64,000 nucleotides of DNA from Rhodohalobacter sp. 614A (GCF_021462415.1 NZ_JAKEDS010000003.1:648743-712742); one strand, 5' to 3'; positions 1 through 64,000 are shown, counted from the stretch's first letter. Notes: generated from the letters alone by a model not told the origin. Numbers and translations are program-made.

Positions 1-965
1 TTAATCCACCCCGGAAAAATCATGCTCAGCTGTTGCTCCAGTTCTTCCCGATCCTCGGCCGTTTCCTTGATGTATTCCACATACCGGCCCACCAACTCAT
101 AATCCATCGGATCATAATCCTCCGGGGGCGTAATGGGAACCCGGCGATCCGGGTCCGAAGTCACATAAAACCGGTAGTTATATGCCTGGGTGTAGTGATC
201 CCCAGCTCCCTGCTCTTTGCCATGATCATCCTCCACCATCGCCAGCAGTCCGCTTTGCGGATCCCCCGGTTCCACAAAAGGACTGATCGGGGTGAGGTTT
301 CCCAACGGACGAACACCGGCAAACTCTTCTCCATAATCCATCTTCGATTCCCGGCCCACACGGTTGGATACCCCCGAGCGGGCCATCAGTTCTCCTTCGT
401 AACTGGCATCAATAAATATCTCCGCCTCCACCCGCAGATGGTCATCGGTCTGGGCTTCTGCCGGAGGCAGCCCGTTGGAATCAAACGGAGCCAGGTCAAA
501 CACAGCCTCCACTATTCGGGTTTTCTTCTTGAGGGTATGGCTGACCCGGTGATCATAAATCACACGAATCCCATACTCCTCCAATAAATCCAGAAAATCA
601 GATCGTATCTCACGGGGACTCATCTCCTCTCTAATGATCCGTCTAACTTCTTCCAATTCCATATCTGCACCGTTTTGAATACCTAATTCGAGCATTAATT
701 CTCGAGTTTTTCCACCCACTGCTTCATAATTAGGCATGTCCTGCACCGGCTTTAATCCCGCCCCGAGAATGCCTCCCACCCAGCGGCTCGGTTCAATGAT
801 AACCACAGACAAACCCTCCTTTTTTGCCGCATAAGCAGCCATGATACCGGATGGGGTGGCTCCATAAATGCAAACATCAACCTCATAATTTTGAGGTTTA
901 TCATCCGCACAAGAATTTAGAAGAGATAGAATAAGGAGGTAAGAAATCAGATGTAGTAACTTCAT
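1..965 (-). CDS. FAD-dependent oxidoreductase lipoprotein (3' end off the window)
   Basis: Reading back from an ATG at 963-965 gives an open frame of about 321 codons that reaches the left edge without a stop, so the C-terminus is missing. The protein starts with a lipoprotein signal (LLNSC, Cys19). A dinucleotide-binding Rossmann motif follows (VCIYGATPSG, residues 31-40), then the acidic strand end IIEP and an RWVGGILGAGL stretch. This pattern fits the FAD_oxidored family (PF12831), whose members are often exported and sit in sugar-utilisation loci. The substrate is not evident. It lies 103 bases downstream of susD1 on the same strand, so it may be the last gene of unit 1. The TTA at 1-3 is not in this frame. 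Confidence 0.75.
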   Translation of the reverse strand, partial: MKLLHLISYLLILSLLNSCADDKPQNYEVDVCIYGATPSGIMAAYAAKKEGLSVVIIEPSRWVGGILGAGLKPVQDMPNYEAVGGKTRELMLELGIQNGADMELEEVRRIIREEMSPREIRSDFLDLLEEYGIRVIYDHRVSHTLKKKTRIVEAVFDLAPFDSNGLPPAEAQTDDHLRVEAEIFIDASYEGELMARSGVSNRVGRESKMDYGEEFAGVRPLGNLTPISPFVEPGDPQSGLLAMVEDDHGKEQGAGDHYTQAYNYRFYVTSDPDRRVPITPPEDYDPMDYELVGRYVEYIKETAEDREELEQQLSMIFPGWI

Positions 966-1068
966 TTGAAACAATACTTAGGGAAAAATTCACCTGAAAA
1001 TCTGGCAAAGATAACTTTAGCCAAATTTCCAGGTAGTGATGGCGCTGTGTATGGGAATTGGTTAAAGC

Positions 1069-2721
1069 TTAATATCCAGGGTTTTGCTCAAGATTGGGAT
1101 TTATATCAATCTCACTTTGAGGTATGGGCCACTTCTCGTTAACCCCTTCAATAAAAGCCTTACTCCTATAAAAGAATAATCCTTCATTATTGATTTCAAA
1201 TTCATTGTAGAATCCAGTCGAAATGATATCAGGATCTATAGTCAATTGAATGCCATAAAACTTGCCTGTCAATGTTTCGGCAGCTATACCCCACCTCAAT
1301 AAATCGAAGAATCGTAGCCCCTCAAAAGCTAATTCTACTCTTCGTTCCTTTCTTACAATTTCTCTTAACTCATCAACACTGGTGGTTGTAACCGGCGGCA
1401 TATTCACTGCTTCTCTTGTTCTTATCTTATTGATTGTTTCATCCAACAAGTTCTGTGTGATGGGTTGACCACTCTCTAACATTGACTCCAGATAACTTAG
1501 CAACACTTCGGCATACCGAATCAATGGATAATCCCCACCATAATTCGTCGTACTTCCTTCATAATTTTCATCGGCGAATTTTTTTAAAGCAATGCCACTC
1601 CAGTCTCTTCTGGGTAGTCGGTCTGGGGCATTAAGTGAATCCGGATGGGCAACATATAGATTCCCTTTAAAAACTGTTCGTTCCGGTATAAAAAATGACA
1701 TATCCAATCTAGGATCTCTGTTTTCATACCGGTTTTGCGGGTCATACAATGGCGATTCATAAATGCCTTCGCCATCAATCATTTCAAAATCCTTCAACAG
1801 ATTTGCAAAAACATTTGTCTGATGATAACCTCCGTATTGAAATGGCCAGATTGTTCTTTGGATTGAAGTATTAGCGCCATTCTGTTTCGCCTTGATTGAT
1901 AGTATAATCTCGTTACTCGTTTCTCCTTCTTCAATAAATAATGCCTTCCATCGGGGATCAATAGTATGAACTCCCATATCAATAACCTGTCTATAAGTGG
2001 CAGCAGCGTCTGACCAGTTTTCCTCAGCCAGTAAAAGCCTTCCCTTGAGTGCTAAGGCAGCAGATTTTATTATTCTCCCGTGTTCACTTGCAGGTCTTGT
2101 TTCAGGAAGATTATTCGAGGCTTCGGTCAACTCATTTAAAACAAAACTCACCACATTTTCTTTCGAATCACGTGATACGCTATTCGCTTCATTTAAAGTA
2201 AGCACTTCCGTTACTAATGGAACCCCGCCCCATAACTGAGAAAGCCAAAAATACTCATATGCTCTTAAGAATTTGACTTCAGCTATCATTTCATTTTTAA
2301 TGTCTTCATTCATTTCGACTGATTGAATATTTATTAAAAAATTATTCGCCTTGGCAATTCTCTCGTACGATCCCTCCCAAAGATTCTCAACATCAGGATT
2401 GGAAGCGTTCAGTGTTCCATCAGTAAAAGTATTAGACCAATCATCCTTTTCATTGCCATTATCAGTAATGCCTTCAAGTAATCTGAGATAGGTGTTATAC
2501 TTCCAGAATGAATTCCTTGAATCATTATCCTGGGATGATCCTACACTATACACTCCGGCTAATGCGAGTCGTGCATCAGATTCAGTTTGAAAAAATGTTG
2601 TTTCTGAGAGCTGATCAGGTGGTGCCACATCCAGAATTGAATCACAGGATGTGAATACAATTATACTACTCACTAAAAGTATCTTTGAAAGTTGATTGAA
2701 AAAGTTCATATATAAATGCAT
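1069..2721 (-). CDS. SusD/RagB family outer-membrane lipoprotein (unit 1)
   Basis: This 550-residue protein would be the surface substrate-binding partner of the SusC transporter encoded immediately upstream. It has a lipoprotein signal ending VFTSC near residue 26, the early motif ILDVAPPDQLSETTFF, an alpha-helical TPR-like middle (FLRAYEYFWLSQLWGGVPLV) and the C-terminal block RRVELAFEGLRFFDLLRWG. It ends NLEQNPGY, the usual SusD terminus. Its first ATG directly abuts the susC1 stop. A second Met four codons later would keep the same signal peptide. The substrate cannot be read from the sequence. Confidence 0.93.
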   Translation of the reverse strand: MHLYMNFFNQLSKILLVSSIIVFTSCDSILDVAPPDQLSETTFFQTESDARLALAGVYSVGSSQDNDSRNSFWKYNTYLRLLEGITDNGNEKDDWSNTFTDGTLNASNPDVENLWEGSYERIAKANNFLINIQSVEMNEDIKNEMIAEVKFLRAYEYFWLSQLWGGVPLVTEVLTLNEANSVSRDSKENVVSFVLNELTEASNNLPETRPASEHGRIIKSAALALKGRLLLAEENWSDAAATYRQVIDMGVHTIDPRWKALFIEEGETSNEIILSIKAKQNGANTSIQRTIWPFQYGGYHQTNVFANLLKDFEMIDGEGIYESPLYDPQNRYENRDPRLDMSFFIPERTVFKGNLYVAHPDSLNAPDRLPRRDWSGIALKKFADENYEGSTTNYGGDYPLIRYAEVLLSYLESMLESGQPITQNLLDETINKIRTREAVNMPPVTTTSVDELREIVRKERRVELAFEGLRFFDLLRWGIAAETLTGKFYGIQLTIDPDIISTGFYNEFEINNEGLFFYRSKAFIEGVNEKWPIPQSEIDINPNLEQNPGY

Positions 2722-5700
2722 TTAAATTTTAATATTAACACCAAAATTCAACGATTTGGTAAGCGGATAGAAACCATTCATTTCTGGTTCCCAACCCGGG
2801 AAAAAGCTATCAAAAGTGAATAGATTGTTCCCGTTGAAATAGATACGCGCTTCTCTTATTCCAATGATATCTGTTACATCTACAGGTAATGTATATCCAA
2901 CTGTTATATCTCTTATTCTGAGAAAAGAAGCGTCTCGAAGCCAATAGGTTGATACCAATGCATTTCTGTCTCCCTCACTGACATTTTCAAGTAATGGATA
3001 TTTAGCATCACGAGATGGATTGTCTGGCTGGAATCTATTCTCTATTTGCCATTTTTGGGGTGTTGTTCCGAGGTAAAATGCTCTAAATGCTTCGCCATTG
3101 TTATGAACAGCATTTACACCAGCAACTCCATGTAGTTGGATGTTGAAGTCGAACGACTTATATCCACCACTAACTGTTGCCCCAAAATTATATTTGGGGA
3201 ATCTATTTCCAATTATTTTTCTGTCCCCTTCAAAGGTTACCATTCCATCCCCGTTTAAATCTTTTAAACGAATATCACCTGGTTTAGCTTCGAAAGGCAT
3301 TTCTGGCCAGCTATTAATATCATTTTCATCTACGAAAAGTCCATCCGCTTCAAAGCCGTATATAGATTGCACTGATTCCCCTACAAATAATCCCTGTTCA
3401 ATATCTCTCTCTACGTTTGCTAAGGAGGTTACTTCATTATGAACAATTGAAAAATTCGGAGCTATCGAGAAGAAAAAATCACCGAAGTTATCCCGGTATT
3501 CAAGACTGAACTCCAATCCATTATTTCTTACGGATCCGGCATTCTGTTCAGCGGGTGTTAAACCCAAAATGGCAGAGGAAGAAATGCCAAATAAAATATC
3601 GTCTGTCTCCTTATCAAAATAATCAATGGTTCCTCTAATCCTATTTTCAATCAATTCGAAATCTAGTCCTAAATCAAAGGTAGTTGTGGTTTCCCATCGA
3701 ATATCCCGGTTTGGCAGTAACTCGGCTGCTGCACCAGGAACAAATGAATCTCCAAATACATAATTGTTTCCAAGACTTAAAGTTAGCTGATATGGATAAA
3801 GACCTATTTCTTGATTTCCTATTTGTCCATAAGATGCCCGGACTTTCAGCTCATCAATCCAATTAATAGTAAAGAACCCTTCTTCTGATATTCTCCAACC
3901 GATGGATGCAGACGGAAATAACCCATACCTGTTTTCTTCCGGGAAACGAGAGGAACCATCATATCTTAAATTCGATTCGAATAGATATTTTTCATCATAC
4001 GAATAATTGAGCCTTCCAAAAACTGACTGTAAAGCCCACACTCCTGAGGTACCGGAAGATTGTTGATTTCCTGCATCTCCAGCATTCAATTCTCTTAAAT
4101 TATTGTTCGGAAAATTATCTCGATATGCCTCAATAAAATCTCTTTCGAATTCTTCCTGAGAATAACCCCCTAAGATTTTAAATGAATGAACATTAATATC
4201 CTGGGAGTATTCAAAAGTAGATTGTAACGTTAATAAACTCTCTTCATTTCTGGACTCAATCAATTCTGAAGGCCCGAGTGTTACACTCTCATCCAGTTGA
4301 ACTTCGCCTTTAAAGTGTTTTGTATCCCAAACCTTGTTTCTATAGGATGCTGTAGCGTTTACTTTGAAGTTCTCAAGTAAATTGTAATTAATCTGAAATG
4401 TACCGAGCAGGTATTGCTCTTCCAGATTTCTTTCTGAATCACTTGCTAACCATCCTGGAATTGTAAAATCAGCTAATCGCCCATAAGTGCCGTCAGGTCT
4501 TTGTCCGCCAATAGTGGGAGGAACTTTGATAGATGTTTGAATAATGCCTTCAGGATGACTTCGTGCCTGATTTCCCGGACTTGCTAATTGAGAGTGATTT
4601 GCTTCGTGCCCGGATAAATTTAAGGCGACATTCAGCTTCTCTGTAATTTGGCTATTTAAATTTAGGCGAGCATTGTACCTCTCATAGTTATTATGAACCA
4701 TGAGGCCATCTTTATTTAAATAACCAATAGATAAAGAATAGGTATTTATATCATCACCACCAGAAAACCTTAAATCATGATTGGTTTGAATTGGATTTCC
4801 TGAATCCATTAAGAGGTTATATTGATTCAAATCAGGATAATTTTCCGGGTCTATTCCACTTCTGAATTTGTCTATTTCTTCCTGAGAATAAGCAGGACTT
4901 TGTCCTTGATTTCTTAATGCCTCATTTTGCATTTCTGCATATGTTGCTGCATCAACCAATTCAATGAGTTCCGTGGGTTTTGTCCAGCCGACATAGGCAT
5001 TATACTCAGCCTGTAATGCTCCAGACCTGCCTTTCTTAGTCTCTACAAGTATTACACCATTTGCCCCTCTTGAACCGTATATGGCTGCGGAAGCAGCATC
5101 TTTCAAAATGCTCACACTTTGTATATCACTTGGATTTACATCATTTATGTTAGCGGCTATCCCATCAACCAGAACTAACGGTGAATTCCCAGCACTGCTA
5201 AATGTATTCAACCCACGAATATTAATAGTTGCCTGATCCTCCCCTGGATTACCGGAGCTTTGTAAAACGGTTACACCACTAACTTGCCCCGCTAAAGACT
5301 GTGAAGACTGAGTAAGCGGCCTATCTTCTATAGTACTGGCACTGATAGAAGAAACAGATCCGGTGAGGTTTTCCACTCTCTGTGATTGCCCGAAGCCAAC
5401 TACTACCAAGTCTTCCAGCATTTGGACATCTGGAATTAATTCTACATTTATTTCAGACCTTCCATTGATTTCAACCTCTAACCTCTGGTAACCGATATAA
5501 GTGAAAATTAAAGTATTAAGGCTATCAGGAATTTGGATTTCATAATTTCCTTCCATGTCAGTACTCGTTCCCATGAGAGAGCCACTTACTTCTTCTCCTC
5601 CCTGAACAATGACATTTACCCCCGGAAGCGCCTCACCGCTTTCTGAATCAATAACCTTTCCCCTAATAACCTGTAACGCTGAGTTTATAACTCTTTCATC

Positions 5701-6099
5701 TGCCTTTCTTAGTTCAAAACTCTCATAAATGCCATATGTTTTGGGGTTAAGGTATTTGAACCTTAGACTGCTTCCTTCCAATAGAAATGATAGCGCTTCC
5801 TCAACATTGTTAGATAAAATTCCAGCCTGTCTTGTTTGTAATCCTTCTACAATATTTGAGCGATACAGGAGTCCTACATTATAGTATTGTTCAACCTGCT
5901 CCAAGGCATTCTTTAAATTCAAGCCTTCTTCGATGTAAAGCTGACTATCACCTTTTTGAAATGTATAGAGTGAGCCTAAAGTTTGAGCCTGACCTACATA
6001 CCCAAACAAAAAAATTGCAAGAAAGATAGAGACTCTTCTCCAAGTTTTGTTTGTAACATTTGTCATAATAGCGTTCATATGTTTATTCCTATTTCTCAT
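2722..6099 (-). CDS. SusC/RagA TonB-dependent transporter with STN domain (unit 1)
   Basis: This 1125-residue outer-membrane transporter has a signal peptide ending near GYVGQAQ. An STN (secretin/TonB N-terminal) domain follows at about residues 50-125, then a carboxypeptidase-regulatory-like beta domain (VIRGKVIDSESGEALPGVNV). The plug carries the SusC hallmark DLVVVGFG and ILKDAASAAIYGSRGANGVI, and a long beta-barrel follows. The STN domain marks it as a transducer-type receptor that can contact a FecR anti-sigma factor. Such a gene lies only 9 bases upstream. It abuts susD1, so the FecR-SusC-SusD genes are almost certainly co-transcribed. Confidence 0.95.
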   Translation of the reverse strand: MRNRNKHMNAIMTNVTNKTWRRVSIFLAIFLFGYVGQAQTLGSLYTFQKGDSQLYIEEGLNLKNALEQVEQYYNVGLLYRSNIVEGLQTRQAGILSNNVEEALSFLLEGSSLRFKYLNPKTYGIYESFELRKADERVINSALQVIRGKVIDSESGEALPGVNVIVQGGEEVSGSLMGTSTDMEGNYEIQIPDSLNTLIFTYIGYQRLEVEINGRSEINVELIPDVQMLEDLVVVGFGQSQRVENLTGSVSSISASTIEDRPLTQSSQSLAGQVSGVTVLQSSGNPGEDQATINIRGLNTFSSAGNSPLVLVDGIAANINDVNPSDIQSVSILKDAASAAIYGSRGANGVILVETKKGRSGALQAEYNAYVGWTKPTELIELVDAATYAEMQNEALRNQGQSPAYSQEEIDKFRSGIDPENYPDLNQYNLLMDSGNPIQTNHDLRFSGGDDINTYSLSIGYLNKDGLMVHNNYERYNARLNLNSQITEKLNVALNLSGHEANHSQLASPGNQARSHPEGIIQTSIKVPPTIGGQRPDGTYGRLADFTIPGWLASDSERNLEEQYLLGTFQINYNLLENFKVNATASYRNKVWDTKHFKGEVQLDESVTLGPSELIESRNEESLLTLQSTFEYSQDINVHSFKILGGYSQEEFERDFIEAYRDNFPNNNLRELNAGDAGNQQSSGTSGVWALQSVFGRLNYSYDEKYLFESNLRYDGSSRFPEENRYGLFPSASIGWRISEEGFFTINWIDELKVRASYGQIGNQEIGLYPYQLTLSLGNNYVFGDSFVPGAAAELLPNRDIRWETTTTFDLGLDFELIENRIRGTIDYFDKETDDILFGISSSAILGLTPAEQNAGSVRNNGLEFSLEYRDNFGDFFFSIAPNFSIVHNEVTSLANVERDIEQGLFVGESVQSIYGFEADGLFVDENDINSWPEMPFEAKPGDIRLKDLNGDGMVTFEGDRKIIGNRFPKYNFGATVSGGYKSFDFNIQLHGVAGVNAVHNNGEAFRAFYLGTTPQKWQIENRFQPDNPSRDAKYPLLENVSEGDRNALVSTYWLRDASFLRIRDITVGYTLPVDVTDIIGIREARIYFNGNNLFTFDSFFPGWEPEMNGFYPLTKSLNFGVNIKI

Positions 6100-6108
6100 T
6101 TCTAAAAA

Positions 6109-7209
6109 TTATCGCTGATTACCGATATAAACTGTATCTCTGTTCGCTGACCGATAGACCGGAATACCAATCACTTCCGATACAGATCGCATCAGCTCAT
6201 CCATTGACCGAAAGTAAACCGTACCATTAAGCCGAATATCCATTAAACTTGAATCTCTGACCTGTACGTCCACGTCAAATCGCTGCTCCACGTATTGGGC
6301 AAATTCATTTACTCCACTTTCTTCAAGCTCCATAAATCCTGTTGCCCAGGATGTATAAAATGTTGGATTTACATTTTTTCGTGTGATAATATCTGATCGG
6401 CTGAACTCAACCATCTCTCCCTTTTGCACCTGAAACTTCATCTCTTCATCCTGTAAGCCAGAACCGCTTTGTTTCAGAGGCGCTACCTCAACAAGACCTT
6501 CCTGCAAAACCACGCGTGAATGACCATTCTCTACCGTTACCAAAAATTTCGTGCCAATATCCCGGATAATTCCATCTGGGGTAGTGACTGAAAATGCTGG
6601 TTGATCACTTTTTGTGTGGGTATCCGCATCAAACCACGCTTCTCCATCCAAACTCATCTCGATTGTAGAATTGTTTGAAGGACCTAAACGATAGGTTATA
6701 GAGGAATAACTGTTTAATATTACCTTCGCTCCATTTGAAAATTGGAGCGTCTTCTGTTCTCCCTGATCTGCAGTAATTGTTCTTGCTTCCGAAAGCTGTT
6801 CTAATTGAAGTTGGTCAGTTTCTTTTTCGTAGAAATAATAAGTTCCCAGGCCGGCCATACTTATGATTAAAATGATTGCTACTGCCCGGAATATCCATCT
6901 TAAAACATTTTCATTATTCCTTTGAGACTGATCTGTTGCGCCCTTGGCTTTTCCTGTTGTTTTTGAATAGACCCTTTCCCACTGCTGTTCAATATTGGGG
7001 AGATCCAACGGTTTAAATTCAAAACCAACTAAATCGGAAGTAGCCCTCTTCGCTTTTAATCGATTTTCATTACTTGATTCAATCCACTCATTCCAGAACT
7101 CAACTTCTTCAGCCGATGCAATCCCTCTTACCATCCGCCTGAAAGATGGATTTTCTTTTAATTCCTGAATGGTAAAATGTTCTTCTTTCACGTAATTCTT
7201 ATCTATCAA
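6109..7209 (-). CDS. FecR-family anti-sigma factor (unit 1)
   Basis: This 366-residue inner-membrane regulator has a cytoplasmic N-terminus, one transmembrane segment at about residues 104-127 (FRAVAIILIISMAGLGTYYF) and a periplasmic FecR domain (ITADQGEQKTLQFSNGAKVILNS type). A C-terminal DUF4974-like domain follows (VYFRSMDELMRSVSEVIGIP). By family, it holds the cognate ECF sigma factor until the STN domain of the transporter signals substrate. It lies 9 bases before susC1 and 197 bases after sigma gene 1. That gap contains the A/T-tract element shared by all four units. Confidence 0.9.
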   Translation of the reverse strand: MIDKNYVKEEHFTIQELKENPSFRRMVRGIASAEEVEFWNEWIESSNENRLKAKRATSDLVGFEFKPLDLPNIEQQWERVYSKTTGKAKGATDQSQRNNENVLRWIFRAVAIILIISMAGLGTYYFYEKETDQLQLEQLSEARTITADQGEQKTLQFSNGAKVILNSYSSITYRLGPSNNSTIEMSLDGEAWFDADTHTKSDQPAFSVTTPDGIIRDIGTKFLVTVENGHSRVVLQEGLVEVAPLKQSGSGLQDEEMKFQVQKGEMVEFSRSDIITRKNVNPTFYTSWATGFMELEESGVNEFAQYVEQRFDVDVQVRDSSLMDIRLNGTVYFRSMDELMRSVSEVIGIPVYRSANRDTVYIGNQR

Positions 7210-7220
7210 TTATTAGATTT

Positions 7221-7275
7221 GTTATAGGAGAGTCTGGGGAAGAGCGAGCGTACTCAAAAAATTTTGAAAAAATTT
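7221..7275 (-). promoter_or_regulatory. Shared A/T-tract element upstream of fecR1
   Basis: On the minus strand an A/T-only tract (7256-7275) is followed by GAGTACGC. About 30 bases after the tract comes CCTATAAC (7221-7230), just before fecR1. The same arrangement, an A/T tract then about 30 bases then a TATA/TATTA-like box, precedes the other three fecR genes. It is a candidate promoter for the fecR-susCD transcript, perhaps read by the unit's own sigma factor. That role is inferred from recurrence only. Confidence 0.45.
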
Positions 7276-7406
7276 AACCATCGAGGAAAGCACCGAGGGC
7301 GATGTATAATTTCAAACTCTACCTTTGTGAGTGTAATGGCCAAAGACATTGACCTGATAACAAACAATAATCAGAAAAGATTTTTTCTAAGCCCTGAACC
7401 CTTAGC

Positions 7407-8003
7407 TTAGAATGCCAAAAAAGAGATCAGTATTGAAATCACTAAACGCATGACATCGATATCCAGCACACTTCGGAGAGTTTCCATAGCCCGATACATG
7501 TGATTTCGAACGGATTGGCGATTGATGGAGAGAATTTCTTCAATCTCACCATAGCTCATGCCATTGTAGTAATGAAGATAGAGAACCTCTTTTTGCTTAT
7601 TTGAAAGCTGGTTAAGAGCTTGTTGGAGTGTTTCTACTTGTTCCTCTCTTGATTCGTCTTTTATAATCAATTCTTCAACTCCAAAATAAATCTCAAACTC
7701 ACTTTGAGCATCTTTTTGAACTTGCCTCAAACGAGTTTTTTGCTTTTCAGCTTTAAAAATATTTCTCCTCAACGAAACATACAGATAAACATTCGGAGAA
7801 GTAATATGAGCTAATTCGTCCCTTCGCTCCCAGATTGTAATGAAAAGATTCTGAATTGCATCTTCAACCAGCTCGGGATCTCTACACAATTTTAAGCCAT
7901 ATCCATAGAGTCCATGGTAGTAGCCTTTGAATAATCCTTGGAAACTGGAGTGATCTCCAGATACAAATCTTTCCCAAATTTCAGATGGTAGCATTGAACT
8001 CAT
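7407..8003 (-). CDS. ECF (sigma-70 family) sigma factor (unit 1)
   Basis: This is an RNA polymerase sigma factor of about 198 residues and FecI-like type. It has region 2 (LFKGYYHGLYGYGLKLCRDPELVEDAIQNLF, split here by the family's usual DAIQxxF motif) and a region 4 helix-turn-helix (LHYYNGMSYGEIEEILSINR). The open frame extends up to 8120. The first 39 residues are low-quality and hydrophobic, and they begin at the edge of a terminator, so the Met at 8003 (MSSMLPSEIWERF) is taken as the start. It is the first gene of unit 1. Confidence 0.88.
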   Translation of the reverse strand: MSSMLPSEIWERFVSGDHSSFQGLFKGYYHGLYGYGLKLCRDPELVEDAIQNLFITIWERRDELAHITSPNVYLYVSLRRNIFKAEKQKTRLRQVQKDAQSEFEIYFGVEELIIKDESREEQVETLQQALNQLSNKQKEVLYLHYYNGMSYGEIEEILSINRQSVRNHMYRAMETLRSVLDIDVMRLVISILISFLAF

Positions 8004-8045
8004 AAAATAAACTCTACATAACTTCTTTTTTATATAAAAAAAATA

Positions 8046-8074
8046 TAGATAACAGGAAAGCATAACGATCTCAA
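8046..8074 (-). promoter_or_regulatory. Candidate promoter of sigma gene 1
   Basis: TTGAGA (8069-8074) and TATCTA (8046-8051) are separated by 17 bases, 42 bases before the preferred start codon and after the upstream terminator. The match is to a general sigma-70 layout rather than the Bacteroidota TAnnTTTG box, so it is tentative. Confidence 0.3.
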
Positions 8075-8120
8075 GTCTGTTTTGATGAAATTGTGATCCA
8101 TTATTGGAGATTATTATCAT

Positions 8121-8152
8121 AAAAAAAGCCCCGCCTTTTTACAGGCGGGGCT
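8121..8152 (-). terminator. Rho-independent terminator after susD2
   Basis: A perfect 9-bp stem (AGCCCCGCC at 8127-8135 with GGCGGGGCT at 8144-8152) has an 8-base loop. On the minus strand it is followed by a run of T (8121-8127 read as A on plus). It lies 47 bases beyond the susD2 stop and separates unit 2 from unit 1. Confidence 0.9.
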
Positions 8153-8199
8153 GAAAGCTAAGCGCTCGGAAGTAAATAATTAATTAGAGGTTACTGCTC

Positions 8200-9774
8200 T
8201 TAGTAGCCTGGATTTTGAGTAAGGCTTTCGTTTCGCTGCATCTCGTCATCCGGAATTGGATAGAGCAGATCACGTTCGCTGTACGTTTGTCCCCAGTTAT
8301 TGCTGGCGCCAATTACATCAACAAATGTAACCTCGCCGGGATTACCTGACGAAGTGGTAGGATATTTTCGTGTGCGCTGAATATCGTGCCACGCTTCGAA
8401 ATCAAGTGCAAGTTCGCGGTACCGCTCTTTCCACACCTCTTCAACAAACTGATTTACGGTAAGGCCGCTAAGGCTGGCAACGATCTCTGCCCGTGGGGTT
8501 GTCCAATAGGCCCGGTCGCGAACGTCGGCAAGGTACCCAACCGCTTCTGAAGTAACTCCTTCTGATTGTGCAATTGCTTCTGCGGCAATTAACAATACTT
8601 CTGAATACCGGGTTACGTTCAGGTTCTGGGTTCCCCGGGCGGTTTCAAAAATAGCCTGTTCTTCAAACCATATGTAAGGGACGTACTCTCCGAATTCAAA
8701 CACTTCTCCATCCACTTCGAGGGATGTAAAGTACATCTGGTGATTCTGGATTCTAAGATCCAGATCAGGATCATATATCTGAATGAATTCATCAATCGGA
8801 CGGTACATATTCAACGTTCTGCTGTATTGAATTCCCGTTGGCCGAACCACTCCCGGAATGGTTATTCTGGGGTATTGGCTATCCGAAATATCCCCATCGT
8901 ATTCAATTGACCAGATATATTCGGGTTCTTGCTGAGAGGTACGCATCTGGTTATAAGCACTCTGGCCGTTTACATCGCTGCCATGCTCAATTAAACTGTA
9001 AACCCCGGACTGAATGACCTGACGAGCCGAACTTGCGGCCTCAGCATAGGCTCCGCTTTGCTGTAATGGATAACCCGCTCTCTGGAGGTGAACTTTTGCA
9101 AGAAGAGTTGCAACTGTACCATGAGTTATTCTGCCATTATTTCCACTGCCAAAGGGTACATTCGGAAGCGAAGCATTGTTCATTGTCCAGTTGAGATCTT
9201 CAATAATCTGAGTGTAGACCTGATCAGAACTGACCCGTTCTACGTAGATATCATTCAGTCCTTCAAACGGTTCTAAAATTAGAGGTACATCACCAAAGAG
9301 TTTTACCAGTGTGAAGTAGTTGAGTGCCCTAAAATAGCGGGCCTCTCCTATTAAACGCTGGCGCTCGTTCTCATCCATTCCGGCGATGTCCTCAATTCTA
9401 ACCAGCAGAAGATTAGCCCTGTTGATAACACGATACATCTCGTTCCACCAGCCTCCTGCAAAACCACTGAAGTTAACCGGGTCCTGGTCCAGTGCCTGGG
9501 CAAGTTGCCCTTCGATTCGTTCACCTTTGGCTTCGTTGTCGAACAAACCCGTCATGAATGCACCAATCATAACATTGCTGCCTCTGAAACCGCCGGAGTC
9601 GTAGGAGTTGGCACCGGCACCATCTCTGTAGAAAGCGTTTACGGCGCTTCTTGCATCATCGGGAGAGTCGAAGAATTGGTCGACATCGATTTCTGTTTTC
9701 GGATTCTCTGTCAAAAAATCTTCACAAGCCATAAATATAAACAGGCCTGCAAGTATAATGATTAATTTTTTCAT
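8200..9774 (-). CDS. SusD/RagB family outer-membrane lipoprotein (unit 2)
   Basis: This 524-residue protein has a short lipoprotein signal (LFIFMACEDF, Cys17), the early SusD motif FLTENPKTEI and the helical core RYFRALNYFTLVKLFGDVPL. The C-terminal block is KERYRELALDFEAWHDIQR, and it ends SLTQNPGY. It would bind the substrate imported by the SusC encoded 25 bases upstream. A strong terminator follows. The substrate is unknown. Confidence 0.93.
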   Translation of the reverse strand: MKKLIIILAGLFIFMACEDFLTENPKTEIDVDQFFDSPDDARSAVNAFYRDGAGANSYDSGGFRGSNVMIGAFMTGLFDNEAKGERIEGQLAQALDQDPVNFSGFAGGWWNEMYRVINRANLLLVRIEDIAGMDENERQRLIGEARYFRALNYFTLVKLFGDVPLILEPFEGLNDIYVERVSSDQVYTQIIEDLNWTMNNASLPNVPFGSGNNGRITHGTVATLLAKVHLQRAGYPLQQSGAYAEAASSARQVIQSGVYSLIEHGSDVNGQSAYNQMRTSQQEPEYIWSIEYDGDISDSQYPRITIPGVVRPTGIQYSRTLNMYRPIDEFIQIYDPDLDLRIQNHQMYFTSLEVDGEVFEFGEYVPYIWFEEQAIFETARGTQNLNVTRYSEVLLIAAEAIAQSEGVTSEAVGYLADVRDRAYWTTPRAEIVASLSGLTVNQFVEEVWKERYRELALDFEAWHDIQRTRKYPTTSSGNPGEVTFVDVIGASNNWGQTYSERDLLYPIPDDEMQRNESLTQNPGY

Positions 9775-9799
9775 TGCTATCTGTTTTTAAGTTGCCTGT

Positions 9800-12700
9800 T
9801 TAAAATTGTAATTGAATACCCAGCGCGAATGTTCGTGGCCTTGGATACTGGTAAAAGAAAATGTTTTGAGCGTGGATATTTCCATCCCACGATGTTGCCT
9901 CCGGATCGTATCCTTTGAACTCGCTGGAATGAATCACAAATGCATTTTCAACACTCAAGTCAACTCTCAACTGTGTCAGCCCGAACCGGTCAATAACCGA
10001 TTGACTAAAATTGTAACCAAGCTGAATCAAGTTGCCTCTGATGTAAGAACCATCAACAATCCAGTGGCTGTCTGCCTGGGTATTCTGGCCCGATAAAGGC
10101 TGATGCCTGATCCGCTGGTACATCGTATTCTGGTTGTCGGGAGTCCAGGCATTGTAGAGTTGAGTGGCAAGGCCGTTCGTTAGCGCCTGCCTGTCTTCGG
10201 CTGTATGCAGAAATTCCTGCATAATATCGCTGCCAAGCACAAACTGAAGATCAACCAACACATCAAAGTTTTTGATGCTGAAATTATTGATGAAGCTACC
10301 CGTAAAATCCGGGAGTCCATTCCCTATAATCTTCCGGTCTTCAGATCGTTTTGCCTCGCCGGGAATCGCTCCAACTTCAGCGGCTTCTTCTGCTTCATCC
10401 GTATTCCAGGTTCCAAGCCGTTCAAATCCGTAGAAGTTACCAATCGGCTCTCCTACACGTAAGATGGTTTGACTTCCGGAAACCCAAAACGGACCAGGGA
10501 AAATATCTTCATCACCGGCACCAAGCCGTTCTACCCTGTTTTTGTTATAGTTAAAGTTCAGGGTTGTGCTCCAGAAAAAGTCTCTCGACCGGATATTTTG
10601 CGAAGTCAGCATTACGTCTACTCCCCTGTTCGAAACCGCACCGATGTTATCCTGAATCACTGTGAAACCTGTGGTGCCGGGTACAGGCCTGTCCAGAAGC
10701 AGGTCGGTTGTTAATTTATGATAGAAATCTACCTCAGCAGAAATCGTCTGATTAAAAAGATCGGTTTCCATCCCCACATTAAACTGGTAGGTTTTTTCCC
10801 ATTCCAGGTCGGGATTTGGCAACCGGGTAGTATAGGCTGTTGATCGTCGCTCTCCGCCAATCAGGGTGGTTCCGGAACCAATGGTTGCCAGAGACCGGAA
10901 AACTCCAATTTCGGTATTTCCGGTAACCCCGTAAGACGTTCTCAACCGAAGCAGATCAATAAATTCCACGTCAGACATGAAATTCTCATTGGAAACCAAC
11001 CAGGAAAAACCTGCTGATGGGAAAAAGCCCCATTTGGAATTGGCACCAAATCTTGATGAACCGTCGAGCCGGCTTGTAAACGTCAATGTATAAGTATCGT
11101 CCAGTGAATATGTGATACGATTAAAGTAGGAATTTAAGGTCCATTCGTATGCATTTGAGCTGGGAGAATTGACGTTTGTTGCAGCTCCGAAATTATTGAA
11201 TCGGAAGAAATCATCAGAAAATCCACGGACTTCCTGGCTGAAATCTTCATATTGCTGCTCTTGCCAACTCGCTCCAAGAAGGGCATTAATTCGCGATCTG
11301 CCAAAATCCTGTTCGTACGTCAGATAGTTTTCGCTCTGCCAGTAAAATTCTTCCCTTGTACCATAATTGGCAACTCCATCGGGAGCACCGGCCGCAATCA
11401 TGTCGCTGGGACGGTAGCGTTTCTCTTCGTATTTCTGATTGTTAATTCCTAACTGAGTTCTGAATTCCAGGTTTGGTGTAATTTGAGCGGCGATATATGT
11501 ATTCCCAAATATTTGAATTCTTTCCCGCAGCCGATCTTCTTCAAGCAGACGATGAACTGGATTCGCCTGACCTTCCAGGGTAAGAGAGTTGGCATGAGTT
11601 TGGTTACTATACTGTCCCGCCCGTGTAGTTCCTTCAGGCCATGTAATTGGAAAAATCGGTGCCATTTCGATCATCGTTCTTCGTACTTCCTGGCCACCGC
11701 CACCTTCCTCAACATGATTTTCATCGATTCTGCTGAGGGTAACATTGGTTCCCATACTGAGCCATTCGGTTGGAGTAACGTCATACGTCACTTTCAGGCT
11801 TGCTCTGTTCATGTATGAGTTGAGCAGAATCCCTTCACGGTCCGTATAGTTTAATACAGCTCCAATCGACGAATTTTCTGTTCCCCCCTGGATACTAAGG
11901 TTATGGTCGTGAGAGAATGCCGTGCGGGTAGCTTCATCCTGCCAGTCTGTATCGAATATAGGATTTCCCTCGCTGTCAAACAGGTCAGGATCCAGCCAGT
12001 ATTCATGAACCGGAGCTTCATCCACATCAGAATTAAAAAAAGGTACATTCTGAAGCGCAGTTCTCTGTACTTCCATGAATTCCTCGGCATTCATGGCATC
12101 CATCTTACCTCTCATCCTGCCAATACTTAAATTTGTATTGTAACCGACAGTTAACTGATCGCCAGATGCTCCCCGCGTAGTGGTAATCAGGATTACACCA
12201 TTGGCTCCGCGAGCACCGTAAATTGCTGTTGCCGAGGCATCTTTCAGCACCTCAATACTTTCAATATCATTCGGATTCAGAAAATTGATGCCGTCTCCCA
12301 TAGCCACTCCATCAACAACATATAAAGGATCTGTTGATGCATTGATAGATCCGGTTCCACGAATCACTACGCGGTTACTTCCTGACGGAGAACCCGAATT
12401 GGTGAAAATATTAACACCGGCAACCTTTCCTCTTAATCCCTGAAGGGCATTAAAAGAGTTGGGCTTCATTTCATCTGCTGTTACTATCCCAACAGAACCG
12501 GTTATTTCTGACTTCCGTTGAACACCATATCCAACCACAACAAGCTCATCTCCCGTAACTGCCTGCTGATTCAGTTCAACATTAAATTCTGACTGACCGT
12601 CCATCGGTACTTCAAGTGTTTCATACCCTACATAAGTAAAAACAAGCGTTTCATCCAGCGATTCAACTTCTAATGAGAAGGAACCGTCTACATCAGTTGC

Positions 12701-13219
12701 AGTACCTGTATTTGTGTTTTTAATAATGACATTCACGCCCGGTAATGGTTCACCGCTCATGGCATCCACAACCGTGCCTGTTACCGTTTCAAACATATAT
12801 TGATCGGCTTGTGGAGCCGGCTTACGCAGTTTTTCAACGCCAACGGAAATCATTCCGTTAAGCTGGCGAAATGTTAAACCGGTTTGAGATGACATTTCTT
12901 TTAATACATCTGCCACGGTTGAATTTTTATGATTCAGACTTAAGCGGTGGCTACTGCTCTCTATAACATCCTTATCATAGAGGAATCGTAGTCCCATCTG
13001 TTCTTCAAGAAGTTCAAAAACCGCTGATATCGAGACGTTTTGTACCTGAACTGTTGCAGGTATATCAAAAAAACTATCAATCATCTGATAATTCTCTGAT
13101 AATAGTGGATTTTGCCGGGCCTGCTGTCCATTTGCTCCGGAAAATAATCCGGAAGACAATACAACCGCGAGGCACATCGTACAAAGAAAAGAGAAGTGCT
13201 TACGTGCATTCTTCATCAT
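9800..13219 (-). CDS. SusC/RagA TonB-dependent transporter with STN domain (unit 2)
   Basis: This 1139-residue outer-membrane transporter has a signal peptide (to about GANGQQA) and an STN domain at about residues 55-125 (VSISAVFELLEEQMGLRFLY). A carboxypeptidase-like regulatory domain follows (GTVVDAMSGEPLPGVNV), then a plug with DELVVVGYGVQ and VLKDASATAIYGARGANGVI, then a barrel ending in an aromatic strand. The gap to fecR2 is 161 bases, much wider than in units 1 and 4. It holds no recognisable gene but has an AAAGCGCTTT palindrome, so separate expression from fecR2 is possible. Confidence 0.95.
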   Translation of the reverse strand: MMKNARKHFSFLCTMCLAVVLSSGLFSGANGQQARQNPLLSENYQMIDSFFDIPATVQVQNVSISAVFELLEEQMGLRFLYDKDVIESSSHRLSLNHKNSTVADVLKEMSSQTGLTFRQLNGMISVGVEKLRKPAPQADQYMFETVTGTVVDAMSGEPLPGVNVIIKNTNTGTATDVDGSFSLEVESLDETLVFTYVGYETLEVPMDGQSEFNVELNQQAVTGDELVVVGYGVQRKSEITGSVGIVTADEMKPNSFNALQGLRGKVAGVNIFTNSGSPSGSNRVVIRGTGSINASTDPLYVVDGVAMGDGINFLNPNDIESIEVLKDASATAIYGARGANGVILITTTRGASGDQLTVGYNTNLSIGRMRGKMDAMNAEEFMEVQRTALQNVPFFNSDVDEAPVHEYWLDPDLFDSEGNPIFDTDWQDEATRTAFSHDHNLSIQGGTENSSIGAVLNYTDREGILLNSYMNRASLKVTYDVTPTEWLSMGTNVTLSRIDENHVEEGGGGQEVRRTMIEMAPIFPITWPEGTTRAGQYSNQTHANSLTLEGQANPVHRLLEEDRLRERIQIFGNTYIAAQITPNLEFRTQLGINNQKYEEKRYRPSDMIAAGAPDGVANYGTREEFYWQSENYLTYEQDFGRSRINALLGASWQEQQYEDFSQEVRGFSDDFFRFNNFGAATNVNSPSSNAYEWTLNSYFNRITYSLDDTYTLTFTSRLDGSSRFGANSKWGFFPSAGFSWLVSNENFMSDVEFIDLLRLRTSYGVTGNTEIGVFRSLATIGSGTTLIGGERRSTAYTTRLPNPDLEWEKTYQFNVGMETDLFNQTISAEVDFYHKLTTDLLLDRPVPGTTGFTVIQDNIGAVSNRGVDVMLTSQNIRSRDFFWSTTLNFNYNKNRVERLGAGDEDIFPGPFWVSGSQTILRVGEPIGNFYGFERLGTWNTDEAEEAAEVGAIPGEAKRSEDRKIIGNGLPDFTGSFINNFSIKNFDVLVDLQFVLGSDIMQEFLHTAEDRQALTNGLATQLYNAWTPDNQNTMYQRIRHQPLSGQNTQADSHWIVDGSYIRGNLIQLGYNFSQSVIDRFGLTQLRVDLSVENAFVIHSSEFKGYDPEATSWDGNIHAQNIFFYQYPRPRTFALGIQLQF

Positions 13220-13380
13220 GACATGTATGTTTTATAGGTTATTTGATTGATCTTATTACTGGTTCGATCACTGCTGTTAAGCATGCGTTGAGGTAAAATC
13301 AGAGCGCTCCTCACCAAATAAAAGCGCTTTCAAAAACACAAAAACTGTCCGAATTCATTTATTATTTTCTCAGGATGGAT

Positions 13381-14463
13381 TCAATTACATCCATCCCCTA
13401 TCAGCAATACCCGACGTCCTTCAATTTGGTATTCGATGTCAAAAGCATAGGTAATTGCTTTGAGCACAGTGGTTAGTGATTCATCTCTGTGCTCACCACG
13501 AACCATACATTTCTTAATGGCTTCATTTTCGAAATAAATATCCACGTCGTACCATCTTTCCAGCTGAAATGTAACTTCTCCCAACTCTTTATTATGGTAT
13601 AGCAATACTCCGCTGTTCCAGGCAGTCAGCTCCATTATGCCTTCACCTGTTGTAAACTGCCGGTTGGTAAATGTATAGTTGGCATATTCATTCGACTCAA
13701 GCACAACATTCGAATCTTGTCCCGAAAACCCTGTCTCCGAAACCGATACTTTTCCACTTCTTACCGCCACAACAGCCGTGTTATCTTCGGGGTAGGAACG
13801 AATATTGAAAGAGGTTCCCAAAACCTTTGTGGTTATATCATTGGTGTGAACTAAAAAAGGCCGTTCCTGATCAGGAGTGACAACAAAAAAACCTTCTCCC
13901 CGAAGTTGAACCACTCTGGCCGAGTCCGAAAATGAAGAAGGATAGATAAGGCTGCTTTCAGAGTTTAAGTGAACCTGGGTGCCATCGGGTAATACAAACC
14001 GCACCTTTTCACCGGCATTTGCAATTTTTTCTATCTGAGTGATTGAATTCGTTAAAGCATTCTGCTGGTATATGTAAAACAGATAGGACAATGTAACGGT
14101 GAAGACCAGAATTGCAGCCACTTTTAATCCTATAAACCATCGCGCTGAGTGAGAATTCCTTTTAGGAAACCTGCTTAATTTTGATTTTGAAATTCTTGGA
14201 GGTTCGGGAATCTGCCGGTATTCACGTTCTATTGCTTCCGCTTGGATTTCTTTAAGCCAGGTTCCCTCATCAATTTCCAGATCGTTTTCAGCCGGCAGGT
14301 CATTATCATCAATCCTTTGCCAATAGTCAGTCAGAATTTTTTTGATTTCCGGCTCATGCTCCGCCCTTTTCATATAATCCAAAAGTAAATGAACCTCGCC
14401 CTCTGTACAGCGATCCTGCAAATATTTATCAAGGAGTATTTGAAGGCGATTGTTGTTTTCCAT
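13381..14463 (-). CDS. FecR-family anti-sigma factor (unit 2)
   Basis: This 360-residue protein has a helical cytoplasmic N-terminus (about 1-105), a transmembrane segment at about 109-132 and a periplasmic FecR domain (NAGEKVRFVLPDGTQVHLNS). A DUF4974-like C-terminus follows (VTFQLERWYDVDIYFENEAI). It is expected to hold sigma factor 2 inactive and to respond to the STN domain of SusC2. The 148-base gap to sigma gene 2 contains the shared A/T-tract element with a G9 run. Confidence 0.9.
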   Translation of the reverse strand: MENNNRLQILLDKYLQDRCTEGEVHLLLDYMKRAEHEPEIKKILTDYWQRIDDNDLPAENDLEIDEGTWLKEIQAEAIEREYRQIPEPPRISKSKLSRFPKRNSHSARWFIGLKVAAILVFTVTLSYLFYIYQQNALTNSITQIEKIANAGEKVRFVLPDGTQVHLNSESSLIYPSSFSDSARVVQLRGEGFFVVTPDQERPFLVHTNDITTKVLGTSFNIRSYPEDNTAVVAVRSGKVSVSETGFSGQDSNVVLESNEYANYTFTNRQFTTGEGIMELTAWNSGVLLYHNKELGEVTFQLERWYDVDIYFENEAIKKCMVRGEHRDESLTTVLKAITYAFDIEYQIEGRRVLLIGDGCN

Positions 14464-14487
14464 TGGCTTTGTTGTCGTGAGTTACTC

Positions 14488-14537
14488 ATATAACAACTGA
14501 AACCAGGGGGGGGGACTATGCCGAATTATTTTTTTCT
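14488..14537 (-). promoter_or_regulatory. Shared A/T-tract element upstream of fecR2, containing a G9 run
   Basis: On the minus strand an A/T tract (14526-14536) is followed by CGGCATAGT, a run of nine C (14506-14514) and then TTGTTATAT (about 14490-14498). The tract-to-TATA spacing of about 32 bases matches the elements before the other fecR genes. The homopolymer lies inside the spacer, where a change in length would alter that spacing. Confidence 0.45.
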
Positions 14538-14611
14538 CAGAAAATCACAAAGGCCGCTTCAATAAGAAGGTGTTTAAGAGATGAGAATCGTGAGAATGAT
14601 GGAAAAATATG

Positions 14612-15217
14612 TCAAAGCAGGAATAAAATCGCAGATAACATGAAAGACAGGGCAATATCGGTATGACACTTCAGGAACTCCCGAATTTGTTTCTGGGCAG
14701 AAACAATCTGGTTCTTTACAGTATTCTTAGAGATTCCAAGCTTATTTGCAATCTCCCTGTGAGTCATTTTATTCTCTCTTGAGAGCCGAAAAATCAATTC
14801 TCTTCTGGGAGGTAATTGCACGATCGCTCTTTCCACCCATTTGCTATGTTCGCGGGCATGGAGTTCTTCTTCGTACGAAACCCATTGGCGCTTTTCCATG
14901 ATTGACTCTAAAATTTTCTCTCTTAAATCGTCATCATAACCCGCTCTTTTCAAATGATTAAACGCCATATTCCGTGCAATAACGTGAACATAAGCACTCA
15001 GGGATTGATCGGGATTTAGCTGCTGTCTTTTCTCCCAAACTTTTAGAAAGGTTTCCTGAACAATGTCTTTCCCAACACTTTGAGATTTTACGATTGAAAT
15101 GGTGTAATACAGTAATTTCTGATGGTACCGACTAAAAATTTCCTTAAATGCTTCACATTCTCCTCGCTTCAAACTCTGTACGAGTTCAAAATCATTACAT
15201 TCTGAATAGATAGACAT
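14612..15217 (-). CDS. ECF (sigma-70 family) sigma factor (unit 2)
   Basis: This 201-residue ECF sigma factor has region 2 (FKEIFSRYHQKLLYYTISIV, then KDIVQETFLKVWEKR) and region 4 (MTHREIANKLGISKNTVKNQI), which gives a clear promoter-recognition helix-turn-helix. It starts unit 2. The leader holds a good TAnnTTTG box and a perfect inverted repeat, described separately. FecR2 downstream is its likely inhibitor. Confidence 0.93.
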   Translation of the reverse strand: MSIYSECNDFELVQSLKRGECEAFKEIFSRYHQKLLYYTISIVKSQSVGKDIVQETFLKVWEKRQQLNPDQSLSAYVHVIARNMAFNHLKRAGYDDDLREKILESIMEKRQWVSYEEELHAREHSKWVERAIVQLPPRRELIFRLSRENKMTHREIANKLGISKNTVKNQIVSAQKQIREFLKCHTDIALSFMLSAILFLL

Positions 15218-15233
15218 TTTTTCCCATTTTGAT

Positions 15234-15262
15234 CACTTTCTGCAATCCGTAAACAGAAAGTG
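15234..15262 (-). promoter_or_regulatory. Perfect 9-bp inverted repeat in the leader of sigma gene 2
   Basis: CACTTTCTG (15234-15242) and CAGAAAGTG (15254-15262) are exact inverted copies around an 11-base centre. They lie between the candidate promoter and the start codon, 16 bases before the ATG. It could be an operator or an mRNA hairpin. There is no T run, so it is unlikely to be a terminator. Confidence 0.5.
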
Positions 15263-15299
15263 CTTTCCAAACTCAAACCAATTGATAACCTTAACATAT

Positions 15300-15332
15300 C
15301 AAATTTACAGTATGTTAAAAAATGTTAATCAA
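15300..15332 (-). promoter_or_regulatory. Candidate Bacteroidota-type promoter of sigma gene 2
   Basis: On the minus strand TTG (15330-15332) is followed after 22 bases by TAAATTTG (15300-15307), an exact TAnnTTTG minus-7 box. It lies about 82 bases before the sigma gene 2 start. Confidence 0.45.
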
Positions 15333-15369
15333 GATTTGTTTTTTAGAAAAGGATAGGTGATTCCATCGT

Positions 15370-15475
15370 TTAAATCTCTCTTTCAATCATCAGTAAAATC
15401 TGCCGGATGCGGGTATAATCCGGGTAGATATCTTTTGAGAATTTGTTCCTCATCCAACTCCCTGTTATGCCACTC
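15370..15475 (-). pseudogene. Remnant of the 3' end of a cytochrome c/TPR gene
   Basis: This gene-free stretch aligns with the last roughly 80-100 bases of the octahaem cytochrome/TPR gene at 39686-41941. On the minus strand it reads YPDYTRIRQILLMIEREI then stop. The intact protein ends HPDNTRIQQILQMIEREM. Just upstream, EEQILKR matches the preceding residues but in another frame, which indicates a one-base indel. Similarity fades beyond about 15475, and the rest of the gene is absent. The gap 15218-15509 otherwise holds only the promoter and inverted repeat of sigma gene 2. Confidence 0.7.
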
Positions 15476-15509
15476 CCGTTAGCTGATCAAATGATAGATA
15501 GCGATCATT

Positions 15510-16340
15510 TCAATCTTCTCTGAAAAGCGGCTCATATACGGAATCAACCTGATAATACTCGACACCAAGTTTCATCAACCTTTCAACATCTTTTCCGGCG
15601 GCCTCCCACTCTTGTTCTTCACTGAGGTGCGGCTGATGATATCTGAATACATTGATCGCGGCAACCACTTTAACCCCAAGCTGATTCGCTTTTTCAATCA
15701 TTTGCTGATCCAGATTTCCTCCAAGCTCGAACAGATGATAGAGATTGCTCACATTTTCACCCGCTACAGCCGCCCGGATAATCTCATCCAGTCCTTTGGA
15801 TAAAGAAGCTTTCCCATGGAAGTACTGCTGCGCATTTGCATCACTTAAAACAAAGGTTGATGAAAGAAGATCGTATTTCTTCAAAATCTGTTCGATCCGT
15901 TCATAAGATGATTCATCAAAATCACCTCCTTTGATATCGAGCATTAATTTTATGTTATCCTGCGCTATTTCTGCTGCTTCTTCAAACAACAACGGCCGTG
16001 ATCCGTCAAGGCGGGAGCGCAATTTTCGGATCTCATTCCATTCCATCTCGCTAACAGCACGTGAATCATTATAATACTTCTGAAATGTGGGATCATGATA
16101 GATGATGATCCGGTCATCCTTTGTCTTCCGGAGATCAATTTCGAGCATCCAGTAGCCTCTCTGAATCGCTTCCTCAATTGCAGACCGAGAATTTTCAGCG
16201 TGTTCAGCATTCACAATGCCGCCTCTGTGAGCAATCAGATTAGCCGAAAGCTCCTGCTCCCCGGTTTGCCCGTGCAAAAGCACGGGCAAAGTTCCCAGGA
16301 CAACCAGTATTAGAGGAAATAAAATATATCTGTCTAACAT
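15510..16340 (-). CDS. Exported glycerophosphodiester phosphodiesterase
   Basis: This enzyme of about 276 residues hydrolyses glycerophosphodiesters to glycerol-3-phosphate and an alcohol. Family residues are visible from the chosen start: HRGG (His38, Arg39), AENS (Glu49), EIDL (Glu67, Asp69) and the catalytic YHD (His82). A hydrophobic signal peptide ending near LLHGQ predicts export. The frame extends to 16394, but that would overlap the upstream dehydrogenase gene. The Met at 16340 leaves a 16-base gap and begins directly with the signal peptide. Its place next to inositol genes suggests glycerophosphoinositol as one possible substrate, which is an inference. Confidence 0.88.
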   Translation of the reverse strand: MLDRYILFPLILVVLGTLPVLLHGQTGEQELSANLIAHRGGIVNAEHAENSRSAIEEAIQRGYWMLEIDLRKTKDDRIIIYHDPTFQKYYNDSRAVSEMEWNEIRKLRSRLDGSRPLLFEEAAEIAQDNIKLMLDIKGGDFDESSYERIEQILKKYDLLSSTFVLSDANAQQYFHGKASLSKGLDEIIRAAVAGENVSNLYHLFELGGNLDQQMIEKANQLGVKVVAAINVFRYHQPHLSEEQEWEAAGKDVERLMKLGVEYYQVDSVYEPLFRED

Positions 16341-16356
16341 AGTCAGTTTTTGAGAT

Positions 16357-17838
16357 TTAGAATACGCGATCCCAGTCACGTATCCATCGTTCAACTACGA
16401 CTTTGGTTTGGGTATAAAACTCGACGGCATGATGTCCCTGAGCGTGCAAATCACCAAAAAAGCTTTCCTTCCAGCCACTGAATGGATAATATGCCATCGG
16501 TGCTGCCACGCCAATATTAATTCCGATATTCCCGGCATTGGCTTCATAACGGAACTGCCGCGCCGCTGCGCCACTGCTGGTAAAAAGACACGCCATATTA
16601 CCGTATGCCTGTGAATTAATCAGGGCAATGGCATCATCAACGGTATCAACATGCATCAGCCCAAAAAGCGGACCAAATATTTCCGTTTTGGCAATAGAGC
16701 TGTCCGGAGAAATATCATCTATTATCGTTGGAAAACTCCAGTTTCCACCTTCAAATTCATCGACTTTTTTACTGCGGCCGTCCACCAGGATTTTACCGCC
16801 TTCTTTTGTACCTGTTTCAATAAAACCCTCCACTCGCTGCCGACTCTCGGAGGTAATTACCGGCCCCATTTCGGTCCCCTGGTTCAGTCCGTAACCCACC
16901 TTCAGATTTGCAGCTTTTTCGGAAATAGCCTCTGTAAACGGCTTCTTTGCATCTCCGACTGTAATGGCCAGTGAGTTTGCGAGGCACCGTTGTCCGGCAC
17001 AACCAAATGCGGAATCTCCGACAATACGTGTTGTCATATTCATTTCAGCATCAGGCAAAACCACAACCATATTTTTTGCTCCGCCCTGGGCCTGAACCCG
17101 CTTGCCATGAGCCGTTCCCTTGCTGTAAATCTGCCGGGCCACACCCGAAGAACCTACAAAACTGATTGCTTTCACAGCCGGGTTTTCAAGCAACTCGTCA
17201 ACAGCGGTTTTATCACCGTTTACAAGTTGAACAACTCCTTCCGGAAGACCGACTTGATCCAGCAGTTTGAATATATATTGCGCCGACATCGGCACTTTCT
17301 CGCTGGGTTTGAGGATAAAACAGTTCCCAGATGCAACAGCATACGGCAAAAACCAAAGGGGAATCATGGCCGGGAAATTAAACGGTGTAATAGCCGTCAC
17401 AACCCCCAGTGGTTGCCGGATCATATGTTCATCAATTCCACTTGCGATATCTTCATTGTTTATTCCCTGCATCAACGTGGGCATTCCACAGGCGTTTTCC
17501 ACATTTTCAATCCCCCGGCGGATCTCCCCCACGCTTTCATTAAATGTTTTTCCGCACTCATTTGTAATCACTTTTGCCAGCTCTTCAATGTGATCTTCCA
17601 GGAGATTTTTAAAATGAAACAGGTACTGGATTCGCTTGGTAACCGGTGTCCGGCGCCACCCGTGAAATGCTTCGTCTGCCACCTCAACAGCTTTTTTAAC
17701 ATCTTCTTTTTGAGACAGACTCACAGTAGCTATCTGTTCTGCTGTTGCAGGATTCATGACCGCAAGATCTGTTCCTGATTCCGGCTTTTGCCAGCTTCCG
17801 CCTATATAATTTATAACTTGGTCTGTTGTTGATTCCAT
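16357..17838 (-). CDS. iolA: CoA-acylating methylmalonate-semialdehyde dehydrogenase (IolA/MmsA type)
   Basis: This 493-residue aldehyde dehydrogenase converts malonate or methylmalonate semialdehyde to acetyl- or propionyl-CoA, the last step of inositol degradation (also used in valine catabolism). It has the family signatures TPFNFPAMIPLWFLPYA, SFVGSSGVARQIY, GGAKN and the active-site block AGQRCLANS with nucleophile Cys285. The MmsA-type CLANS context separates it from ordinary aldehyde dehydrogenases. It is not joined to the iolB-C-D cluster at 26609-31254, being about 7 kb further downstream. It is followed by the phosphodiesterase gene. Confidence 0.9.
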   Translation of the reverse strand: MESTTDQVINYIGGSWQKPESGTDLAVMNPATAEQIATVSLSQKEDVKKAVEVADEAFHGWRRTPVTKRIQYLFHFKNLLEDHIEELAKVITNECGKTFNESVGEIRRGIENVENACGMPTLMQGINNEDIASGIDEHMIRQPLGVVTAITPFNFPAMIPLWFLPYAVASGNCFILKPSEKVPMSAQYIFKLLDQVGLPEGVVQLVNGDKTAVDELLENPAVKAISFVGSSGVARQIYSKGTAHGKRVQAQGGAKNMVVVLPDAEMNMTTRIVGDSAFGCAGQRCLANSLAITVGDAKKPFTEAISEKAANLKVGYGLNQGTEMGPVITSESRQRVEGFIETGTKEGGKILVDGRSKKVDEFEGGNWSFPTIIDDISPDSSIAKTEIFGPLFGLMHVDTVDDAIALINSQAYGNMACLFTSSGAAARQFRYEANAGNIGINIGVAAPMAYYPFSGWKESFFGDLHAQGHHAVEFYTQTKVVVERWIRDWDRVF

Positions 17839-17869
17839 TGTTTTGATTGGTTGATTCTTTATGTCTCTG

Positions 17870-17883
17870 AATGAGATCTCATT
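17870..17883. promoter_or_regulatory. 14-bp perfect palindrome in the iolA leader
   Basis: AATGAGATCTCATT is fully self-complementary and lies 32-45 bases upstream of the iolA start, in the 210-base gap after the DUF1080 gene. This is a typical position and size for a repressor operator of the GntR or TetR kind, but no regulator gene is adjacent. Nothing else was recognised in the gap. Confidence 0.4.
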
Positions 17884-18048
17884 TTTGTTGTCTTTTTGAA
17901 CCGAGAGCGTTGTAATTCCTCACCTTTCAGACGTGTCGGACGAATTCAGGAATTGGACCTTATTCCCGACTCATTCCTGATCGCTGTCATCAGAAAGCAA
18001 TAGCAATTTTGAAGTAACTTCTGAATGGCAAACAAGGTTTTTATTCTT

Positions 18049-18888
18049 CTACAGCTCTTTTACTTTAATATTTTTCCATCGCACTTCATCCCCCCACCAG
18101 GTATCCGTTCCGTGAACCTGAAGGGCAATATGTCCCTCATCACCCACCGCCTGATACATTTTTTCTTTATCGAAATCAGGACTTTTAGTGGCTGCAGCAT
18201 CAAACTTGCAGATTTTTGTTCCGTTGATCCATGTGGTGATAATAGGATATTTTCCTTCGCACCGGATTTTAAGGGTATTGTATTCATTGAGTTTCCAGGC
18301 CTTCTTCCACTCTTCTTTGGTACAAGCATATCGCAAAGGATTTTCTGCATATCCCTCATAAGGCGTAAAGGGTTTCAACTCGAGATCAACAAGTTCGTCA
18401 TTTTTAAAAATGCCATAATAACGGAATGGTTCTGTCCTCCATCCGCCGGTACTCTGCCCGTAAAGAAACCCGACAATACCGCCATCGTTCGGCTCGCTGT
18501 GATAATCCACATACACCTGATACGACTGACCATTCGGCTGAGACCGTAAAAAAACACCCGAATCACAACCCCATCCCGGTTTTACATCAATCATCATTTC
18601 AAAGTCTTTGTAGGTTTTATTCGAAAGAAGAATACCTCCGTTTCCTGATCCGGGTGGTTCCTGTTCGGCAATTATTTCCCCGTTTCTCACCGTCCATCGT
18701 GCACCGTTTTTATGCCAGCCATTTAACGATTCCCCATCAAAAAGAGAGATATATCCTTCCTTGTCTGGCATATCGGGTGCTTCTTTTACCCGATTGATTC
18801 CGTTTGCAATTGCCGGAGCGAGCCCCAAACCTGCTGTAAAAGTGGCTGAAGATTTTAGAAATTGCCGGCGGTTTATTGATTTTTTCAT
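18049..18888 (-). CDS. Tat-exported DUF1080 protein (3-keto-glycoside hydrolase-like)
   Basis: This 279-residue protein has a twin-arginine signal at its start (NRRQFLK, Arg7-Arg8, then a hydrophobic stretch ending near PAIANG). The mature domain is the DUF1080 beta-jelly-roll, with GYISLFDGESLNGWHK, WTVRNGEIIAEQEPPGSGNGG (split motif), FEMMIDVKPGWGCDSGVFLR and a C-terminal HIALQVHGTDTWWGDEVRWKN. Characterised relatives act on 3-keto-sugars or 3-keto-glycosides by hydrolysis or elimination. A matching 3-dehydrogenase is not obvious here unless the FAD protein at 1-965 serves. It lies 114 bases after the UnbV gene. Confidence 0.85.
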   Translation of the reverse strand: MKKSINRRQFLKSSATFTAGLGLAPAIANGINRVKEAPDMPDKEGYISLFDGESLNGWHKNGARWTVRNGEIIAEQEPPGSGNGGILLSNKTYKDFEMMIDVKPGWGCDSGVFLRSQPNGQSYQVYVDYHSEPNDGGIVGFLYGQSTGGWRTEPFRYYGIFKNDELVDLELKPFTPYEGYAENPLRYACTKEEWKKAWKLNEYNTLKIRCEGKYPIITTWINGTKICKFDAAATKSPDFDKEKMYQAVGDEGHIALQVHGTDTWWGDEVRWKNIKVKEL

Positions 18889-19002
18889 CGTTGTTGAATT
18901 TAAATTAACATTTAGGGCTGAGTGTGATTGATGTCTGTGATTACAGGCGGATGATCAGAGGAAAAAATCCTTGATTTTCAAATACATAGTTGGTCTGTTG
19001 CA

Positions 19003-22000
19003 TTACTCCGGAATAACAATTCTGCTGTTTCCGCGATTGTCATAAAATGTGATGTTCTTCACTTGGTCCCGCCCGTAAATCAACAGCGACCTGGTCTTTT
19101 GAGATAGGTATCCACCCCCATCATAAAATTCTTTCTTTTCCATCCGACCGTCCTCATAGTTTATTTCTGCTGATATTTCATTTTCTCCGGCATAGAAAAC
19201 ACGTGAGTCGTTTTCATTCCGGGATTCAAACATCAACAACTCACTGTTATTCCGGGCCGAAAGAAAGAGTCTTTGATTTTGGGGACCTGCCAGTTCTGTG
19301 AGAGCTTTTGCATCTCCCGAAACATAAAAACCCGTTTCAGGAAACAAGGACGGATCAAATTCACCCTCGCCATTTCCTTTTAACAAAAGTCCATTGAACG
19401 CATCATACCGGCCAGTAAACATCTCGGTTGAATAAAAGTTACCAGTCATCAGGATATCGGGGAATCCATCGCCATCATAATCTCCGGCAAGCAAACCGAA
19501 AACGGGTGCGATTTGAGCTTCCAATGGGAGTGATTTGACTTCCATTGATGCCCCCTTCCTGTTCAGAATCAGGCTGGTTTGAAAAGTATCTGATGAATAA
19601 GTTTGATTACTGCTCAGATGGTCACTTGACAAAAGATCAGTCAGCGCTGCCTTTCCGTAATGCTCATACGATGTAAATCTGCTCTCCAATACCGGCATCT
19701 GCATTAACAGATCGTCTTTAAGGTGAACCGGTTTTCTTACACCATTCAGCATTTGTGAAATCACAGGGTCGGTCAGTCCGTCCCTGTTAAAATCGCCATA
19801 ATGAATCTGCACGGATCCATTTTCACGGTTCTGAAGGGTCGAATTCAACCCGAGATTTCCGGCTGCATAATCCATATATCCGTCCTGATCAAAATCAGCC
19901 GCAACAATACTGTTCCACCATCCAACTGTTTCTGAAAGCCCCAGGTCTTCGGTAACATTTTCAAGCATTCCATTACGATTTTCGAAAACCGTAATGGGCA
20001 TCCATTCACCTACAATGATTAAATCCGAGTGAAAATCGTTATTGAAATCGGTCCAGATTGCGGAAGAGACCAACCCGATATTTTTCAAGCCGGGAGCCAC
20101 TTTTTCTGTGATATTGACGAATCTTCCATCCTGGTATTTCAGGATATAACTTTCCGGAGTTAGCGGATATTGATTGGGCACAACCCGCGAACCAACAAAC
20201 AATTCTTTTGAACCGTCCTGATCAAAATCAGCCGCCGCAACAATGGATGTGCTGGATCTCATTTCCGGGAGAATGTCTGTCTGGCGGGTAAAATTTCCAT
20301 TGCCGTCTCCAAAATAGACTCGATCCTGATAGTACTCTGACCCGGCCCGGAATTCGCTTCCCCCGCTGGCTATATACAAATCCTGATGTCCGTCGCGGTT
20401 GATATCCAGGAAAAGTGCTCCCATATCTTTTTCGTAATGGTCACCCGTTTCTAAAATTTTGGACTCAAATGTTCCGTCTGGGTTCTGAAGGAATAACTCT
20501 CCCGGTTGTTGGAAAGCTCCTCCGATAAAAAAGTCTTCAAGGCCATCCCCGTTTGCGTCACCCACGGCAATGCCAGGACCTGATTTTGAAAATTTATGCG
20601 GGAGCAACGGCTGAACTTTGAAATCGGAAAAATCTTTTTCCTGGTGACTGAAAGTGGCTTTTTTTTCAGCGGTTACATCATGAAAAATCCGGCTTTTGTT
20701 AGAATCGGAATGGTTCTCCTGTTTCCACTCTTGTTTGGGATTCCCCTCTTCCTGCCAGGAAATTTCAATCTTTTGATTGGCCGCAAGATCTCTCACCGTC
20801 TGTTTCACATCATCCGGCCAGATGACAACAACCGAATCAACCCTGGTTTTTTCCCCCAGCCCGAAATGAACCGGAGTTACCATTGCCGATAAATATCCAC
20901 GGGAAACAGCATATTCGTGATAATAGGTTTCACCTTCTGCATAAACAATTACATGAGAACCTATCCCCTGCCTGTTTTGATCTGGCCCGTTAAGTTTTAT
21001 GCTGAGATAATTTTTGTTTGTTTGATCAGACACATTTCGATAAACAAATGCAGCCTCTTGAGTATTATTGGTGACAAAGTCCAAACGCCCGTCGTTATCA
21101 AGATCAACATAAACAGCACCGGTGGAAAAGGACGGCTGTCGGAATCCCCAATCATCAGAGGTATCAGAAAATGTCAGGTCTCCGTTGTTTCGGAAGATAT
21201 AATTTGTTTCATACGATCCTTCCAGGTTTTGCATTTCCCGGAAAAGTGTTTCTCTTGTCTGCCGATTGAAACCGGATCTTCTCAACAAGTTCATTTTATA
21301 TTCCGAGAAATCACTGTCGGCCGGGTTTCGGGGAAGCCCGTTTGTTATAGCCAGATCCTGTAATCCATCGTTATCAAAATCAGCGAATAGAGCACTCCAG
21401 CTCCAGTCGGTACTTGCAACACCTGCCAAAAGTCCGATTTCACTAAATACCGGAGTCCCATCCGGAAGACTCCCCGTATTTAATTGAAGCACATTCCTCT
21501 TCACCTGTGGAGAATAGCCCATTTGTATTTCAGACACGAACCGTTCATACCCGGTTGTTTGATACATTCTTTTCACACGCTCATCATCTTCGGGAAGCAT
21601 GTCCACAACGATTATGTCCATCAAGCCATCGTTATTGATATCACCAAAATCCGTGCCCATTGAAGAATAACTTTGATGCCTGAAATACTCTGATGCGCGA
21701 TCCGTGAATGTACCATCTCCGTTATTCACATATACCGCATCATTCGGGAGAAAATCATTTGCTGCATGAATATCCGGCAAGCCGTCCCGGTTGATGTCGA
21801 ATACATTCACTCCCAGGCCATATCCTTCCAGTAAAATTCCTGCCTCTTCAGACACATTGCTAAATGTGCCGTCTCCGTTATTTTTATACAATCTGTCGGT
21901 ATTGAGATGCTCTCCGCGGACCTGTTTGGGGCGGATTACATTTGGCGGTACATCTCCCTGGCCATTTGTGAGGAGATACAAATCGAGCAGGCCATTTTTA

Positions 22001-22569
22001 TTGTAATCAAAGAAAACAGCCTGTGTTGTAAAACCGGTATCGGCAATTCCATACTGTTCGGCTTGCTCTGAAAATGTTTGGTTGCCATTGTTTATGTAAA
22101 GCTCATTCGCTCTTCTCGATGGATCAGCGTAAGGTCCGCCAAAACTTATATACAGATCCAAAAACCCATCCGCATTAATATCCATCATCGTAACGCCACT
22201 GGCCCATTTTTCTTCGGTGTTGATTCCTGATGTTTCAGTGATATCGCTGAACTTGAAATCTCCTTCATTTATATAGATCCGGCTTTTCCCCATATTGGAT
22301 GCAAAAAAGAGATCCGTCAAACCATCATTATTAATATCTCCGGCAGCAACGCCGGCTCCGTTGTACAACATTTCAAAGGTTACGATATTTAAATCCATGC
22401 TTTCTTCAACCTTATTTTGAAACTCAATTCCAGTCTGTGACGGAGGAAGCAACTCAAACAGAGATGCTTTTCTATCTGTTTTTGTACAACCAAACAGCAG
22501 AATAAACAGAATAAGCAACGCTCCATGTGGCTGTAATGCATCCTTACAAGGTGATTGAAAACATCTCAT
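19003..22569 (-). CDS. Large FG-GAP/VCBS and ASPIC-UnbV repeat lipoprotein 1
   Basis: This 1188-residue surface or periplasmic lipoprotein (LFGC lipobox near residue 28) carries many FG-GAP/VCBS repeats. Each has a calcium-loop motif such as DINNDGLTDLFF, DINADGFLDLYI or DFDNDGLQDLAI, so a beta-propeller fold is expected. An ASPIC/UnbV domain lies at about residues 500-600 (QGIGSHVIVYAEG, then HFGLGEKTRVDSVVVIWPDD), and a second repeat block follows. The length is normal for the CRTAC1-like family in this phylum. Its function is unknown. Carbohydrate or protein binding at the surface is the usual guess. A related gene is at 57739-61116. It lies 35 bases after the quinoprotein gene and is probably co-transcribed. 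Confidence 0.85.
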   Translation of the reverse strand: MRCFQSPCKDALQPHGALLILFILLFGCTKTDRKASLFELLPPSQTGIEFQNKVEESMDLNIVTFEMLYNGAGVAAGDINNDGLTDLFFASNMGKSRIYINEGDFKFSDITETSGINTEEKWASGVTMMDINADGFLDLYISFGGPYADPSRRANELYINNGNQTFSEQAEQYGIADTGFTTQAVFFDYNKNGLLDLYLLTNGQGDVPPNVIRPKQVRGEHLNTDRLYKNNGDGTFSNVSEEAGILLEGYGLGVNVFDINRDGLPDIHAANDFLPNDAVYVNNGDGTFTDRASEYFRHQSYSSMGTDFGDINNDGLMDIIVVDMLPEDDERVKRMYQTTGYERFVSEIQMGYSPQVKRNVLQLNTGSLPDGTPVFSEIGLLAGVASTDWSWSALFADFDNDGLQDLAITNGLPRNPADSDFSEYKMNLLRRSGFNRQTRETLFREMQNLEGSYETNYIFRNNGDLTFSDTSDDWGFRQPSFSTGAVYVDLDNDGRLDFVTNNTQEAAFVYRNVSDQTNKNYLSIKLNGPDQNRQGIGSHVIVYAEGETYYHEYAVSRGYLSAMVTPVHFGLGEKTRVDSVVVIWPDDVKQTVRDLAANQKIEISWQEEGNPKQEWKQENHSDSNKSRIFHDVTAEKKATFSHQEKDFSDFKVQPLLPHKFSKSGPGIAVGDANGDGLEDFFIGGAFQQPGELFLQNPDGTFESKILETGDHYEKDMGALFLDINRDGHQDLYIASGGSEFRAGSEYYQDRVYFGDGNGNFTRQTDILPEMRSSTSIVAAADFDQDGSKELFVGSRVVPNQYPLTPESYILKYQDGRFVNITEKVAPGLKNIGLVSSAIWTDFNNDFHSDLIIVGEWMPITVFENRNGMLENVTEDLGLSETVGWWNSIVAADFDQDGYMDYAAGNLGLNSTLQNRENGSVQIHYGDFNRDGLTDPVISQMLNGVRKPVHLKDDLLMQMPVLESRFTSYEHYGKAALTDLLSSDHLSSNQTYSSDTFQTSLILNRKGASMEVKSLPLEAQIAPVFGLLAGDYDGDGFPDILMTGNFYSTEMFTGRYDAFNGLLLKGNGEGEFDPSLFPETGFYVSGDAKALTELAGPQNQRLFLSARNNSELLMFESRNENDSRVFYAGENEISAEINYEDGRMEKKEFYDGGGYLSQKTRSLLIYGRDQVKNITFYDNRGNSRIVIPE

Positions 22570-22604
22570 TATGTATGTGGCAGATTATTCGATTAACTTA
22601 CATG

Positions 22605-24773
22605 TCAATCAGGTAGTGCAAATACCATAAATAAGTCACTGGTAGGTGTGGATAACTGTCCGCTGTGACCTTCCGAGCAATATTTACAATTTCCACCAAC
22701 ACCGAGCGCTATATACTGCTTACCATCAATTTCATAGGTACTTGGTGTTGCAAAGGCACCGGTTTCCAACTCTGTTTCCCATAAAATTTCACCGGTATCT
22801 TTATCAAACGCCCGAAACATTCTGTCGCGGGTAGCGGCAATAAAAACGAGACCGCCGGCCGTGGTGATGGGACCTCCGAGATTTTGTGTTCCTGTTGGCG
22901 GAATGCCTCTGGCTGTCAGCTCTTTATATTCACCGAGCGGAACCTGCCATACGATTTCGCCTTTATTCAGATCAATCGCATTCAACGTTCCCCATGGCGG
23001 TTTGATGGCCGGGTATTCTTCATCATCCCTGAACTGGTAATAGTTTTGATGGATATATGGTGACATGACTGCTCCTGTACCTCCGCCGTCTTCTGCAATT
23101 TCCCTTTCCTTCTCAAACAGGTATGCTAAAAGCGCATTTAAATCATTGCCCACAACAGAAGCCATCGCCGGCATTCCTCCTTTGCCCTGTTGTATTACTG
23201 ATGTCACTTCTTCCTCGCTAAGCCTGTCTTTAAGCCCCACAAGACTTGGTGCCGGAGCCACTCCCTGCCTGTCAATACCATGACAGGCCGCACATGTGGC
23301 TGTATATACATATTCTCCATACGAAGACATATTTGCTTTGAGACCTTCCGTCTCTACCATGGAAATAACGTATGGTATATTATTTCCATTGATGTAAAGC
23401 ATTCCGGCGGAAGGATCTACGGAGGCACCTCCCCACCATGCGCCACCGTGTAAACCGGGCAGAAAAATGGTTCCTTCCCCGGTTCCCGGCGGATCATATA
23501 ATCCCCTGGTGCTGAATTTTTTGAATTCTTCTCGCGCCCACGCATTTTTTTCAGGAGAGAGATCTGTAAGATCATCTTCTGTTAATCCTTGCCTGGTAAA
23601 TGGTTCCGGTTTTACCGGTATGGGTTGTGTTGGCCATGACTCTTCGCCTATCAATGATGATTGAGGAACGGGCATCTCTTCGATGGGAAATAAAGATTCG
23701 CCCGTTTCTCTGTTAAGTACATAAACCATTCCTGTTTTTGTAACCTGGGCAACAGCATCGATATATTCTCCGTCGTGATAAACAGTGAGAAGGTTAGGAT
23801 GAGTTGGGATGTCATAGTCCCAGATATCATGCCGGACGGTTTGAAAATCCCAGATGCGTTCTCCATTTGATGCATCCAAAGCTATAATTGATGTACTGAA
23901 GCGGTTCGAGCCGATCCGGTCGCCTCCATAAAAATGATATGATGGAGCTCCGGTGGATACATATACAACTCCCCGTTCATCATCCACGGCCATGCCTCCC
24001 CAATTGTTCGCTCCCCCGGAAGTTTCCCAGGCATTTTCCGGCCATGTTTCATAGCCTACTTCACCGGGGTGTGGAATTGTGTGAAAAATCCATTCGAGAT
24101 CGCCGGTCCTTACATTGTATGCCCGTATGTGGCCCGGTGCATATTGCTGAGGGCCCTCCGGAACCCGGCTCCCGAAAATAATTAGATCGTTATATAAAAT
24201 ACCCGGAGATGTTGCACTTACGGATAGCTCATTCCAGGGTTCTCTGTCGAGGCCTTTTCGTAAATCTATTCTTCCATCTTCACCAAAGTCTTCTATTTGT
24301 GTACCCGTTTGGGCGTTCAGAGCATACAAAAAACTGCCCCTTGTAAATAGAATCCTGTCTCCACTTTCATCTTTCCAGTAGGTTACTCCACGGTTTTGAT
24401 GCTCGGGGCCATCCGTATCAAATACCCATATTTCCTCACCGGTTTTTGCATCCAAAGCAGCAATTTTCAATGATGGTGAGCTGATGTACATGATCCCGTT
24501 CACCACAATTGGATTGGCCTGAATCGTTGAGCGCTCGGTGTTGTCGCCGGTTCTGTATTCCCAGACAACTTCCAGATCTTTTACATTAGACTTATCAATC
24601 TGGTCAAGAGAGGAATATTTGGAATTGCCTTTATCGCCGCTGGTCACTTCCCAGTCTACATAGTCTACCGGATTGATTGGAATTGAGGAATCTTCATTTC
24701 TTTCCCCACAAGAGGAGAGTACAGAACAAATTAAAAACAGAGGTAAAAAAAAACGGATAATATCAGGTTTCAT
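22605..24773 (-). CDS. PQQ-dependent dehydrogenase lipoprotein with inserted cytochrome c domain
   Basis: This quinoprotein alcohol/sugar dehydrogenase has about 722 residues from the chosen start. Beta-propeller W-motif blades (DAKTGEEIWVFDTD, NVRTGDLEWIFHTI, DASNGERIWDFQT, DKDTGEILWETELETGAF) surround PQQ. A haem-binding CAACH at about residues 494-498 lies in a cytochrome c domain of about 90 residues inserted before the last blades. The frame opens at 24839, but the Met at 24773 begins a clean lipoprotein signal (VLSSC), so it is preferred. It would oxidise a sugar or polyol in the periplasm and pass electrons through its own haem. The substrate is unknown. Inositol is possible given the neighbours. 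Confidence 0.87.
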   Translation of the reverse strand: MKPDIIRFFLPLFLICSVLSSCGERNEDSSIPINPVDYVDWEVTSGDKGNSKYSSLDQIDKSNVKDLEVVWEYRTGDNTERSTIQANPIVVNGIMYISSPSLKIAALDAKTGEEIWVFDTDGPEHQNRGVTYWKDESGDRILFTRGSFLYALNAQTGTQIEDFGEDGRIDLRKGLDREPWNELSVSATSPGILYNDLIIFGSRVPEGPQQYAPGHIRAYNVRTGDLEWIFHTIPHPGEVGYETWPENAWETSGGANNWGGMAVDDERGVVYVSTGAPSYHFYGGDRIGSNRFSTSIIALDASNGERIWDFQTVRHDIWDYDIPTHPNLLTVYHDGEYIDAVAQVTKTGMVYVLNRETGESLFPIEEMPVPQSSLIGEESWPTQPIPVKPEPFTRQGLTEDDLTDLSPEKNAWAREEFKKFSTRGLYDPPGTGEGTIFLPGLHGGAWWGGASVDPSAGMLYINGNNIPYVISMVETEGLKANMSSYGEYVYTATCAACHGIDRQGVAPAPSLVGLKDRLSEEEVTSVIQQGKGGMPAMASVVGNDLNALLAYLFEKEREIAEDGGGTGAVMSPYIHQNYYQFRDDEEYPAIKPPWGTLNAIDLNKGEIVWQVPLGEYKELTARGIPPTGTQNLGGPITTAGGLVFIAATRDRMFRAFDKDTGEILWETELETGAFATPSTYEIDGKQYIALGVGGNCKYCSEGHSGQLSTPTSDLFMVFALPD

Positions 24774-24910
24774 TTTATACAAATCGTAGTTCTGATTTTT
24801 TGAATTATTGCACGACATACATCTTTTAGGCAGACACAAATTTTCGGCACACCATGGTGCTTGTTTTCTTCATTTTGATAACGGATGTCCTGGTATTATT
24901 AAGAACAACT

Positions 24911-24952
24911 GAAAAAATATGTACCCCGTAATATTTCATCACGGAGTACATA
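24911..24952 (-). terminator. Rho-independent terminator after the MFS gene
   Basis: TATGTAC-C-CCGT (24918-24929) pairs with ACGG-A-GTACATA (24941-24952), 11 pairs with one internal mismatch and an 11-base loop. On the minus strand it is followed by six T (24912-24917 read as A on plus). It lies 31 bases beyond the MFS stop and closes the inositol operon. Confidence 0.8.
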
Positions 24953-24982
24953 CGATGGGATTAAATGGGCGTGAATATTTGC

Positions 24983-26557
24983 TTATTCATCATCAAGTTG
25001 TTTGACTTTATATCCACCCCGGCGTTTGTCGTTGATATACACACCCAAGAAGATCAGTGCCAGAATGAAAGCTGCAGGAGTGATGTACAAAAACGACACC
25101 CTCCCGCCATAGTTATCTGCCGGCCTCAATACGGCAAAGGCCCGGTCGGTCAATTCCTGTTCTTGTGATATTCCCGCATCAAGAAGTGCCCGTAATGCCT
25201 CGGGAGTATGCTCGGAGTCGAACTCTCCATTTTGTTGATAATAGGCTAATGCCTGTTCGGTGCGGTTAAGAATATTTTCTATATCCGTGCGGGTATAACC
25301 CAACTGCTGGAGTTGTTGCGGGGATCCTTCTGCCCGCTCAGCAATTTCGATGTACTCTGGAAATCGTTGCTCAATCTCCTGCAGAATCTGTACTGTCTTT
25401 GGTTTATCAAGAGCATCCGGAAGGTATTGATCGGCAATTCCTCCCATAATAGCATTTGAAGCTCCTGCTCCGAAAAAACCCATACCCATTAAAAGTACAA
25501 TCCCCAGCGAGCCTGCCCGCGGAAAACGTTCACTCATCAGGCCCACCATTGTCGGGAAGTGGAATGCAATTCCGGATGCATATATTGTGGCCGCAACCAT
25601 CGTAATCCCCACTCCGCTTTCAAAAAAAGCAAACAGTAATAAACCGATACCCGTAAGAAGTGAACCGGCAAACAACATGCCGGGAGGAGAAAGTTTTTCA
25701 ACAAATGGCCCGGCAAAAAACCGAAGCAACATCATAATTCCGCTAATCCATGCAAATACCAAAATTCCAGGAACGCCTGCTGCCTGCAATACTTCGGGAA
25801 TCCAACGGCCGGGGCCCAATTCAAGTGAGAGGGTCATCATCTTAAGTATAATCAGCCCCCAAACCAGCGGATGTGTAAACGTATACTTGAACATCTCTTT
25901 TATAGGAATACCTGCTTCCCGGGTCAGTGTTGGAGGAAACTGTACTGGAAGCAACAGATACCCATAACAAAGTACGGGAATGTAAACAATGGCAATCTGC
26001 ACGGTCCAGTGACCAATATTCACGTCGCCTATGGCGCCTACTTGTACCATTGCCCATCCCAAGAGGCCTCCGAACACCATACCACCCGGGAAGAATGCAT
26101 GAAAATGATTGAGTTTGGTGGTCTTGTTGTCGGGAAAAAGCGCCGCCGTCAGGTTATTGCCTACTACCTCAATCAGTCCATTTCCCAAACCGAATCCTAC
26201 GGCTCCAAGAAACAGAATCCAGAAGGCGTAATTCTCTCCGGCAAATCCGTAGGCTCCCAAAAACAGGGTTACCCCACTCAAATGAGCTACAAAAGCTCCT
26301 TTCACCAGACGTTTAAACCCGATCTTCTCCAAAGCCGGACCAATCAGCAGCAAGGACATTGCCATTCCCCACAAGGCCGCTCCACCTATATAGCCCACCT
26401 GGGCATTGGTTAATAAAAACTCTGTCTTGAGTTGCTGAAGAATATTGCTGACCAAAACAAAGGTAAAGGCCGTCGGCAACAGCGCCAGACAGATTCCGCG
26501 AAATATCCGCTCACGGGGTACTCCTCCGGAGGGTATCGAAGTTGTGTCCATTGTCAT
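24983..26557 (-). CDS. MFS transporter with a large hydrophilic insertion near the C-terminus
   Basis: This 524-residue inner-membrane transporter has about 12 hydrophobic segments, starting at GICLALLPTAFTFVLVS. The loop between segments 2 and 3 (IGPALEKIGFKRLVKG) is of the MFS type. Between the last two membrane segments lies an acidic, helical hydrophilic stretch of about 110 residues (from DQYLPDALDKPKTV to AVLRPADNYGG), which ordinary MFS carriers lack. It is the last gene of the iolB-iolC-aldolase-iolD group, 51 bases after iolD, so an inositol or inosose substrate is likely. A terminator follows. Confidence 0.85.
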   Translation of the reverse strand: MTMDTTSIPSGGVPRERIFRGICLALLPTAFTFVLVSNILQQLKTEFLLTNAQVGYIGGAALWGMAMSLLLIGPALEKIGFKRLVKGAFVAHLSGVTLFLGAYGFAGENYAFWILFLGAVGFGLGNGLIEVVGNNLTAALFPDNKTTKLNHFHAFFPGGMVFGGLLGWAMVQVGAIGDVNIGHWTVQIAIVYIPVLCYGYLLLPVQFPPTLTREAGIPIKEMFKYTFTHPLVWGLIILKMMTLSLELGPGRWIPEVLQAAGVPGILVFAWISGIMMLLRFFAGPFVEKLSPPGMLFAGSLLTGIGLLLFAFFESGVGITMVAATIYASGIAFHFPTMVGLMSERFPRAGSLGIVLLMGMGFFGAGASNAIMGGIADQYLPDALDKPKTVQILQEIEQRFPEYIEIAERAEGSPQQLQQLGYTRTDIENILNRTEQALAYYQQNGEFDSEHTPEALRALLDAGISQEQELTDRAFAVLRPADNYGGRVSFLYITPAAFILALIFLGVYINDKRRGGYKVKQLDDE

Positions 26558-26608
26558 ATTATGTTTAGTTAGTTGTGAAAATTTTTTATGCAGCCATTAC
26601 AAAAAGCT

Positions 26609-28471
26609 TCAAAAGTAATTGCGCTGTTTCTTTCTGTTATTTTCATATTCAACTCTCGACTGTTTTACAGACTCAACTTCGGATGTTTCCGCAACGGGCA
26701 CATCCCACCATGAATGATATCCCGGTACTTTCTGTACTTTATCTACTTCTGCGACAATTACTTGCGCCTTATCAGAGTTAAAGGCGGATTTCAAAGCATT
26801 TTCCAGTTCTGCATATGAGAAAACTTCCTGGACATCAACGCCATAGCTTCGGGCATTCATCGCAAAATCAATAGGAAGAGTATCTTCATCAGAGACATCT
26901 CCGCCATTTTTCTTGTATTTGTAGTCGGTACCAAACCTTTGGGAACCAACAGATTCCGAAAGTGACCCAATACTGCCGAATCCATGATTGTTTAATAAAA
27001 CAACCGTGATTTTTATCCCTTCCTGAATGGCTGTGATTAACTCAGATGACATCATTTGGTAAGAACCATCACCCACCATAACAACAACTTCGCGATCCGG
27101 ATTGGCCATTTTCACACCAAGTCCGCCGGCAATTTCGTACCCCATGCAGGAGTAGCCATATTCCAGATGATAACCTCCGGGTTCACCACATTTCCAGAGT
27201 TTGTGAAGATCTCCGGGCAAACTTCCTGCTGCACAAACTACTGTGGAATGTTTGCCGGCATGCTCATTTACAATCCGAATGATATTCGGCTGCTGCATTT
27301 TTTCCTGTTCCGGAAGATTTGTAACTCTGGCAACTTCATCCACCCATTCGGCTTTCAATGACTGAACTTTTTGTCTGAATTGTTCATCAATCTCATACCC
27401 GTCCAAATCTTTGCTAAGATCCTGAAGGGTAGCTTTAGCATCGGCCTGAAGGGCAAGAGAAGAGAGTTTATGAGCATCCATTGAACTGATATTCACATGA
27501 ATAAACTGAACATCCGGATTCTGGAACTGACTTTTTGAGGAGGTTGTAAAGTCACTAAGCCGCGTTCCGATCAGAAGAATAACATCGGCTTCTTCTGCAA
27601 CACGGTTTGCCGCCAAAGCTCCTGTTGCCCCGACAGATCCCAGATTTTGAGGGTGATCAAACGGAAGTGCTCCTTTCCCTGCCTGTGTTTCTCCCACCGG
27701 AATTCCGGTTTTTTCAACAAAGTGTTTTAATTCTTCAGCAGCTTCACTGTAAAGAGTCCCTCCTCCTGAAATAATAAATGGTTTTTTGGCTCGCTTTAAA
27801 ATACGGGTGGCTTCCAGATATAAATTCTTATCAGCCCGAAGACGGGGTACATTCCATACTCTTTTTTCAAAAAGATCTGAAGGATAAGAAAAGGCCTCTG
27901 TTTGTACATCCTGGGGCATACAAAGTGTAACCGCACCTGTTTCTTCTGGTGAAGTGAGAACTCTCATAGCTTCCAGAAGAGACCACGCAAGCTGGTCCGG
28001 ACGATTAATTCTGTCCCAATATCTCGAAACCGGTTTAAAAGCATCGTTAGCGGTTACATCCTGGCTAAGGGGATATTCGAGCTGTTGCAAAACCGGGCCC
28101 ACATTTCGTCGCGCAAATGTATCACTTGGAAGCAGAAGTAATGGTATTCGGTTGATGGTAGCCGTGGCTGCACCTGTTATCATATTTGTGGAGCCGGGCC
28201 CGACAGAAGCTGTACATGCAAGCGCCTGCATCCGGAATTTTGCCTTTGCATACGCAATTGCCGTATGGGTCATTGCCTGCTCATTCCGTGCAAGATAATA
28301 GGGCATTTCCCGGTTTTGATGGAGAGCCTGACTGATTCCGGCTACATTTCCATGGCCGAAAATTCCCCATACTCCGTTGATAAATCGCAATTCATGGCCA
28401 TCCCGCTCTACATACTGATTATTCAAAAATTTTATTAATGCCTGCGCGACAGTTAATTTTTCGTGACTCAT
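26609..28471 (-). CDS. iolD: 3D-(3,5/4)-trihydroxycyclohexane-1,2-dione acylhydrolase (IolD)
   Basis: This 620-residue thiamine-diphosphate enzyme, of normal length for IolD, opens the ring of the diketo-inositol to give 5-deoxy-glucuronate. It has the three-domain ThDP layout. The N-terminal Pyr domain includes ACTASVGPGSTNMITGAATA. A central nucleotide-fold domain follows. The C-terminal PP domain has the cofactor motif GDGSYQMMSSELITA ending LNNHGFGSIG. The SLSESVGSQRFGTDYKY stretch is typical of IolD rather than acetolactate synthase. It lies between the aldolase-like gene (56 bases upstream) and the transporter gene. Confidence 0.93.
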   Translation of the reverse strand: MSHEKLTVAQALIKFLNNQYVERDGHELRFINGVWGIFGHGNVAGISQALHQNREMPYYLARNEQAMTHTAIAYAKAKFRMQALACTASVGPGSTNMITGAATATINRIPLLLLPSDTFARRNVGPVLQQLEYPLSQDVTANDAFKPVSRYWDRINRPDQLAWSLLEAMRVLTSPEETGAVTLCMPQDVQTEAFSYPSDLFEKRVWNVPRLRADKNLYLEATRILKRAKKPFIISGGGTLYSEAAEELKHFVEKTGIPVGETQAGKGALPFDHPQNLGSVGATGALAANRVAEEADVILLIGTRLSDFTTSSKSQFQNPDVQFIHVNISSMDAHKLSSLALQADAKATLQDLSKDLDGYEIDEQFRQKVQSLKAEWVDEVARVTNLPEQEKMQQPNIIRIVNEHAGKHSTVVCAAGSLPGDLHKLWKCGEPGGYHLEYGYSCMGYEIAGGLGVKMANPDREVVVMVGDGSYQMMSSELITAIQEGIKITVVLLNNHGFGSIGSLSESVGSQRFGTDYKYKKNGGDVSDEDTLPIDFAMNARSYGVDVQEVFSYAELENALKSAFNSDKAQVIVAEVDKVQKVPGYHSWWDVPVAETSEVESVKQSRVEYENNRKKQRNYF

Positions 28472-28527
28472 AAATGGTTATCCGTTTTTGCTTTTATTTT
28501 TAAATTCATTTTCACCCGGAAAACCAT

Positions 28528-29463
28528 TCAGTTTTTGTGAATAATATTTCCGATCGTTTCTGCAACTGAGACAGGCGTTCCCTCATTCGGGTAAAGAACA
28601 TTTCGGCCGAGCATAGCACCCCGGACCTGATGTCCGCTTTCCATTGCTTTTTCCACACTCCGGATCATTTCTCTCTGTCCGCTTCGATCTCCGCCTAAAA
28701 TGACAATAGGCAACGTGCCGGATCCCACCACACGCGAAAACTCTTCGACATAGGGAATTTTCAGCCAAATATTCCGGCTATAATTTCCCAAAGCTGCCGT
28801 TAACGTGAGTAATGGAATTAATTCATCCGCTTTTTTTATGACCTGATAACGATTTTCGACCCGTTTTACCGGAAGCGGTTCAAGAAAAACAGGGAGATTC
28901 TGCCTGTTCATATCCCGGACTCCGTCTGCACATGCAAGGATTGTTTGCAGTGTATCTTTCGAACTCATATCTACCCGCAGAAGCATTTTGGCCGCATCAA
29001 TCCCGAAACGGACACATGTTTCAGAATCGGATGCCGTAATCGGGTCGTTCAGTTCCCATACAGATCCGGGAATGCCACCGCGATTCAGACTGGTAATCAG
29101 AAGTTTATGATCCAAAAAACCTTTACCGTGGTTCTGCATTTCACCATGCAGTATCAGCAGGTCTTCAAGAATGTCCATACTGGCCAGAACACCGTCCACT
29201 TTTTCACATCTCAGGGTAGAAACGAGCCGGGCCAATAACTCGTGGCGGTCAGCCATTGCAAACATGTCATTCCCAACAGAGAGGCTGCCCCGGGCCGGAT
29301 GGTCTGCCGCTACAATATTGATCTTTCCGTCTGTTGTGAAAGAGTCTCTTCGTCTCCTTTTTTGAGCAACCTGTTCTGCAAACTCGGGAGAATGAACACG
29401 ATATTCTGTAATCTTTTGGAAGTCTTCGGGACGGATAATTTCACTTTTGTTGAACCCGTTCAC
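28528..29463 (-). CDS. Class I aldolase-like TIM-barrel protein in the inositol operon
   Basis: This 311-residue (beta/alpha)8 protein has GKINIVAADHPARG near residues 46-59, VFLEPLP and a candidate Schiff-base lysine, Lys235 in NIWLKIPY. A phosphate-binding-like ILGGDRSGQ lies near residue 255. It resembles aldolase-like proteins found in actinobacterial inositol clusters (Cgl0159 type). It overlaps the end of iolC by 4 bases, so coupled translation is expected. It probably supplies the 2-deoxy-5-keto-gluconate-6-phosphate aldolase step done by IolJ in Bacillus. That assignment rests on position and fold. Confidence 0.75.
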   Translation of the reverse strand: MNGFNKSEIIRPEDFQKITEYRVHSPEFAEQVAQKRRRRDSFTTDGKINIVAADHPARGSLSVGNDMFAMADRHELLARLVSTLRCEKVDGVLASMDILEDLLILHGEMQNHGKGFLDHKLLITSLNRGGIPGSVWELNDPITASDSETCVRFGIDAAKMLLRVDMSSKDTLQTILACADGVRDMNRQNLPVFLEPLPVKRVENRYQVIKKADELIPLLTLTAALGNYSRNIWLKIPYVEEFSRVVGSGTLPIVILGGDRSGQREMIRSVEKAMESGHQVRGAMLGRNVLYPNEGTPVSVAETIGNIIHKN

Positions 29464-30479
29464 GCCAAACCTCCTTTATCTTTTGTGAAGGCCTCAATTT
29501 CCGACATCGTTGGCATAAAATTCGCGCAGCCATGCCGGGTTACAACAATGGCCCCACAGGCATTTCCAAGCCGGGCACTTTTATAAAAATCCCACTCTTT
29601 TAAAAAGCCGAAAATAAAACCACTGGCAAAAGCATCACCGGCACCCAATGTATTTTGTACTTCAACCGGATAACCGGCAACATGCTCGGCACTATCGCCA
29701 TTTTTTCGATAAAGATAGCAGCCTTCCGTTCCTGCTTTCAGTACCAGTAATTCCCCTCCGATTTCCAGCAATTGCCTGACAGCTTCCGTTTCATCGCCAT
29801 CTATTTTGGATTCATTGACTTGCGAAGCCTCAACCCTGGCAGTTCCCCTGCCCTTCCAGGCAGCTGCTTTAATCTCTTCATTTGTACCGATGATAATATC
29901 CACATGAGGCAAAACGGAGCGCAGCGTAATCCCGAAAGTTTGCAAATCCGGCCACTGATCGGCCCTGAAATCCACATCAAGAATTACTTTCGTGCCACTG
30001 GCAGCGGCTTCTTCTGCAGCATGAAGTGTTGCAGACCTCGACGGTTCCCTACTTAGGCCGGTTCCGCTGATTAATATTGCCCGGCATGTTTCGAACGGAA
30101 TCTTGCTGATATCATCAAGATCAATTGCAATATCTGCGCAATTGTCGCGATAATAGACAAGGGGGAATTTGTCAGGAGGTTCAATTCCCAGGATAACAGC
30201 ACTGCTTCTTCTCCCTTTTTTGCGGGATACAAATTGCGTATCCACATCTTCTTTTTTGAGAAAGTGAAGAATAAAATCTCCAACCGGATCTTCTCCAACA
30301 CCGGTTAAAAGCGCCGATTTGAGGCCAAGCCTTTTTGTTCCCACACTGATATTTGTGGGACATCCTCCAACATAAGCGGCAAAACTGTTGATCTCTTCAA
30401 AAGCATTTCCAATGTCATTGGAATAAAGATCTATAGAACTTCTTCCTATACAAATAAGGTCGTGAACAATCTCTTTCAT
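29460..30479 (-). CDS. iolC: 5-dehydro-2-deoxygluconokinase (IolC), PfkB family
   Basis: This 339-residue sugar kinase phosphorylates 2-deoxy-5-keto-gluconate in inositol degradation. PfkB features are an N-terminal GRSSIDLY, the glycine motif AAYVGGCPTNISVGTKRLG (residues 35-53) and the C-terminal catalytic NTLGAGDAFASGF with Asp282. The VGGCPTN form and the neighbours iolB and iolD favour IolC over ribokinase or fructokinase. It starts 7 bases after iolB and overlaps the aldolase gene. Confidence 0.92.
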   Translation of the reverse strand: MKEIVHDLICIGRSSIDLYSNDIGNAFEEINSFAAYVGGCPTNISVGTKRLGLKSALLTGVGEDPVGDFILHFLKKEDVDTQFVSRKKGRRSSAVILGIEPPDKFPLVYYRDNCADIAIDLDDISKIPFETCRAILISGTGLSREPSRSATLHAAEEAAASGTKVILDVDFRADQWPDLQTFGITLRSVLPHVDIIIGTNEEIKAAAWKGRGTARVEASQVNESKIDGDETEAVRQLLEIGGELLVLKAGTEGCYLYRKNGDSAEHVAGYPVEVQNTLGAGDAFASGFIFGFLKEWDFYKSARLGNACGAIVVTRHGCANFMPTMSEIEAFTKDKGGLA

Positions 30480-30486
30480 AAATGGC

Positions 30487-31254
30487 CTACAAAAATTCGG
30501 GTTGAGTATTCACGCCCGCCCAGGATCTTTCCATTGAGTCATCCAGTGTAGCCATAATCCACACAAAATTGATCGGATAACCGGGAACCGCCACATTGGG
30601 ATGATAACCACGCTTGATAACTACAGCGTCATTTTCATAAACAGGCCCCAAATATTCTGGGGTTTCCAGGTCTTCATAAACCAATTGAATACCAAAAGCC
30701 GGAGGCGGCATTTCGATATAGAGATATATTTCTTCTTTGGTATCTGTATGCTCATGAGGTGGCCAGCTCGTCCAATTCCCGTCTTTACTAAAGATTAATC
30801 CGCCCAGTAGCCGTTTTGCAGGAAGGTTCTTATCGATCAGCCGATGAATTTTTCTCTCGCAGCCTTCTTGTCCGAGAATCTCGGTTAATTCGGGATCGTT
30901 ATTTATCTCTTCGAAGGTTGCCAAAACCGGTTCTCCATTTCCGGTTGTCAGAGCGGTGGCTTCTACAATATCCGCTTCTGTATCTGTAGAGATTTTACCT
31001 TTGTGTCCCGGGGGAATGTAGAGTGTATCATACGGATGTAATGTCCAGGATTGTCCATCCAGCTCAACGGTAGCCAACCCCTGTAAACAAATCAGTGCGG
31101 CTTCAAAGTCCGGGTTATTGTATTCTGTTTGAGTTTGCTTCCCATTCAAAATAATCCTGGCATAACCCAATGATTCCAATTCTGAATTTTCAGGTGTGAT
31201 AACCCAGTTTCGTCCTGTTTTACCTGCTGTGTCTCGGAATATTTTTTTACTCAT
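30487..31254 (-). CDS. iolB: 5-deoxy-glucuronate isomerase (IolB)
   Basis: This 255-residue double-cupin enzyme isomerises 5-deoxy-glucuronate to 2-deoxy-5-keto-gluconate. Its metal-binding cupin motif is WPPHEHTDTKEEIYLYIEMP, and the second part holds AVVIKRGYHPNVAVPGYPINF, both typical of IolB. The length is slightly below the usual 270. It lies 82 bases after the SDR gene and 7 bases before iolC, near the head of the inositol set. Confidence 0.93.
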   Translation of the reverse strand: MSKKIFRDTAGKTGRNWVITPENSELESLGYARIILNGKQTQTEYNNPDFEAALICLQGLATVELDGQSWTLHPYDTLYIPPGHKGKISTDTEADIVEATALTTGNGEPVLATFEEINNDPELTEILGQEGCERKIHRLIDKNLPAKRLLGGLIFSKDGNWTSWPPHEHTDTKEEIYLYIEMPPPAFGIQLVYEDLETPEYLGPVYENDAVVIKRGYHPNVAVPGYPINFVWIMATLDDSMERSWAGVNTQPEFL

Positions 31255-31336
31255 TTTTTTATTTCAAGATTCTGCGGGATTCTTTCCCATTCCATTTCAA
31301 TATTAAAAGTGCTGTTTCCTGGTTTACTATTATTCA

Positions 31337-32104
31337 TCATATGCTCTTCCGGGAAACGATTGTTGCTGATGACTGAGCTACCGGAAAAACAATAGTATCG
31401 AGTATATTTACATGCGGCGGGCGGTTTGCCATAAACAGAATTATTTCAGCGATATCCATACCTGTTAGCGGTTGGATATTTTCGTAAACAGCTGCCGCTT
31501 TTTCTTCGTCTCCGTGAAATCTTACTTTACTGAATTCGGTTTCTACCAATCCCGGGGCTACAGAACTCACCCGGATGTTTGTACCGGTGAGATCTATTTT
31601 TGCAGCTTGTGTAATTGCTCTTACAGCATATTTGGTGGCACAGTAAACCGAACCTCCGGGATACGCTTCATACCCGGCAATAGACCCGACGTTGATGATA
31701 TGACCGTTATTCTGCTTCTTCATTCGTTCAGACACAAATCGTGTCATTGAAAGAAGCCCTTTAATATTTGTATCGATCATAGCATCCCAGTCGGCAAAAT
31801 CGGCATCGTCAATCTTACCTTTTCCGGCAGCAAGCCCTGCATTGTTCAACAGGATATCAATGGGGTGTTGAATGGAATCCACACAGGCTTTACATGCTTC
31901 CCTGTCACGGATATCAAAACAGAATGTCAACACCTCTGTGTTATGCTGTAACTGAAGCTCCTCTTTCAATGTTTTCAAGCGATCATCCCGGCGGCCGGTT
32001 ATGATCAGATTGGCCTGATTTTGGGCAAAAAGTGTAGCTGATGCTTTTCCGATTCCTGATGTTGCGCCTGTAATGAGAACCCACTTATTGGCTAAACGAT
32101 TCAA
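31337..32104 (-). CDS. Short-chain dehydrogenase/reductase (YdfG-like)
   Basis: This 255-residue cytoplasmic SDR has the NAD(P) motif GATSGIG (residues 13-19), NNAG (87-90) and the catalytic set Ser141, Tyr154 and Lys158 in YCATK. ITGRRDDRLKTL suggests NADP preference through the basic residues. The closest characterised type is the YdfG 3-hydroxy-acid dehydrogenase. It lies between susD3 and iolB, so it may oxidise or reduce an inositol-derived compound. The substrate is not determined. Confidence 0.88.
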   Translation of the reverse strand: MNRLANKWVLITGATSGIGKASATLFAQNQANLIITGRRDDRLKTLKEELQLQHNTEVLTFCFDIRDREACKACVDSIQHPIDILLNNAGLAAGKGKIDDADFADWDAMIDTNIKGLLSMTRFVSERMKKQNNGHIINVGSIAGYEAYPGGSVYCATKYAVRAITQAAKIDLTGTNIRVSSVAPGLVETEFSKVRFHGDEEKAAAVYENIQPLTGMDIAEIILFMANRPPHVNILDTIVFPVAQSSATIVSRKSI

Positions 32105-32271
32105 TCTTTAAGGTTTTTGATTTTTGGGTTTTATTTAAAAAAGGTGTGTCTCCTGCCATAACATACACCCTCGCTTTGCTACAAGCCTTGTGTTCATCTG
32201 CCGGAGAACACCTGCCTGTTGAAAACATTTGTATGATCAAGCAAGAGACACTTGATGGTGAAGTAGAAAAA

Positions 32272-33801
32272 TTAATGACCGGGGTTTTGTTCTAGTACAC
32301 CTCCACTGACATCAATCTGGTTTTGTGGAATTGCATAGAAATAATGTTTGGGTCTTATGAAAAGCCGTGGCGGATCATAGGGACCTCTGTCTTCACCATA
32401 AATTTCTGTAATATCCACAATGCCGGCCCTGTCCCAACGCATCAGGTCAAAATGGCGGCTCCCTTCGCCGGCCAGTTCAACTCTTCGTTCATGGATAATA
32501 TCTTCCATGGTTGCATTGGTAACCGGAGGCATTCCGGATCTTGCGCGGACAACATTCAACTCTGCATCCCCATTACCACCGGATCTGATTTTTGCTTCTG
32601 AGACATACAAATACACCTCGGCCGATCTTAACATGGGGAGATTCATATTCAAGTCCAGACCTCCTTCCGATCTCCAGGCAGCCCATTTTTCAAAGTGATA
32701 GCCAGTTGTAGGAGATAAATCTGCTGTGTATTCTGTTGGTCCCCTGTCTCCACCCAAATCAAAAACATCCCCGGGCATCATGATGGAATAATCCAGCCTT
32801 GGATCCCCCTCTTCAAACTCCTCGATAAGATTTGGAAGCGGAGCCTGGAAATCCCAACCTCCCCAGGGTCTTGGAGTTGTATAAATTGTATTTGATTGTG
32901 TTTGCCAGCCTTCGGCCGATCCTATGGTAAACAGGATTTCAGGATTGTATTGAGTTTCAACTTTAAAGTTATCATCAAAACTCTCTGTTAATGGGTACGG
33001 ACCATTTATGACATGGTCTCCTGCATCAATAGCATCCTGGAATCTTTCTTCATACATGTACAGTGTTGCTAAATAACCCCAGGCGGCACCGCTATGGGCC
33101 CGGCCTATATCACTGCCGCTATGTTGTTCAGGAAGAAGCTCTGCAGCCTTTATAAAATCAGATTCAATTTGGGCATAGGTATCATCGAGTGAAGCTCTTG
33201 GTTTATTGAAATTATCATCAATAACGTCCTGTTCAAGAATCAACGGAACACCGCCAAAAAGCTTTGCAAGTGTCCAGTATGCGAATCCCCTTAAAAAATA
33301 GGCTTCACCCAAAACCCTGTTTTTTAAAGTTTGATCCATTTCTATATCGGGCACATTAATCAAAACTCCATTGGCTCTTTGAATGATCTCGTATTTTGCC
33401 TGCCAAGTTGAGTTCAGTTTTCCTAAAGAAGCATCGTAAGTAAAATTCTCGATACTGGCATGATCACCATGATCGCCCGCCCGGTACTGATCATCATCCG
33501 GGATGTTAATCAACGTCATTATTGTATGTCCCCATATTGACGTCAGGGGGGCATATACGGCATTAATTGCGGCGTCGGCATCATTTGCATTTCGCCAGAA
33601 ATTATCTGTGGTTGTCTGCCCGTAGGGAGTTGTATCCAGCACGCTCTCTTCACAACTGCTAAAGAACAGAGCCGTTCCAAGGATCATCAAAAAGAATAGC
33701 AATGACGGAGCTGAAGAAGAAGCTTTCAATTTTAATTTTTTAGCTATTAAATCCATTGTTTTTGTACTTAGTGGTTTCAATTGGGTTAAATATTTCTTCA
33801 T
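32272..33801 (-). CDS. SusD/RagB family outer-membrane lipoprotein (unit 3)
   Basis: This 509-residue protein has the lipoprotein signal LGTALFFSSC, unusually preceded by about 40 residues. The Met at residue 16 (MDLIAKKLKL) may be the true start. SusD features follow: TTPYGQTTTDNFWRNANDAD, FLRGFAYWTLAKLFGGVPLI, ERRVELAGEGSRHFDLMRWD and a final LEQNPGH. It lies 7 bases after susC3. Genes for inositol breakdown follow on the same strand, so an inositol-containing ligand is plausible. Confidence 0.92.
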   Translation of the reverse strand: MKKYLTQLKPLSTKTMDLIAKKLKLKASSSAPSLLFFLMILGTALFFSSCEESVLDTTPYGQTTTDNFWRNANDADAAINAVYAPLTSIWGHTIMTLINIPDDDQYRAGDHGDHASIENFTYDASLGKLNSTWQAKYEIIQRANGVLINVPDIEMDQTLKNRVLGEAYFLRGFAYWTLAKLFGGVPLILEQDVIDDNFNKPRASLDDTYAQIESDFIKAAELLPEQHSGSDIGRAHSGAAWGYLATLYMYEERFQDAIDAGDHVINGPYPLTESFDDNFKVETQYNPEILFTIGSAEGWQTQSNTIYTTPRPWGGWDFQAPLPNLIEEFEEGDPRLDYSIMMPGDVFDLGGDRGPTEYTADLSPTTGYHFEKWAAWRSEGGLDLNMNLPMLRSAEVYLYVSEAKIRSGGNGDAELNVVRARSGMPPVTNATMEDIIHERRVELAGEGSRHFDLMRWDRAGIVDITEIYGEDRGPYDPPRLFIRPKHYFYAIPQNQIDVSGGVLEQNPGH

Positions 33802-33808
33802 CCTTCAT

Positions 33809-36800
33809 TTAGAAATCTATTGAAATGCCGAACGTCCATGAACGTGGCTGAGGATACTGAGCGAAATCCACATTTCTTTGCAGATTACCATCGGTGTAAC
33901 CCAATTCCGGATCAATACCTGAATAAGGAGTGAGTGTAAACACATTTACCCCTGTTGCATATATTCTAATGCCGCTGGTTCCAACAAAGCTGTTTACGTT
34001 CGGGGGTAATTCATAACCCAGGGTCAGTGTTTTTAACCTGAAGTAATTTCCATTCTCGATAAACAAATCAGAAGAACGGTGATTCAGATTATCGCGAAGC
34101 GTTGTCATCCGTGGTATCGAATTACTGGTACCTTCGCCATGCCATCTGTTTTGAACTTCCTCGTACATATTGAATGGATACGTCGGATCGAGTCCCTGCA
34201 TACGGTCAGCATTAAAAATTTCAACGCCAGCAGCTCCCGCAAAATGCAGGTCGAGACTTAAGTTTTTAAATCCGAACGAAGTACTTAATCCATAAGTAAC
34301 ATCAGGATGGGGGCTTCCTAAAATTGTTCGGTCTTCACTCGTAATTCGTCGATCACCGTTTAAGTCGAGAAACCGAACATCACCGGGCTGTATATTTGTT
34401 TTACGAGAATCATTGGCAATATTGGGATCGCTATTGATTTCCGCCTGATTTTGGTACAGACCATCGGTTTTCCAACCATAAAAAGTTGCAATCGGATGAC
34501 CTTCGAATGTCCGTGCGAGTTCTTCATTCGGCCGGCCATATGTTCGTGAGCTAAGAAAATCATCGTTCAAATTGGTAACTTCGTTTCTGATGATCGATGC
34601 ATTTCCAGTTACATTAAAATTCAGTTGTCCGACATTACCAGTATAACCGACTTCAATCTCGACACCTTTATTCCTGATTTCTCCGACGTTGATATCCGGT
34701 ACAGTTGCAGTACCAAGTGTTCCCAAAATTGGCGGGGCGAGTAATACATCTTTAGAATCGCGTACAAAGTATTCTATCGTTGCATTTACCCTGTCATTTA
34801 ACAACCTGGTATGGAGACCAAAGTTTACCATCTCAACAGTTTCCCAAGAAATATCCCGGTTAGGAATGCGTGTTTGGCTGATGCCTCTTATCTGAGCACC
34901 TTCAAAACTGTATTGTGCATTTTGGCTGTACAGACCAAGGAACTGATGACGTGCAATAGACTGATTTCCAGATCTTCCCCAACCTACGGTCAACCTCATA
35001 TTACTGATGAAAGATTTGAGCGGATTGAAAAAGCTTTCTTCCGATATTCTCCATCCACCGGAAAAAGCAGGAAATATTCCCCACCGATTATCGGATGAAA
35101 ACCGTGAAGAACCATCATAGCGTATGCTTCCGGTCAATAAATATTTATCATTATATGAGTAGTTGACTCTTCCCAGGTATGAGAGAAGTCCGTCTTCCCA
35201 TTTTGCGCCATTCGCGAGATAAACCGTATTCCCGGCATCCAATACTCGTTGAGCCTCAGACTCATCAGCGAAATCCTGGCGACTGGCCAAAAAAGATTCT
35301 CCATTGGATTTTTCCAGAATAATACCGGCAAGCCCCTCAATATTATGACTCTGGCTGATGAATTTGTTAAAGTTTAAAAAGAGTTCAGAAAGTATATTTG
35401 TGCTTTCTCCGTACTCTCTTTCCAAAGAATTGCGGGACCTGGCCCTGATCTGATCATCAATAATAATATTGTAGGTATAAAAATCATTTAGCTGATAATC
35501 CATACCAATATTACCTCTTAATGACACACCATCTAATAAATCTAACTCCGCCTCAACGTTTCCTAATACTCTGCGCCGATTGCTGTTTGCGTCTGAATCT
35601 TCTTCCACAGTAAAAATCGGATTGTTGATGTCACCGAACTCTCCACTTATCTGAGACGAACTGTAGCTTCCATCCTCATATTGTACCGGCAATCCCGGGT
35701 GAAACCGAATAGCACTCCACAATACACCTGTTTGGGCCGATTGTGTATTTAATGTATTTCCGGATGTTTTTGAAAGTGACAGTGTTTGGCGGATCGTTAA
35801 CCGATCAGAAACGTTATGATTTGAATTAATCTTCATACTATACCGATCGAAATAAGATGACTTCATCATTCCTTGCTCATCTGTATAGTTTCCGGACACA
35901 AAATATGAGGACGTTGAATTTCCTCCCTGGAGCGAAAGGTTATAATCCTGAATGGTTCCCACACCCAGTAGTTCTTCCTGCCAGTTTGTTTGCTGTGTCT
36001 GATACGCCGGATCTTCCCAAATTGGATTGACCGGTATTCCGTCGTTCACATATCTTTCCCGCTTCAGTTCGGCCAGGGTTGGTGCATCAAGTACATCAAT
36101 TGTGCTTATGGGATTTGAAAACCCGATTGACGAATTAAAACGAACTTGTAACTCCTGGTTCAGCTGCCCTCTTTTTGTTGTTACAATAATAACTCCATTT
36201 GCCGCCCTGTTTCCATAAATAGCGGCTGACGAAGCATCTTTCAACACATCAATCGACTCTACATTATCGGAACTGATGTTATTAAGACTTCTCATATCAG
36301 ATGGCATTCCGTCAATCACAATCAGCGGATCCGCATTATTTACTGTTCCGGTTCCACGTATCCGGATCGCCCCGGAAGCTCCCGGATCGCCACCGCTCCG
36401 CACAATTTCCACCCCGGAAGCCCTTCCCTGAAGAGCCGTGGAAAGATCGGTTACCGGCTGATCATCAAGCTGATCTGCCCGGACAGATGAGATGGATCCC
36501 GTAACCCGCTCCTGCCGTTGCATTCCGTATCCAACAACAACAACATCATCCAAAAGCTCGGTTGCCCGCTCTAGCTGAATGGTTAATTCTGTTCTACCCT
36601 CAAGTTCAATGGTTTGCTCTACATACCCAATAGAAGTGAGGAGAAGAGTATTCAGGTCATCCGGCACATTTAGCTCAAATATCCCTTCAATATCTGTTGT
36701 GGTACCGATGATTCCGCCTGACGTTTCTTCACTTCCAACCACAACCACATTCACGCCGGGAAGTGGAGATCCATCAATGGCATCTACAACCGTACCACTA

Positions 36801-37255
36801 ACCACTCGTTCAAAAAAAACCGGTTCCTGAGAGTCTTCTGCTACTTTGATCAACAGATACCCTTCCCTGGAAAACTGATAGTCCAGGCCGGTATCTACAA
36901 GAACCTGATCGAGGGCCGAGCTAACACCAATACTTTCAGATTGAAGAGTAATATGTTTGTCCGGGATAATATCCCCGTGGAATGTGAGCTTCATTCCGGT
37001 AACCGAGGCTATTTCGTGCAGCGCTTCTACTAACGGTAATTCAACCAGATCAAGACGAATTCTTTTTTCAAACTCCGTCTTATAAAACATATCCTGAAGA
37101 TCAGCATATGTAATTTTTTGATATTCGACCTTTGAATAATGTTCATTTGTCTGATATGCCGACAAAGAAGCAGGCAGAAGTCCCACCAGCACTACAGCAA
37201 TTGAGCACAAAAGTATCTTACTCAATACTTTATAAATCTGTATTCCATTTACCAT
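33809..37255 (-). CDS. SusC/RagA TonB-dependent transporter with STN domain (unit 3)
   Basis: This 1148-residue protein has a signal peptide (to about LPASLSA) and an STN domain at about residues 60-125 (LPLVEALHEIASVTGMKLTF). A regulatory beta domain follows (SGTVVDAIDGSPLPGVNVVV), then a plug with DDVVVVGYGMQ and VLKDASSAAIYGNRAANGVI, then a beta-barrel. It is the import channel of unit 3. The gap to fecR3 is 103 bases and nothing is seen in it. Confidence 0.95.
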   Translation of the reverse strand: MVNGIQIYKVLSKILLCSIAVVLVGLLPASLSAYQTNEHYSKVEYQKITYADLQDMFYKTEFEKRIRLDLVELPLVEALHEIASVTGMKLTFHGDIIPDKHITLQSESIGVSSALDQVLVDTGLDYQFSREGYLLIKVAEDSQEPVFFERVVSGTVVDAIDGSPLPGVNVVVVGSEETSGGIIGTTTDIEGIFELNVPDDLNTLLLTSIGYVEQTIELEGRTELTIQLERATELLDDVVVVGYGMQRQERVTGSISSVRADQLDDQPVTDLSTALQGRASGVEIVRSGGDPGASGAIRIRGTGTVNNADPLIVIDGMPSDMRSLNNISSDNVESIDVLKDASSAAIYGNRAANGVIIVTTKRGQLNQELQVRFNSSIGFSNPISTIDVLDAPTLAELKRERYVNDGIPVNPIWEDPAYQTQQTNWQEELLGVGTIQDYNLSLQGGNSTSSYFVSGNYTDEQGMMKSSYFDRYSMKINSNHNVSDRLTIRQTLSLSKTSGNTLNTQSAQTGVLWSAIRFHPGLPVQYEDGSYSSSQISGEFGDINNPIFTVEEDSDANSNRRRVLGNVEAELDLLDGVSLRGNIGMDYQLNDFYTYNIIIDDQIRARSRNSLEREYGESTNILSELFLNFNKFISQSHNIEGLAGIILEKSNGESFLASRQDFADESEAQRVLDAGNTVYLANGAKWEDGLLSYLGRVNYSYNDKYLLTGSIRYDGSSRFSSDNRWGIFPAFSGGWRISEESFFNPLKSFISNMRLTVGWGRSGNQSIARHQFLGLYSQNAQYSFEGAQIRGISQTRIPNRDISWETVEMVNFGLHTRLLNDRVNATIEYFVRDSKDVLLAPPILGTLGTATVPDINVGEIRNKGVEIEVGYTGNVGQLNFNVTGNASIIRNEVTNLNDDFLSSRTYGRPNEELARTFEGHPIATFYGWKTDGLYQNQAEINSDPNIANDSRKTNIQPGDVRFLDLNGDRRITSEDRTILGSPHPDVTYGLSTSFGFKNLSLDLHFAGAAGVEIFNADRMQGLDPTYPFNMYEEVQNRWHGEGTSNSIPRMTTLRDNLNHRSSDLFIENGNYFRLKTLTLGYELPPNVNSFVGTSGIRIYATGVNVFTLTPYSGIDPELGYTDGNLQRNVDFAQYPQPRSWTFGISIDF

Positions 37256-37358
37256 TTTTTTTATTTGTTAGGTTGACATTTTGTTTATAAAAAGCGCTAC
37301 CAATCACGATTCATAACAGCCGCTCCTGACACTTAACTTGTACCAAACTCCTATTAGG

Positions 37359-38426
37359 TTAATAGAAGTTTATTTCTCTCTCGTTGCGTGTGTACCCTAT
37401 CTCCAGTGAAGCGGCGATGACAGAAAGAATTTCATCTAACTCGGCATACTGAAAGGTACTTGTGAAAGGCACATCCATCATATCTTCATCGTCTAGAAAA
37501 ATATTAACATCAAACCGACGCTCGATATCTCTGAATACTTTATAAAGCGGAACACTATCGAAATGCATACCTCCACTGGTCCAGATCATATGGTATCTGG
37601 GATCGACTTTAACGGCGGGGGATAAACCTTCTCCCCGAATCAACTCTGTTTTAAAACCTTTGGTAAGAATAACTTCAGGCTGGTCTTCAGATTCAGTAAC
37701 TATTGACTTCACAGAAACCTTGCCCTCGCGTACTACAACTTCCATTTCGGAATCTTCTTCCCAGCCCCGCACATTAAATTCTGTTCCTAAAACCTGAACC
37801 TCAGCTTCATGAGAATGAACAATGAACGGCTGATCCGGATCGTGTGCCACCTTGAAGAAAGCCTCCCCATCCAGGTAAACTTCACGTTTCGATCCACGAA
37901 ATTCTTTTGGAAAGCGAATGGAACTGGCTGAATTTAAAACCACTTCTGTACCGTCAGAAAAGCGAACTTTTGCTTTTTCTCCACGACTGGTTACCATTTC
38001 CTGCATTTGGTAAAACATCGATTTTTCAGCTATTTCTTCCGACTTCAGCTCCAGTTGAGTCAGGTAATAAGAAAATGAACCGGCAATAAACATGACCAAA
38101 ACAACAGCTGCTGCACGCAGTACGTACATCATTGTTTTTGAATCTGAATAAACTGCAGACTGCTTCCTCGCACTCCTCTCTCTCTTTTCAGACACAACTC
38201 GCAGAGGCTTCTGCTTTTCTAACCTGAATTGCTGCCACGCATGCTCTACATCAACGGAGAAATTTTCTTCAGGAGTCATTCTCCAGATTTCTTCAATCTC
38301 TTCTACAAGCTTCCTGTTGTCGGCATTCTGATTCATCCATTCTTCCAGGCTTCGTCTTTCCTCGAAAGTGGCGTTTCCGGTAACATACCGCTGAATCAAA
38401 ACCCATGTTTTTTTCTGTAAATCCAA
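37359..38426 (-). CDS. FecR-family anti-sigma factor (unit 3)
   Basis: This 355-residue regulator has an N-terminal cytoplasmic helical part (FEERRSLEEWMNQNADNRKL), a transmembrane segment at about 101-122, a FecR domain (SRGEKAKVRFSDGTEVVLNS) and a DUF4974-like tail (VPLYKVFRDIERRFDVNIFL). It is expected to restrain sigma factor 3 and to receive the signal from the SusC3 STN domain. A long 355-base gap separates it from sigma gene 3. Confidence 0.9.
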   Translation of the reverse strand: MDLQKKTWVLIQRYVTGNATFEERRSLEEWMNQNADNRKLVEEIEEIWRMTPEENFSVDVEHAWQQFRLEKQKPLRVVSEKRERSARKQSAVYSDSKTMMYVLRAAAVVLVMFIAGSFSYYLTQLELKSEEIAEKSMFYQMQEMVTSRGEKAKVRFSDGTEVVLNSASSIRFPKEFRGSKREVYLDGEAFFKVAHDPDQPFIVHSHEAEVQVLGTEFNVRGWEEDSEMEVVVREGKVSVKSIVTESEDQPEVILTKGFKTELIRGEGLSPAVKVDPRYHMIWTSGGMHFDSVPLYKVFRDIERRFDVNIFLDDEDMMDVPFTSTFQYAELDEILSVIAASLEIGYTRNEREINFY

Positions 38427-38781
38427 TGGTTATCTATCGAAGTTTTGGTTTCTGTTCTAACCTATGCCTTCAAACCCAGCTCAATTATTTAAGCTTGTTT
38501 GAATATCTGTTTTGGATGTATCTGTGTATAAAACAACTGTAAATCCCGACACCCTGTAATTTTTTTGAAAAAAATTTGAGTCTGTAGGAAATATATCCCC
38601 AAAAGTGCCCTCACAAAGCAAATAAGAACATTTCTTTCTTATCGGGGAGAGAAAATTACTTCTTCTTTTGTCTGGATATTGAAGACAGGTACTCTTTTAT
38701 AACGATTTATCCAGTTCAGAATAAGGCAGGTTTTTTAAACGGTTCGCTATAAACATCCGGATCAAAAAAAGAAGATCCGGG
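38427..38781 (-). other. 355-base gap between sigma gene 3 and fecR3
   Basis: No gene is supported here. It contains the shared A/T-tract element (38527-38577). A perfect 7-bp hairpin (CCGGATC at 38757-38763 with GATCCGG at 38774-38780) begins one base after the sigma stop. On the minus strand its loop is T-rich but no T run follows, so it is only a weak terminator or attenuator candidate. Confidence 0.5.
38527..38577 (-). promoter_or_regulatory. Shared A/T-tract element upstream of fecR3
   Basis: On the minus strand an A/T tract interrupted by one C (38559-38577) is followed by ACAGGGTGTCGGG. About 29 bases after the tract comes TTGTTTTATA (38527-38536). The layout matches the elements before fecR1, fecR2 and fecR4. 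It sits about 100 bases from the fecR3 start, farther than in the other units. Confidence 0.45.
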
Positions 38782-39375
38782 TCAGAGTATGCGTAATGCA
38801 ACAAGAAAAAAGGGCATCAGATATGCTAACCGATTGCGAAGGATTTTAAGAGTTCGTGTCATCTGAGATTCAACGGTTTTAACCGATACTCCCATCACTT
38901 CGGCAATTTCTTCATAGGTAAGTCCGTCGTATCTATGAAGTTTATACGTCATACGGCTCCTTTCAGGTAACTCTTCGACAGCTTGTTTAATCGCTTGCCT
39001 TATCTGCTCCTCACGGGTTTTATCTTTGAATTCCGGCATAATGATTACCTCTTTGGTTGACATCCATTCAGGGTCGTATTTGTTTTCCACTCTCTTGTGT
39101 TTCAAATAATTCAGGCTCTCATTCCGAACAATTTTATAAAAGTAAGATTTCACAGAACCTTTCAAATCCCACTCTTCACCATTCTCCCAACAATCTGCAA
39201 AAAGTTCCTGAACCAGTTCTTCGGCAACCGCTTTTGTTTTCAGATAGCGCCATGCAAATCTGACGAGTTGCGCATAAAATCGTTTGTATAAAAATTCAAA
39301 CGCAATCTCATCATCTTCGAAAACAAAAGCCTCCCAAAGCTCTTCATCACTAACATGTTGGAAGTGATTTTTCAT
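38782..39375 (-). CDS. ECF (sigma-70 family) sigma factor (unit 3)
   Basis: This 197-residue ECF sigma factor has region 2 (FEFLYKRFYAQLVRFAWRYL, then VAEELVQELFADCWENGEEW) and region 4 (LHRYDGLTYEEIAEVMGVS, then VKTVESQMTRTL). It would direct transcription of the fecR3-susCD3 genes and perhaps the inositol genes behind them. It is the first gene after the cytochrome gene, 310 bases away, and has its own candidate promoter. Confidence 0.93.
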   Translation of the reverse strand: MKNHFQHVSDEELWEAFVFEDDEIAFEFLYKRFYAQLVRFAWRYLKTKAVAEELVQELFADCWENGEEWDLKGSVKSYFYKIVRNESLNYLKHKRVENKYDPEWMSTKEVIIMPEFKDKTREEQIRQAIKQAVEELPERSRMTYKLHRYDGLTYEEIAEVMGVSVKTVESQMTRTLKILRNRLAYLMPFFLVALRIL

Positions 39376-39685
39376 TTTGAAAATGAATTACACATTCTTA
39401 GGAAATAACGGTTATGGCAGATGTTAAAATTTTCTATTAAAGTATTTATTTAATTTTTTTATGCAAACCTATCCATTTGATTTTTATTCATTTCCCTGCA
39501 ATAGAGAGAATTCCGCCCTTGATTTTTATTCAAAATCCAACCATCTGCAAATCATTGTAAGAAAGATGTTTACAGGCATTATTTATAAAAATATTATATC
39601 ACTTCCGGTATTTTTTACCCATCGAATAAAAAAATAAAGAGTCAAAAAAATGCCTGATTCCTTGTCAAATCAATGGTGCAAAAAT
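39376..39685 (-). promoter_or_regulatory. 310-base AT-rich region upstream of sigma gene 3
   Basis: There is no gene here. On the minus strand a TAGGTTTG box (39464-39471) fits the Bacteroidota minus-7 consensus, 88 bases before the sigma start. No good TTG is found at the usual distance. Two exact 14-base copies of TTGATTTTTATTCA (plus strand) lie at 39477-39490 and 39519-39532, 42 bases apart. The first copy is directly upstream of the box, which is a possible operator arrangement. Confidence 0.4.
39477..39532. repeat. Pair of 14-bp direct repeats, 42 bases apart
   Basis: TTGATTTTTATTCA occurs exactly at 39477-39490 and 39519-39532. The 42-base period is four helical turns, so both copies face the same side of the DNA. 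They could be a binding site for a regulator of sigma gene 3, or a chance result of the AT-rich sequence. Confidence 0.4.
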
Positions 39686-41941
39686 CTACATCTCTCTTTC
39701 AATCATCTGTAAAATCTGCTGGATGCGAGTATTATCCGGATGGATCTGGCTGAGGATTTGTGCCTGTTCCAGCGCCTTGCCATATTGCTCCTGCTGCATG
39801 TAGAGAGTCATCAGTCCATAGCGATAATCTCCGTTGTTGGGCTCGAGTTCAATTGCATCCAGGTAGGCATTTTCTGCTTCAGAATATTGTTCAAGAGTTT
39901 GGTTTGCGATGGCAAGATTGTAAAAAACCCGGCTTTGTTGGGGGCTTAATTTCGATGCCTGTTCAAAATATTCAACGGCATCCTCAAGACGGTTTTCTTC
40001 GGATAAAAGAAGTGCAAGCGAATAATATGCCTGGCCAAATTCCGGCTCCTGTTCAATAACTTCTCTCAACAGTTTTTCGGCCTCATTGTTCTGCCCCCGG
40101 CTATTGTACAAATATGCCAAATTGATACGTGCAGGGTTAAATTCCGGGTCCCGTTCAAGAGCTCCCTGGTACGCCTGTATGGCTTGTTCAATTTCTCCTT
40201 TTTGTTCCAAAAACTGGCCACGATTCATTTCTCCCTGGGGGAAATACCTGTTTACTTCCAGAGAAGCCCTGTACTCCTGTAAAGCATTTCTGAAGTGATT
40301 TTTGTAGGCGTCTCCAAAATCTTCCTCCGTAAAAGCATTCAGGTTTTGCATGGCAGATAACCGGACGGAACGGGCAGAATCATTTAAAGCTCTTCTCAGA
40401 ATAAGAGACCTCATTTCCGGCTGAAGATTTTCAACCGCTTTTGCAGCACTGCTCCGGACCAATGCTGATTCTGATTCTAATGCTTCCCGAATCAACTCAC
40501 TCGTATTCATATCCGGAAAATGACCGGCATACCAGACTGCGGTTGCCCGAATAATCTCGGGCTGAGATGGATCATTTATTAATTCTCTGAGACCCATTTG
40601 AACTCCCGGAGTGCTTTCCTCTGCATGATCAGCCCGGACCAGAATATCGGTAAAGTGAGGAGGCCGATCCTCTCCATACCATTCCGTTATGGCGCGGCTG
40701 GCCCATTCAGGTGTTTGATCCGTATGGCAATCATTACAGGCGTTTGGTGTACCAAATTGGGCTGTTTGATCGGGACGCGGAATACGAAAACTGTGGTCAC
40801 GACGGAAATCATTTCCCATATATGTTCTGCCGGTCATATGGCAGTTCACACATTGGGATGCTTCTGTACTCGCCTCATGAAAATGATGTTCCGGCGAGTT
40901 GTACTCCTGAACATGGCATTGCATACAAAGTTGGTTGCCGGCCAGAGGTTGCTTCAATTCAAGTGTATGAGGATTGTGGCAGTCGGTACACTTTATGCCA
41001 TTTGCATACATCTTGCTCTGCAGAAATGAACCATAAACGTACACTTCTCCTTTGATCTGTCCGTCTGCAAAATAGTTGTCAGGATGAGGCAGCATCGGGT
41101 CAAAATGATCTAGAAATTCATCCCCGTGAATATAATCATCCGTTAGTTTTTGCCGAAATGAATGGCAGGGTGCGCAAGTATTGATCTGATCTTTTTGAGA
41201 TACAAATGACGGCAAATCCAGATCCTGGCGGATGCGTTTGTCAGAAGCATTTTCAGCTTCAGGACTGTTCATAAATTCCACATGATCGGCACCGGGACCA
41301 TGACACGCCTCACAGCTTACATCAATAACCGACCAGGTTGTGTGAAAAGAGTCGGCCTCGGCAATGTAGTTTTGCTTCAAATTCGTAGAGTGACAATCGG
41401 CACACATGGTATTCCAGTTCATCCCGGCGCCCGTCCAGTGTAGCCAGTCACCCGCTTCGGATGGCTCATCCGGTTGAAGTGAGTACCAGCGATTTTCTTC
41501 AACATCCCAGGCTATCTGAAGAGCTTGAAGTTTGCCTTTTCCAATATCAACCAGGTACTGCTGCAGAGGCTCCCAGCCAAACGTATAGGATATTTCATAA
41601 ATAGCCGGAGTTCCATCGGGTCCGGGCGCTTCTACCATGTAGGATTCTCCATCTCTGAAGAAACGATAGGTCTCGTTCCCATTTATGAATTCAACGTTAC
41701 TGAAATCGCCACGAACAGAGGCGCTGTCCGGTTCGGCAATAGCATAGTCGTGATAAGATCCCTGCCACTCTTCCCATTCTTTATTATGGCACGATTGGCA
41801 GGTTTGTCCGCCAACAAAACGATGATCAACAGAACCCTGCCCGGATCCTTCCATGCCGCTATATCCAGAACGGCTGCAACTGTATACAATGCAAAAACAT
41901 AGAAAGAGAAACAGTACAAAAATCAGTTTATATCGCGACAT
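39686..41941 (-). CDS. Octahaem cytochrome c lipoprotein with HEAT-like and TPR domains
   Basis: This 751-residue lipoprotein (IVYSC lipobox, Cys22) has eight CXXCH haem motifs, at about residues 48, 180, 210, 256, 318, 339, 364 and 402. The arrangement recalls cytochrome c554/octahaem families. Helical repeats follow at about 430-545 (VRSSAAKAVENL, VRLSAMQNLNAF), then at least five TPR units from about 575 to the end (YRYGLMTLYMQQEQYGKALE). It should be exported and act in electron transfer, with the TPR part as a docking platform. Its partner and reaction are unknown. It lies 41 bases after the ankyrin gene. A decayed copy of its 3' end is at 15370. Confidence 0.87.
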   Translation of the reverse strand: MSRYKLIFVLFLFLCFCIVYSCSRSGYSGMEGSGQGSVDHRFVGGQTCQSCHNKEWEEWQGSYHDYAIAEPDSASVRGDFSNVEFINGNETYRFFRDGESYMVEAPGPDGTPAIYEISYTFGWEPLQQYLVDIGKGKLQALQIAWDVEENRWYSLQPDEPSEAGDWLHWTGAGMNWNTMCADCHSTNLKQNYIAEADSFHTTWSVIDVSCEACHGPGADHVEFMNSPEAENASDKRIRQDLDLPSFVSQKDQINTCAPCHSFRQKLTDDYIHGDEFLDHFDPMLPHPDNYFADGQIKGEVYVYGSFLQSKMYANGIKCTDCHNPHTLELKQPLAGNQLCMQCHVQEYNSPEHHFHEASTEASQCVNCHMTGRTYMGNDFRRDHSFRIPRPDQTAQFGTPNACNDCHTDQTPEWASRAITEWYGEDRPPHFTDILVRADHAEESTPGVQMGLRELINDPSQPEIIRATAVWYAGHFPDMNTSELIREALESESALVRSSAAKAVENLQPEMRSLILRRALNDSARSVRLSAMQNLNAFTEEDFGDAYKNHFRNALQEYRASLEVNRYFPQGEMNRGQFLEQKGEIEQAIQAYQGALERDPEFNPARINLAYLYNSRGQNNEAEKLLREVIEQEPEFGQAYYSLALLLSEENRLEDAVEYFEQASKLSPQQSRVFYNLAIANQTLEQYSEAENAYLDAIELEPNNGDYRYGLMTLYMQQEQYGKALEQAQILSQIHPDNTRIQQILQMIEREM

Positions 41942-41982
41942 GAAAACAAATTCTGCTAACTGCTAAAAAAATGTCAAGACAA

Positions 41983-42603
41983 TTAATTCTCCAATAAAGT
42001 TACAACATCTGTATGACCATTGTTTGATGCAAAATCGATAGCTTTTTCACCATCCGTATCTTCCATATTTGGATCTGCGCCATACTCCAAAAGCAGTTCC
42101 ACAACCTCAGTATTTCCCTCGGCTGCAGCATACATCAGGGGTGTCCATCCCTCAATATTGTCTTTTGCATTTGGACTTGCTCCATTTTCAAGTAAAAACT
42201 CTACTGTTTCAGGAAAAGGACCGCTGGCTGCAAACATAAGTGAAGTACGTCCCTCACTATTAACTTTGTTGATCTCGGTACCCTCTTTAGCTAATAATTG
42301 AACAATTTCGGTGTGGCCGTTATATGCGGCAAACATCATTGCTGTGCGATCTAATTCGTCCGCATCCTGCACATCCACACCCTGAAGAATGGCCTGTCTT
42401 ACAAGTTCAATATTCCCATTTAAAGAAGCATCACGCAAGTCGGATGCTGAGAGGCTGTTCGATCCGGAAGATTCAGCTTGAGATATGCTTGTTCCCTCAC
42501 TCTGTGAAACCGGTTGTTGTTTTCCTTCATTTTTACATGAAAAAAGAAGGACAAGGCTAATAATAACTATTCCAGAAAAGATACTCTTATTACCATACAT
42601 CAT
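41983..42603 (-). CDS. Ankyrin-repeat lipoprotein (full length)
   Basis: This 206-residue protein has a lipoprotein signal (VLLFSCKNEG) and a Ser-rich linker (residues about 33-52), then about five ankyrin repeats to the C-terminus (DRTAMMFAAYNGHTEIVQLL, GRTSLMFAASG, GWTPLMYAAAEGNTEVVELL, GEKAIDFASNNGHTDVVTLL). It is an exported protein-binding module of unknown partner. It lies between sulfatase A and the octahaem cytochrome and may assist the latter. 346 bases of it are duplicated at 57121-57466. Confidence 0.87.
   Translation of the reverse strand: MMYGNKSIFSGIVIISLVLLFSCKNEGKQQPVSQSEGTSISQAESSGSNSLSASDLRDASLNGNIELVRQAILQGVDVQDADELDRTAMMFAAYNGHTEIVQLLAKEGTEINKVNSEGRTSLMFAASGPFPETVEFLLENGASPNAKDNIEGWTPLMYAAAEGNTEVVELLLEYGADPNMEDTDGEKAIDFASNNGHTDVVTLLEN
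42161..42506 (-). repeat. Copy 1 of a 346-bp duplicated ankyrin segment
   Basis: This segment aligns without gaps to 57121-57466, with roughly 19 differences counted by eye (about 94-95 per cent identity). The match stops abruptly at both ends, inside the coding sequence of both ankyrin genes. Confidence 0.85.
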
Positions 42604-42775
42604 GACTACAAGTTATAATTTTGAAAGGATAAATGAAGGTTTATCTGCAATTTATCATTCATTGGAGGAACAGATCTGTGCTTTCAAAAGCTGACAAAAA
42701 ATCCAGACAATTTCTTTGTCCGGGACGCGCCAATCTGGCTGTAAATCATGGTTCATTTGGTTTGACCGGATTTAT

Positions 42776-44746
42776 CTATGGTGAAAAATTTCCAATCCAA
42801 CCCATATCAATTTCAAGGCCAACAGCCTCAGCATTCATATTCCATTTATCCAGAAGGTGCATTACAATTCGGTGATCCTGATTGCCCCATTGCAATCCAT
42901 TTGTTCTTTTCGACATTTCAATGACGGCATCTTTGATCTGTTGACTCTCATCATCCACACTGTCAATTGCATTTAATACAAACTCGCGAACCATCGAATC
43001 ATCATGCTCCAAGAGTTCAATAAACTCCTGCCGTGCAATATCCTTCTCCGCCATCGAATAAAGTGCCTCGGCCATCATTGAATGAACAAATGGCGCCGAC
43101 TCTTCCGAAACGGCTGTTTTCAACTCTCCAGCAGCAGAATCGGCGCTTTCACCAAGTATCCGAAGAGCAACTGCTGCCCAATATCGCTTTACAGAGTCTT
43201 CTGATGTCAGCAATCTTGTAAACTCCGGAACATCCTGTTCGGTGGCAGAGACAGCTCTGTTTGCAATATCAATCCACTCTTCAACATCTATATTTTCCTG
43301 GCGGATATAATCATATAAAGCTTGTTCCTGTCCAACAGACCTCATCAGACACTCCGGCATTACACCTGTATCTTTGATCTCCACCATCCAACCCTTCGTC
43401 TCAGCTCTCATTTCATTTAAAACATCCTGATATTCCGGGTTATCCACCAGGTTGTGCACTTCCCAGGGATCATTTTGGGTGTCGTAAAGTTCTTCAACAG
43501 GTTTGGTGCCAAAGAACCGGTTTTGTACTTCATTGCAGTTTCCGGCGGCACAAGTCTGTCTCCAGGATTGAGCACCGGTGGCTATAAAAAGAAAATCCAC
43601 ATTTTGTCCGTACATCCTGAAAGGCATATAATTGCGTATGTATCGAAAGCGGCGGTTTCTAGCGGCTCGGCTCATATCGTAGCGTTCATCCATTCGTCCC
43701 CGGAACATGTACACATATTCGGAAGGATCCGTTGCCTGGTCACCCAAAAATGCATGACCCTGCATAATATCTGGGACTTCCACCCCCGCGATACTCAAAA
43801 TAGTGGGAGCAAGATCCACAAAACTTACCATTCGATCTACTTTACTACCGGGTTGTCCGGCCGGCCATAGATCTTTGTATTTTTCAGGAATGGATATAAC
43901 GAGTGGCACTCTTGTGCCGGTTTCGTAGACAAAACGCTTGCTGCGCGGCAGAACACCTCCATGGTCTCCATAATAGAAAATAATGGTGTTATCAGCTTCC
44001 CCGCTCATCTCCAGTTCCCGGAGTTTATCCCCTACCCATGCATCCATATCTTCAATGTTATCGTAATACTGAGCCCACTGTTGGCGGAGCTCGGGTGTAT
44101 CTGGATGATAGGGAGGCAAATCTACTTCAGCAGGGTCGTGGCGTAATTCCTCATCCGGTTTTACCCGAAAAAGAGAACTTTCATGGGTGATATTAGTGTT
44201 AAATACCGCAAAAAACGGCTGGTCTTCTTCCCGGTTGTTGTAATGCGCCTCATTGCTCGACTCATTCCAAATCCCGTTAGTTTGTTCTTCGGCGATATTG
44301 TAATCCTCTTTCGAATTATTTGTAACATAATAGCCGGAATTTTTTAGCAGCTGCGGGAAGAATTGAATCAGCTCTGTAACCGGATAATTGCTCCTCATAT
44401 GTTGTGTTCCATTCGATGGAGGATACATTCCCGTGATGATGGTATTCCGCGCGGGAGCACAAACCGGTGCATTGGCGTAAGCATGAGTATAGGTGAATCC
44501 GCTGTCGGCTAATCTATCGATGTTTGGAGTGGCAGCAAACCCATCTCCATAAGCACTGATGTAAGGGCTGTTGTCTTCGCTGACCAGCCATAAGATGTTT
44601 GGTCGATCATTATCTTGTGCCAAACCAACGTTTGTCATAGACATGACTGTAGTAGTAATCATGCATAAGAGGCTGGCCGGCCATTTTAAGCGATATGACG
44701 ATTTAAATGAATTCTTCTTAAACATTCTGCACGACTTTTTGCTCAT
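42776..44746 (-). CDS. Sulfatase A (heparan N-sulfatase-like, with HEAT-type C-terminus)
   Basis: This 656-residue exported sulfatase has a signal peptide ending near NVGLAQ. The formylglycine motif is C96-A-P-A-R followed by NTIITGMYP, so Cys96 is converted to the catalytic residue. The usual DD metal pair is replaced by SEDNSPY, and instead of GKWHLG it has TNNSKEDYN. Both are typical of N-sulfoglucosamine sulfohydrolase-like members. From about residue 500 a helical HEAT-like tail follows (VKRYWAAVALRILG). It is the last of four sulfatase genes after susCD4. The maturase needed to make formylglycine is not in the window. Confidence 0.88.
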   Translation of the reverse strand: MSKKSCRMFKKNSFKSSYRLKWPASLLCMITTTVMSMTNVGLAQDNDRPNILWLVSEDNSPYISAYGDGFAATPNIDRLADSGFTYTHAYANAPVCAPARNTIITGMYPPSNGTQHMRSNYPVTELIQFFPQLLKNSGYYVTNNSKEDYNIAEEQTNGIWNESSNEAHYNNREEDQPFFAVFNTNITHESSLFRVKPDEELRHDPAEVDLPPYHPDTPELRQQWAQYYDNIEDMDAWVGDKLRELEMSGEADNTIIFYYGDHGGVLPRSKRFVYETGTRVPLVISIPEKYKDLWPAGQPGSKVDRMVSFVDLAPTILSIAGVEVPDIMQGHAFLGDQATDPSEYVYMFRGRMDERYDMSRAARNRRFRYIRNYMPFRMYGQNVDFLFIATGAQSWRQTCAAGNCNEVQNRFFGTKPVEELYDTQNDPWEVHNLVDNPEYQDVLNEMRAETKGWMVEIKDTGVMPECLMRSVGQEQALYDYIRQENIDVEEWIDIANRAVSATEQDVPEFTRLLTSEDSVKRYWAAVALRILGESADSAAGELKTAVSEESAPFVHSMMAEALYSMAEKDIARQEFIELLEHDDSMVREFVLNAIDSVDDESQQIKDAVIEMSKRTNGLQWGNQDHRIVMHLLDKWNMNAEAVGLEIDMGWIGNFSP

Positions 44747-44875
44747 AAAAATTGCTGTGTTGCTTCATTTCCTTGATAAATGCAGCGCTTCCTCTCAACA
44801 CCAATTTCAAGAAATCTTCTTATGCTGATGCCCTTTTTCCATAGAGAAAAAGCACCGGTTTGAGAGATTAAACTG

Positions 44876-46303
44876 TCAGTTATCTTCTCGTTCAGCCAAT
44901 TGATCTTTCACCTTCACAAGGTTTTGTTTATGGACTTGAACCATCTCTTCTATTTCAGCCAGTATCTCGGGATGCCGATCTGCTATATCATATTTCTCCC
45001 CCGGATCTTCGCTTAAATTGAATAAGAGTGGAGTCTCCAGCGTGGTTCTCTGCTCAAACGAGCCATAGGCTCCTTCGATGATATAGTGTGCCTTATAACT
45101 ACCCTTTCGGGCCGCGTACAAGGTAGCTCCCCGATAAAACAGCATTTCATTTCTGGGAGAATTCCCCTCACCCAATAAAACTGGTGTTAAATTGACTCCA
45201 TCCATAATTCGGTCGTCCGGTATTTCAACTCCAGCCAGGTGACTTGCCGTTGTAAACAGATCCATCGTGCTGCCGATATCGGTTACAATACCGGGCTGTA
45301 CCGTTCCGGGCCACCAAAAAATTCCCGGAACACGCATACCTCCTTCCCAGGTCATTCCCTTACCTGCACGCAGCATGCCGGCACTTCCTCCATGCGTTTC
45401 AAAAATAAGCCAGGGACCATTATCTGAAGTAAATACCACTAATGTTTGTTCAGCAATTTCAAGTTCAGTAAGCTTATCCATGATTTGCCCAACGCCGTGA
45501 TCAATTTCTTCAACAACATCTCCATAAAGCCCGGCATCACTGTGTCCCTCGAATTCATCCGAAACAAAAAGAGGAATATGTGGCAGATTGTGTGCTAAAT
45601 AAAGGAAAAAGGGCTTGTCCCTATTCTCCTCAATAAATTTGATACTCTCCTGCGTATACCGGCGGGTAATGGTATTTTGATCTGCCGGACGCTCAATAAT
45701 TTCAGTATTTCTCATTAGCGGAACGTTGAAGTATTCCAAAGGGATTGGATCATTAGCAAATTCCCAATAACCGTCTAAATAGTTTCCCTGCTGTGGATTT
45801 TCCGGCGTTCGATCCATATCGTTGGAATAGGGAATACCGTAGTAGGAATCAAAGCCATGCCGTGTTGGCAGATATTGTTCATGGTGCCCCAGGTGCCACT
45901 TTCCGACCATAGCAGTCTGATATCCCGCCGTTTTCATCTGCTCGGCTATTGTGATTTCCTGCTGTGGCAATCCCCCTTTTGAATTGGGGAACAGAACCCT
46001 CGCCACATCACTGGCCATACCACTTCGAATAGGATAACGCCCCGTCAACAGACCTGCACGGCTAGGGGTACAAACACTGGCTGCAGCGTAAAAATTGGTC
46101 CACTTTTGACCCTCCGACGCCATTTTATCGAGATTCGGTGTTCGGATATTTGGAGAGCCGTACGAACTCAAATCACCATACCCTAAATCATCTGCAAAAA
46201 TGATTACAATGTTGGGCTTGGATGGATTTGATGGCTGGGCAACAGATAAAGAAATAGCTCCAAAAGTTATGACCAGGAGGATCGCTAATATCATTTTTTT
46301 CAT
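44876..46303 (-). CDS. Sulfatase B (arylsulfatase A-like)
   Basis: This 475-residue exported sulfatase has a signal peptide (LSVAQ), the metal-binding FADDLGYGDLSSYG (Asp38, Asp39), the formylglycine site C78-T-P-S-R with AGLLTGRYP, and VGKWHLGHH. A conserved SDNGPW supplies further metal ligands. It hydrolyses sulfate esters from a glycan or small molecule in the periplasm or at the surface. The specific substrate cannot be stated. It lies 17 bases after sulfatase C and is probably in the same transcript. Confidence 0.92.
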   Translation of the reverse strand: MKKMILAILLVITFGAISLSVAQPSNPSKPNIVIIFADDLGYGDLSSYGSPNIRTPNLDKMASEGQKWTNFYAAASVCTPSRAGLLTGRYPIRSGMASDVARVLFPNSKGGLPQQEITIAEQMKTAGYQTAMVGKWHLGHHEQYLPTRHGFDSYYGIPYSNDMDRTPENPQQGNYLDGYWEFANDPIPLEYFNVPLMRNTEIIERPADQNTITRRYTQESIKFIEENRDKPFFLYLAHNLPHIPLFVSDEFEGHSDAGLYGDVVEEIDHGVGQIMDKLTELEIAEQTLVVFTSDNGPWLIFETHGGSAGMLRAGKGMTWEGGMRVPGIFWWPGTVQPGIVTDIGSTMDLFTTASHLAGVEIPDDRIMDGVNLTPVLLGEGNSPRNEMLFYRGATLYAARKGSYKAHYIIEGAYGSFEQRTTLETPLLFNLSEDPGEKYDIADRHPEILAEIEEMVQVHKQNLVKVKDQLAEREDN

Positions 46304-46320
46304 GACATACAGGTTTAATT

Positions 46321-48057
46321 TTAATCATCATCATCATCATCATTATTATTTCGAAGCCAGGGCGGACGGAATTCCAAAAGAGGAAGTCCACCATATTTTT
46401 CGGCTTCTGTCCACCAGAGTGCTTTCATCTCCTCCACTTTTTCGGGGTATTGAGCAGAGAGGTCAACAGCTTCGGAGAAGTCCTTCTCAACATGATAGAG
46501 TTCCCAATGATCGTCCTCAAAATCCGTACCTCGTTCATGGATGGCAATGGCTTTCCACCCATCATGGTAGATGGCACGGTTCCCCCGCATCAAATAGAAT
46601 TGGGTTGTTCGGGTCGAGGCATTCGGATCGGTAAATGTTGGCAAAATACTCTCTCCATGAAAATCCATTTGCTCGACGCCGTCAAGTTCTTCCGGTGCTC
46701 CAATATCCAGGATATCAAGAACTGTTGGGGTGATGTCGATGGTTTCCACGTATTGGGTACGAATAGACCCGCTGTCGCGAATTTTTTCCGGCCATGTGAT
46801 GATCAACGGATCACGGACTCCGCCCCCATGAGGCCACAATTTGTACTTCTGAAATGGAGTGGCTCCAACCCGGGCCCAGGGCCGTTGATAAAGTGCGGAT
46901 GAATTTTCAGAACCGAGCTCATCAAGCCTGTTATACATTTCTGAAATTGTCATTTGGCCGCCATACGGATGCTCAAAATTTCCCTCAACGCCGGCTTCTG
47001 GAGCAGCCCCGTTATCCGACATCAGGAAAATCACGGTATTATCATACTGTCCGGAACTTTTGAGGTAATTAATCAGTCGTCCGATTTGTTCATCGGTATG
47101 TTCTGTAAAACCGGCATATACTTCCATAAAACGGGCAAAAACTGCTTTTTCCTCATCCGAAAGGCTGTTCCATGCCGGGTCATCCAAATGGCGGGCCGTT
47201 AAAACAGCATCCTCGGGGATGATCCCAATTCGTTTTTGTCGTTCAAAACGTTCCAGGCGAATTTTGTCCCATCCTTCATCGTAAGCTCCATTGTATTTTT
47301 CAATATACTCTTCGGGAACCTGGATGGGAGCATGAATGGCACCAAATGCCAGATATAAAAATTGAGGTTGTTCCGGATTGGTTTTAAACCCTTCATCAAG
47401 GTATTGAATAGCTTTTGTAACGATTTCTTCAGAAACGTGTTCACCACCGGGATTGTTCTCTTCTGCCGGCATATCACCTTCGATTATGCGCTGACCTCGG
47501 CCGGATGGATTATATTGGTCGGTCCAACCTGTCAACCATCCGTAAAAATTATCAAACCCTTTTCCGGTCGGCCAGTTCCTTCTTGTGGAAGCACTATTGG
47601 TTGATTCATCAAACATTTCTTGTGGCGGAGTAAGGTGCCATTTCCCGGTTGCAGTTGTCTGATAACCATTTTCTTTAAGAATTTGTGCGACTATAGCTGC
47701 TTCTGGTGTCACATATCCACGGGAATGAGCAGGTCCATCCTCGCTGCCACCGGCCAGATCCATCATACCTACAGCCTGGCTGTTTCTTCCAGTCAACAGT
47801 GCCGCCCGGGTGGGTGAACATATAGCCCGAGTCTCAAAATGGTTGTACCTGATACCCTCTGTTGCCAGTTGATCCATATTCGGAGTGTTGATTTCTGATC
47901 CATAAGAACCGAGATCAGAAAACCCTGCATCGTCAAGAAGAATATAGACGATGTTTGGCCTTTTTGAATTTTGAGATTTTGCAATGGATAATCCTGCAAA
48001 GAAAATTAAAAAAGTTAGAATGAATACTATTGGAATCTTATAATGCTGAATTTTCAT
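46321..48057 (-). CDS. Sulfatase C (AtsA-like), ending in an Asn3-Asp6 tail
   Basis: This 578-residue exported sulfatase has a signal peptide (LSIAKSQ), LLDDAGFSDLGSYG (Asp42, Asp43), the formylglycine site C80-S-P-T-R with AALLTGRN, TGKWHLTP and SDNGAAPEAG. The stretch GWDKIRLERFERQKRIGIIP is typical of AtsA-type alkyl/arylsulfatases. The last nine residues are NNNDDDDDD, encoded by a triplet repeat that runs to the stop codon. This tail is not part of the fold and its length could vary. The gene lies between sulfatases D and B. Confidence 0.91.
   Translation of the reverse strand: MKIQHYKIPIVFILTFLIFFAGLSIAKSQNSKRPNIVYILLDDAGFSDLGSYGSEINTPNMDQLATEGIRYNHFETRAICSPTRAALLTGRNSQAVGMMDLAGGSEDGPAHSRGYVTPEAAIVAQILKENGYQTTATGKWHLTPPQEMFDESTNSASTRRNWPTGKGFDNFYGWLTGWTDQYNPSGRGQRIIEGDMPAEENNPGGEHVSEEIVTKAIQYLDEGFKTNPEQPQFLYLAFGAIHAPIQVPEEYIEKYNGAYDEGWDKIRLERFERQKRIGIIPEDAVLTARHLDDPAWNSLSDEEKAVFARFMEVYAGFTEHTDEQIGRLINYLKSSGQYDNTVIFLMSDNGAAPEAGVEGNFEHPYGGQMTISEMYNRLDELGSENSSALYQRPWARVGATPFQKYKLWPHGGGVRDPLIITWPEKIRDSGSIRTQYVETIDITPTVLDILDIGAPEELDGVEQMDFHGESILPTFTDPNASTRTTQFYLMRGNRAIYHDGWKAIAIHERGTDFEDDHWELYHVEKDFSEAVDLSAQYPEKVEEMKALWWTEAEKYGGLPLLEFRPPWLRNNNDDDDDD
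46324..46350. repeat. Trinucleotide repeat (ATC)6(ATT)3 at the end of the sulfatase C gene
   Basis: Six ATC and three ATT triplets on the plus strand lie directly beside the stop codon. Read on the minus strand they give Asn3-Asp6. Slippage would change the length of the acidic tail without a frameshift. Confidence 0.9.
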
Positions 48058-48166
48058 ACTTATAAATGATTAATAAATATCGATTACTTATTTCGGATCT
48101 ATTTCTGTTTGCTGGTAAATTGTCAAGAGTTTTCCCATCTGAAGTCATGAAATTTTTCAGAGGTCT

Positions 48167-49630
48167 TTATCTTCTGAATAGTGAAAAATCAAATTCATGA
48201 GGTGAAGACCCCTCGAGTCTGGTTCCATGTGTCACTTCTTCCCACCATTCCATGATCTCGGCTTTCATACTATCTGTTTTTTCAGGATAATATTCCTTCA
48301 GATCATTCTCCTCTTTTGGATCTATCATCATATTGAACAATTCAACTGATAACTCAGGTGGCCCACCCGAATTTCCAAAACCTGTACTGTTTTGCCATAT
48401 AAGTTTCCATTCACGGTCCTGCATGGCAATAGAATTTATATTAGCCCAAAATACCTTTCTATCCGGCATCGGTTGATTGTGCACCAGTATTGGTAAAAGA
48501 GATACACCATCAATTTCTCTATTGTTTTCAATACCCGTAATGTCAAGAATTGTGGGCATCAGGTCCATGGTAAGCATCATCTCATCCGTTTTTTTCTTCT
48601 CCATAGATTTTGGATAGTAAAAGATGGCTGGAACACGAGTTCCTGCTTCGTATAAGGTTGCCTTACTCCCTCTGAAGAAACCATTCGCCCCTGGATATTT
48701 TTCTGCAGCAGTTGCGGTAGCTCCATTGTCTGAAATAAAAATGATGAACGTATTATCTAAAATTTCCTGCCTCTCTAATTCCTCCACAATCATTTTTACA
48801 CCATCATCCATTATTTTTATCATCTCCCGGTATCGGCGCTGAAATTCCTCTTCCGGCATATCTCCCTCATTGCTGTATGCATAGATTTCTTCAGTCCGGA
48901 TAGGCGGATCATTCCTTCCCTGGATCGGTGTGTGAATAGCTGCGTGCGGAATGTAAAGGAAGAATGGCTCCCCTTCACTTTCTTTTATAAAATCAACAGA
49001 ATACTGGTTGATAAGGTCAGTAGCATAACCGGGCTCATCGGTGGGTTCTGTGTTGTGCCACCAATCAACTTCTGGTGTGGTGTTCATATGAGAAATAAAA
49101 TCAACATTCCCCTTCAGAAACCCACGAAATTCATCAAAACCATGATTTACAGGGTTGAAGCTCTCGTCCATCCCCAAGTGCCATTTTCCAAAAACACCGG
49201 TTCTGTATCCGGCATCCTGAAGCAGTTTAACAAATGAGGGATGCGTTTCCGGAACCAACCCATATGCAGAACTTTTTTCTCCTGATGGACTGCTTTCAGG
49301 ATAGATAAAATTAAGGCCTGCTCTCTGTTGATAGGAACCGGTCATAATGGATACTCTTGTTGGAGAACACACGGGTGCATTTGCATGAAAATTTGTTGCA
49401 ATCACTCCATCTTCAGCAAGCTTGTCTAACGCCGGGGTTTCAAGATCAATACCGCCAAAAGCAGAAATACCGGAGTACCCCAGATCGTCTGCCATAATGA
49501 GGATTACATTTGGCTTTTTGTCTGCCTCTTTGGATGTGCTACTTACACAACCCACAATTACGAAAACAAGTAAAATGCCCGTTAATATTTTCCTGTTCAC
49601 TTCTTGAAATTCAATTCGTGTGCTCGCCAT
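48167..49630 (-). CDS. Sulfatase D (lipoprotein sulfatase)
   Basis: This 487-residue sulfatase has a lipoprotein signal (VIVGC, Cys28) rather than the cleavable signals of its neighbours. It has MADDLGYSGISAFGG (Asp48, Asp49), the formylglycine site C88-S-P-T-R, FGKWHLGMD and SDNGATATAA. Its membrane anchoring suggests work at the cell surface or periplasmic face, next to SusD4. It is the first sulfatase gene after susD4, separated by 111 bases that contain a hairpin, so it may be partly uncoupled from susCD4. Confidence 0.92.
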   Translation of the reverse strand: MASTRIEFQEVNRKILTGILLVFVIVGCVSSTSKEADKKPNVILIMADDLGYSGISAFGGIDLETPALDKLAEDGVIATNFHANAPVCSPTRVSIMTGSYQQRAGLNFIYPESSPSGEKSSAYGLVPETHPSFVKLLQDAGYRTGVFGKWHLGMDESFNPVNHGFDEFRGFLKGNVDFISHMNTTPEVDWWHNTEPTDEPGYATDLINQYSVDFIKESEGEPFFLYIPHAAIHTPIQGRNDPPIRTEEIYAYSNEGDMPEEEFQRRYREMIKIMDDGVKMIVEELERQEILDNTFIIFISDNGATATAAEKYPGANGFFRGSKATLYEAGTRVPAIFYYPKSMEKKKTDEMMLTMDLMPTILDITGIENNREIDGVSLLPILVHNQPMPDRKVFWANINSIAMQDREWKLIWQNSTGFGNSGGPPELSVELFNMMIDPKEENDLKEYYPEKTDSMKAEIMEWWEEVTHGTRLEGSSPHEFDFSLFRR

Positions 49631-49673
49631 TGATGTTATTTAAGTGTTAAATAGTAATGTATTGCCAATAAAT

Positions 49674-49705
49674 CTGTCAGGCTTCGATTCTACAAAACCT
49701 GACAG
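49674..49705 (-). terminator. Hairpin between susD4 and sulfatase D (possible terminator or attenuator)
   Basis: CTGTCAGG (49674-49681) pairs exactly with CCTGACAG (49698-49705) around a 16-base loop. On the minus strand an AT-rich ATTTATTGG follows, but not a clean T run, so it may only reduce read-through into the sulfatases. Confidence 0.45.
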
Positions 49706-49741
49706 GTTCTTGACCAGTTTCCCAATTATTGAATGCTTTTT

Positions 49742-51163
49742 TTAATACCCTTCATTCTGGATCATTTCGGGGTTCGCATCCATCTCAGCTTGGGGAATCG
49801 GAAACAGACGGTGATGTGGCTGTGCATTATTTACTCCACGAGCCTGTGCGTTGGAAATGAATACGCCATGCCTTATTTGATCACTACGCGACTTCCCTTC
49901 AAAATAAAACTCGCGGGTTCGTTCCTGAAGAATAAAATTACGCAGGGATTCCTGAGTAAAATCACCCGTACTCACCGCAGAAGCGCCGGCTCTTTCCCTC
50001 ACCTGGTTAATAAGATCAATCGCTTCCTGAGTAGGCCCCTCTGTTTCATTCAATGCTTCAGCCCGGCTCAATAGAATATCGGCATACCGCACAACTGGAA
50101 TGTCTTGTCCTTCAAATGTTCCTGAGGCATTCGGGTCATGCGGATATTTAGCCGGAATGGATTGGTCATTACCGTATAGTTGAACGACTTGCCCTGTATT
50201 GGTATTTGTATACTGTTTGACAATTAGATCGCTCCGGGAATCGGACTCATCAAACATATCAACTTTGTCATCAAAAACATATGTGACAGCCGCAAATGCC
50301 GAGTTTCCTGGTGGGAATGGATACCCTGCATTAGGAAAAACAAGAGCATTAAGAAATTGATTTGCTCCCTGCGAATTGTATGTGATTGCCCAGAGAAGTT
50401 CGGAATTGCCTTCATGTTCAAATGAGAAAACATCTTTATAATTATCCATCAACTCATGTTGATTGGAACTGATGATTTCCTGGGCTGTACTTGCGGCATG
50501 ACTCCACTGTTTTGTATTCAGGTAGAATTTTGTCAGTACACCTAACGCACTTCCTTTTGTTGCTCTGCCGAATGCATCTGAAGGCCAGGGCAAATCAGCA
50601 GCTGCTGCTGTCAATTCGTTGGTAATAAAGGTTTTTATTTCTTCTTCTGATGCTCTTGGAAGTATCAGGTCTTCCGGAGTTGTTAAAAGCGGAACAGGAC
50701 CGAATACCGAGTATAGCTCATAATAGCTGTACGCACGAAGAAATCTTGCTTCTGCGGTTTTTAACTGAACAAACTCACCTGAAAAGTTATCTCCGGCAAG
50801 GTTTGCTAACACAATATTTGCATTCCGAATCGCCTGGTATAAAGTTTGCCAATGTGTGTTTATCTGGGCATGTGTGGTACTCCAGGTAAAGTTTTCATAG
50901 TCTACAAAATCCACTTCAATAGACCCTCCGCGGCTCCATACAAATCCGGTTGTAATGTCGGGTCCCCATATACGATATAGATAGGAGTCACGAAATTCGG
51001 CATAAGAATCATTTAATACTGAATTAATACCATCCTCAGAGTTCAAAATTGTTTCGGTGGTTAACTCTGAATAAGCTGTGGTTTCCAGTACATCTTCGCA
51101 TCCTAAAAACAGTATTATAAAGATCAAATTAACGATCAGTATTGTATTTTTTTTGTTTTTCAT
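49742..51163 (-). CDS. SusD/RagB family outer-membrane lipoprotein (unit 4)
   Basis: This 473-residue protein has a lipoprotein signal (IILFLGCEDV, Cys22), the early ETTAYSELTTETIL motif, RFLRAYSYYELYSVFGPVPLL and the C-terminal ERTREFYFEGKSRSDQIRHG. It ends EMIQNEGY. It is the substrate-binding partner of SusC4, which lies 33 bases upstream. Four sulfatase genes follow, so a sulfated ligand is likely. Confidence 0.93.
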   Translation of the reverse strand: MKNKKNTILIVNLIFIILFLGCEDVLETTAYSELTTETILNSEDGINSVLNDSYAEFRDSYLYRIWGPDITTGFVWSRGGSIEVDFVDYENFTWSTTHAQINTHWQTLYQAIRNANIVLANLAGDNFSGEFVQLKTAEARFLRAYSYYELYSVFGPVPLLTTPEDLILPRASEEEIKTFITNELTAAAADLPWPSDAFGRATKGSALGVLTKFYLNTKQWSHAASTAQEIISSNQHELMDNYKDVFSFEHEGNSELLWAITYNSQGANQFLNALVFPNAGYPFPPGNSAFAAVTYVFDDKVDMFDESDSRSDLIVKQYTNTNTGQVVQLYGNDQSIPAKYPHDPNASGTFEGQDIPVVRYADILLSRAEALNETEGPTQEAIDLINQVRERAGASAVSTGDFTQESLRNFILQERTREFYFEGKSRSDQIRHGVFISNAQARGVNNAQPHHRLFPIPQAEMDANPEMIQNEGY

Positions 51164-51196
51164 AGTCTTAAGAATATCTGTTATGGCAGTTTTTAA

Positions 51197-54100
51197 TTAA
51201 AACCCGAGATTTATACCTACAAGAATGGTTTTGGCTAACGGATAGGTGTTGAAATCAACCCGCCCAATACCGCGGCCGAACGAGTTTGCTTCGGGGTTAA
51301 ATCCGTCATATTCAGAGAAGGTTAACAGGTTTGTTCCAGTAACCGATATCGATGCATTCCGAATCCACGTTTGCGGAATTGTATAGCGAAGTGTTACCGT
51401 TTTCAGACGCACAAAAGAAGCGTCAAGAACAGTTAGCGTATTCACCTTACCACCGCTGTATTCCGATGGAAATGTACCAGACGGCCATTCGTTGCTTGGA
51501 TTGCCCGGAGTCCACCTGTTCAGATACGGTTCCGCCCACCGGTTTCTTCTGAAATTGTGAGGATACAGGGTTTCGATCATATTCATGTTCAAAAGCTGCT
51601 GGCCCAGTTTGGAATCGATGAAAAACTCTAGCTGGAATTGCTTGAAAGACAACCGGTTATTCAAGCCAAAAACAAAATCCGGATGAGGATCACCAAGTAA
51701 TACTTTATCATCTTCTCCAATCATACCATCACCATTTGTATCCTGGATAATCGGGTATCCGGGCTGGGCGGTAGGCTGAGCAGAATTGGCAATATCATCT
51801 CCTTCCTGGAAGATTCCGGTAATCTTATGGCCATAGTATGAAGCAATTGGATCTCCCTCACGAATAATGGCATAGCTTCCCACATTTTGCAGGTTACCGA
51901 TAAGAATATTGGTAATATCACCCAAATCTTTTACGGTATTTCTGATGATGGAGAACGTCAAGTTTGTACTCCAGCTGAAATCACTGGTACTAACATTAAT
52001 GGAGTTAACACCAAATTCGAATCCTTTGTTTTCAATGGTTGCATTTTCAAGATTTGTAAGCCTCGATGCAAAACCAGATGATAATGGAAGTGGCTCTTCA
52101 ATAAGCATATCATTGGTTTGTTTGATGAAGTACTCGATGGATGCTGAAATCCGATCCTGGTAAATACTTGCATCAAGGCCAATATTATACTGTTCGGTCC
52201 GCTCCCATTTCAGGTCTGGGTTTGCTACCCGTGATGGAATTAATGAACCTACTCTGGATCCGCCTAAAACGGCATCCGGACCGGCAATAAAAGACAATTG
52301 AGTGTTGTAATTGCCAATTTCCTGGTTTCCGGTTACCCCCCAGCTTGCACGAAGTTTCAACTCGCTGAAATATTCAGGTACAAAATCTTCCTGATCCAGA
52401 TTCCAACCGAGCGCAAGTGATGGGAAGTAACCAAACCTGTTATTTTCCCCAAATCGTGAAGAACCGTCTGCACGGATGGAGGCCGTCAGCAAATATTTAT
52501 CAAAGAACCTGTAATTCACCCTTCCAAGGTAGGATGCCAATTTGTTTCGTTCCCGCTGGCTGTTCAGATCCGCCGTACTGATATCTCCAAGTGCGAGATT
52601 ATAGGTTTCGATATTATCCGTTGGGAAGTTGGACATTTGACCGGAAAATGTTGTGAAATCAAAATCCTGGTATGTGGCGCCGGCCAAAACCTGTATGTAG
52701 TTATTCTCATTAATATCCTCAGAATACTGTGCGGTAAGCTCCAGAAGAATATTCGATCGATCTAACTCTGCAAGGTTTGCAATACCGTTATTTGCTTCAC
52801 CGTGGATTGTTTTTGTACTGTTGAATATTTCCCGTTTATCCGATTGTGTATCAAAACCAACATTGAGGTTCATTTGCAGTACCTCAACCGGGTTATATCG
52901 TATAAAACCGTTTCCTAAAAATCGTTTTACCCTATTCCTGGTAATAATGCCTTCAACAACTGATAAGGGGTTGTTCATAGTGAGGTCCGGAGACCGGTAA
53001 AAACTTCCGTCTTCATTATAAACCGGAGACGTTGGATCATACAGCAAAGAAGTATAGATTGGCCCGCCCTGCTCATTAATATTGACACCCGTTGGAGTAT
53101 TGTCATTATCAATCAGGCTGGCTGTCAGGTTAAACCCGGTTTCAATGTTTTCAGATAAACTTGCATTAAGATTTGTTCTGAATGAATACCCCTCAATTCC
53201 CGAACTTTTTATAATTCCCTTTTGTGAAAATTGATTTGCCGACAGATAATACGTGGCTGATTCACTTCCGCCGGATATCGAGACATTATTATCGTAGGTT
53301 ACGCCTTGCCGGAATATTTCGTCTTGCCAATTTGTTGCCGTCCCCGGATTGCCAGAAAACACCGGTGCTTCTCCCCGATCTGCAGCCAATCCGTTCATCA
53401 CATCGATATATTCCTTGGATGAGAGCACATCAATTTTTTTTGACACTACCTGGCTTCCAATTTTCGAGCTGATATCAACCTGGATTCTGCCGGAACTACC
53501 TTTTTTAGTAGTTATTAATACAACCCCATTTGCCGCCCGTGATCCGTAAATAGCTGTTGCAGAAGCATCTTTCAATATTTCAATGGACTCAATGTCGTTC
53601 GTATTCAAACTATTAAGAGGGTTCCGCGGATTTTCATTCGAAGAAAGTTGCGCTTCGCCACCCGCTGAGAAGTTATTGCTGTTATCAATTGGAACGCCAT
53701 CAATCACATAGAGAGGTTCGGTTCCCGCATTAATAGATCCAACCCCCCGAATCTGGATGGACATACCGCCGCCGGGTTCTCCACTGGTTTGTGAAATTTG
53801 AACCCCGGCTACTTTTCCCTGAATAAGTTGCTCAACAGATGTATTCGCTCCGTCATTAAAATCTCGGGGCTGGATAGAGCTAACAGAACCGGTCAGATCC
53901 CGTCGTTCCTGTATGCCGTACCCAATGACCACAACATCATCGAGCAATTGAACATCTTGACTTAATTCCACATTGATTTCAGATCGCCCGTCAATTTCAA
54001 CTTCCAATCTTTGATATCCCACATAACTAAACACCAGTGTGGCAACATCGTCCGGGATTTCAATATCATACTGTCCATTTATATCGGTCGTTGTTCCAAT

Positions 54101-54700
54101 AGGAGCGCCTGTGCCTTGCGTAGAGCCGGCAATCACATTCACACCGGGAAGCGCTTCCGCGGTTTCCAAATCAATAACCGTTCCTGTAATATTTTGCAGA
54201 GCAACTTCTTCAACAGGTTCTACAACGGCATTGTGATTTTTTACCACAACCAATTGCCTGTTCGATGATATCGCAAATTGAAGACCGGTTTCCTCCAAAA
54301 CTTCCCACAGAGCATTATACAGAGTTAACCGTTTATTCTTGATTGTAACCCTGAAGTCTTTTGGAAGCAATTCTTTCGTATACATCAGTTTAAGATCCAA
54401 CTTCTCTGCAATTTCCGTTAAGGCTTGCTCAATTGTTGCATTAGAGAAGTTTAGCTCTATCACTCTTTGTAGAAGCTCATTTTGCGTAGTACTGGTTTCA
54501 GAAACCTGATCCTGCATGGCGAATATCAGGTTATTTTGATTATCAACTTCCTGGGCCCAAAGCGATTGTCCGGCAAAACCGAAGAATACTATCAGAGCCA
54601 TCGTACGTATCATGTTGGTAAACATATTGGTCCTTATTTGATTGTTGAGTTTGTCATTTCCTCTTTTTAAACCGGGGATCCGATTACTGTCAAATCTCAT
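51197..54700 (-). CDS. SusC/RagA TonB-dependent transporter with STN domain (unit 4)
   Basis: This 1167-residue outer-membrane transporter begins with about 25 polar residues before a signal peptide that ends near SLWAQE. The Met at residue 26 or 30 may be the true start. The STN domain lies at about 85-150 (ATIEQALTEIAEKLDLKLMY), then comes ITGTVIDLETAEALPGVNV, a plug with DDVVVIGYGIQ and ILKDASATAIYGSRAANGVV, and a barrel. It lies 5 bases after fecR4, so translational coupling is likely. It is the import channel for the sulfatase locus. Confidence 0.95.
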   Translation of the reverse strand: MRFDSNRIPGLKRGNDKLNNQIRTNMFTNMIRTMALIVFFGFAGQSLWAQEVDNQNNLIFAMQDQVSETSTTQNELLQRVIELNFSNATIEQALTEIAEKLDLKLMYTKELLPKDFRVTIKNKRLTLYNALWEVLEETGLQFAISSNRQLVVVKNHNAVVEPVEEVALQNITGTVIDLETAEALPGVNVIAGSTQGTGAPIGTTTDINGQYDIEIPDDVATLVFSYVGYQRLEVEIDGRSEINVELSQDVQLLDDVVVIGYGIQERRDLTGSVSSIQPRDFNDGANTSVEQLIQGKVAGVQISQTSGEPGGGMSIQIRGVGSINAGTEPLYVIDGVPIDNSNNFSAGGEAQLSSNENPRNPLNSLNTNDIESIEILKDASATAIYGSRAANGVVLITTKKGSSGRIQVDISSKIGSQVVSKKIDVLSSKEYIDVMNGLAADRGEAPVFSGNPGTATNWQDEIFRQGVTYDNNVSISGGSESATYYLSANQFSQKGIIKSSGIEGYSFRTNLNASLSENIETGFNLTASLIDNDNTPTGVNINEQGGPIYTSLLYDPTSPVYNEDGSFYRSPDLTMNNPLSVVEGIITRNRVKRFLGNGFIRYNPVEVLQMNLNVGFDTQSDKREIFNSTKTIHGEANNGIANLAELDRSNILLELTAQYSEDINENNYIQVLAGATYQDFDFTTFSGQMSNFPTDNIETYNLALGDISTADLNSQRERNKLASYLGRVNYRFFDKYLLTASIRADGSSRFGENNRFGYFPSLALGWNLDQEDFVPEYFSELKLRASWGVTGNQEIGNYNTQLSFIAGPDAVLGGSRVGSLIPSRVANPDLKWERTEQYNIGLDASIYQDRISASIEYFIKQTNDMLIEEPLPLSSGFASRLTNLENATIENKGFEFGVNSINVSTSDFSWSTNLTFSIIRNTVKDLGDITNILIGNLQNVGSYAIIREGDPIASYYGHKITGIFQEGDDIANSAQPTAQPGYPIIQDTNGDGMIGEDDKVLLGDPHPDFVFGLNNRLSFKQFQLEFFIDSKLGQQLLNMNMIETLYPHNFRRNRWAEPYLNRWTPGNPSNEWPSGTFPSEYSGGKVNTLTVLDASFVRLKTVTLRYTIPQTWIRNASISVTGTNLLTFSEYDGFNPEANSFGRGIGRVDFNTYPLAKTILVGINLGF

Positions 54701-54705
54701 TTAAT

Positions 54706-55815
54706 TCACTCGGGAGACCGGAACATAAACGAGCGATCTACCCTTTCAACTTCCAGTTCGAGTGTAAGAGCAATGCCCTGAAGTACTTCACTCATAGATT
54801 GGCTATAGTCGATTTCAGCAGTAATTTTTTTCTGGCATATCTTTTCATCCTCTACCTGAATATCTATGTCGTACCATCTTTCAAGCCGGGGAAGAACTTC
54901 GCTTAAAGGTCTGTTTTCAAATTCGAGCCTGCCTTCGGTCCATCCCAGGTACCAATTTATATCGGTAACTTCGGCAACAACGGGTTCTTTCCCCTCGGCA
55001 ATTACTCCCATTTTGTTCCTGGTAATCAGAACTTCATTTTCGGATTGGGCATTATTTTCCTGGTGGTTTCCAAATGCAACCTTTCCTTCAGAAACAACCA
55101 CTTCTACCTCATCAGATTCGGGCCAGGCCTGAACCAGGAACCGGGTTCCAAGAACGCGGGTATAAGCTCTTTCAGACCGAACGATAAATGGCTTTTCGTC
55201 ATCGTGGGTAACCTCAAAGTAGGCTTCACCTTCCAGAAACAGCTCCCGTTCTTGCTGATTATACTTGTCGGGAATCTCAAGACGGCTGCCGGCATGAAGC
55301 ATTACTTTGGTGCCGTCACTGAGTATGTATGTTGCCCTCTCACCATTCCTTGTAACAAAAACCCTGTTCTCAATAGCCGCCACCTCTGCAGCACGATGTT
55401 GCATTTGTGTATAATAAAATGAGAAGTAGCCGGCAGATGCGATAATTAATATTGTTGCCGCAACCAGCATCACCCGGCGCCATTTGATCTCCGCCCTTTT
55501 TATAGTATTTGCATGCGGAGAACCCGGTGTATAGCTATCATAATGTTTAATACCCGATACTTTTAGTTTGTGGTCTCTTTGGTTCTTCTCAAATACATCC
55601 ATATTGCCTGATAATTTCAGCCATGCTTTGTCAACATCTAATTCATAGGAGGTATTTTTTGTCTCTTTCCAAACTTCATAAAGCCGATCAATTTCTTCCT
55701 CTCGTGCAGGATCTGATTTTATCCACGTTTCCATTATTTGATTTTCCTCTTTGGACAACTCACCGGCAAAATATTTTGCAAGCTGTTCCCACTTTTTATC
55801 ATTATTCATAGCCAT
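54706..55815 (-). CDS. FecR-family anti-sigma factor (unit 4)
   Basis: This 369-residue regulator has a cytoplasmic N-terminus (about 1-112), a transmembrane segment at about 115-135, a FecR domain (RNGERATYILSDGTKVMLHA) and a DUF4974-like C-terminus (LSEVLPRLERWYDIDIQVED). It is the likely inhibitor of sigma factor 4 and signal receiver from SusC4. It lies 231 bases after sigma gene 4, with the shared element in the gap. Confidence 0.91.
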   Translation of the reverse strand: MAMNNDKKWEQLAKYFAGELSKEENQIMETWIKSDPAREEEIDRLYEVWKETKNTSYELDVDKAWLKLSGNMDVFEKNQRDHKLKVSGIKHYDSYTPGSPHANTIKRAEIKWRRVMLVAATILIIASAGYFSFYYTQMQHRAAEVAAIENRVFVTRNGERATYILSDGTKVMLHAGSRLEIPDKYNQQERELFLEGEAYFEVTHDDEKPFIVRSERAYTRVLGTRFLVQAWPESDEVEVVVSEGKVAFGNHQENNAQSENEVLITRNKMGVIAEGKEPVVAEVTDINWYLGWTEGRLEFENRPLSEVLPRLERWYDIDIQVEDEKICQKKITAEIDYSQSMSEVLQGIALTLELEVERVDRSFMFRSPE

Positions 55816-55845
55816 TTTTCAATGTTTTTCAACTGTTACTATGGG

Positions 55846-55908
55846 CTAATACACCCGAGATCCGGCGTACTGTGACAAGAATTAAAAAAAATTTTATTTT
55901 TTTTATAA
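55846..55908 (-). promoter_or_regulatory. Shared A/T-tract element upstream of fecR4
   Basis: On the minus strand a long A/T tract (55881-55908) is followed by CACAGTACGCCGG. About 30 bases after the tract comes GGTGTATTAG (near 55846-55855), just before fecR4. The AGTACGC part is shared with the fecR1 element. Confidence 0.45.
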
Positions 55909-56046
55909 GGTGTTCTTTCGTTTGATCTGAAGCTTCTCAAGCCTCAAAAAAAATCATTACGGGTAGAATGATTTGAGATGTGCTGCGCGAAAATCTGCAT
56001 ATTCCCCACAGGTACAAACAATTTTCAAAAGCAGAATAACTTTTCT

Positions 56047-56727
56047 CTAAAAGAACAAACTGGATGAGCCGGCTACGAAAAGAATATATAAGTAGTCTGA
56101 AAGATGATCCCGAAGAGACTTTAAGGCTCTGCCCATTTGTGTATTTACTGTATTAATTGAAATCTCCAGATATTCGGCAATTTCGGTATAAGTGAGACCG
56201 CTTCTGCGGTTCAGAATAAAAATTTGCCGGCACCTGGGAGGAAGCGCATTGATTGCTCTCTCAATTTCTTCTCTCAATTCTTTAATGTCATAATCATCGG
56301 ATAGACTCGAATGTTTCCTAAGTTCTCCAAGCCTGGAGATAATTTCTTCTTCAGACTCTGCAACAATTTTCTCGTGCCTGATTTTATTCAGGGATTCATT
56401 CCGAACTGCGGAAAAAAGGTAGGCTTTAACTGTACCCGGCGGGTCCCAAGACTCTCTTTGCGTCCATATTTTTAGGAAGACTGATTGAACAACATCTTCG
56501 GCAGTTTCGGACTGTAACAGGTAGCTATATGCAAAACCATGAAGCCGCTTGTAATAGGCCCTAAATATTTTTTCAAAAGCTTGCCTGCTTCCCTCTTCCC
56601 GAACTTGCCTCACCCATTGTTTCTCTTCCATATGCTTGGAAGAAAGAAATGAACCATTATCCGATTTTTTGGGATTCATGCAATCTATTGGCAATAGAGA
56701 CACTGTAACGACGATCAGTGTTTCCAA
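56047..56727 (-). CDS. ECF (sigma-70 family) sigma factor (unit 4)
   Basis: This ECF sigma factor has up to 226 residues, with region 2 (FEKIFRAYYKRLHGFAYSYL, then TAEDVVQSVFLKIWTQRESW) and region 4 (LNRRSGLTYTEIAEYLEIS, then INTVNTQMGRAL). The first 16 residues (METLIVVTVSLLPIDC) look unlike a sigma factor. The Met at 56679 (MNPKKSDNG) or at 56631 (MEEKQWVRQ) is a more likely start. It would activate fecR4-susCD4 and perhaps the sulfatases. Confidence 0.9.
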   Translation of the reverse strand: METLIVVTVSLLPIDCMNPKKSDNGSFLSSKHMEEKQWVRQVREEGSRQAFEKIFRAYYKRLHGFAYSYLLQSETAEDVVQSVFLKIWTQRESWDPPGTVKAYLFSAVRNESLNKIRHEKIVAESEEEIISRLGELRKHSSLSDDYDIKELREEIERAINALPPRCRQIFILNRRSGLTYTEIAEYLEISINTVNTQMGRALKSLRDHLSDYLYILFVAGSSSLFF

Positions 56728-57104
56728 TACTATGTTAAGGTTTTACAATTCCGGAAGAGCTGAGCTCAGCATAACGAAAATTTAATACTCCGTTAAAAAT
56801 CCAGCAAAAATACCGTTGATATGATATACTAAAAAAGGGTACTGATGTCAATAAGTGGATAGGGCCTTTTGACTTAGATTTTTTTACCCTCAAAATCAGA
56901 AAAAAGGGAAAAGGAATCGGAAAGGTATTCTTTTGAAAATACAGTTCAGCTTGATGAAGAGATATTAGTATATGACCCATCATTCCATAAATCATTCTTT
57001 TCAATCATGAGGAGCTCAGATTCATATCTGCATATTGTCTGGATTAGGGACCGATGCTTGTTCAAAATATTCCCTGTCTTTCTGAAGACAATTTTCTACA
57101 AAAC
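56728..57104 (-). promoter_or_regulatory. 377-base region upstream of sigma gene 4
   Basis: No gene is supported. On the minus strand TATTTTTG (56805-56812) fits the TAnnTTTG minus-7 box, 78 bases before the long sigma frame. A 12-base perfect palindrome, GCTGAGCTCAGC, lies at 56759-56770 between that box and the start. The rest, down to the truncated ankyrin gene, is featureless AT-rich sequence. An 89-codon frame (56735-57004) has no family features. Confidence 0.35.
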
Positions 57105-57578
57105 TTATCCACTATCAGTATCTTTTAGATTTGGATCTGCTCCATTTTCCAGTAAAAACTCTACTGTTTCAGGAAAAGGACCGCTGGCTGCAAACATACA
57201 TGAGCTACGTCCTTCACTATTAACTTTGTTGATCCCGGCACCCTCTTTAGCTAATAATTGAACAATTTCGGCATGGCCGTTATATGCGGCAAACATCATT
57301 GCTGTGCGATCTAATTCGTCCGCAACCTGCACATCCACACCCTGAAGAATGGCCTGCCTTACGAGTTCAATATTCCCATTTAAAGAAGCATCACGCAAGT
57401 CGGATGCTGAGAGGCTGTTTGATCCGGAAGATTCAGCTTGAGATATACTTGTTCCCTCACTCTGTGGTGTAGATTTTTGCCCTTCGTCTTTTTCACATGA
57501 AGAAAAAATGATGAGGCTGATAATGGAAATGATGTAAAAAAACCTTTGATACTTTGAATCATAAATACTGCTAACCAT
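57105..57578 (-). pseudogene. Truncated ankyrin-repeat lipoprotein (degraded paralogue of 41983-42603)
   Basis: This 157-codon frame has a lipoprotein signal (IIFSSCEKDEG) and a Ser-rich linker, then about three ankyrin repeats almost identical to those of the gene at 41983. It ends after GADPNLKDTDSG. The full-length relative continues with two more repeats. The signal peptides of the two differ, while the middle is nearly identical. The tail DTDSG resembles the GADPNMEDTDG of the relative's last repeat, which suggests deletion between repeats. It may still make a short exported protein, so pseudogene status is a judgement. Confidence 0.7.
57121..57466 (-). repeat. Copy 2 of a 346-bp duplicated ankyrin segment
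   Basis: This is the gap-free partner of 42161-42506, with roughly 19 differences by eye. The two copies lie 14,960 bases apart in direct orientation, bracketing unit 4 and the sulfatases. Recombination between them could delete that block. Confidence 0.85.
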
Positions 57579-57738
57579 TGGATGTAAGAAGTGATGAGAT
57601 CTTCATATTCATAACCTAAAAATAAACCTTCTCAAATTCTTGTAAACTTGTATTAATACAAAAAATGTATTTTCAATTTTTACAAGCACTGCAATTTTGA
57701 TGGAAAATGCCAAATGTATCGCGGAATCGATTGCCTAC

Positions 57739-60700
57739 CTAATTACCACTCAATATTTTAAATACTTGTACCCCAGAGTTATTCGGAAGAACCAATAAAT
57801 ATTGTCCTTCTCTGGAATTTATAACCGCACTTGATTTTACATTTCCGGGTGCTATCAACCCACTTTGGAAAGAGGGAACGGGAGTAAAATTTCCTTGGCC
57901 ATCCCCGGTTAGCAAGACTCCATTGCCAGCATCCATTCTTGGAAGTTCCGGATTGGTATCAAATTCATTTCCAAGAAGAATCAGGTCTGAAAATCCATCA
58001 TCATTTATATCTAAAATATCTATAGATTGTACAGCTGAAATTTGAGCCTCCATCGGTAAAGCGGCAACATCAAACTCATTTTCACCCTGATTGAGCAGCA
58101 CCGAACTTGGAAAATAGTTAGCAGTATGATGAATCCTGGCTGATTCAGGATCTTTACTAATTAGTTGCTGCAAATTTGCATCGGCATAGCGCTGAAAAGA
58201 CTGAACTCTTTGCGTTGGCCTTGGCAATAAATTTGCCATAGTTCTAAACCCATGAAGAGGTTTGTATTCATCATTGATATTGACAGCAAAGATAGGATCT
58301 ATTTGACGGTTTCGATCAAAATCATCTGCAAAAAGATGTATTTCTGATGTACCACTTTGACTATAAACATGGTTTAACCCAAGATTACCGACGGCAAAAT
58401 CAATCTTTCCATCCCCATTAAAATCTTCCTTTTCAATACTATGCCACCATCCTCGATATAAATCCGGATTGTTAAATCCCGAGATTTTATCTAACCGATT
58501 TCCTGAGTTTTCAAAAAAAGTAACGGGCATCCAAAAACCAGTAATAACCAAATCAAGATCTCCGTCTCCATCCGTATCCACCCAAATTGCGTCCGTCACT
58601 TCTCCAATTTGTTTGAGCTGGGGGGCTACTTCCTGTGTTACATCCCGAAATATTCCATCGTCATTTTGGAGTAAATAGCTATTTGGCGTAGTTGGATATT
58701 GGCCCGGCACATGTCGTCCTCCCACAAAAAAATCGACATCTCCATCCCCGTCAAAATCACCGGGTGTTACCCCAGAAGAACTTGTAAGCATTCGGGGAAG
58801 ACGCTTTTCATCTTTTATAAATTTTCCGTCGCCAATGTTAATATAGAGTCGGTCCTGCAGTAATTCGGATGCAGGTGAAAATTCATTCCCTCCGCTTACC
58901 ACATACAAATCCAACCATCCATCTCCGTTGACATCTGCAAACTCTGCATCGACATCTTCAAACTGTTTTTCAGCCATCCAGGTTCGTTGATCACCGGATT
59001 CTTTAAAAGAACCATCTTCCTGCTGAACAAATAAGATCCCTGGTTCACCCGAAGCTCCACCAATGTAGATGTCATCCCGCTGATCATTATTCACATCACC
59101 TACGGCAACGGCAGGCCCCGATCTTGATAACATTTGTGGGAGAGTCGATTCTTTATCAAAATCCACAAAATCATTCTCATGATGTTCAAAATGGAGCTGA
59201 AGTTCGTCCTCTGCAGATGTAAACAAATTTCCATCTCTGATTTCTCTTCTTCCATTTTTTAAAGCAGGAAAAGACGCTTCATCATAGTTTAAAACCAATT
59301 GTTGATTGGCTTTTATCTCTTTTAAAATCTGATATTTTCCATCCGGCCAAATAATTTTCAATGAATCTACTGCATCATTTTTTCCCAACCCAAAATGAAC
59401 ACGCTGATCCATCGTAGATTGATATCCTCTGTATGGCCAAAACTCTGCAAACTGCTTTTCTTTGTTTGTGTGGATGGTGAGTTTTGCCCCAATTCCGTTC
59501 GTATTTAATGAATCTCCTTTCAGTTTCAGGGACAAATAATGCTCGCCCTGACTCCTGTTTTCTAAGATTGCTGCGGGTTCATTCAGATTATTAATAACCA
59601 AATCCAGGTCTCCGTCTTTATCCAAATCGCCGTGGGCAGCGCCATAAGAGAACGATGGATCTGTAAATCCCCACTCCTCCGAAACATCTTCAAAACATAG
59701 ATTTCGTTTATTTTTAAAAACGTGATTTGGAACATACAACGAATTCAAATTTTCCAAAATTTCGAAGGTAGCTTTTGCTCGCGTACTATCCGTTCCAAAC
59801 ATCGATGTTCTGTTCAGATTGATGATATAATCATAATTATTGATGGCTTTCGGGTATCCATTTGTAATAAGAATATCCTTCCATCCATCATTATCATAAT
59901 CTCCAAACAAGCCTGTCCAGCTCCACTCGGTTGACTCAACACCCGCTAAATGAGCCATTTCACTAAACAGGATATTTCCCTTTTCATCAACCCCATTACT
60001 TAGCTGAAGAGTATTCGCACTGTTTTGAATTTGATATCCTTTTTCTTTCAGCTCCTGAAAATATTCGTAACTCTTTGATCCCATTACCAAATGCTGATCT
60101 TCCAGATTTGGAGGCAGCATATCCACCTGGAGGATATCCGTCCAACCGTCGTTATTAAAATCGGCGGCGTCCGTTCCCATTCCCGCATAACTGGTATGTT
60201 TAAAAAAGTCCGCGGATTTGTCTTCAAATGTTCCGTCTCCCCTGTTCACGTATAAAAGGTCATCCGTTTGAATATCATTAGATACATATACATCCGGCCA
60301 GCCATCCTGATTTACATCTGTAATGGCAAGTCCTAAACTATAGCCTTCTTTTAAAATACCTGCCTGTTTCGAAATGTCTGTAAACGTTCCGTCGCCATTA
60401 TTCCGGTATAAAGCATCCGTACTTGGAGATGTGCCATCATTGACCTCTTCCCTCACACCGGTACTCATATCTCTTGCAAAAGAACCGGGAAAATTGTTGA
60501 TGATAAACAGATCGAGATCTCCATCAAGATCAAAATCAAAAAAAGCAGAATGTACTGAAAACCCCGAATCGGCTATACCATATTTATCAGCCTTTTCGGT
60601 AAATGTTAGGTCGCCATTGTTGATGTAGAGCAAGTTTTTCCTTTCATCTGGCGGGGTTTCTCCGGGTCCGTTCACCGCAACATAGATATCCAGAAAACCA

Positions 60701-61116
60701 TCATGATTGATATCAACCATAGATACTCCACCGGCCCACCCTGAGGTTGAAGTTCCGGAAGAGAGTGTGATATCTTTAAAAGTAAAATCACCTTTATTCA
60801 GGTATAGTTTGCTGCTAACCTGATTACCGGTAAAGTAGATATCGGGCAGTTCATCATTGTTGATATCTCCAATTGCAACGCCTCCGCCGTTGTAAATAAA
60901 GGGATAGGTTATCACATTAAAATGTTCATCCGTATGAATATCATTGGAAAATTCAATCCCAGTAATTTCAACCGGCAAACTCTGGAATCTCGCCTTTTTT
61001 TGTTGATCAGATCGGTTGCAACTGAACGCTACAATAACCAACAAAAAGATAATTCCCATTGGAATTCTTCTTTCTGTACACTTACAAAAAGAGAGGAATA
61101 CATTCATTTTATGCAT
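57739..61116 (-). CDS. Large FG-GAP/VCBS and ASPIC-UnbV repeat lipoprotein 2
   Basis: This 1125-residue lipoprotein has a VIVAFSC lipobox. The Met at 61059 (MGIIFLLVIV) may be the true start. Repeats with calcium-loop motifs (DINNDELPDIYF, DINHDGFLDIYV, DFDGDGDVDFFV) form predicted beta-propellers. An ASPIC/UnbV domain lies at about residues 520-610 (NGIGAKLTIHTNKEK, HFGLGKNDAVDSLKIIWPDG). It shares its whole domain order with the protein at 19003-22569, so the two are paralogues. Its function is unknown. It is encoded behind the KDPG aldolase terminator and before the truncated ankyrin gene. Confidence 0.86.
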   Translation of the reverse strand: MHKMNVFLSFCKCTERRIPMGIIFLLVIVAFSCNRSDQQKKARFQSLPVEITGIEFSNDIHTDEHFNVITYPFIYNGGGVAIGDINNDELPDIYFTGNQVSSKLYLNKGDFTFKDITLSSGTSTSGWAGGVSMVDINHDGFLDIYVAVNGPGETPPDERKNLLYINNGDLTFTEKADKYGIADSGFSVHSAFFDFDLDGDLDLFIINNFPGSFARDMSTGVREEVNDGTSPSTDALYRNNGDGTFTDISKQAGILKEGYSLGLAITDVNQDGWPDVYVSNDIQTDDLLYVNRGDGTFEDKSADFFKHTSYAGMGTDAADFNNDGWTDILQVDMLPPNLEDQHLVMGSKSYEYFQELKEKGYQIQNSANTLQLSNGVDEKGNILFSEMAHLAGVESTEWSWTGLFGDYDNDGWKDILITNGYPKAINNYDYIINLNRTSMFGTDSTRAKATFEILENLNSLYVPNHVFKNKRNLCFEDVSEEWGFTDPSFSYGAAHGDLDKDGDLDLVINNLNEPAAILENRSQGEHYLSLKLKGDSLNTNGIGAKLTIHTNKEKQFAEFWPYRGYQSTMDQRVHFGLGKNDAVDSLKIIWPDGKYQILKEIKANQQLVLNYDEASFPALKNGRREIRDGNLFTSAEDELQLHFEHHENDFVDFDKESTLPQMLSRSGPAVAVGDVNNDQRDDIYIGGASGEPGILFVQQEDGSFKESGDQRTWMAEKQFEDVDAEFADVNGDGWLDLYVVSGGNEFSPASELLQDRLYINIGDGKFIKDEKRLPRMLTSSSGVTPGDFDGDGDVDFFVGGRHVPGQYPTTPNSYLLQNDDGIFRDVTQEVAPQLKQIGEVTDAIWVDTDGDGDLDLVITGFWMPVTFFENSGNRLDKISGFNNPDLYRGWWHSIEKEDFNGDGKIDFAVGNLGLNHVYSQSGTSEIHLFADDFDRNRQIDPIFAVNINDEYKPLHGFRTMANLLPRPTQRVQSFQRYADANLQQLISKDPESARIHHTANYFPSSVLLNQGENEFDVAALPMEAQISAVQSIDILDINDDGFSDLILLGNEFDTNPELPRMDAGNGVLLTGDGQGNFTPVPSFQSGLIAPGNVKSSAVINSREGQYLLVLPNNSGVQVFKILSGN

Positions 61117-61202
61117 CTTTCAAAGATCTAAAGATCTGATGACCTGGCTTAGCCAAGCTCATAAGCCATATATTTAGTCCAATAGATTAAACGTAACAAT
61201 TA

Positions 61203-61232
61203 AAATCCCGGACAACTAAATGCCCGGGATTT
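61203..61232 (-). terminator. Rho-independent terminator after the KDPG aldolase gene
   Basis: AAATCCCGG (61203-61211) pairs exactly with CCGGGATTT (61224-61232) around a 12-base loop. On the minus strand the stem runs into TTTTAATTG. It lies 71 bases beyond the aldolase stop. Confidence 0.7.
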
Positions 61233-61303
61233 GATGGTGTGTCTGTCAAACATGGGAACGTAGTGTTGACAGGAGGTTCCAGCTACGGAACAGTGTTCTT
61301 CTA

Positions 61304-61978
61304 TTATTTCTTATCACGAATTGAGTGAATAGTGTTCAGTACGTTTTTTACATGGGTTTTCAGTCCTTGGAAATCCTGAGCTTCCACAAAACTTTTTTTA
61401 ATGAGTTTGGAACCCATTCCCACACAGCTCACACCAGCCTCAAACCAGCCGCGAAGATTTTTTTCTTCCGCTGATACACCACCCGTTGGCATGATGCTTG
61501 TCCACGGACAGGGGCCTTTCACCGCTTTTACAAAGCCCGGTCCCAGCTGACTTCCGGGAAATACTTTCACAATTTCTGCTCCCAGTTCTTCGGCTCGCGC
61601 AATCTCAGAAAGAGTGCCGCAGCCCGGTGCCCACAATACTTTCCGCCGGTTGCAGGTCAATCCCACATCGTCCCGCAGAACCGGCGTCACAATAAAGTTG
61701 GCTCCCAGCTGCATATAAAGCGCCGCTGTTGCCGCATCCGGTACCGATCCTGCTCCGAGAATCATTCCGGGTAATTGTTCGCTGGTATACCGAACCAACT
61801 CCCCAAAAATTTGGTGTGCAAAATCCCCGCGATTGGTGAACTCCAGCAGCCGGGCCCCGCCCTCATAACAGGCTTTGACCACCTGCTTGGCTACTTCTGT
61901 ATCCTTGTGATAAAACAGGGGAACCAGTCCCTGATCGTTCATTGTTTGGGCCACCTGAAGTCGTGTAAATTGAGCCAT
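61304..61978 (-). CDS. eda: 2-keto-3-deoxy-6-phosphogluconate (KDPG) aldolase
   Basis: This 224-residue class I aldolase cleaves KDPG to pyruvate and glyceraldehyde-3-phosphate. It has LLEFTNRG (Glu46), GAGSVPDAATA, FIVTPVL, the Schiff-base lysine Lys138 in EIVKVFPGSQLGPGFVKAVK and the phosphate-binding IMPTGGV. The length is normal. It is encoded 36 bases after the KDG kinase gene, so the pair forms the lower Entner-Doudoroff/uronate route. A terminator follows. Confidence 0.93.
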   Translation of the reverse strand: MAQFTRLQVAQTMNDQGLVPLFYHKDTEVAKQVVKACYEGGARLLEFTNRGDFAHQIFGELVRYTSEQLPGMILGAGSVPDAATAALYMQLGANFIVTPVLRDDVGLTCNRRKVLWAPGCGTLSEIARAEELGAEIVKVFPGSQLGPGFVKAVKGPCPWTSIMPTGGVSAEEKNLRGWFEAGVSCVGMGSKLIKKSFVEAQDFQGLKTHVKNVLNTIHSIRDKK

Positions 61979-62014
61979 TTTATCTAAGGTTTTATCAAAT
62001 TATTTGAAGGAATC

Positions 62015-63052
62015 TTATCGGGAGACCCGGCCGGAGCCGTCTCCGCTCATCAGTTTTTCAACTTCGTCCACCGTAACCTGATTGGCATCCCCATAAATGG
62101 TATGCTTCAGGCAGGAGGCAGCCACCGCAAAGTCCAGGGCTTTCTGATCGCCCCCGTCAAACGTGAGCAACCCGTAAATCAACCCGGCCATAAAGGAGTC
62201 TCCTCCTCCCACTCGATCCACAATATGGGTGATATCATACTGTGGTGCCTCCAAAAAATCTTTGCCGTTATAAAGTACACCAGACCATGTGTTGTGTGAG
62301 GCACTGATCGACCCCCGGAGAGTGGTGATAATCTTCTGAGCGCGAGGAAATCGCTCCATCAACTGCTCACATACCGAGCGATAGGCCTGCGAATCGACCG
62401 TGTCTCCTTGTGTGACATCGACCGACCCCGGATGAATATCAAAATGTTTTTCGGCATCTTCTTCATTCCCTAAAATTACATCACAACCTTCCACCAACTG
62501 TGGCATAACCTCGCCAGGCTGTTTGCCATAGTTCCACAGCTTGGCACGGTAGTTCAAATCTGTTGAAACGGGAACTCCAATCTGATTGGCCACCTGAATG
62601 GCTTCCAGGCAGGCATCGGCCGCTCCCTGGGAAAGGGCCGGTGTGATCCCGGTCCAGTGAAACCAGCCGGCTCCGTCAAAAACCTCTTCCCAATCAATCA
62701 TCCCTGATTTGATGGATGACATTCCTGAATGGGCCCGATCGTAGACAACCTTGCTGCCACGGCTGACCGCCCCGGTTTCCAGAAAATAAATCCCCAGACG
62801 CTCCCCGCCCCGGGCTATATGGGTGGTGCCAACATTTCGCTTGCGCAATTCCATTAGCGCACATTGTCCTATATCGTTGTCCGGTAGACGAGTGACGAAC
62901 TCGGTAGGTATTCCAAAATTGGCCAGCGAGACCGCTACATTCGACTCGCCTCCTCCATAGATCACATCAAAACTGTTGGTTTGAGAAAATCGAAGAAACT
63001 CCGGCGGTGACAATCGCATCATGATTTCACCGAAAGTGACTACTTTTTTCAT
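62015..63052 (-). CDS. kdgK: 2-keto-3-deoxygluconate kinase (PfkB family)
   Basis: This 345-residue kinase phosphorylates 2-keto-3-deoxygluconate to KDPG. PfkB features are VTFGEIMMRLSPP at the start, GGGESNVAVSLANFG (residues 33-47), LNYRAKLW and the catalytic RVGGGDSFMAGLIYGL with Asp285. The FGEIMMRLSP opening and the adjacent KDPG aldolase support KdgK over other sugar kinases. It lies 25 bases after tatA. Confidence 0.92.
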   Translation of the reverse strand: MKKVVTFGEIMMRLSPPEFLRFSQTNSFDVIYGGGESNVAVSLANFGIPTEFVTRLPDNDIGQCALMELRKRNVGTTHIARGGERLGIYFLETGAVSRGSKVVYDRAHSGMSSIKSGMIDWEEVFDGAGWFHWTGITPALSQGAADACLEAIQVANQIGVPVSTDLNYRAKLWNYGKQPGEVMPQLVEGCDVILGNEEDAEKHFDIHPGSVDVTQGDTVDSQAYRSVCEQLMERFPRAQKIITTLRGSISASHNTWSGVLYNGKDFLEAPQYDITHIVDRVGGGDSFMAGLIYGLLTFDGGDQKALDFAVAASCLKHTIYGDANQVTVDEVEKLMSGDGSGRVSR

Positions 63053-63077
63053 AAAATCTGTATGTTTTTAAAAATGA

Positions 63078-63248
63078 TTATTCCTGCTTATCGATTTTAA
63101 ATTCGTCTTCTTCATTGCTCCGCGCATTGCGAAACTCTTTAATAGCCTGACCGATCCCTTTCGCCATTTTCGGAATCCTTTTGGCTCCAAAAAGTAAAAA
63201 CACAACAAAAATGACAATCACCCATTCAAATCCTCCAAATATGCCCAT
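63078..63248 (-). CDS. tatA: Twin-arginine translocase subunit TatA/TatE
   Basis: This 56-residue protein begins MGIFGGFEWVIVIFVVFLLF with one membrane helix. The FG hinge (Phe20-Gly21), an amphipathic helix (AKRIPKMAKGIGQAIKEF) and a charged tail follow. This is the complete TatA pattern. A strong ribosome binding site, AGGAGGT, lies 5 bases before the ATG and fixes the start. It forms part of the Tat pore for folded proteins such as the DUF1080 protein at 18049. TatB and TatC are not in the window. Confidence 0.92.
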   Translation of the reverse strand: MGIFGGFEWVIVIFVVFLLFGAKRIPKMAKGIGQAIKEFRNARSNEEDEFKIDKQE

Positions 63249-63283
63249 TGGGTACCTCCTGTTTATTTAAATGTTTTCAACTA

Positions 63284-64000
63284 TCAGTGGAGACCTTTTT
63301 CATCTGCCGGTATGCTATAAATTCCATCCTGGGCGGCAATGTAGAGTGTCTGATTATCAACTCCTCCAAAACTCACATTGTTCGACGGGGTGGGAGGATT
63401 GATATTTCCTAAATAACTACCTGATGAATTAAATACTTGTACGCCAAGTCCCTGGGTGGTGGCAACATACACATTTCCCTCAGCATCCACCGCCATGCCA
63501 TCGCCCCCGCCTTCGGTAGCACCCTCCGGAATCTTCAGCTCCAAAAACTCTCGCTTATTGGTCACCGAACCATCCGGATGAACATCATAGGCCAGTATAT
63601 ATTTTCCCGGTGTATTGGCAACATAAAGCGTCTTCCCATCCGGTGATAAACCCAGCCCGTTGGGAAACGGAATATCATCAATCACACGGCTTATCGTTCC
63701 TTCTTTACTGACGTAATATACCGCGGGAGTTTCCTGCATCTTTTCTCCTCCTGCGATAAACTGAGAATCACTAAAATAGAGTCCCCCGTTGGAATCCACG
63801 ACCAAATCATTCGGTCCGTCAATTCGGTGTCCATTATATTCTGATGCAATTGTTTGGATGACCTGTCCATCGGGGTCCAGTTCCACCACCTTATGGCCCA
63901 GCATCTGGCAGGCGTAAATCGTGCCCTTTCTGCTGGCCTGAAGGGTCGTGGTCACCCCGTTGTCCATCGCCAGCGTATCGATTGATCCATCTGAATTTTG
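63284..64000 (-). CDS. SMP-30/gluconolactonase-like beta-propeller protein (5' end off the window)
   Basis: The frame is open to the right edge (QNSDGSIDTLAMDNG), so the Met at 63967 is internal and the N-terminus is missing. About 238 residues are visible. They hold six-bladed propeller motifs with the metal and substrate positions of the SMP-30/gluconolactonase/LRE family: GPNDLVVDSNGGLYFSDS, NGLGLSPDGKTLYVANT and GDGMAVDAEGNVYVATT. The family hydrolyses sugar lactones. Beside kdgK and eda it would supply aldonates for dehydration to KDG. It lies 35 bases before tatA. Confidence 0.87.
   Translation of the reverse strand, partial: QNSDGSIDTLAMDNGVTTTLQASRKGTIYACQMLGHKVVELDPDGQVIQTIASEYNGHRIDGPNDLVVDSNGGLYFSDSQFIAGGEKMQETPAVYYVSKEGTISRVIDDIPFPNGLGLSPDGKTLYVANTPGKYILAYDVHPDGSVTNKREFLELKIPEGATEGGGDGMAVDAEGNVYVATTQGLGVQVFNSSGSYLGNINPPTPSNNVSFGGVDNQTLYIAAQDGIYSIPADEKGLH

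Follow-up and report, generated by a model that had tools for sequence, protein, structure and literature searches.

The locus at 15510-39375 of the window, the 64,000-nucleotide stretch of Rhodohalobacter sp. 614A DNA analysed here, is fairly likely to acquire and burn an inositol-containing compound. The ligand would be an inositol phosphodiester or an inositol glycoside. The host genome (Balneolaceae; 4.69 Mb in 10 contigs, 99.3% complete; G000 in the genome comparison) was analysed among 28 genomes of its genus, 11 of them iol-positive (the host included), and alongside a sample of 394 genomes of the phylum. Gene identities were taken from profile matches (Pfam, NCBIfam/TIGR), PDB homologues and orthologues in relatives. 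All locus genes were on the minus strand, each matching its family in profile searches, and in the direction of transcription the order was ECF sigma factor, FecR, SusC3, SusD3, SDR, IolB, IolC, aldolase, IolD and MFS, followed by PQQ dehydrogenase, FG-GAP/UnbV protein, DUF1080 protein, IolA and GDPD. The genes listed in a preliminary description of this DNA were all recovered by profile matches on that strand and where it had placed them, but it had missed the FG-GAP/UnbV gene at 19003-22569. Intergenic gaps were mostly short. Between the MFS and PQQ dehydrogenase genes, a 17-pair hairpin followed by TTTTTC was found at 24953-24917 (24917..24953, minus strand; -21.7 kcal/mol, z -3.9), and because of this intrinsic terminator, which is strong, the locus is probably split into two transcription units. 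Analogous hairpins and T-runs were found 3' of SusD3 in two relatives (G036 and G092).

The upstream end of the locus encodes an ECF sigma factor (Sig3, 38782..39375; PF08281/PF04542), for which orthologues of 60-69% identity precede FecR3/SusC3 in G036 and G060, and a FecR-type anti-sigma factor (FecR3, 37359..38426; PF04773, PF16344). These are followed by the TonB-dependent transporter SusC3 (33809..37255; PF07715, PF13715, PF00593) and the predicted surface ligand-binding lipoprotein SusD3 (32272..33801; PF07980, PF14322), which falls in a clade of nine in the SusD tree. The SusC and SusD homologues are adjacent, as in Pus-type systems. By eye, the N-terminal extension of SusC3 looks like an STN signalling domain, with no profile match. 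The SDR dehydrogenase (31337..32104; PF00106) was closest among NCBIfam models to YdfG (NF007829; 229 bits against a cut-off of 411), a 3-hydroxy acid/3-hydroxypropionate dehydrogenase, and a 62% identical orthologue fragment follows SusD3 in G060. The MFS inner-membrane transporter (24983..26557; PF07690) has orthologues of 88% identity before the PQQ dehydrogenase gene in G129 and of 71% between FecR3 and SusC3 in G036.

The enzymes that mark the canonical iol pathway, IolD (trihydroxycyclohexane-1,2-dione hydrolase, 26609..28471; TIGR04377, 902 bits, cut-off 715), IolC (5-dehydro-2-deoxygluconokinase, 29460..30479; TIGR04382, 396 bits, cut-off 300) and IolA (CoA-acylating (methyl)malonate-semialdehyde dehydrogenase (MMSDH), 16357..17838; TIGR01722, 566 bits, cut-off 448.5), all passed their curated cut-offs, and IolA was the only copy in the host genome. 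IolB (5-deoxy-glucuronate isomerase, 30487..31254) matched PF04962 (KduI/IolB) and scored 105 bits with TIGR04378 (cut-off 205); it was 63-72% identical to, and collinear with, iolB in the complete iol clusters of relatives. The Cgl0159-like class I aldolase (28528..29463; PF22649) matched the solved homologue Cgl0159 (PDB 3fok) at E=1e-54. In all same-genus iol clusters read, its gene is flanked by iolC and iolD, and the enzyme probably serves the pathway as its 2-deoxy-5-keto-gluconate-6-phosphate aldolase.

The locus lacks the first two enzymes of the canonical pathway, IolG and IolE, and neither was found in recognisable form elsewhere in the 99.3%-complete host genome, an absence that the preliminary description had overlooked. 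The top scores in the host genome were 156 bits for the IolG model (cut-off 355) and 54 bits for the IolE model (cut-off 290), and searches of the host genome with same-genus IolG and IolE returned no match at 1e-40 and 1e-10, respectively. The best IolG-like host protein, encoded on another contig, was rejected as it matched assorted Gfo/Idh enzymes, and the best IolE-like protein was rejected as a replacement IolE as it matched the 2-hydroxy-3-keto-glucal hydratase 8ro4. The other 10 iol-positive genomes of the genus have both enzymes. The missing IolG and IolE thus leave a real gap in the pathway, which could therefore work differently from the canonical one: either undetected enzymes fill these two steps, or material fed by the quinoprotein and the DUF1080 protein enters at IolD.

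Candidates for such a role are encoded in the second unit. The exported PQQ dehydrogenase (22605..24839; PF01011), a quinoprotein with an inserted cytochrome c domain (PF13442), matched the glucose/quinate/shikimate family model TIGR03074 below its cut-off and has kept the WDYD motif and the heme motif CAACH. The DUF1080 protein (18049..18888; PF06439), with PDB homologues and a Tat-like signal (TAT_signal slightly under cut-off), belongs to the 3-keto-disaccharide hydrolase family and has orthologues of 63-80% identity in the modules of relatives. Between them lies the 3.5-kb gene for a lipoprotein-like FG-GAP/UnbV-ASPIC protein of 1,188 aa (19003..22569; PF13517, PF07593), which is also linked to SusCD3 homologues in G036, G092, G324, G427 and G297. 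The last gene encodes a GDPD-like protein (15510..16394; PF03009, with GDPDs as PDB homologues) whose signal-peptide-like N-terminus fits the earlier description of an exported phosphodiesterase at the locus. The HR, EN, ExD and HD motifs were kept in the alignment, except that the distant G324 sequence lacks the Asn of EN, and in the second-metal motif the usual Glu was Asp in all nine aligned sequences. Single-sequence AlphaFold modelling of this protein was unusable (pLDDT 40). It is probably a metal-dependent phosphodiesterase.

In the route that we propose, the ligand would be sensed by the ECF sigma/FecR pair via SusC3 and would cross the outer membrane via SusCD3. In the periplasm, the GDPD phosphodiesterase, the PQQ quinoprotein and the DUF1080 protein would trim and oxidise it, and the MFS carrier would bring the resulting ring compound into the cell, for conversion to dihydroxyacetone phosphate and acetyl-CoA by IolD, IolB, IolC, the aldolase and IolA. 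The locations of the enzymes and the order of the steps are presumed. The PQQ dehydrogenase may replace IolG, and the DUF1080 protein or a divergent enzyme may replace IolE. A doubtful but specific variant is that the PQQ dehydrogenase oxidises a still-substituted inositol in the periplasm and the DUF1080 protein then beta-eliminates the substituent to give the substrate of IolD, so that IolG and IolE would be unneeded. This hypothesis of entry by oxidation and elimination is chemically conceivable because the PQQ dehydrogenase motifs are kept and DUF1080 proteins have been implicated in the cleavage of 3-ketoglycosides (PMC9007349). By ring bookkeeping, loss of a substituent from C3, C6 or C2 of 1D-myo-inositol in this way would give the 3D enantiomer that is required; this does not hold for the phosphodiester at C1 in phosphatidylinositol, which would have to be hydrolysed first. 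Stereochemistry thus rules out oxidation and elimination of the phosphatidylinositol head group in a single step.

The arrangement of the locus is not due to chance, because its parts recur together in relatives. SusCD3 was found with the iolA-GDPD unit in four same-genus genomes, contiguous in two and contig-split in the others; iolBCD lies away from them in all four. In G036 and G092 the module reads sigma-FecR-MFS-SusC3-SusD3 and then PQQDH-UnbV-EEP-DUF1080-IolA-GDPD-PDEs; iolG, B, C, the aldolase gene and iolD lie elsewhere with an RbsABC-type transporter, and iolE is on the opposite strand. In G092 the contig end was reached before the module regulators. G142 resembles these two but is contig-split. 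In G060 the module is also contig-split, with the SDR gene after SusD3, and SSS-iolG, iolC-aldolase-iolD and iolE/iolA are on other contigs. G129 carries a single array, MFS-PQQDH-EEP-DUF1080-IolA-GDPD-PDE-SSS-IolG-IolB-IolC-aldolase-IolD, without SusCD3. The insertion of iolBCD between the SDR and MFS genes was seen in no other genome examined. The direct SusCD-iolBCD linkage, which the preliminary description had proposed to look for in other genomes, was therefore found in the host alone, and it is the SusCD3 with IolA-GDPD association that extends to the four relatives. G060 was considered as a second case and rejected, since its SusD3-SDR pair sits at a contig end and the iol genes, with SSS, IolG and IolE, are on other contigs. 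The open-access literature on SusCD or SusD with inositol or myo-inositol oxygenase and on inositol in Balneolaceae, covered mostly as titles and abstracts, yielded no such locus.

The earlier interpretation was partly borne out: its link to inositol is supported by this co-travel of the module, by the phyletic pattern, by additional phosphoesterases in relatives and by a distant receptor homologue beside a myo-inositol oxygenase gene. IolA was present in 10 of the 28 same-genus genomes, all iol-positive. In G036, G092, G142 and G129 the sole IolA is the module copy, and in G052 it lies beside PF01663-type phosphodiesterases, so that in all five it is clustered with phosphodiesterases; the remaining iol genes occupy a separate locus in G036, G092, G142 and G052, but not in G129. 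Where the only IolA is in the module, the module therefore carries an enzyme needed by the iol pathway of those cells. Seven of the 28 genomes encode the GDPD, and none of the seven falls outside the iol-positive group of 11 (Fisher p=2.8e-4, with kinship not corrected for); the five genomes with SusD3 orthologues are likewise all iol-positive. Outside the genus, GDPD was found in only two genomes of the phylum sample, at 31-32% identity, and the same two hold the two closest extra-genus SusD3 homologues, at other loci. One distant homologous pair (G297; SusC3 45%, SusD3 41%), whose SusD is in the same clade as host SusD3, adjoins a myo-inositol oxygenase gene, with an UnbV protein encoded beyond a LacI-type gene.

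The SusD3 clade is not inositol-specific, since the sister of G297 in the SusD tree (G474) adjoins the glycan hydrolases NAGLU and GH35. The G427 homologue also adjoins glycan hydrolases, and in both G324 and G427 SusCD3 is joined to UnbV with no inositol gene nearby. Uptake of a phosphoinositide or inositol glycan, as first suggested, stays plausible, weakened by the glycan hydrolases next to the sister receptor and by a linkage seen in one genome only. On these grounds the locus might instead serve glycosides, with SusCD3, UnbV, the PQQ dehydrogenase and the DUF1080 protein using a 3-keto route and iolBCD rearranged into it with no functional tie, a reading that we regard as improbable, if the best of the alternatives. 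It would fit the assignment of DUF1080 to a 3-ketoglycoside hydrolase family (PMC9007349), the occurrence of a separate 2-hydroxy-3-keto-glucal hydratase in the host, and the single genome with direct SusCD-iolBCD linkage. No classical glycoside hydrolase was found in 15510-39375; the earlier statement that the locus has no glycoside hydrolase is too strong in view of the 3-keto-disaccharide hydrolase family of the DUF1080 protein. The known 3-ketoglycoside pathway (LacABC-type oxidase with DUF1080, PMC9007349) likewise has an exported oxidoreductase near a DUF1080 protein. In contrast, no LacABC, GMC or Gfo/Idh oxidoreductase accompanies DUF1080 in the host locus, where this place is taken by a PQQ quinoprotein with a cytochrome c domain. 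Moreover, the sole IolA of G036, G092, G142 and G129 is inside the module, and the G129 module is collinear with iolGBCD in the absence of SusCD3; these findings tie the module to inositol independently of the rearrangement in the host.

Phosphodiesterases allow another explanation, somewhat less probable still, in which phosphate starvation would induce SusCD as a system of the Pus type for collecting phosphodiesters, with the inositol ring burned only as a by-product. In the Pus systems of Flavobacterium, PusCD occurs with phosphodiesterases (PMC8115612). The host locus resembles these in placing SusCD beside exported phosphodiesterase rather than classical CAZyme genes, a likeness strongest in the module of relatives: GDPD is encoded in the window, and GDPD, EEP and PF01663 enzymes in relatives. 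Phosphoesterases of the EEP, PF01663 and calcineurin-like types are encoded near the iol genes or in the module of relatives, one of which also has PafA and PhoA genes next to iol. The EEP phosphatase was rejected as an inositol-specific component because the host has two homologues elsewhere, one of them in a GH20/sulfatase cluster. Against phosphate as the target, the window encodes a single phosphodiesterase, the locus genes include no identified phosphate transporter, and carbon-catabolic enzymes and an ECF sigma/FecR pair for ligand sensing are present. It is by this pair and by its junction with a carbon-catabolic pathway that the locus differs from Pus systems.

Quinoprotein inositol dehydrogenases are known in acetic acid bacteria, and the host PQQ dehydrogenase falls within the broad TIGR03074 family. 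It is accordingly conceivable, at long odds, that free myo-inositol is oxidised to inosose in the periplasm by this enzyme, that an unrecognised dehydratase completes the entry, and that SusCD3 serves another ligand; this would leave GDPD, DUF1080 and SusCD3 unexplained, and the relatives that bear the PQQ dehydrogenase retain IolG and IolE as well, to handle free inositol. A decaying pathway, in which the loss of IolG, IolE and the inositol importer would be followed by that of the other iol genes, would account for G000 alone among the 11 iol-positive genomes lacking IolG and IolE, but is very improbable: the iol genes that are left are all intact and well conserved, and the compact unit that houses them has regulators of its own and ends in a clean terminator.

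Compared with the canonical iol pathway (IolG-IolE-IolD-IolB-IolC-aldolase-IolA), which is complete in relatives and there accompanied by an RbsABC-type or SSS importer, the host locus has IolD, IolB, IolC, IolA and the aldolase adjacent or nearby. It differs in having no recognisable IolG or IolE, an aldolase of the Cgl0159 type rather than IolJ or DUF2090, and SusCD and MFS as uptake genes. We judge that the host locus may be described as a cross between a Pus system and the iol pathway, joining a Pus-like SusCD to iol. The dedicated receptor, the exported enzymes and the loss of the first two inositol enzymes suggest an inositol-containing food with an unusual entry route. Glycans are the main known substrates of SusCD systems, with organic phosphorus a more recent addition; if SusCD and inositol catabolism are indeed joined here, these systems would gain a substrate class, and the junction would point to the function of the conserved quinoprotein-DUF1080-GDPD module. 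With IolG and IolE missing, the textbook pathway is predicted to be entered in a different way. Since eukaryotic membranes are rich in inositol phosphodiesters and inositol glycans, the finding would bear on the bacterial recycling of algal and plant lipids.

In G427, a genome that encodes a SusCD3 homologue and UnbV with no inositol gene nearby, the homologue was found close to a single open frame of 1269 aa (stretch L174, 479-4288) in which a SusD-like domain is followed by an alkaline phosphatase domain, a possible SusD-phosphatase fusion. In a distant genome from the phylum to which the window's genome belongs, a SusC/SusD pair has a myo-inositol oxygenase gene (L177:5503-6384) immediately upstream. 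Two proteins encoded close to inositol-catabolism (iol) genes, of 550 aa (L003:2699-4351, from a relative) and 497 aa (L076:5912-7405), had no match in Pfam; the latter showed weak similarity to PHP-type phosphoesterases.

Within the window, KDPG-aldolase, PfkB kinase and SGL genes (61304-63967) adjoin a second UnbV-like protein (57739-61116), which the UnbV of relatives match at about 40%. Two more sigma-FecR-SusCD-like sets were found at 1069-15217. An additional sigma/FecR/SusCD unit (42776-56727) contains four sulfatases (42776-44746, 44876-46303, 46321-48057 and 48167-49630), and its target is probably a sulfated glycan.
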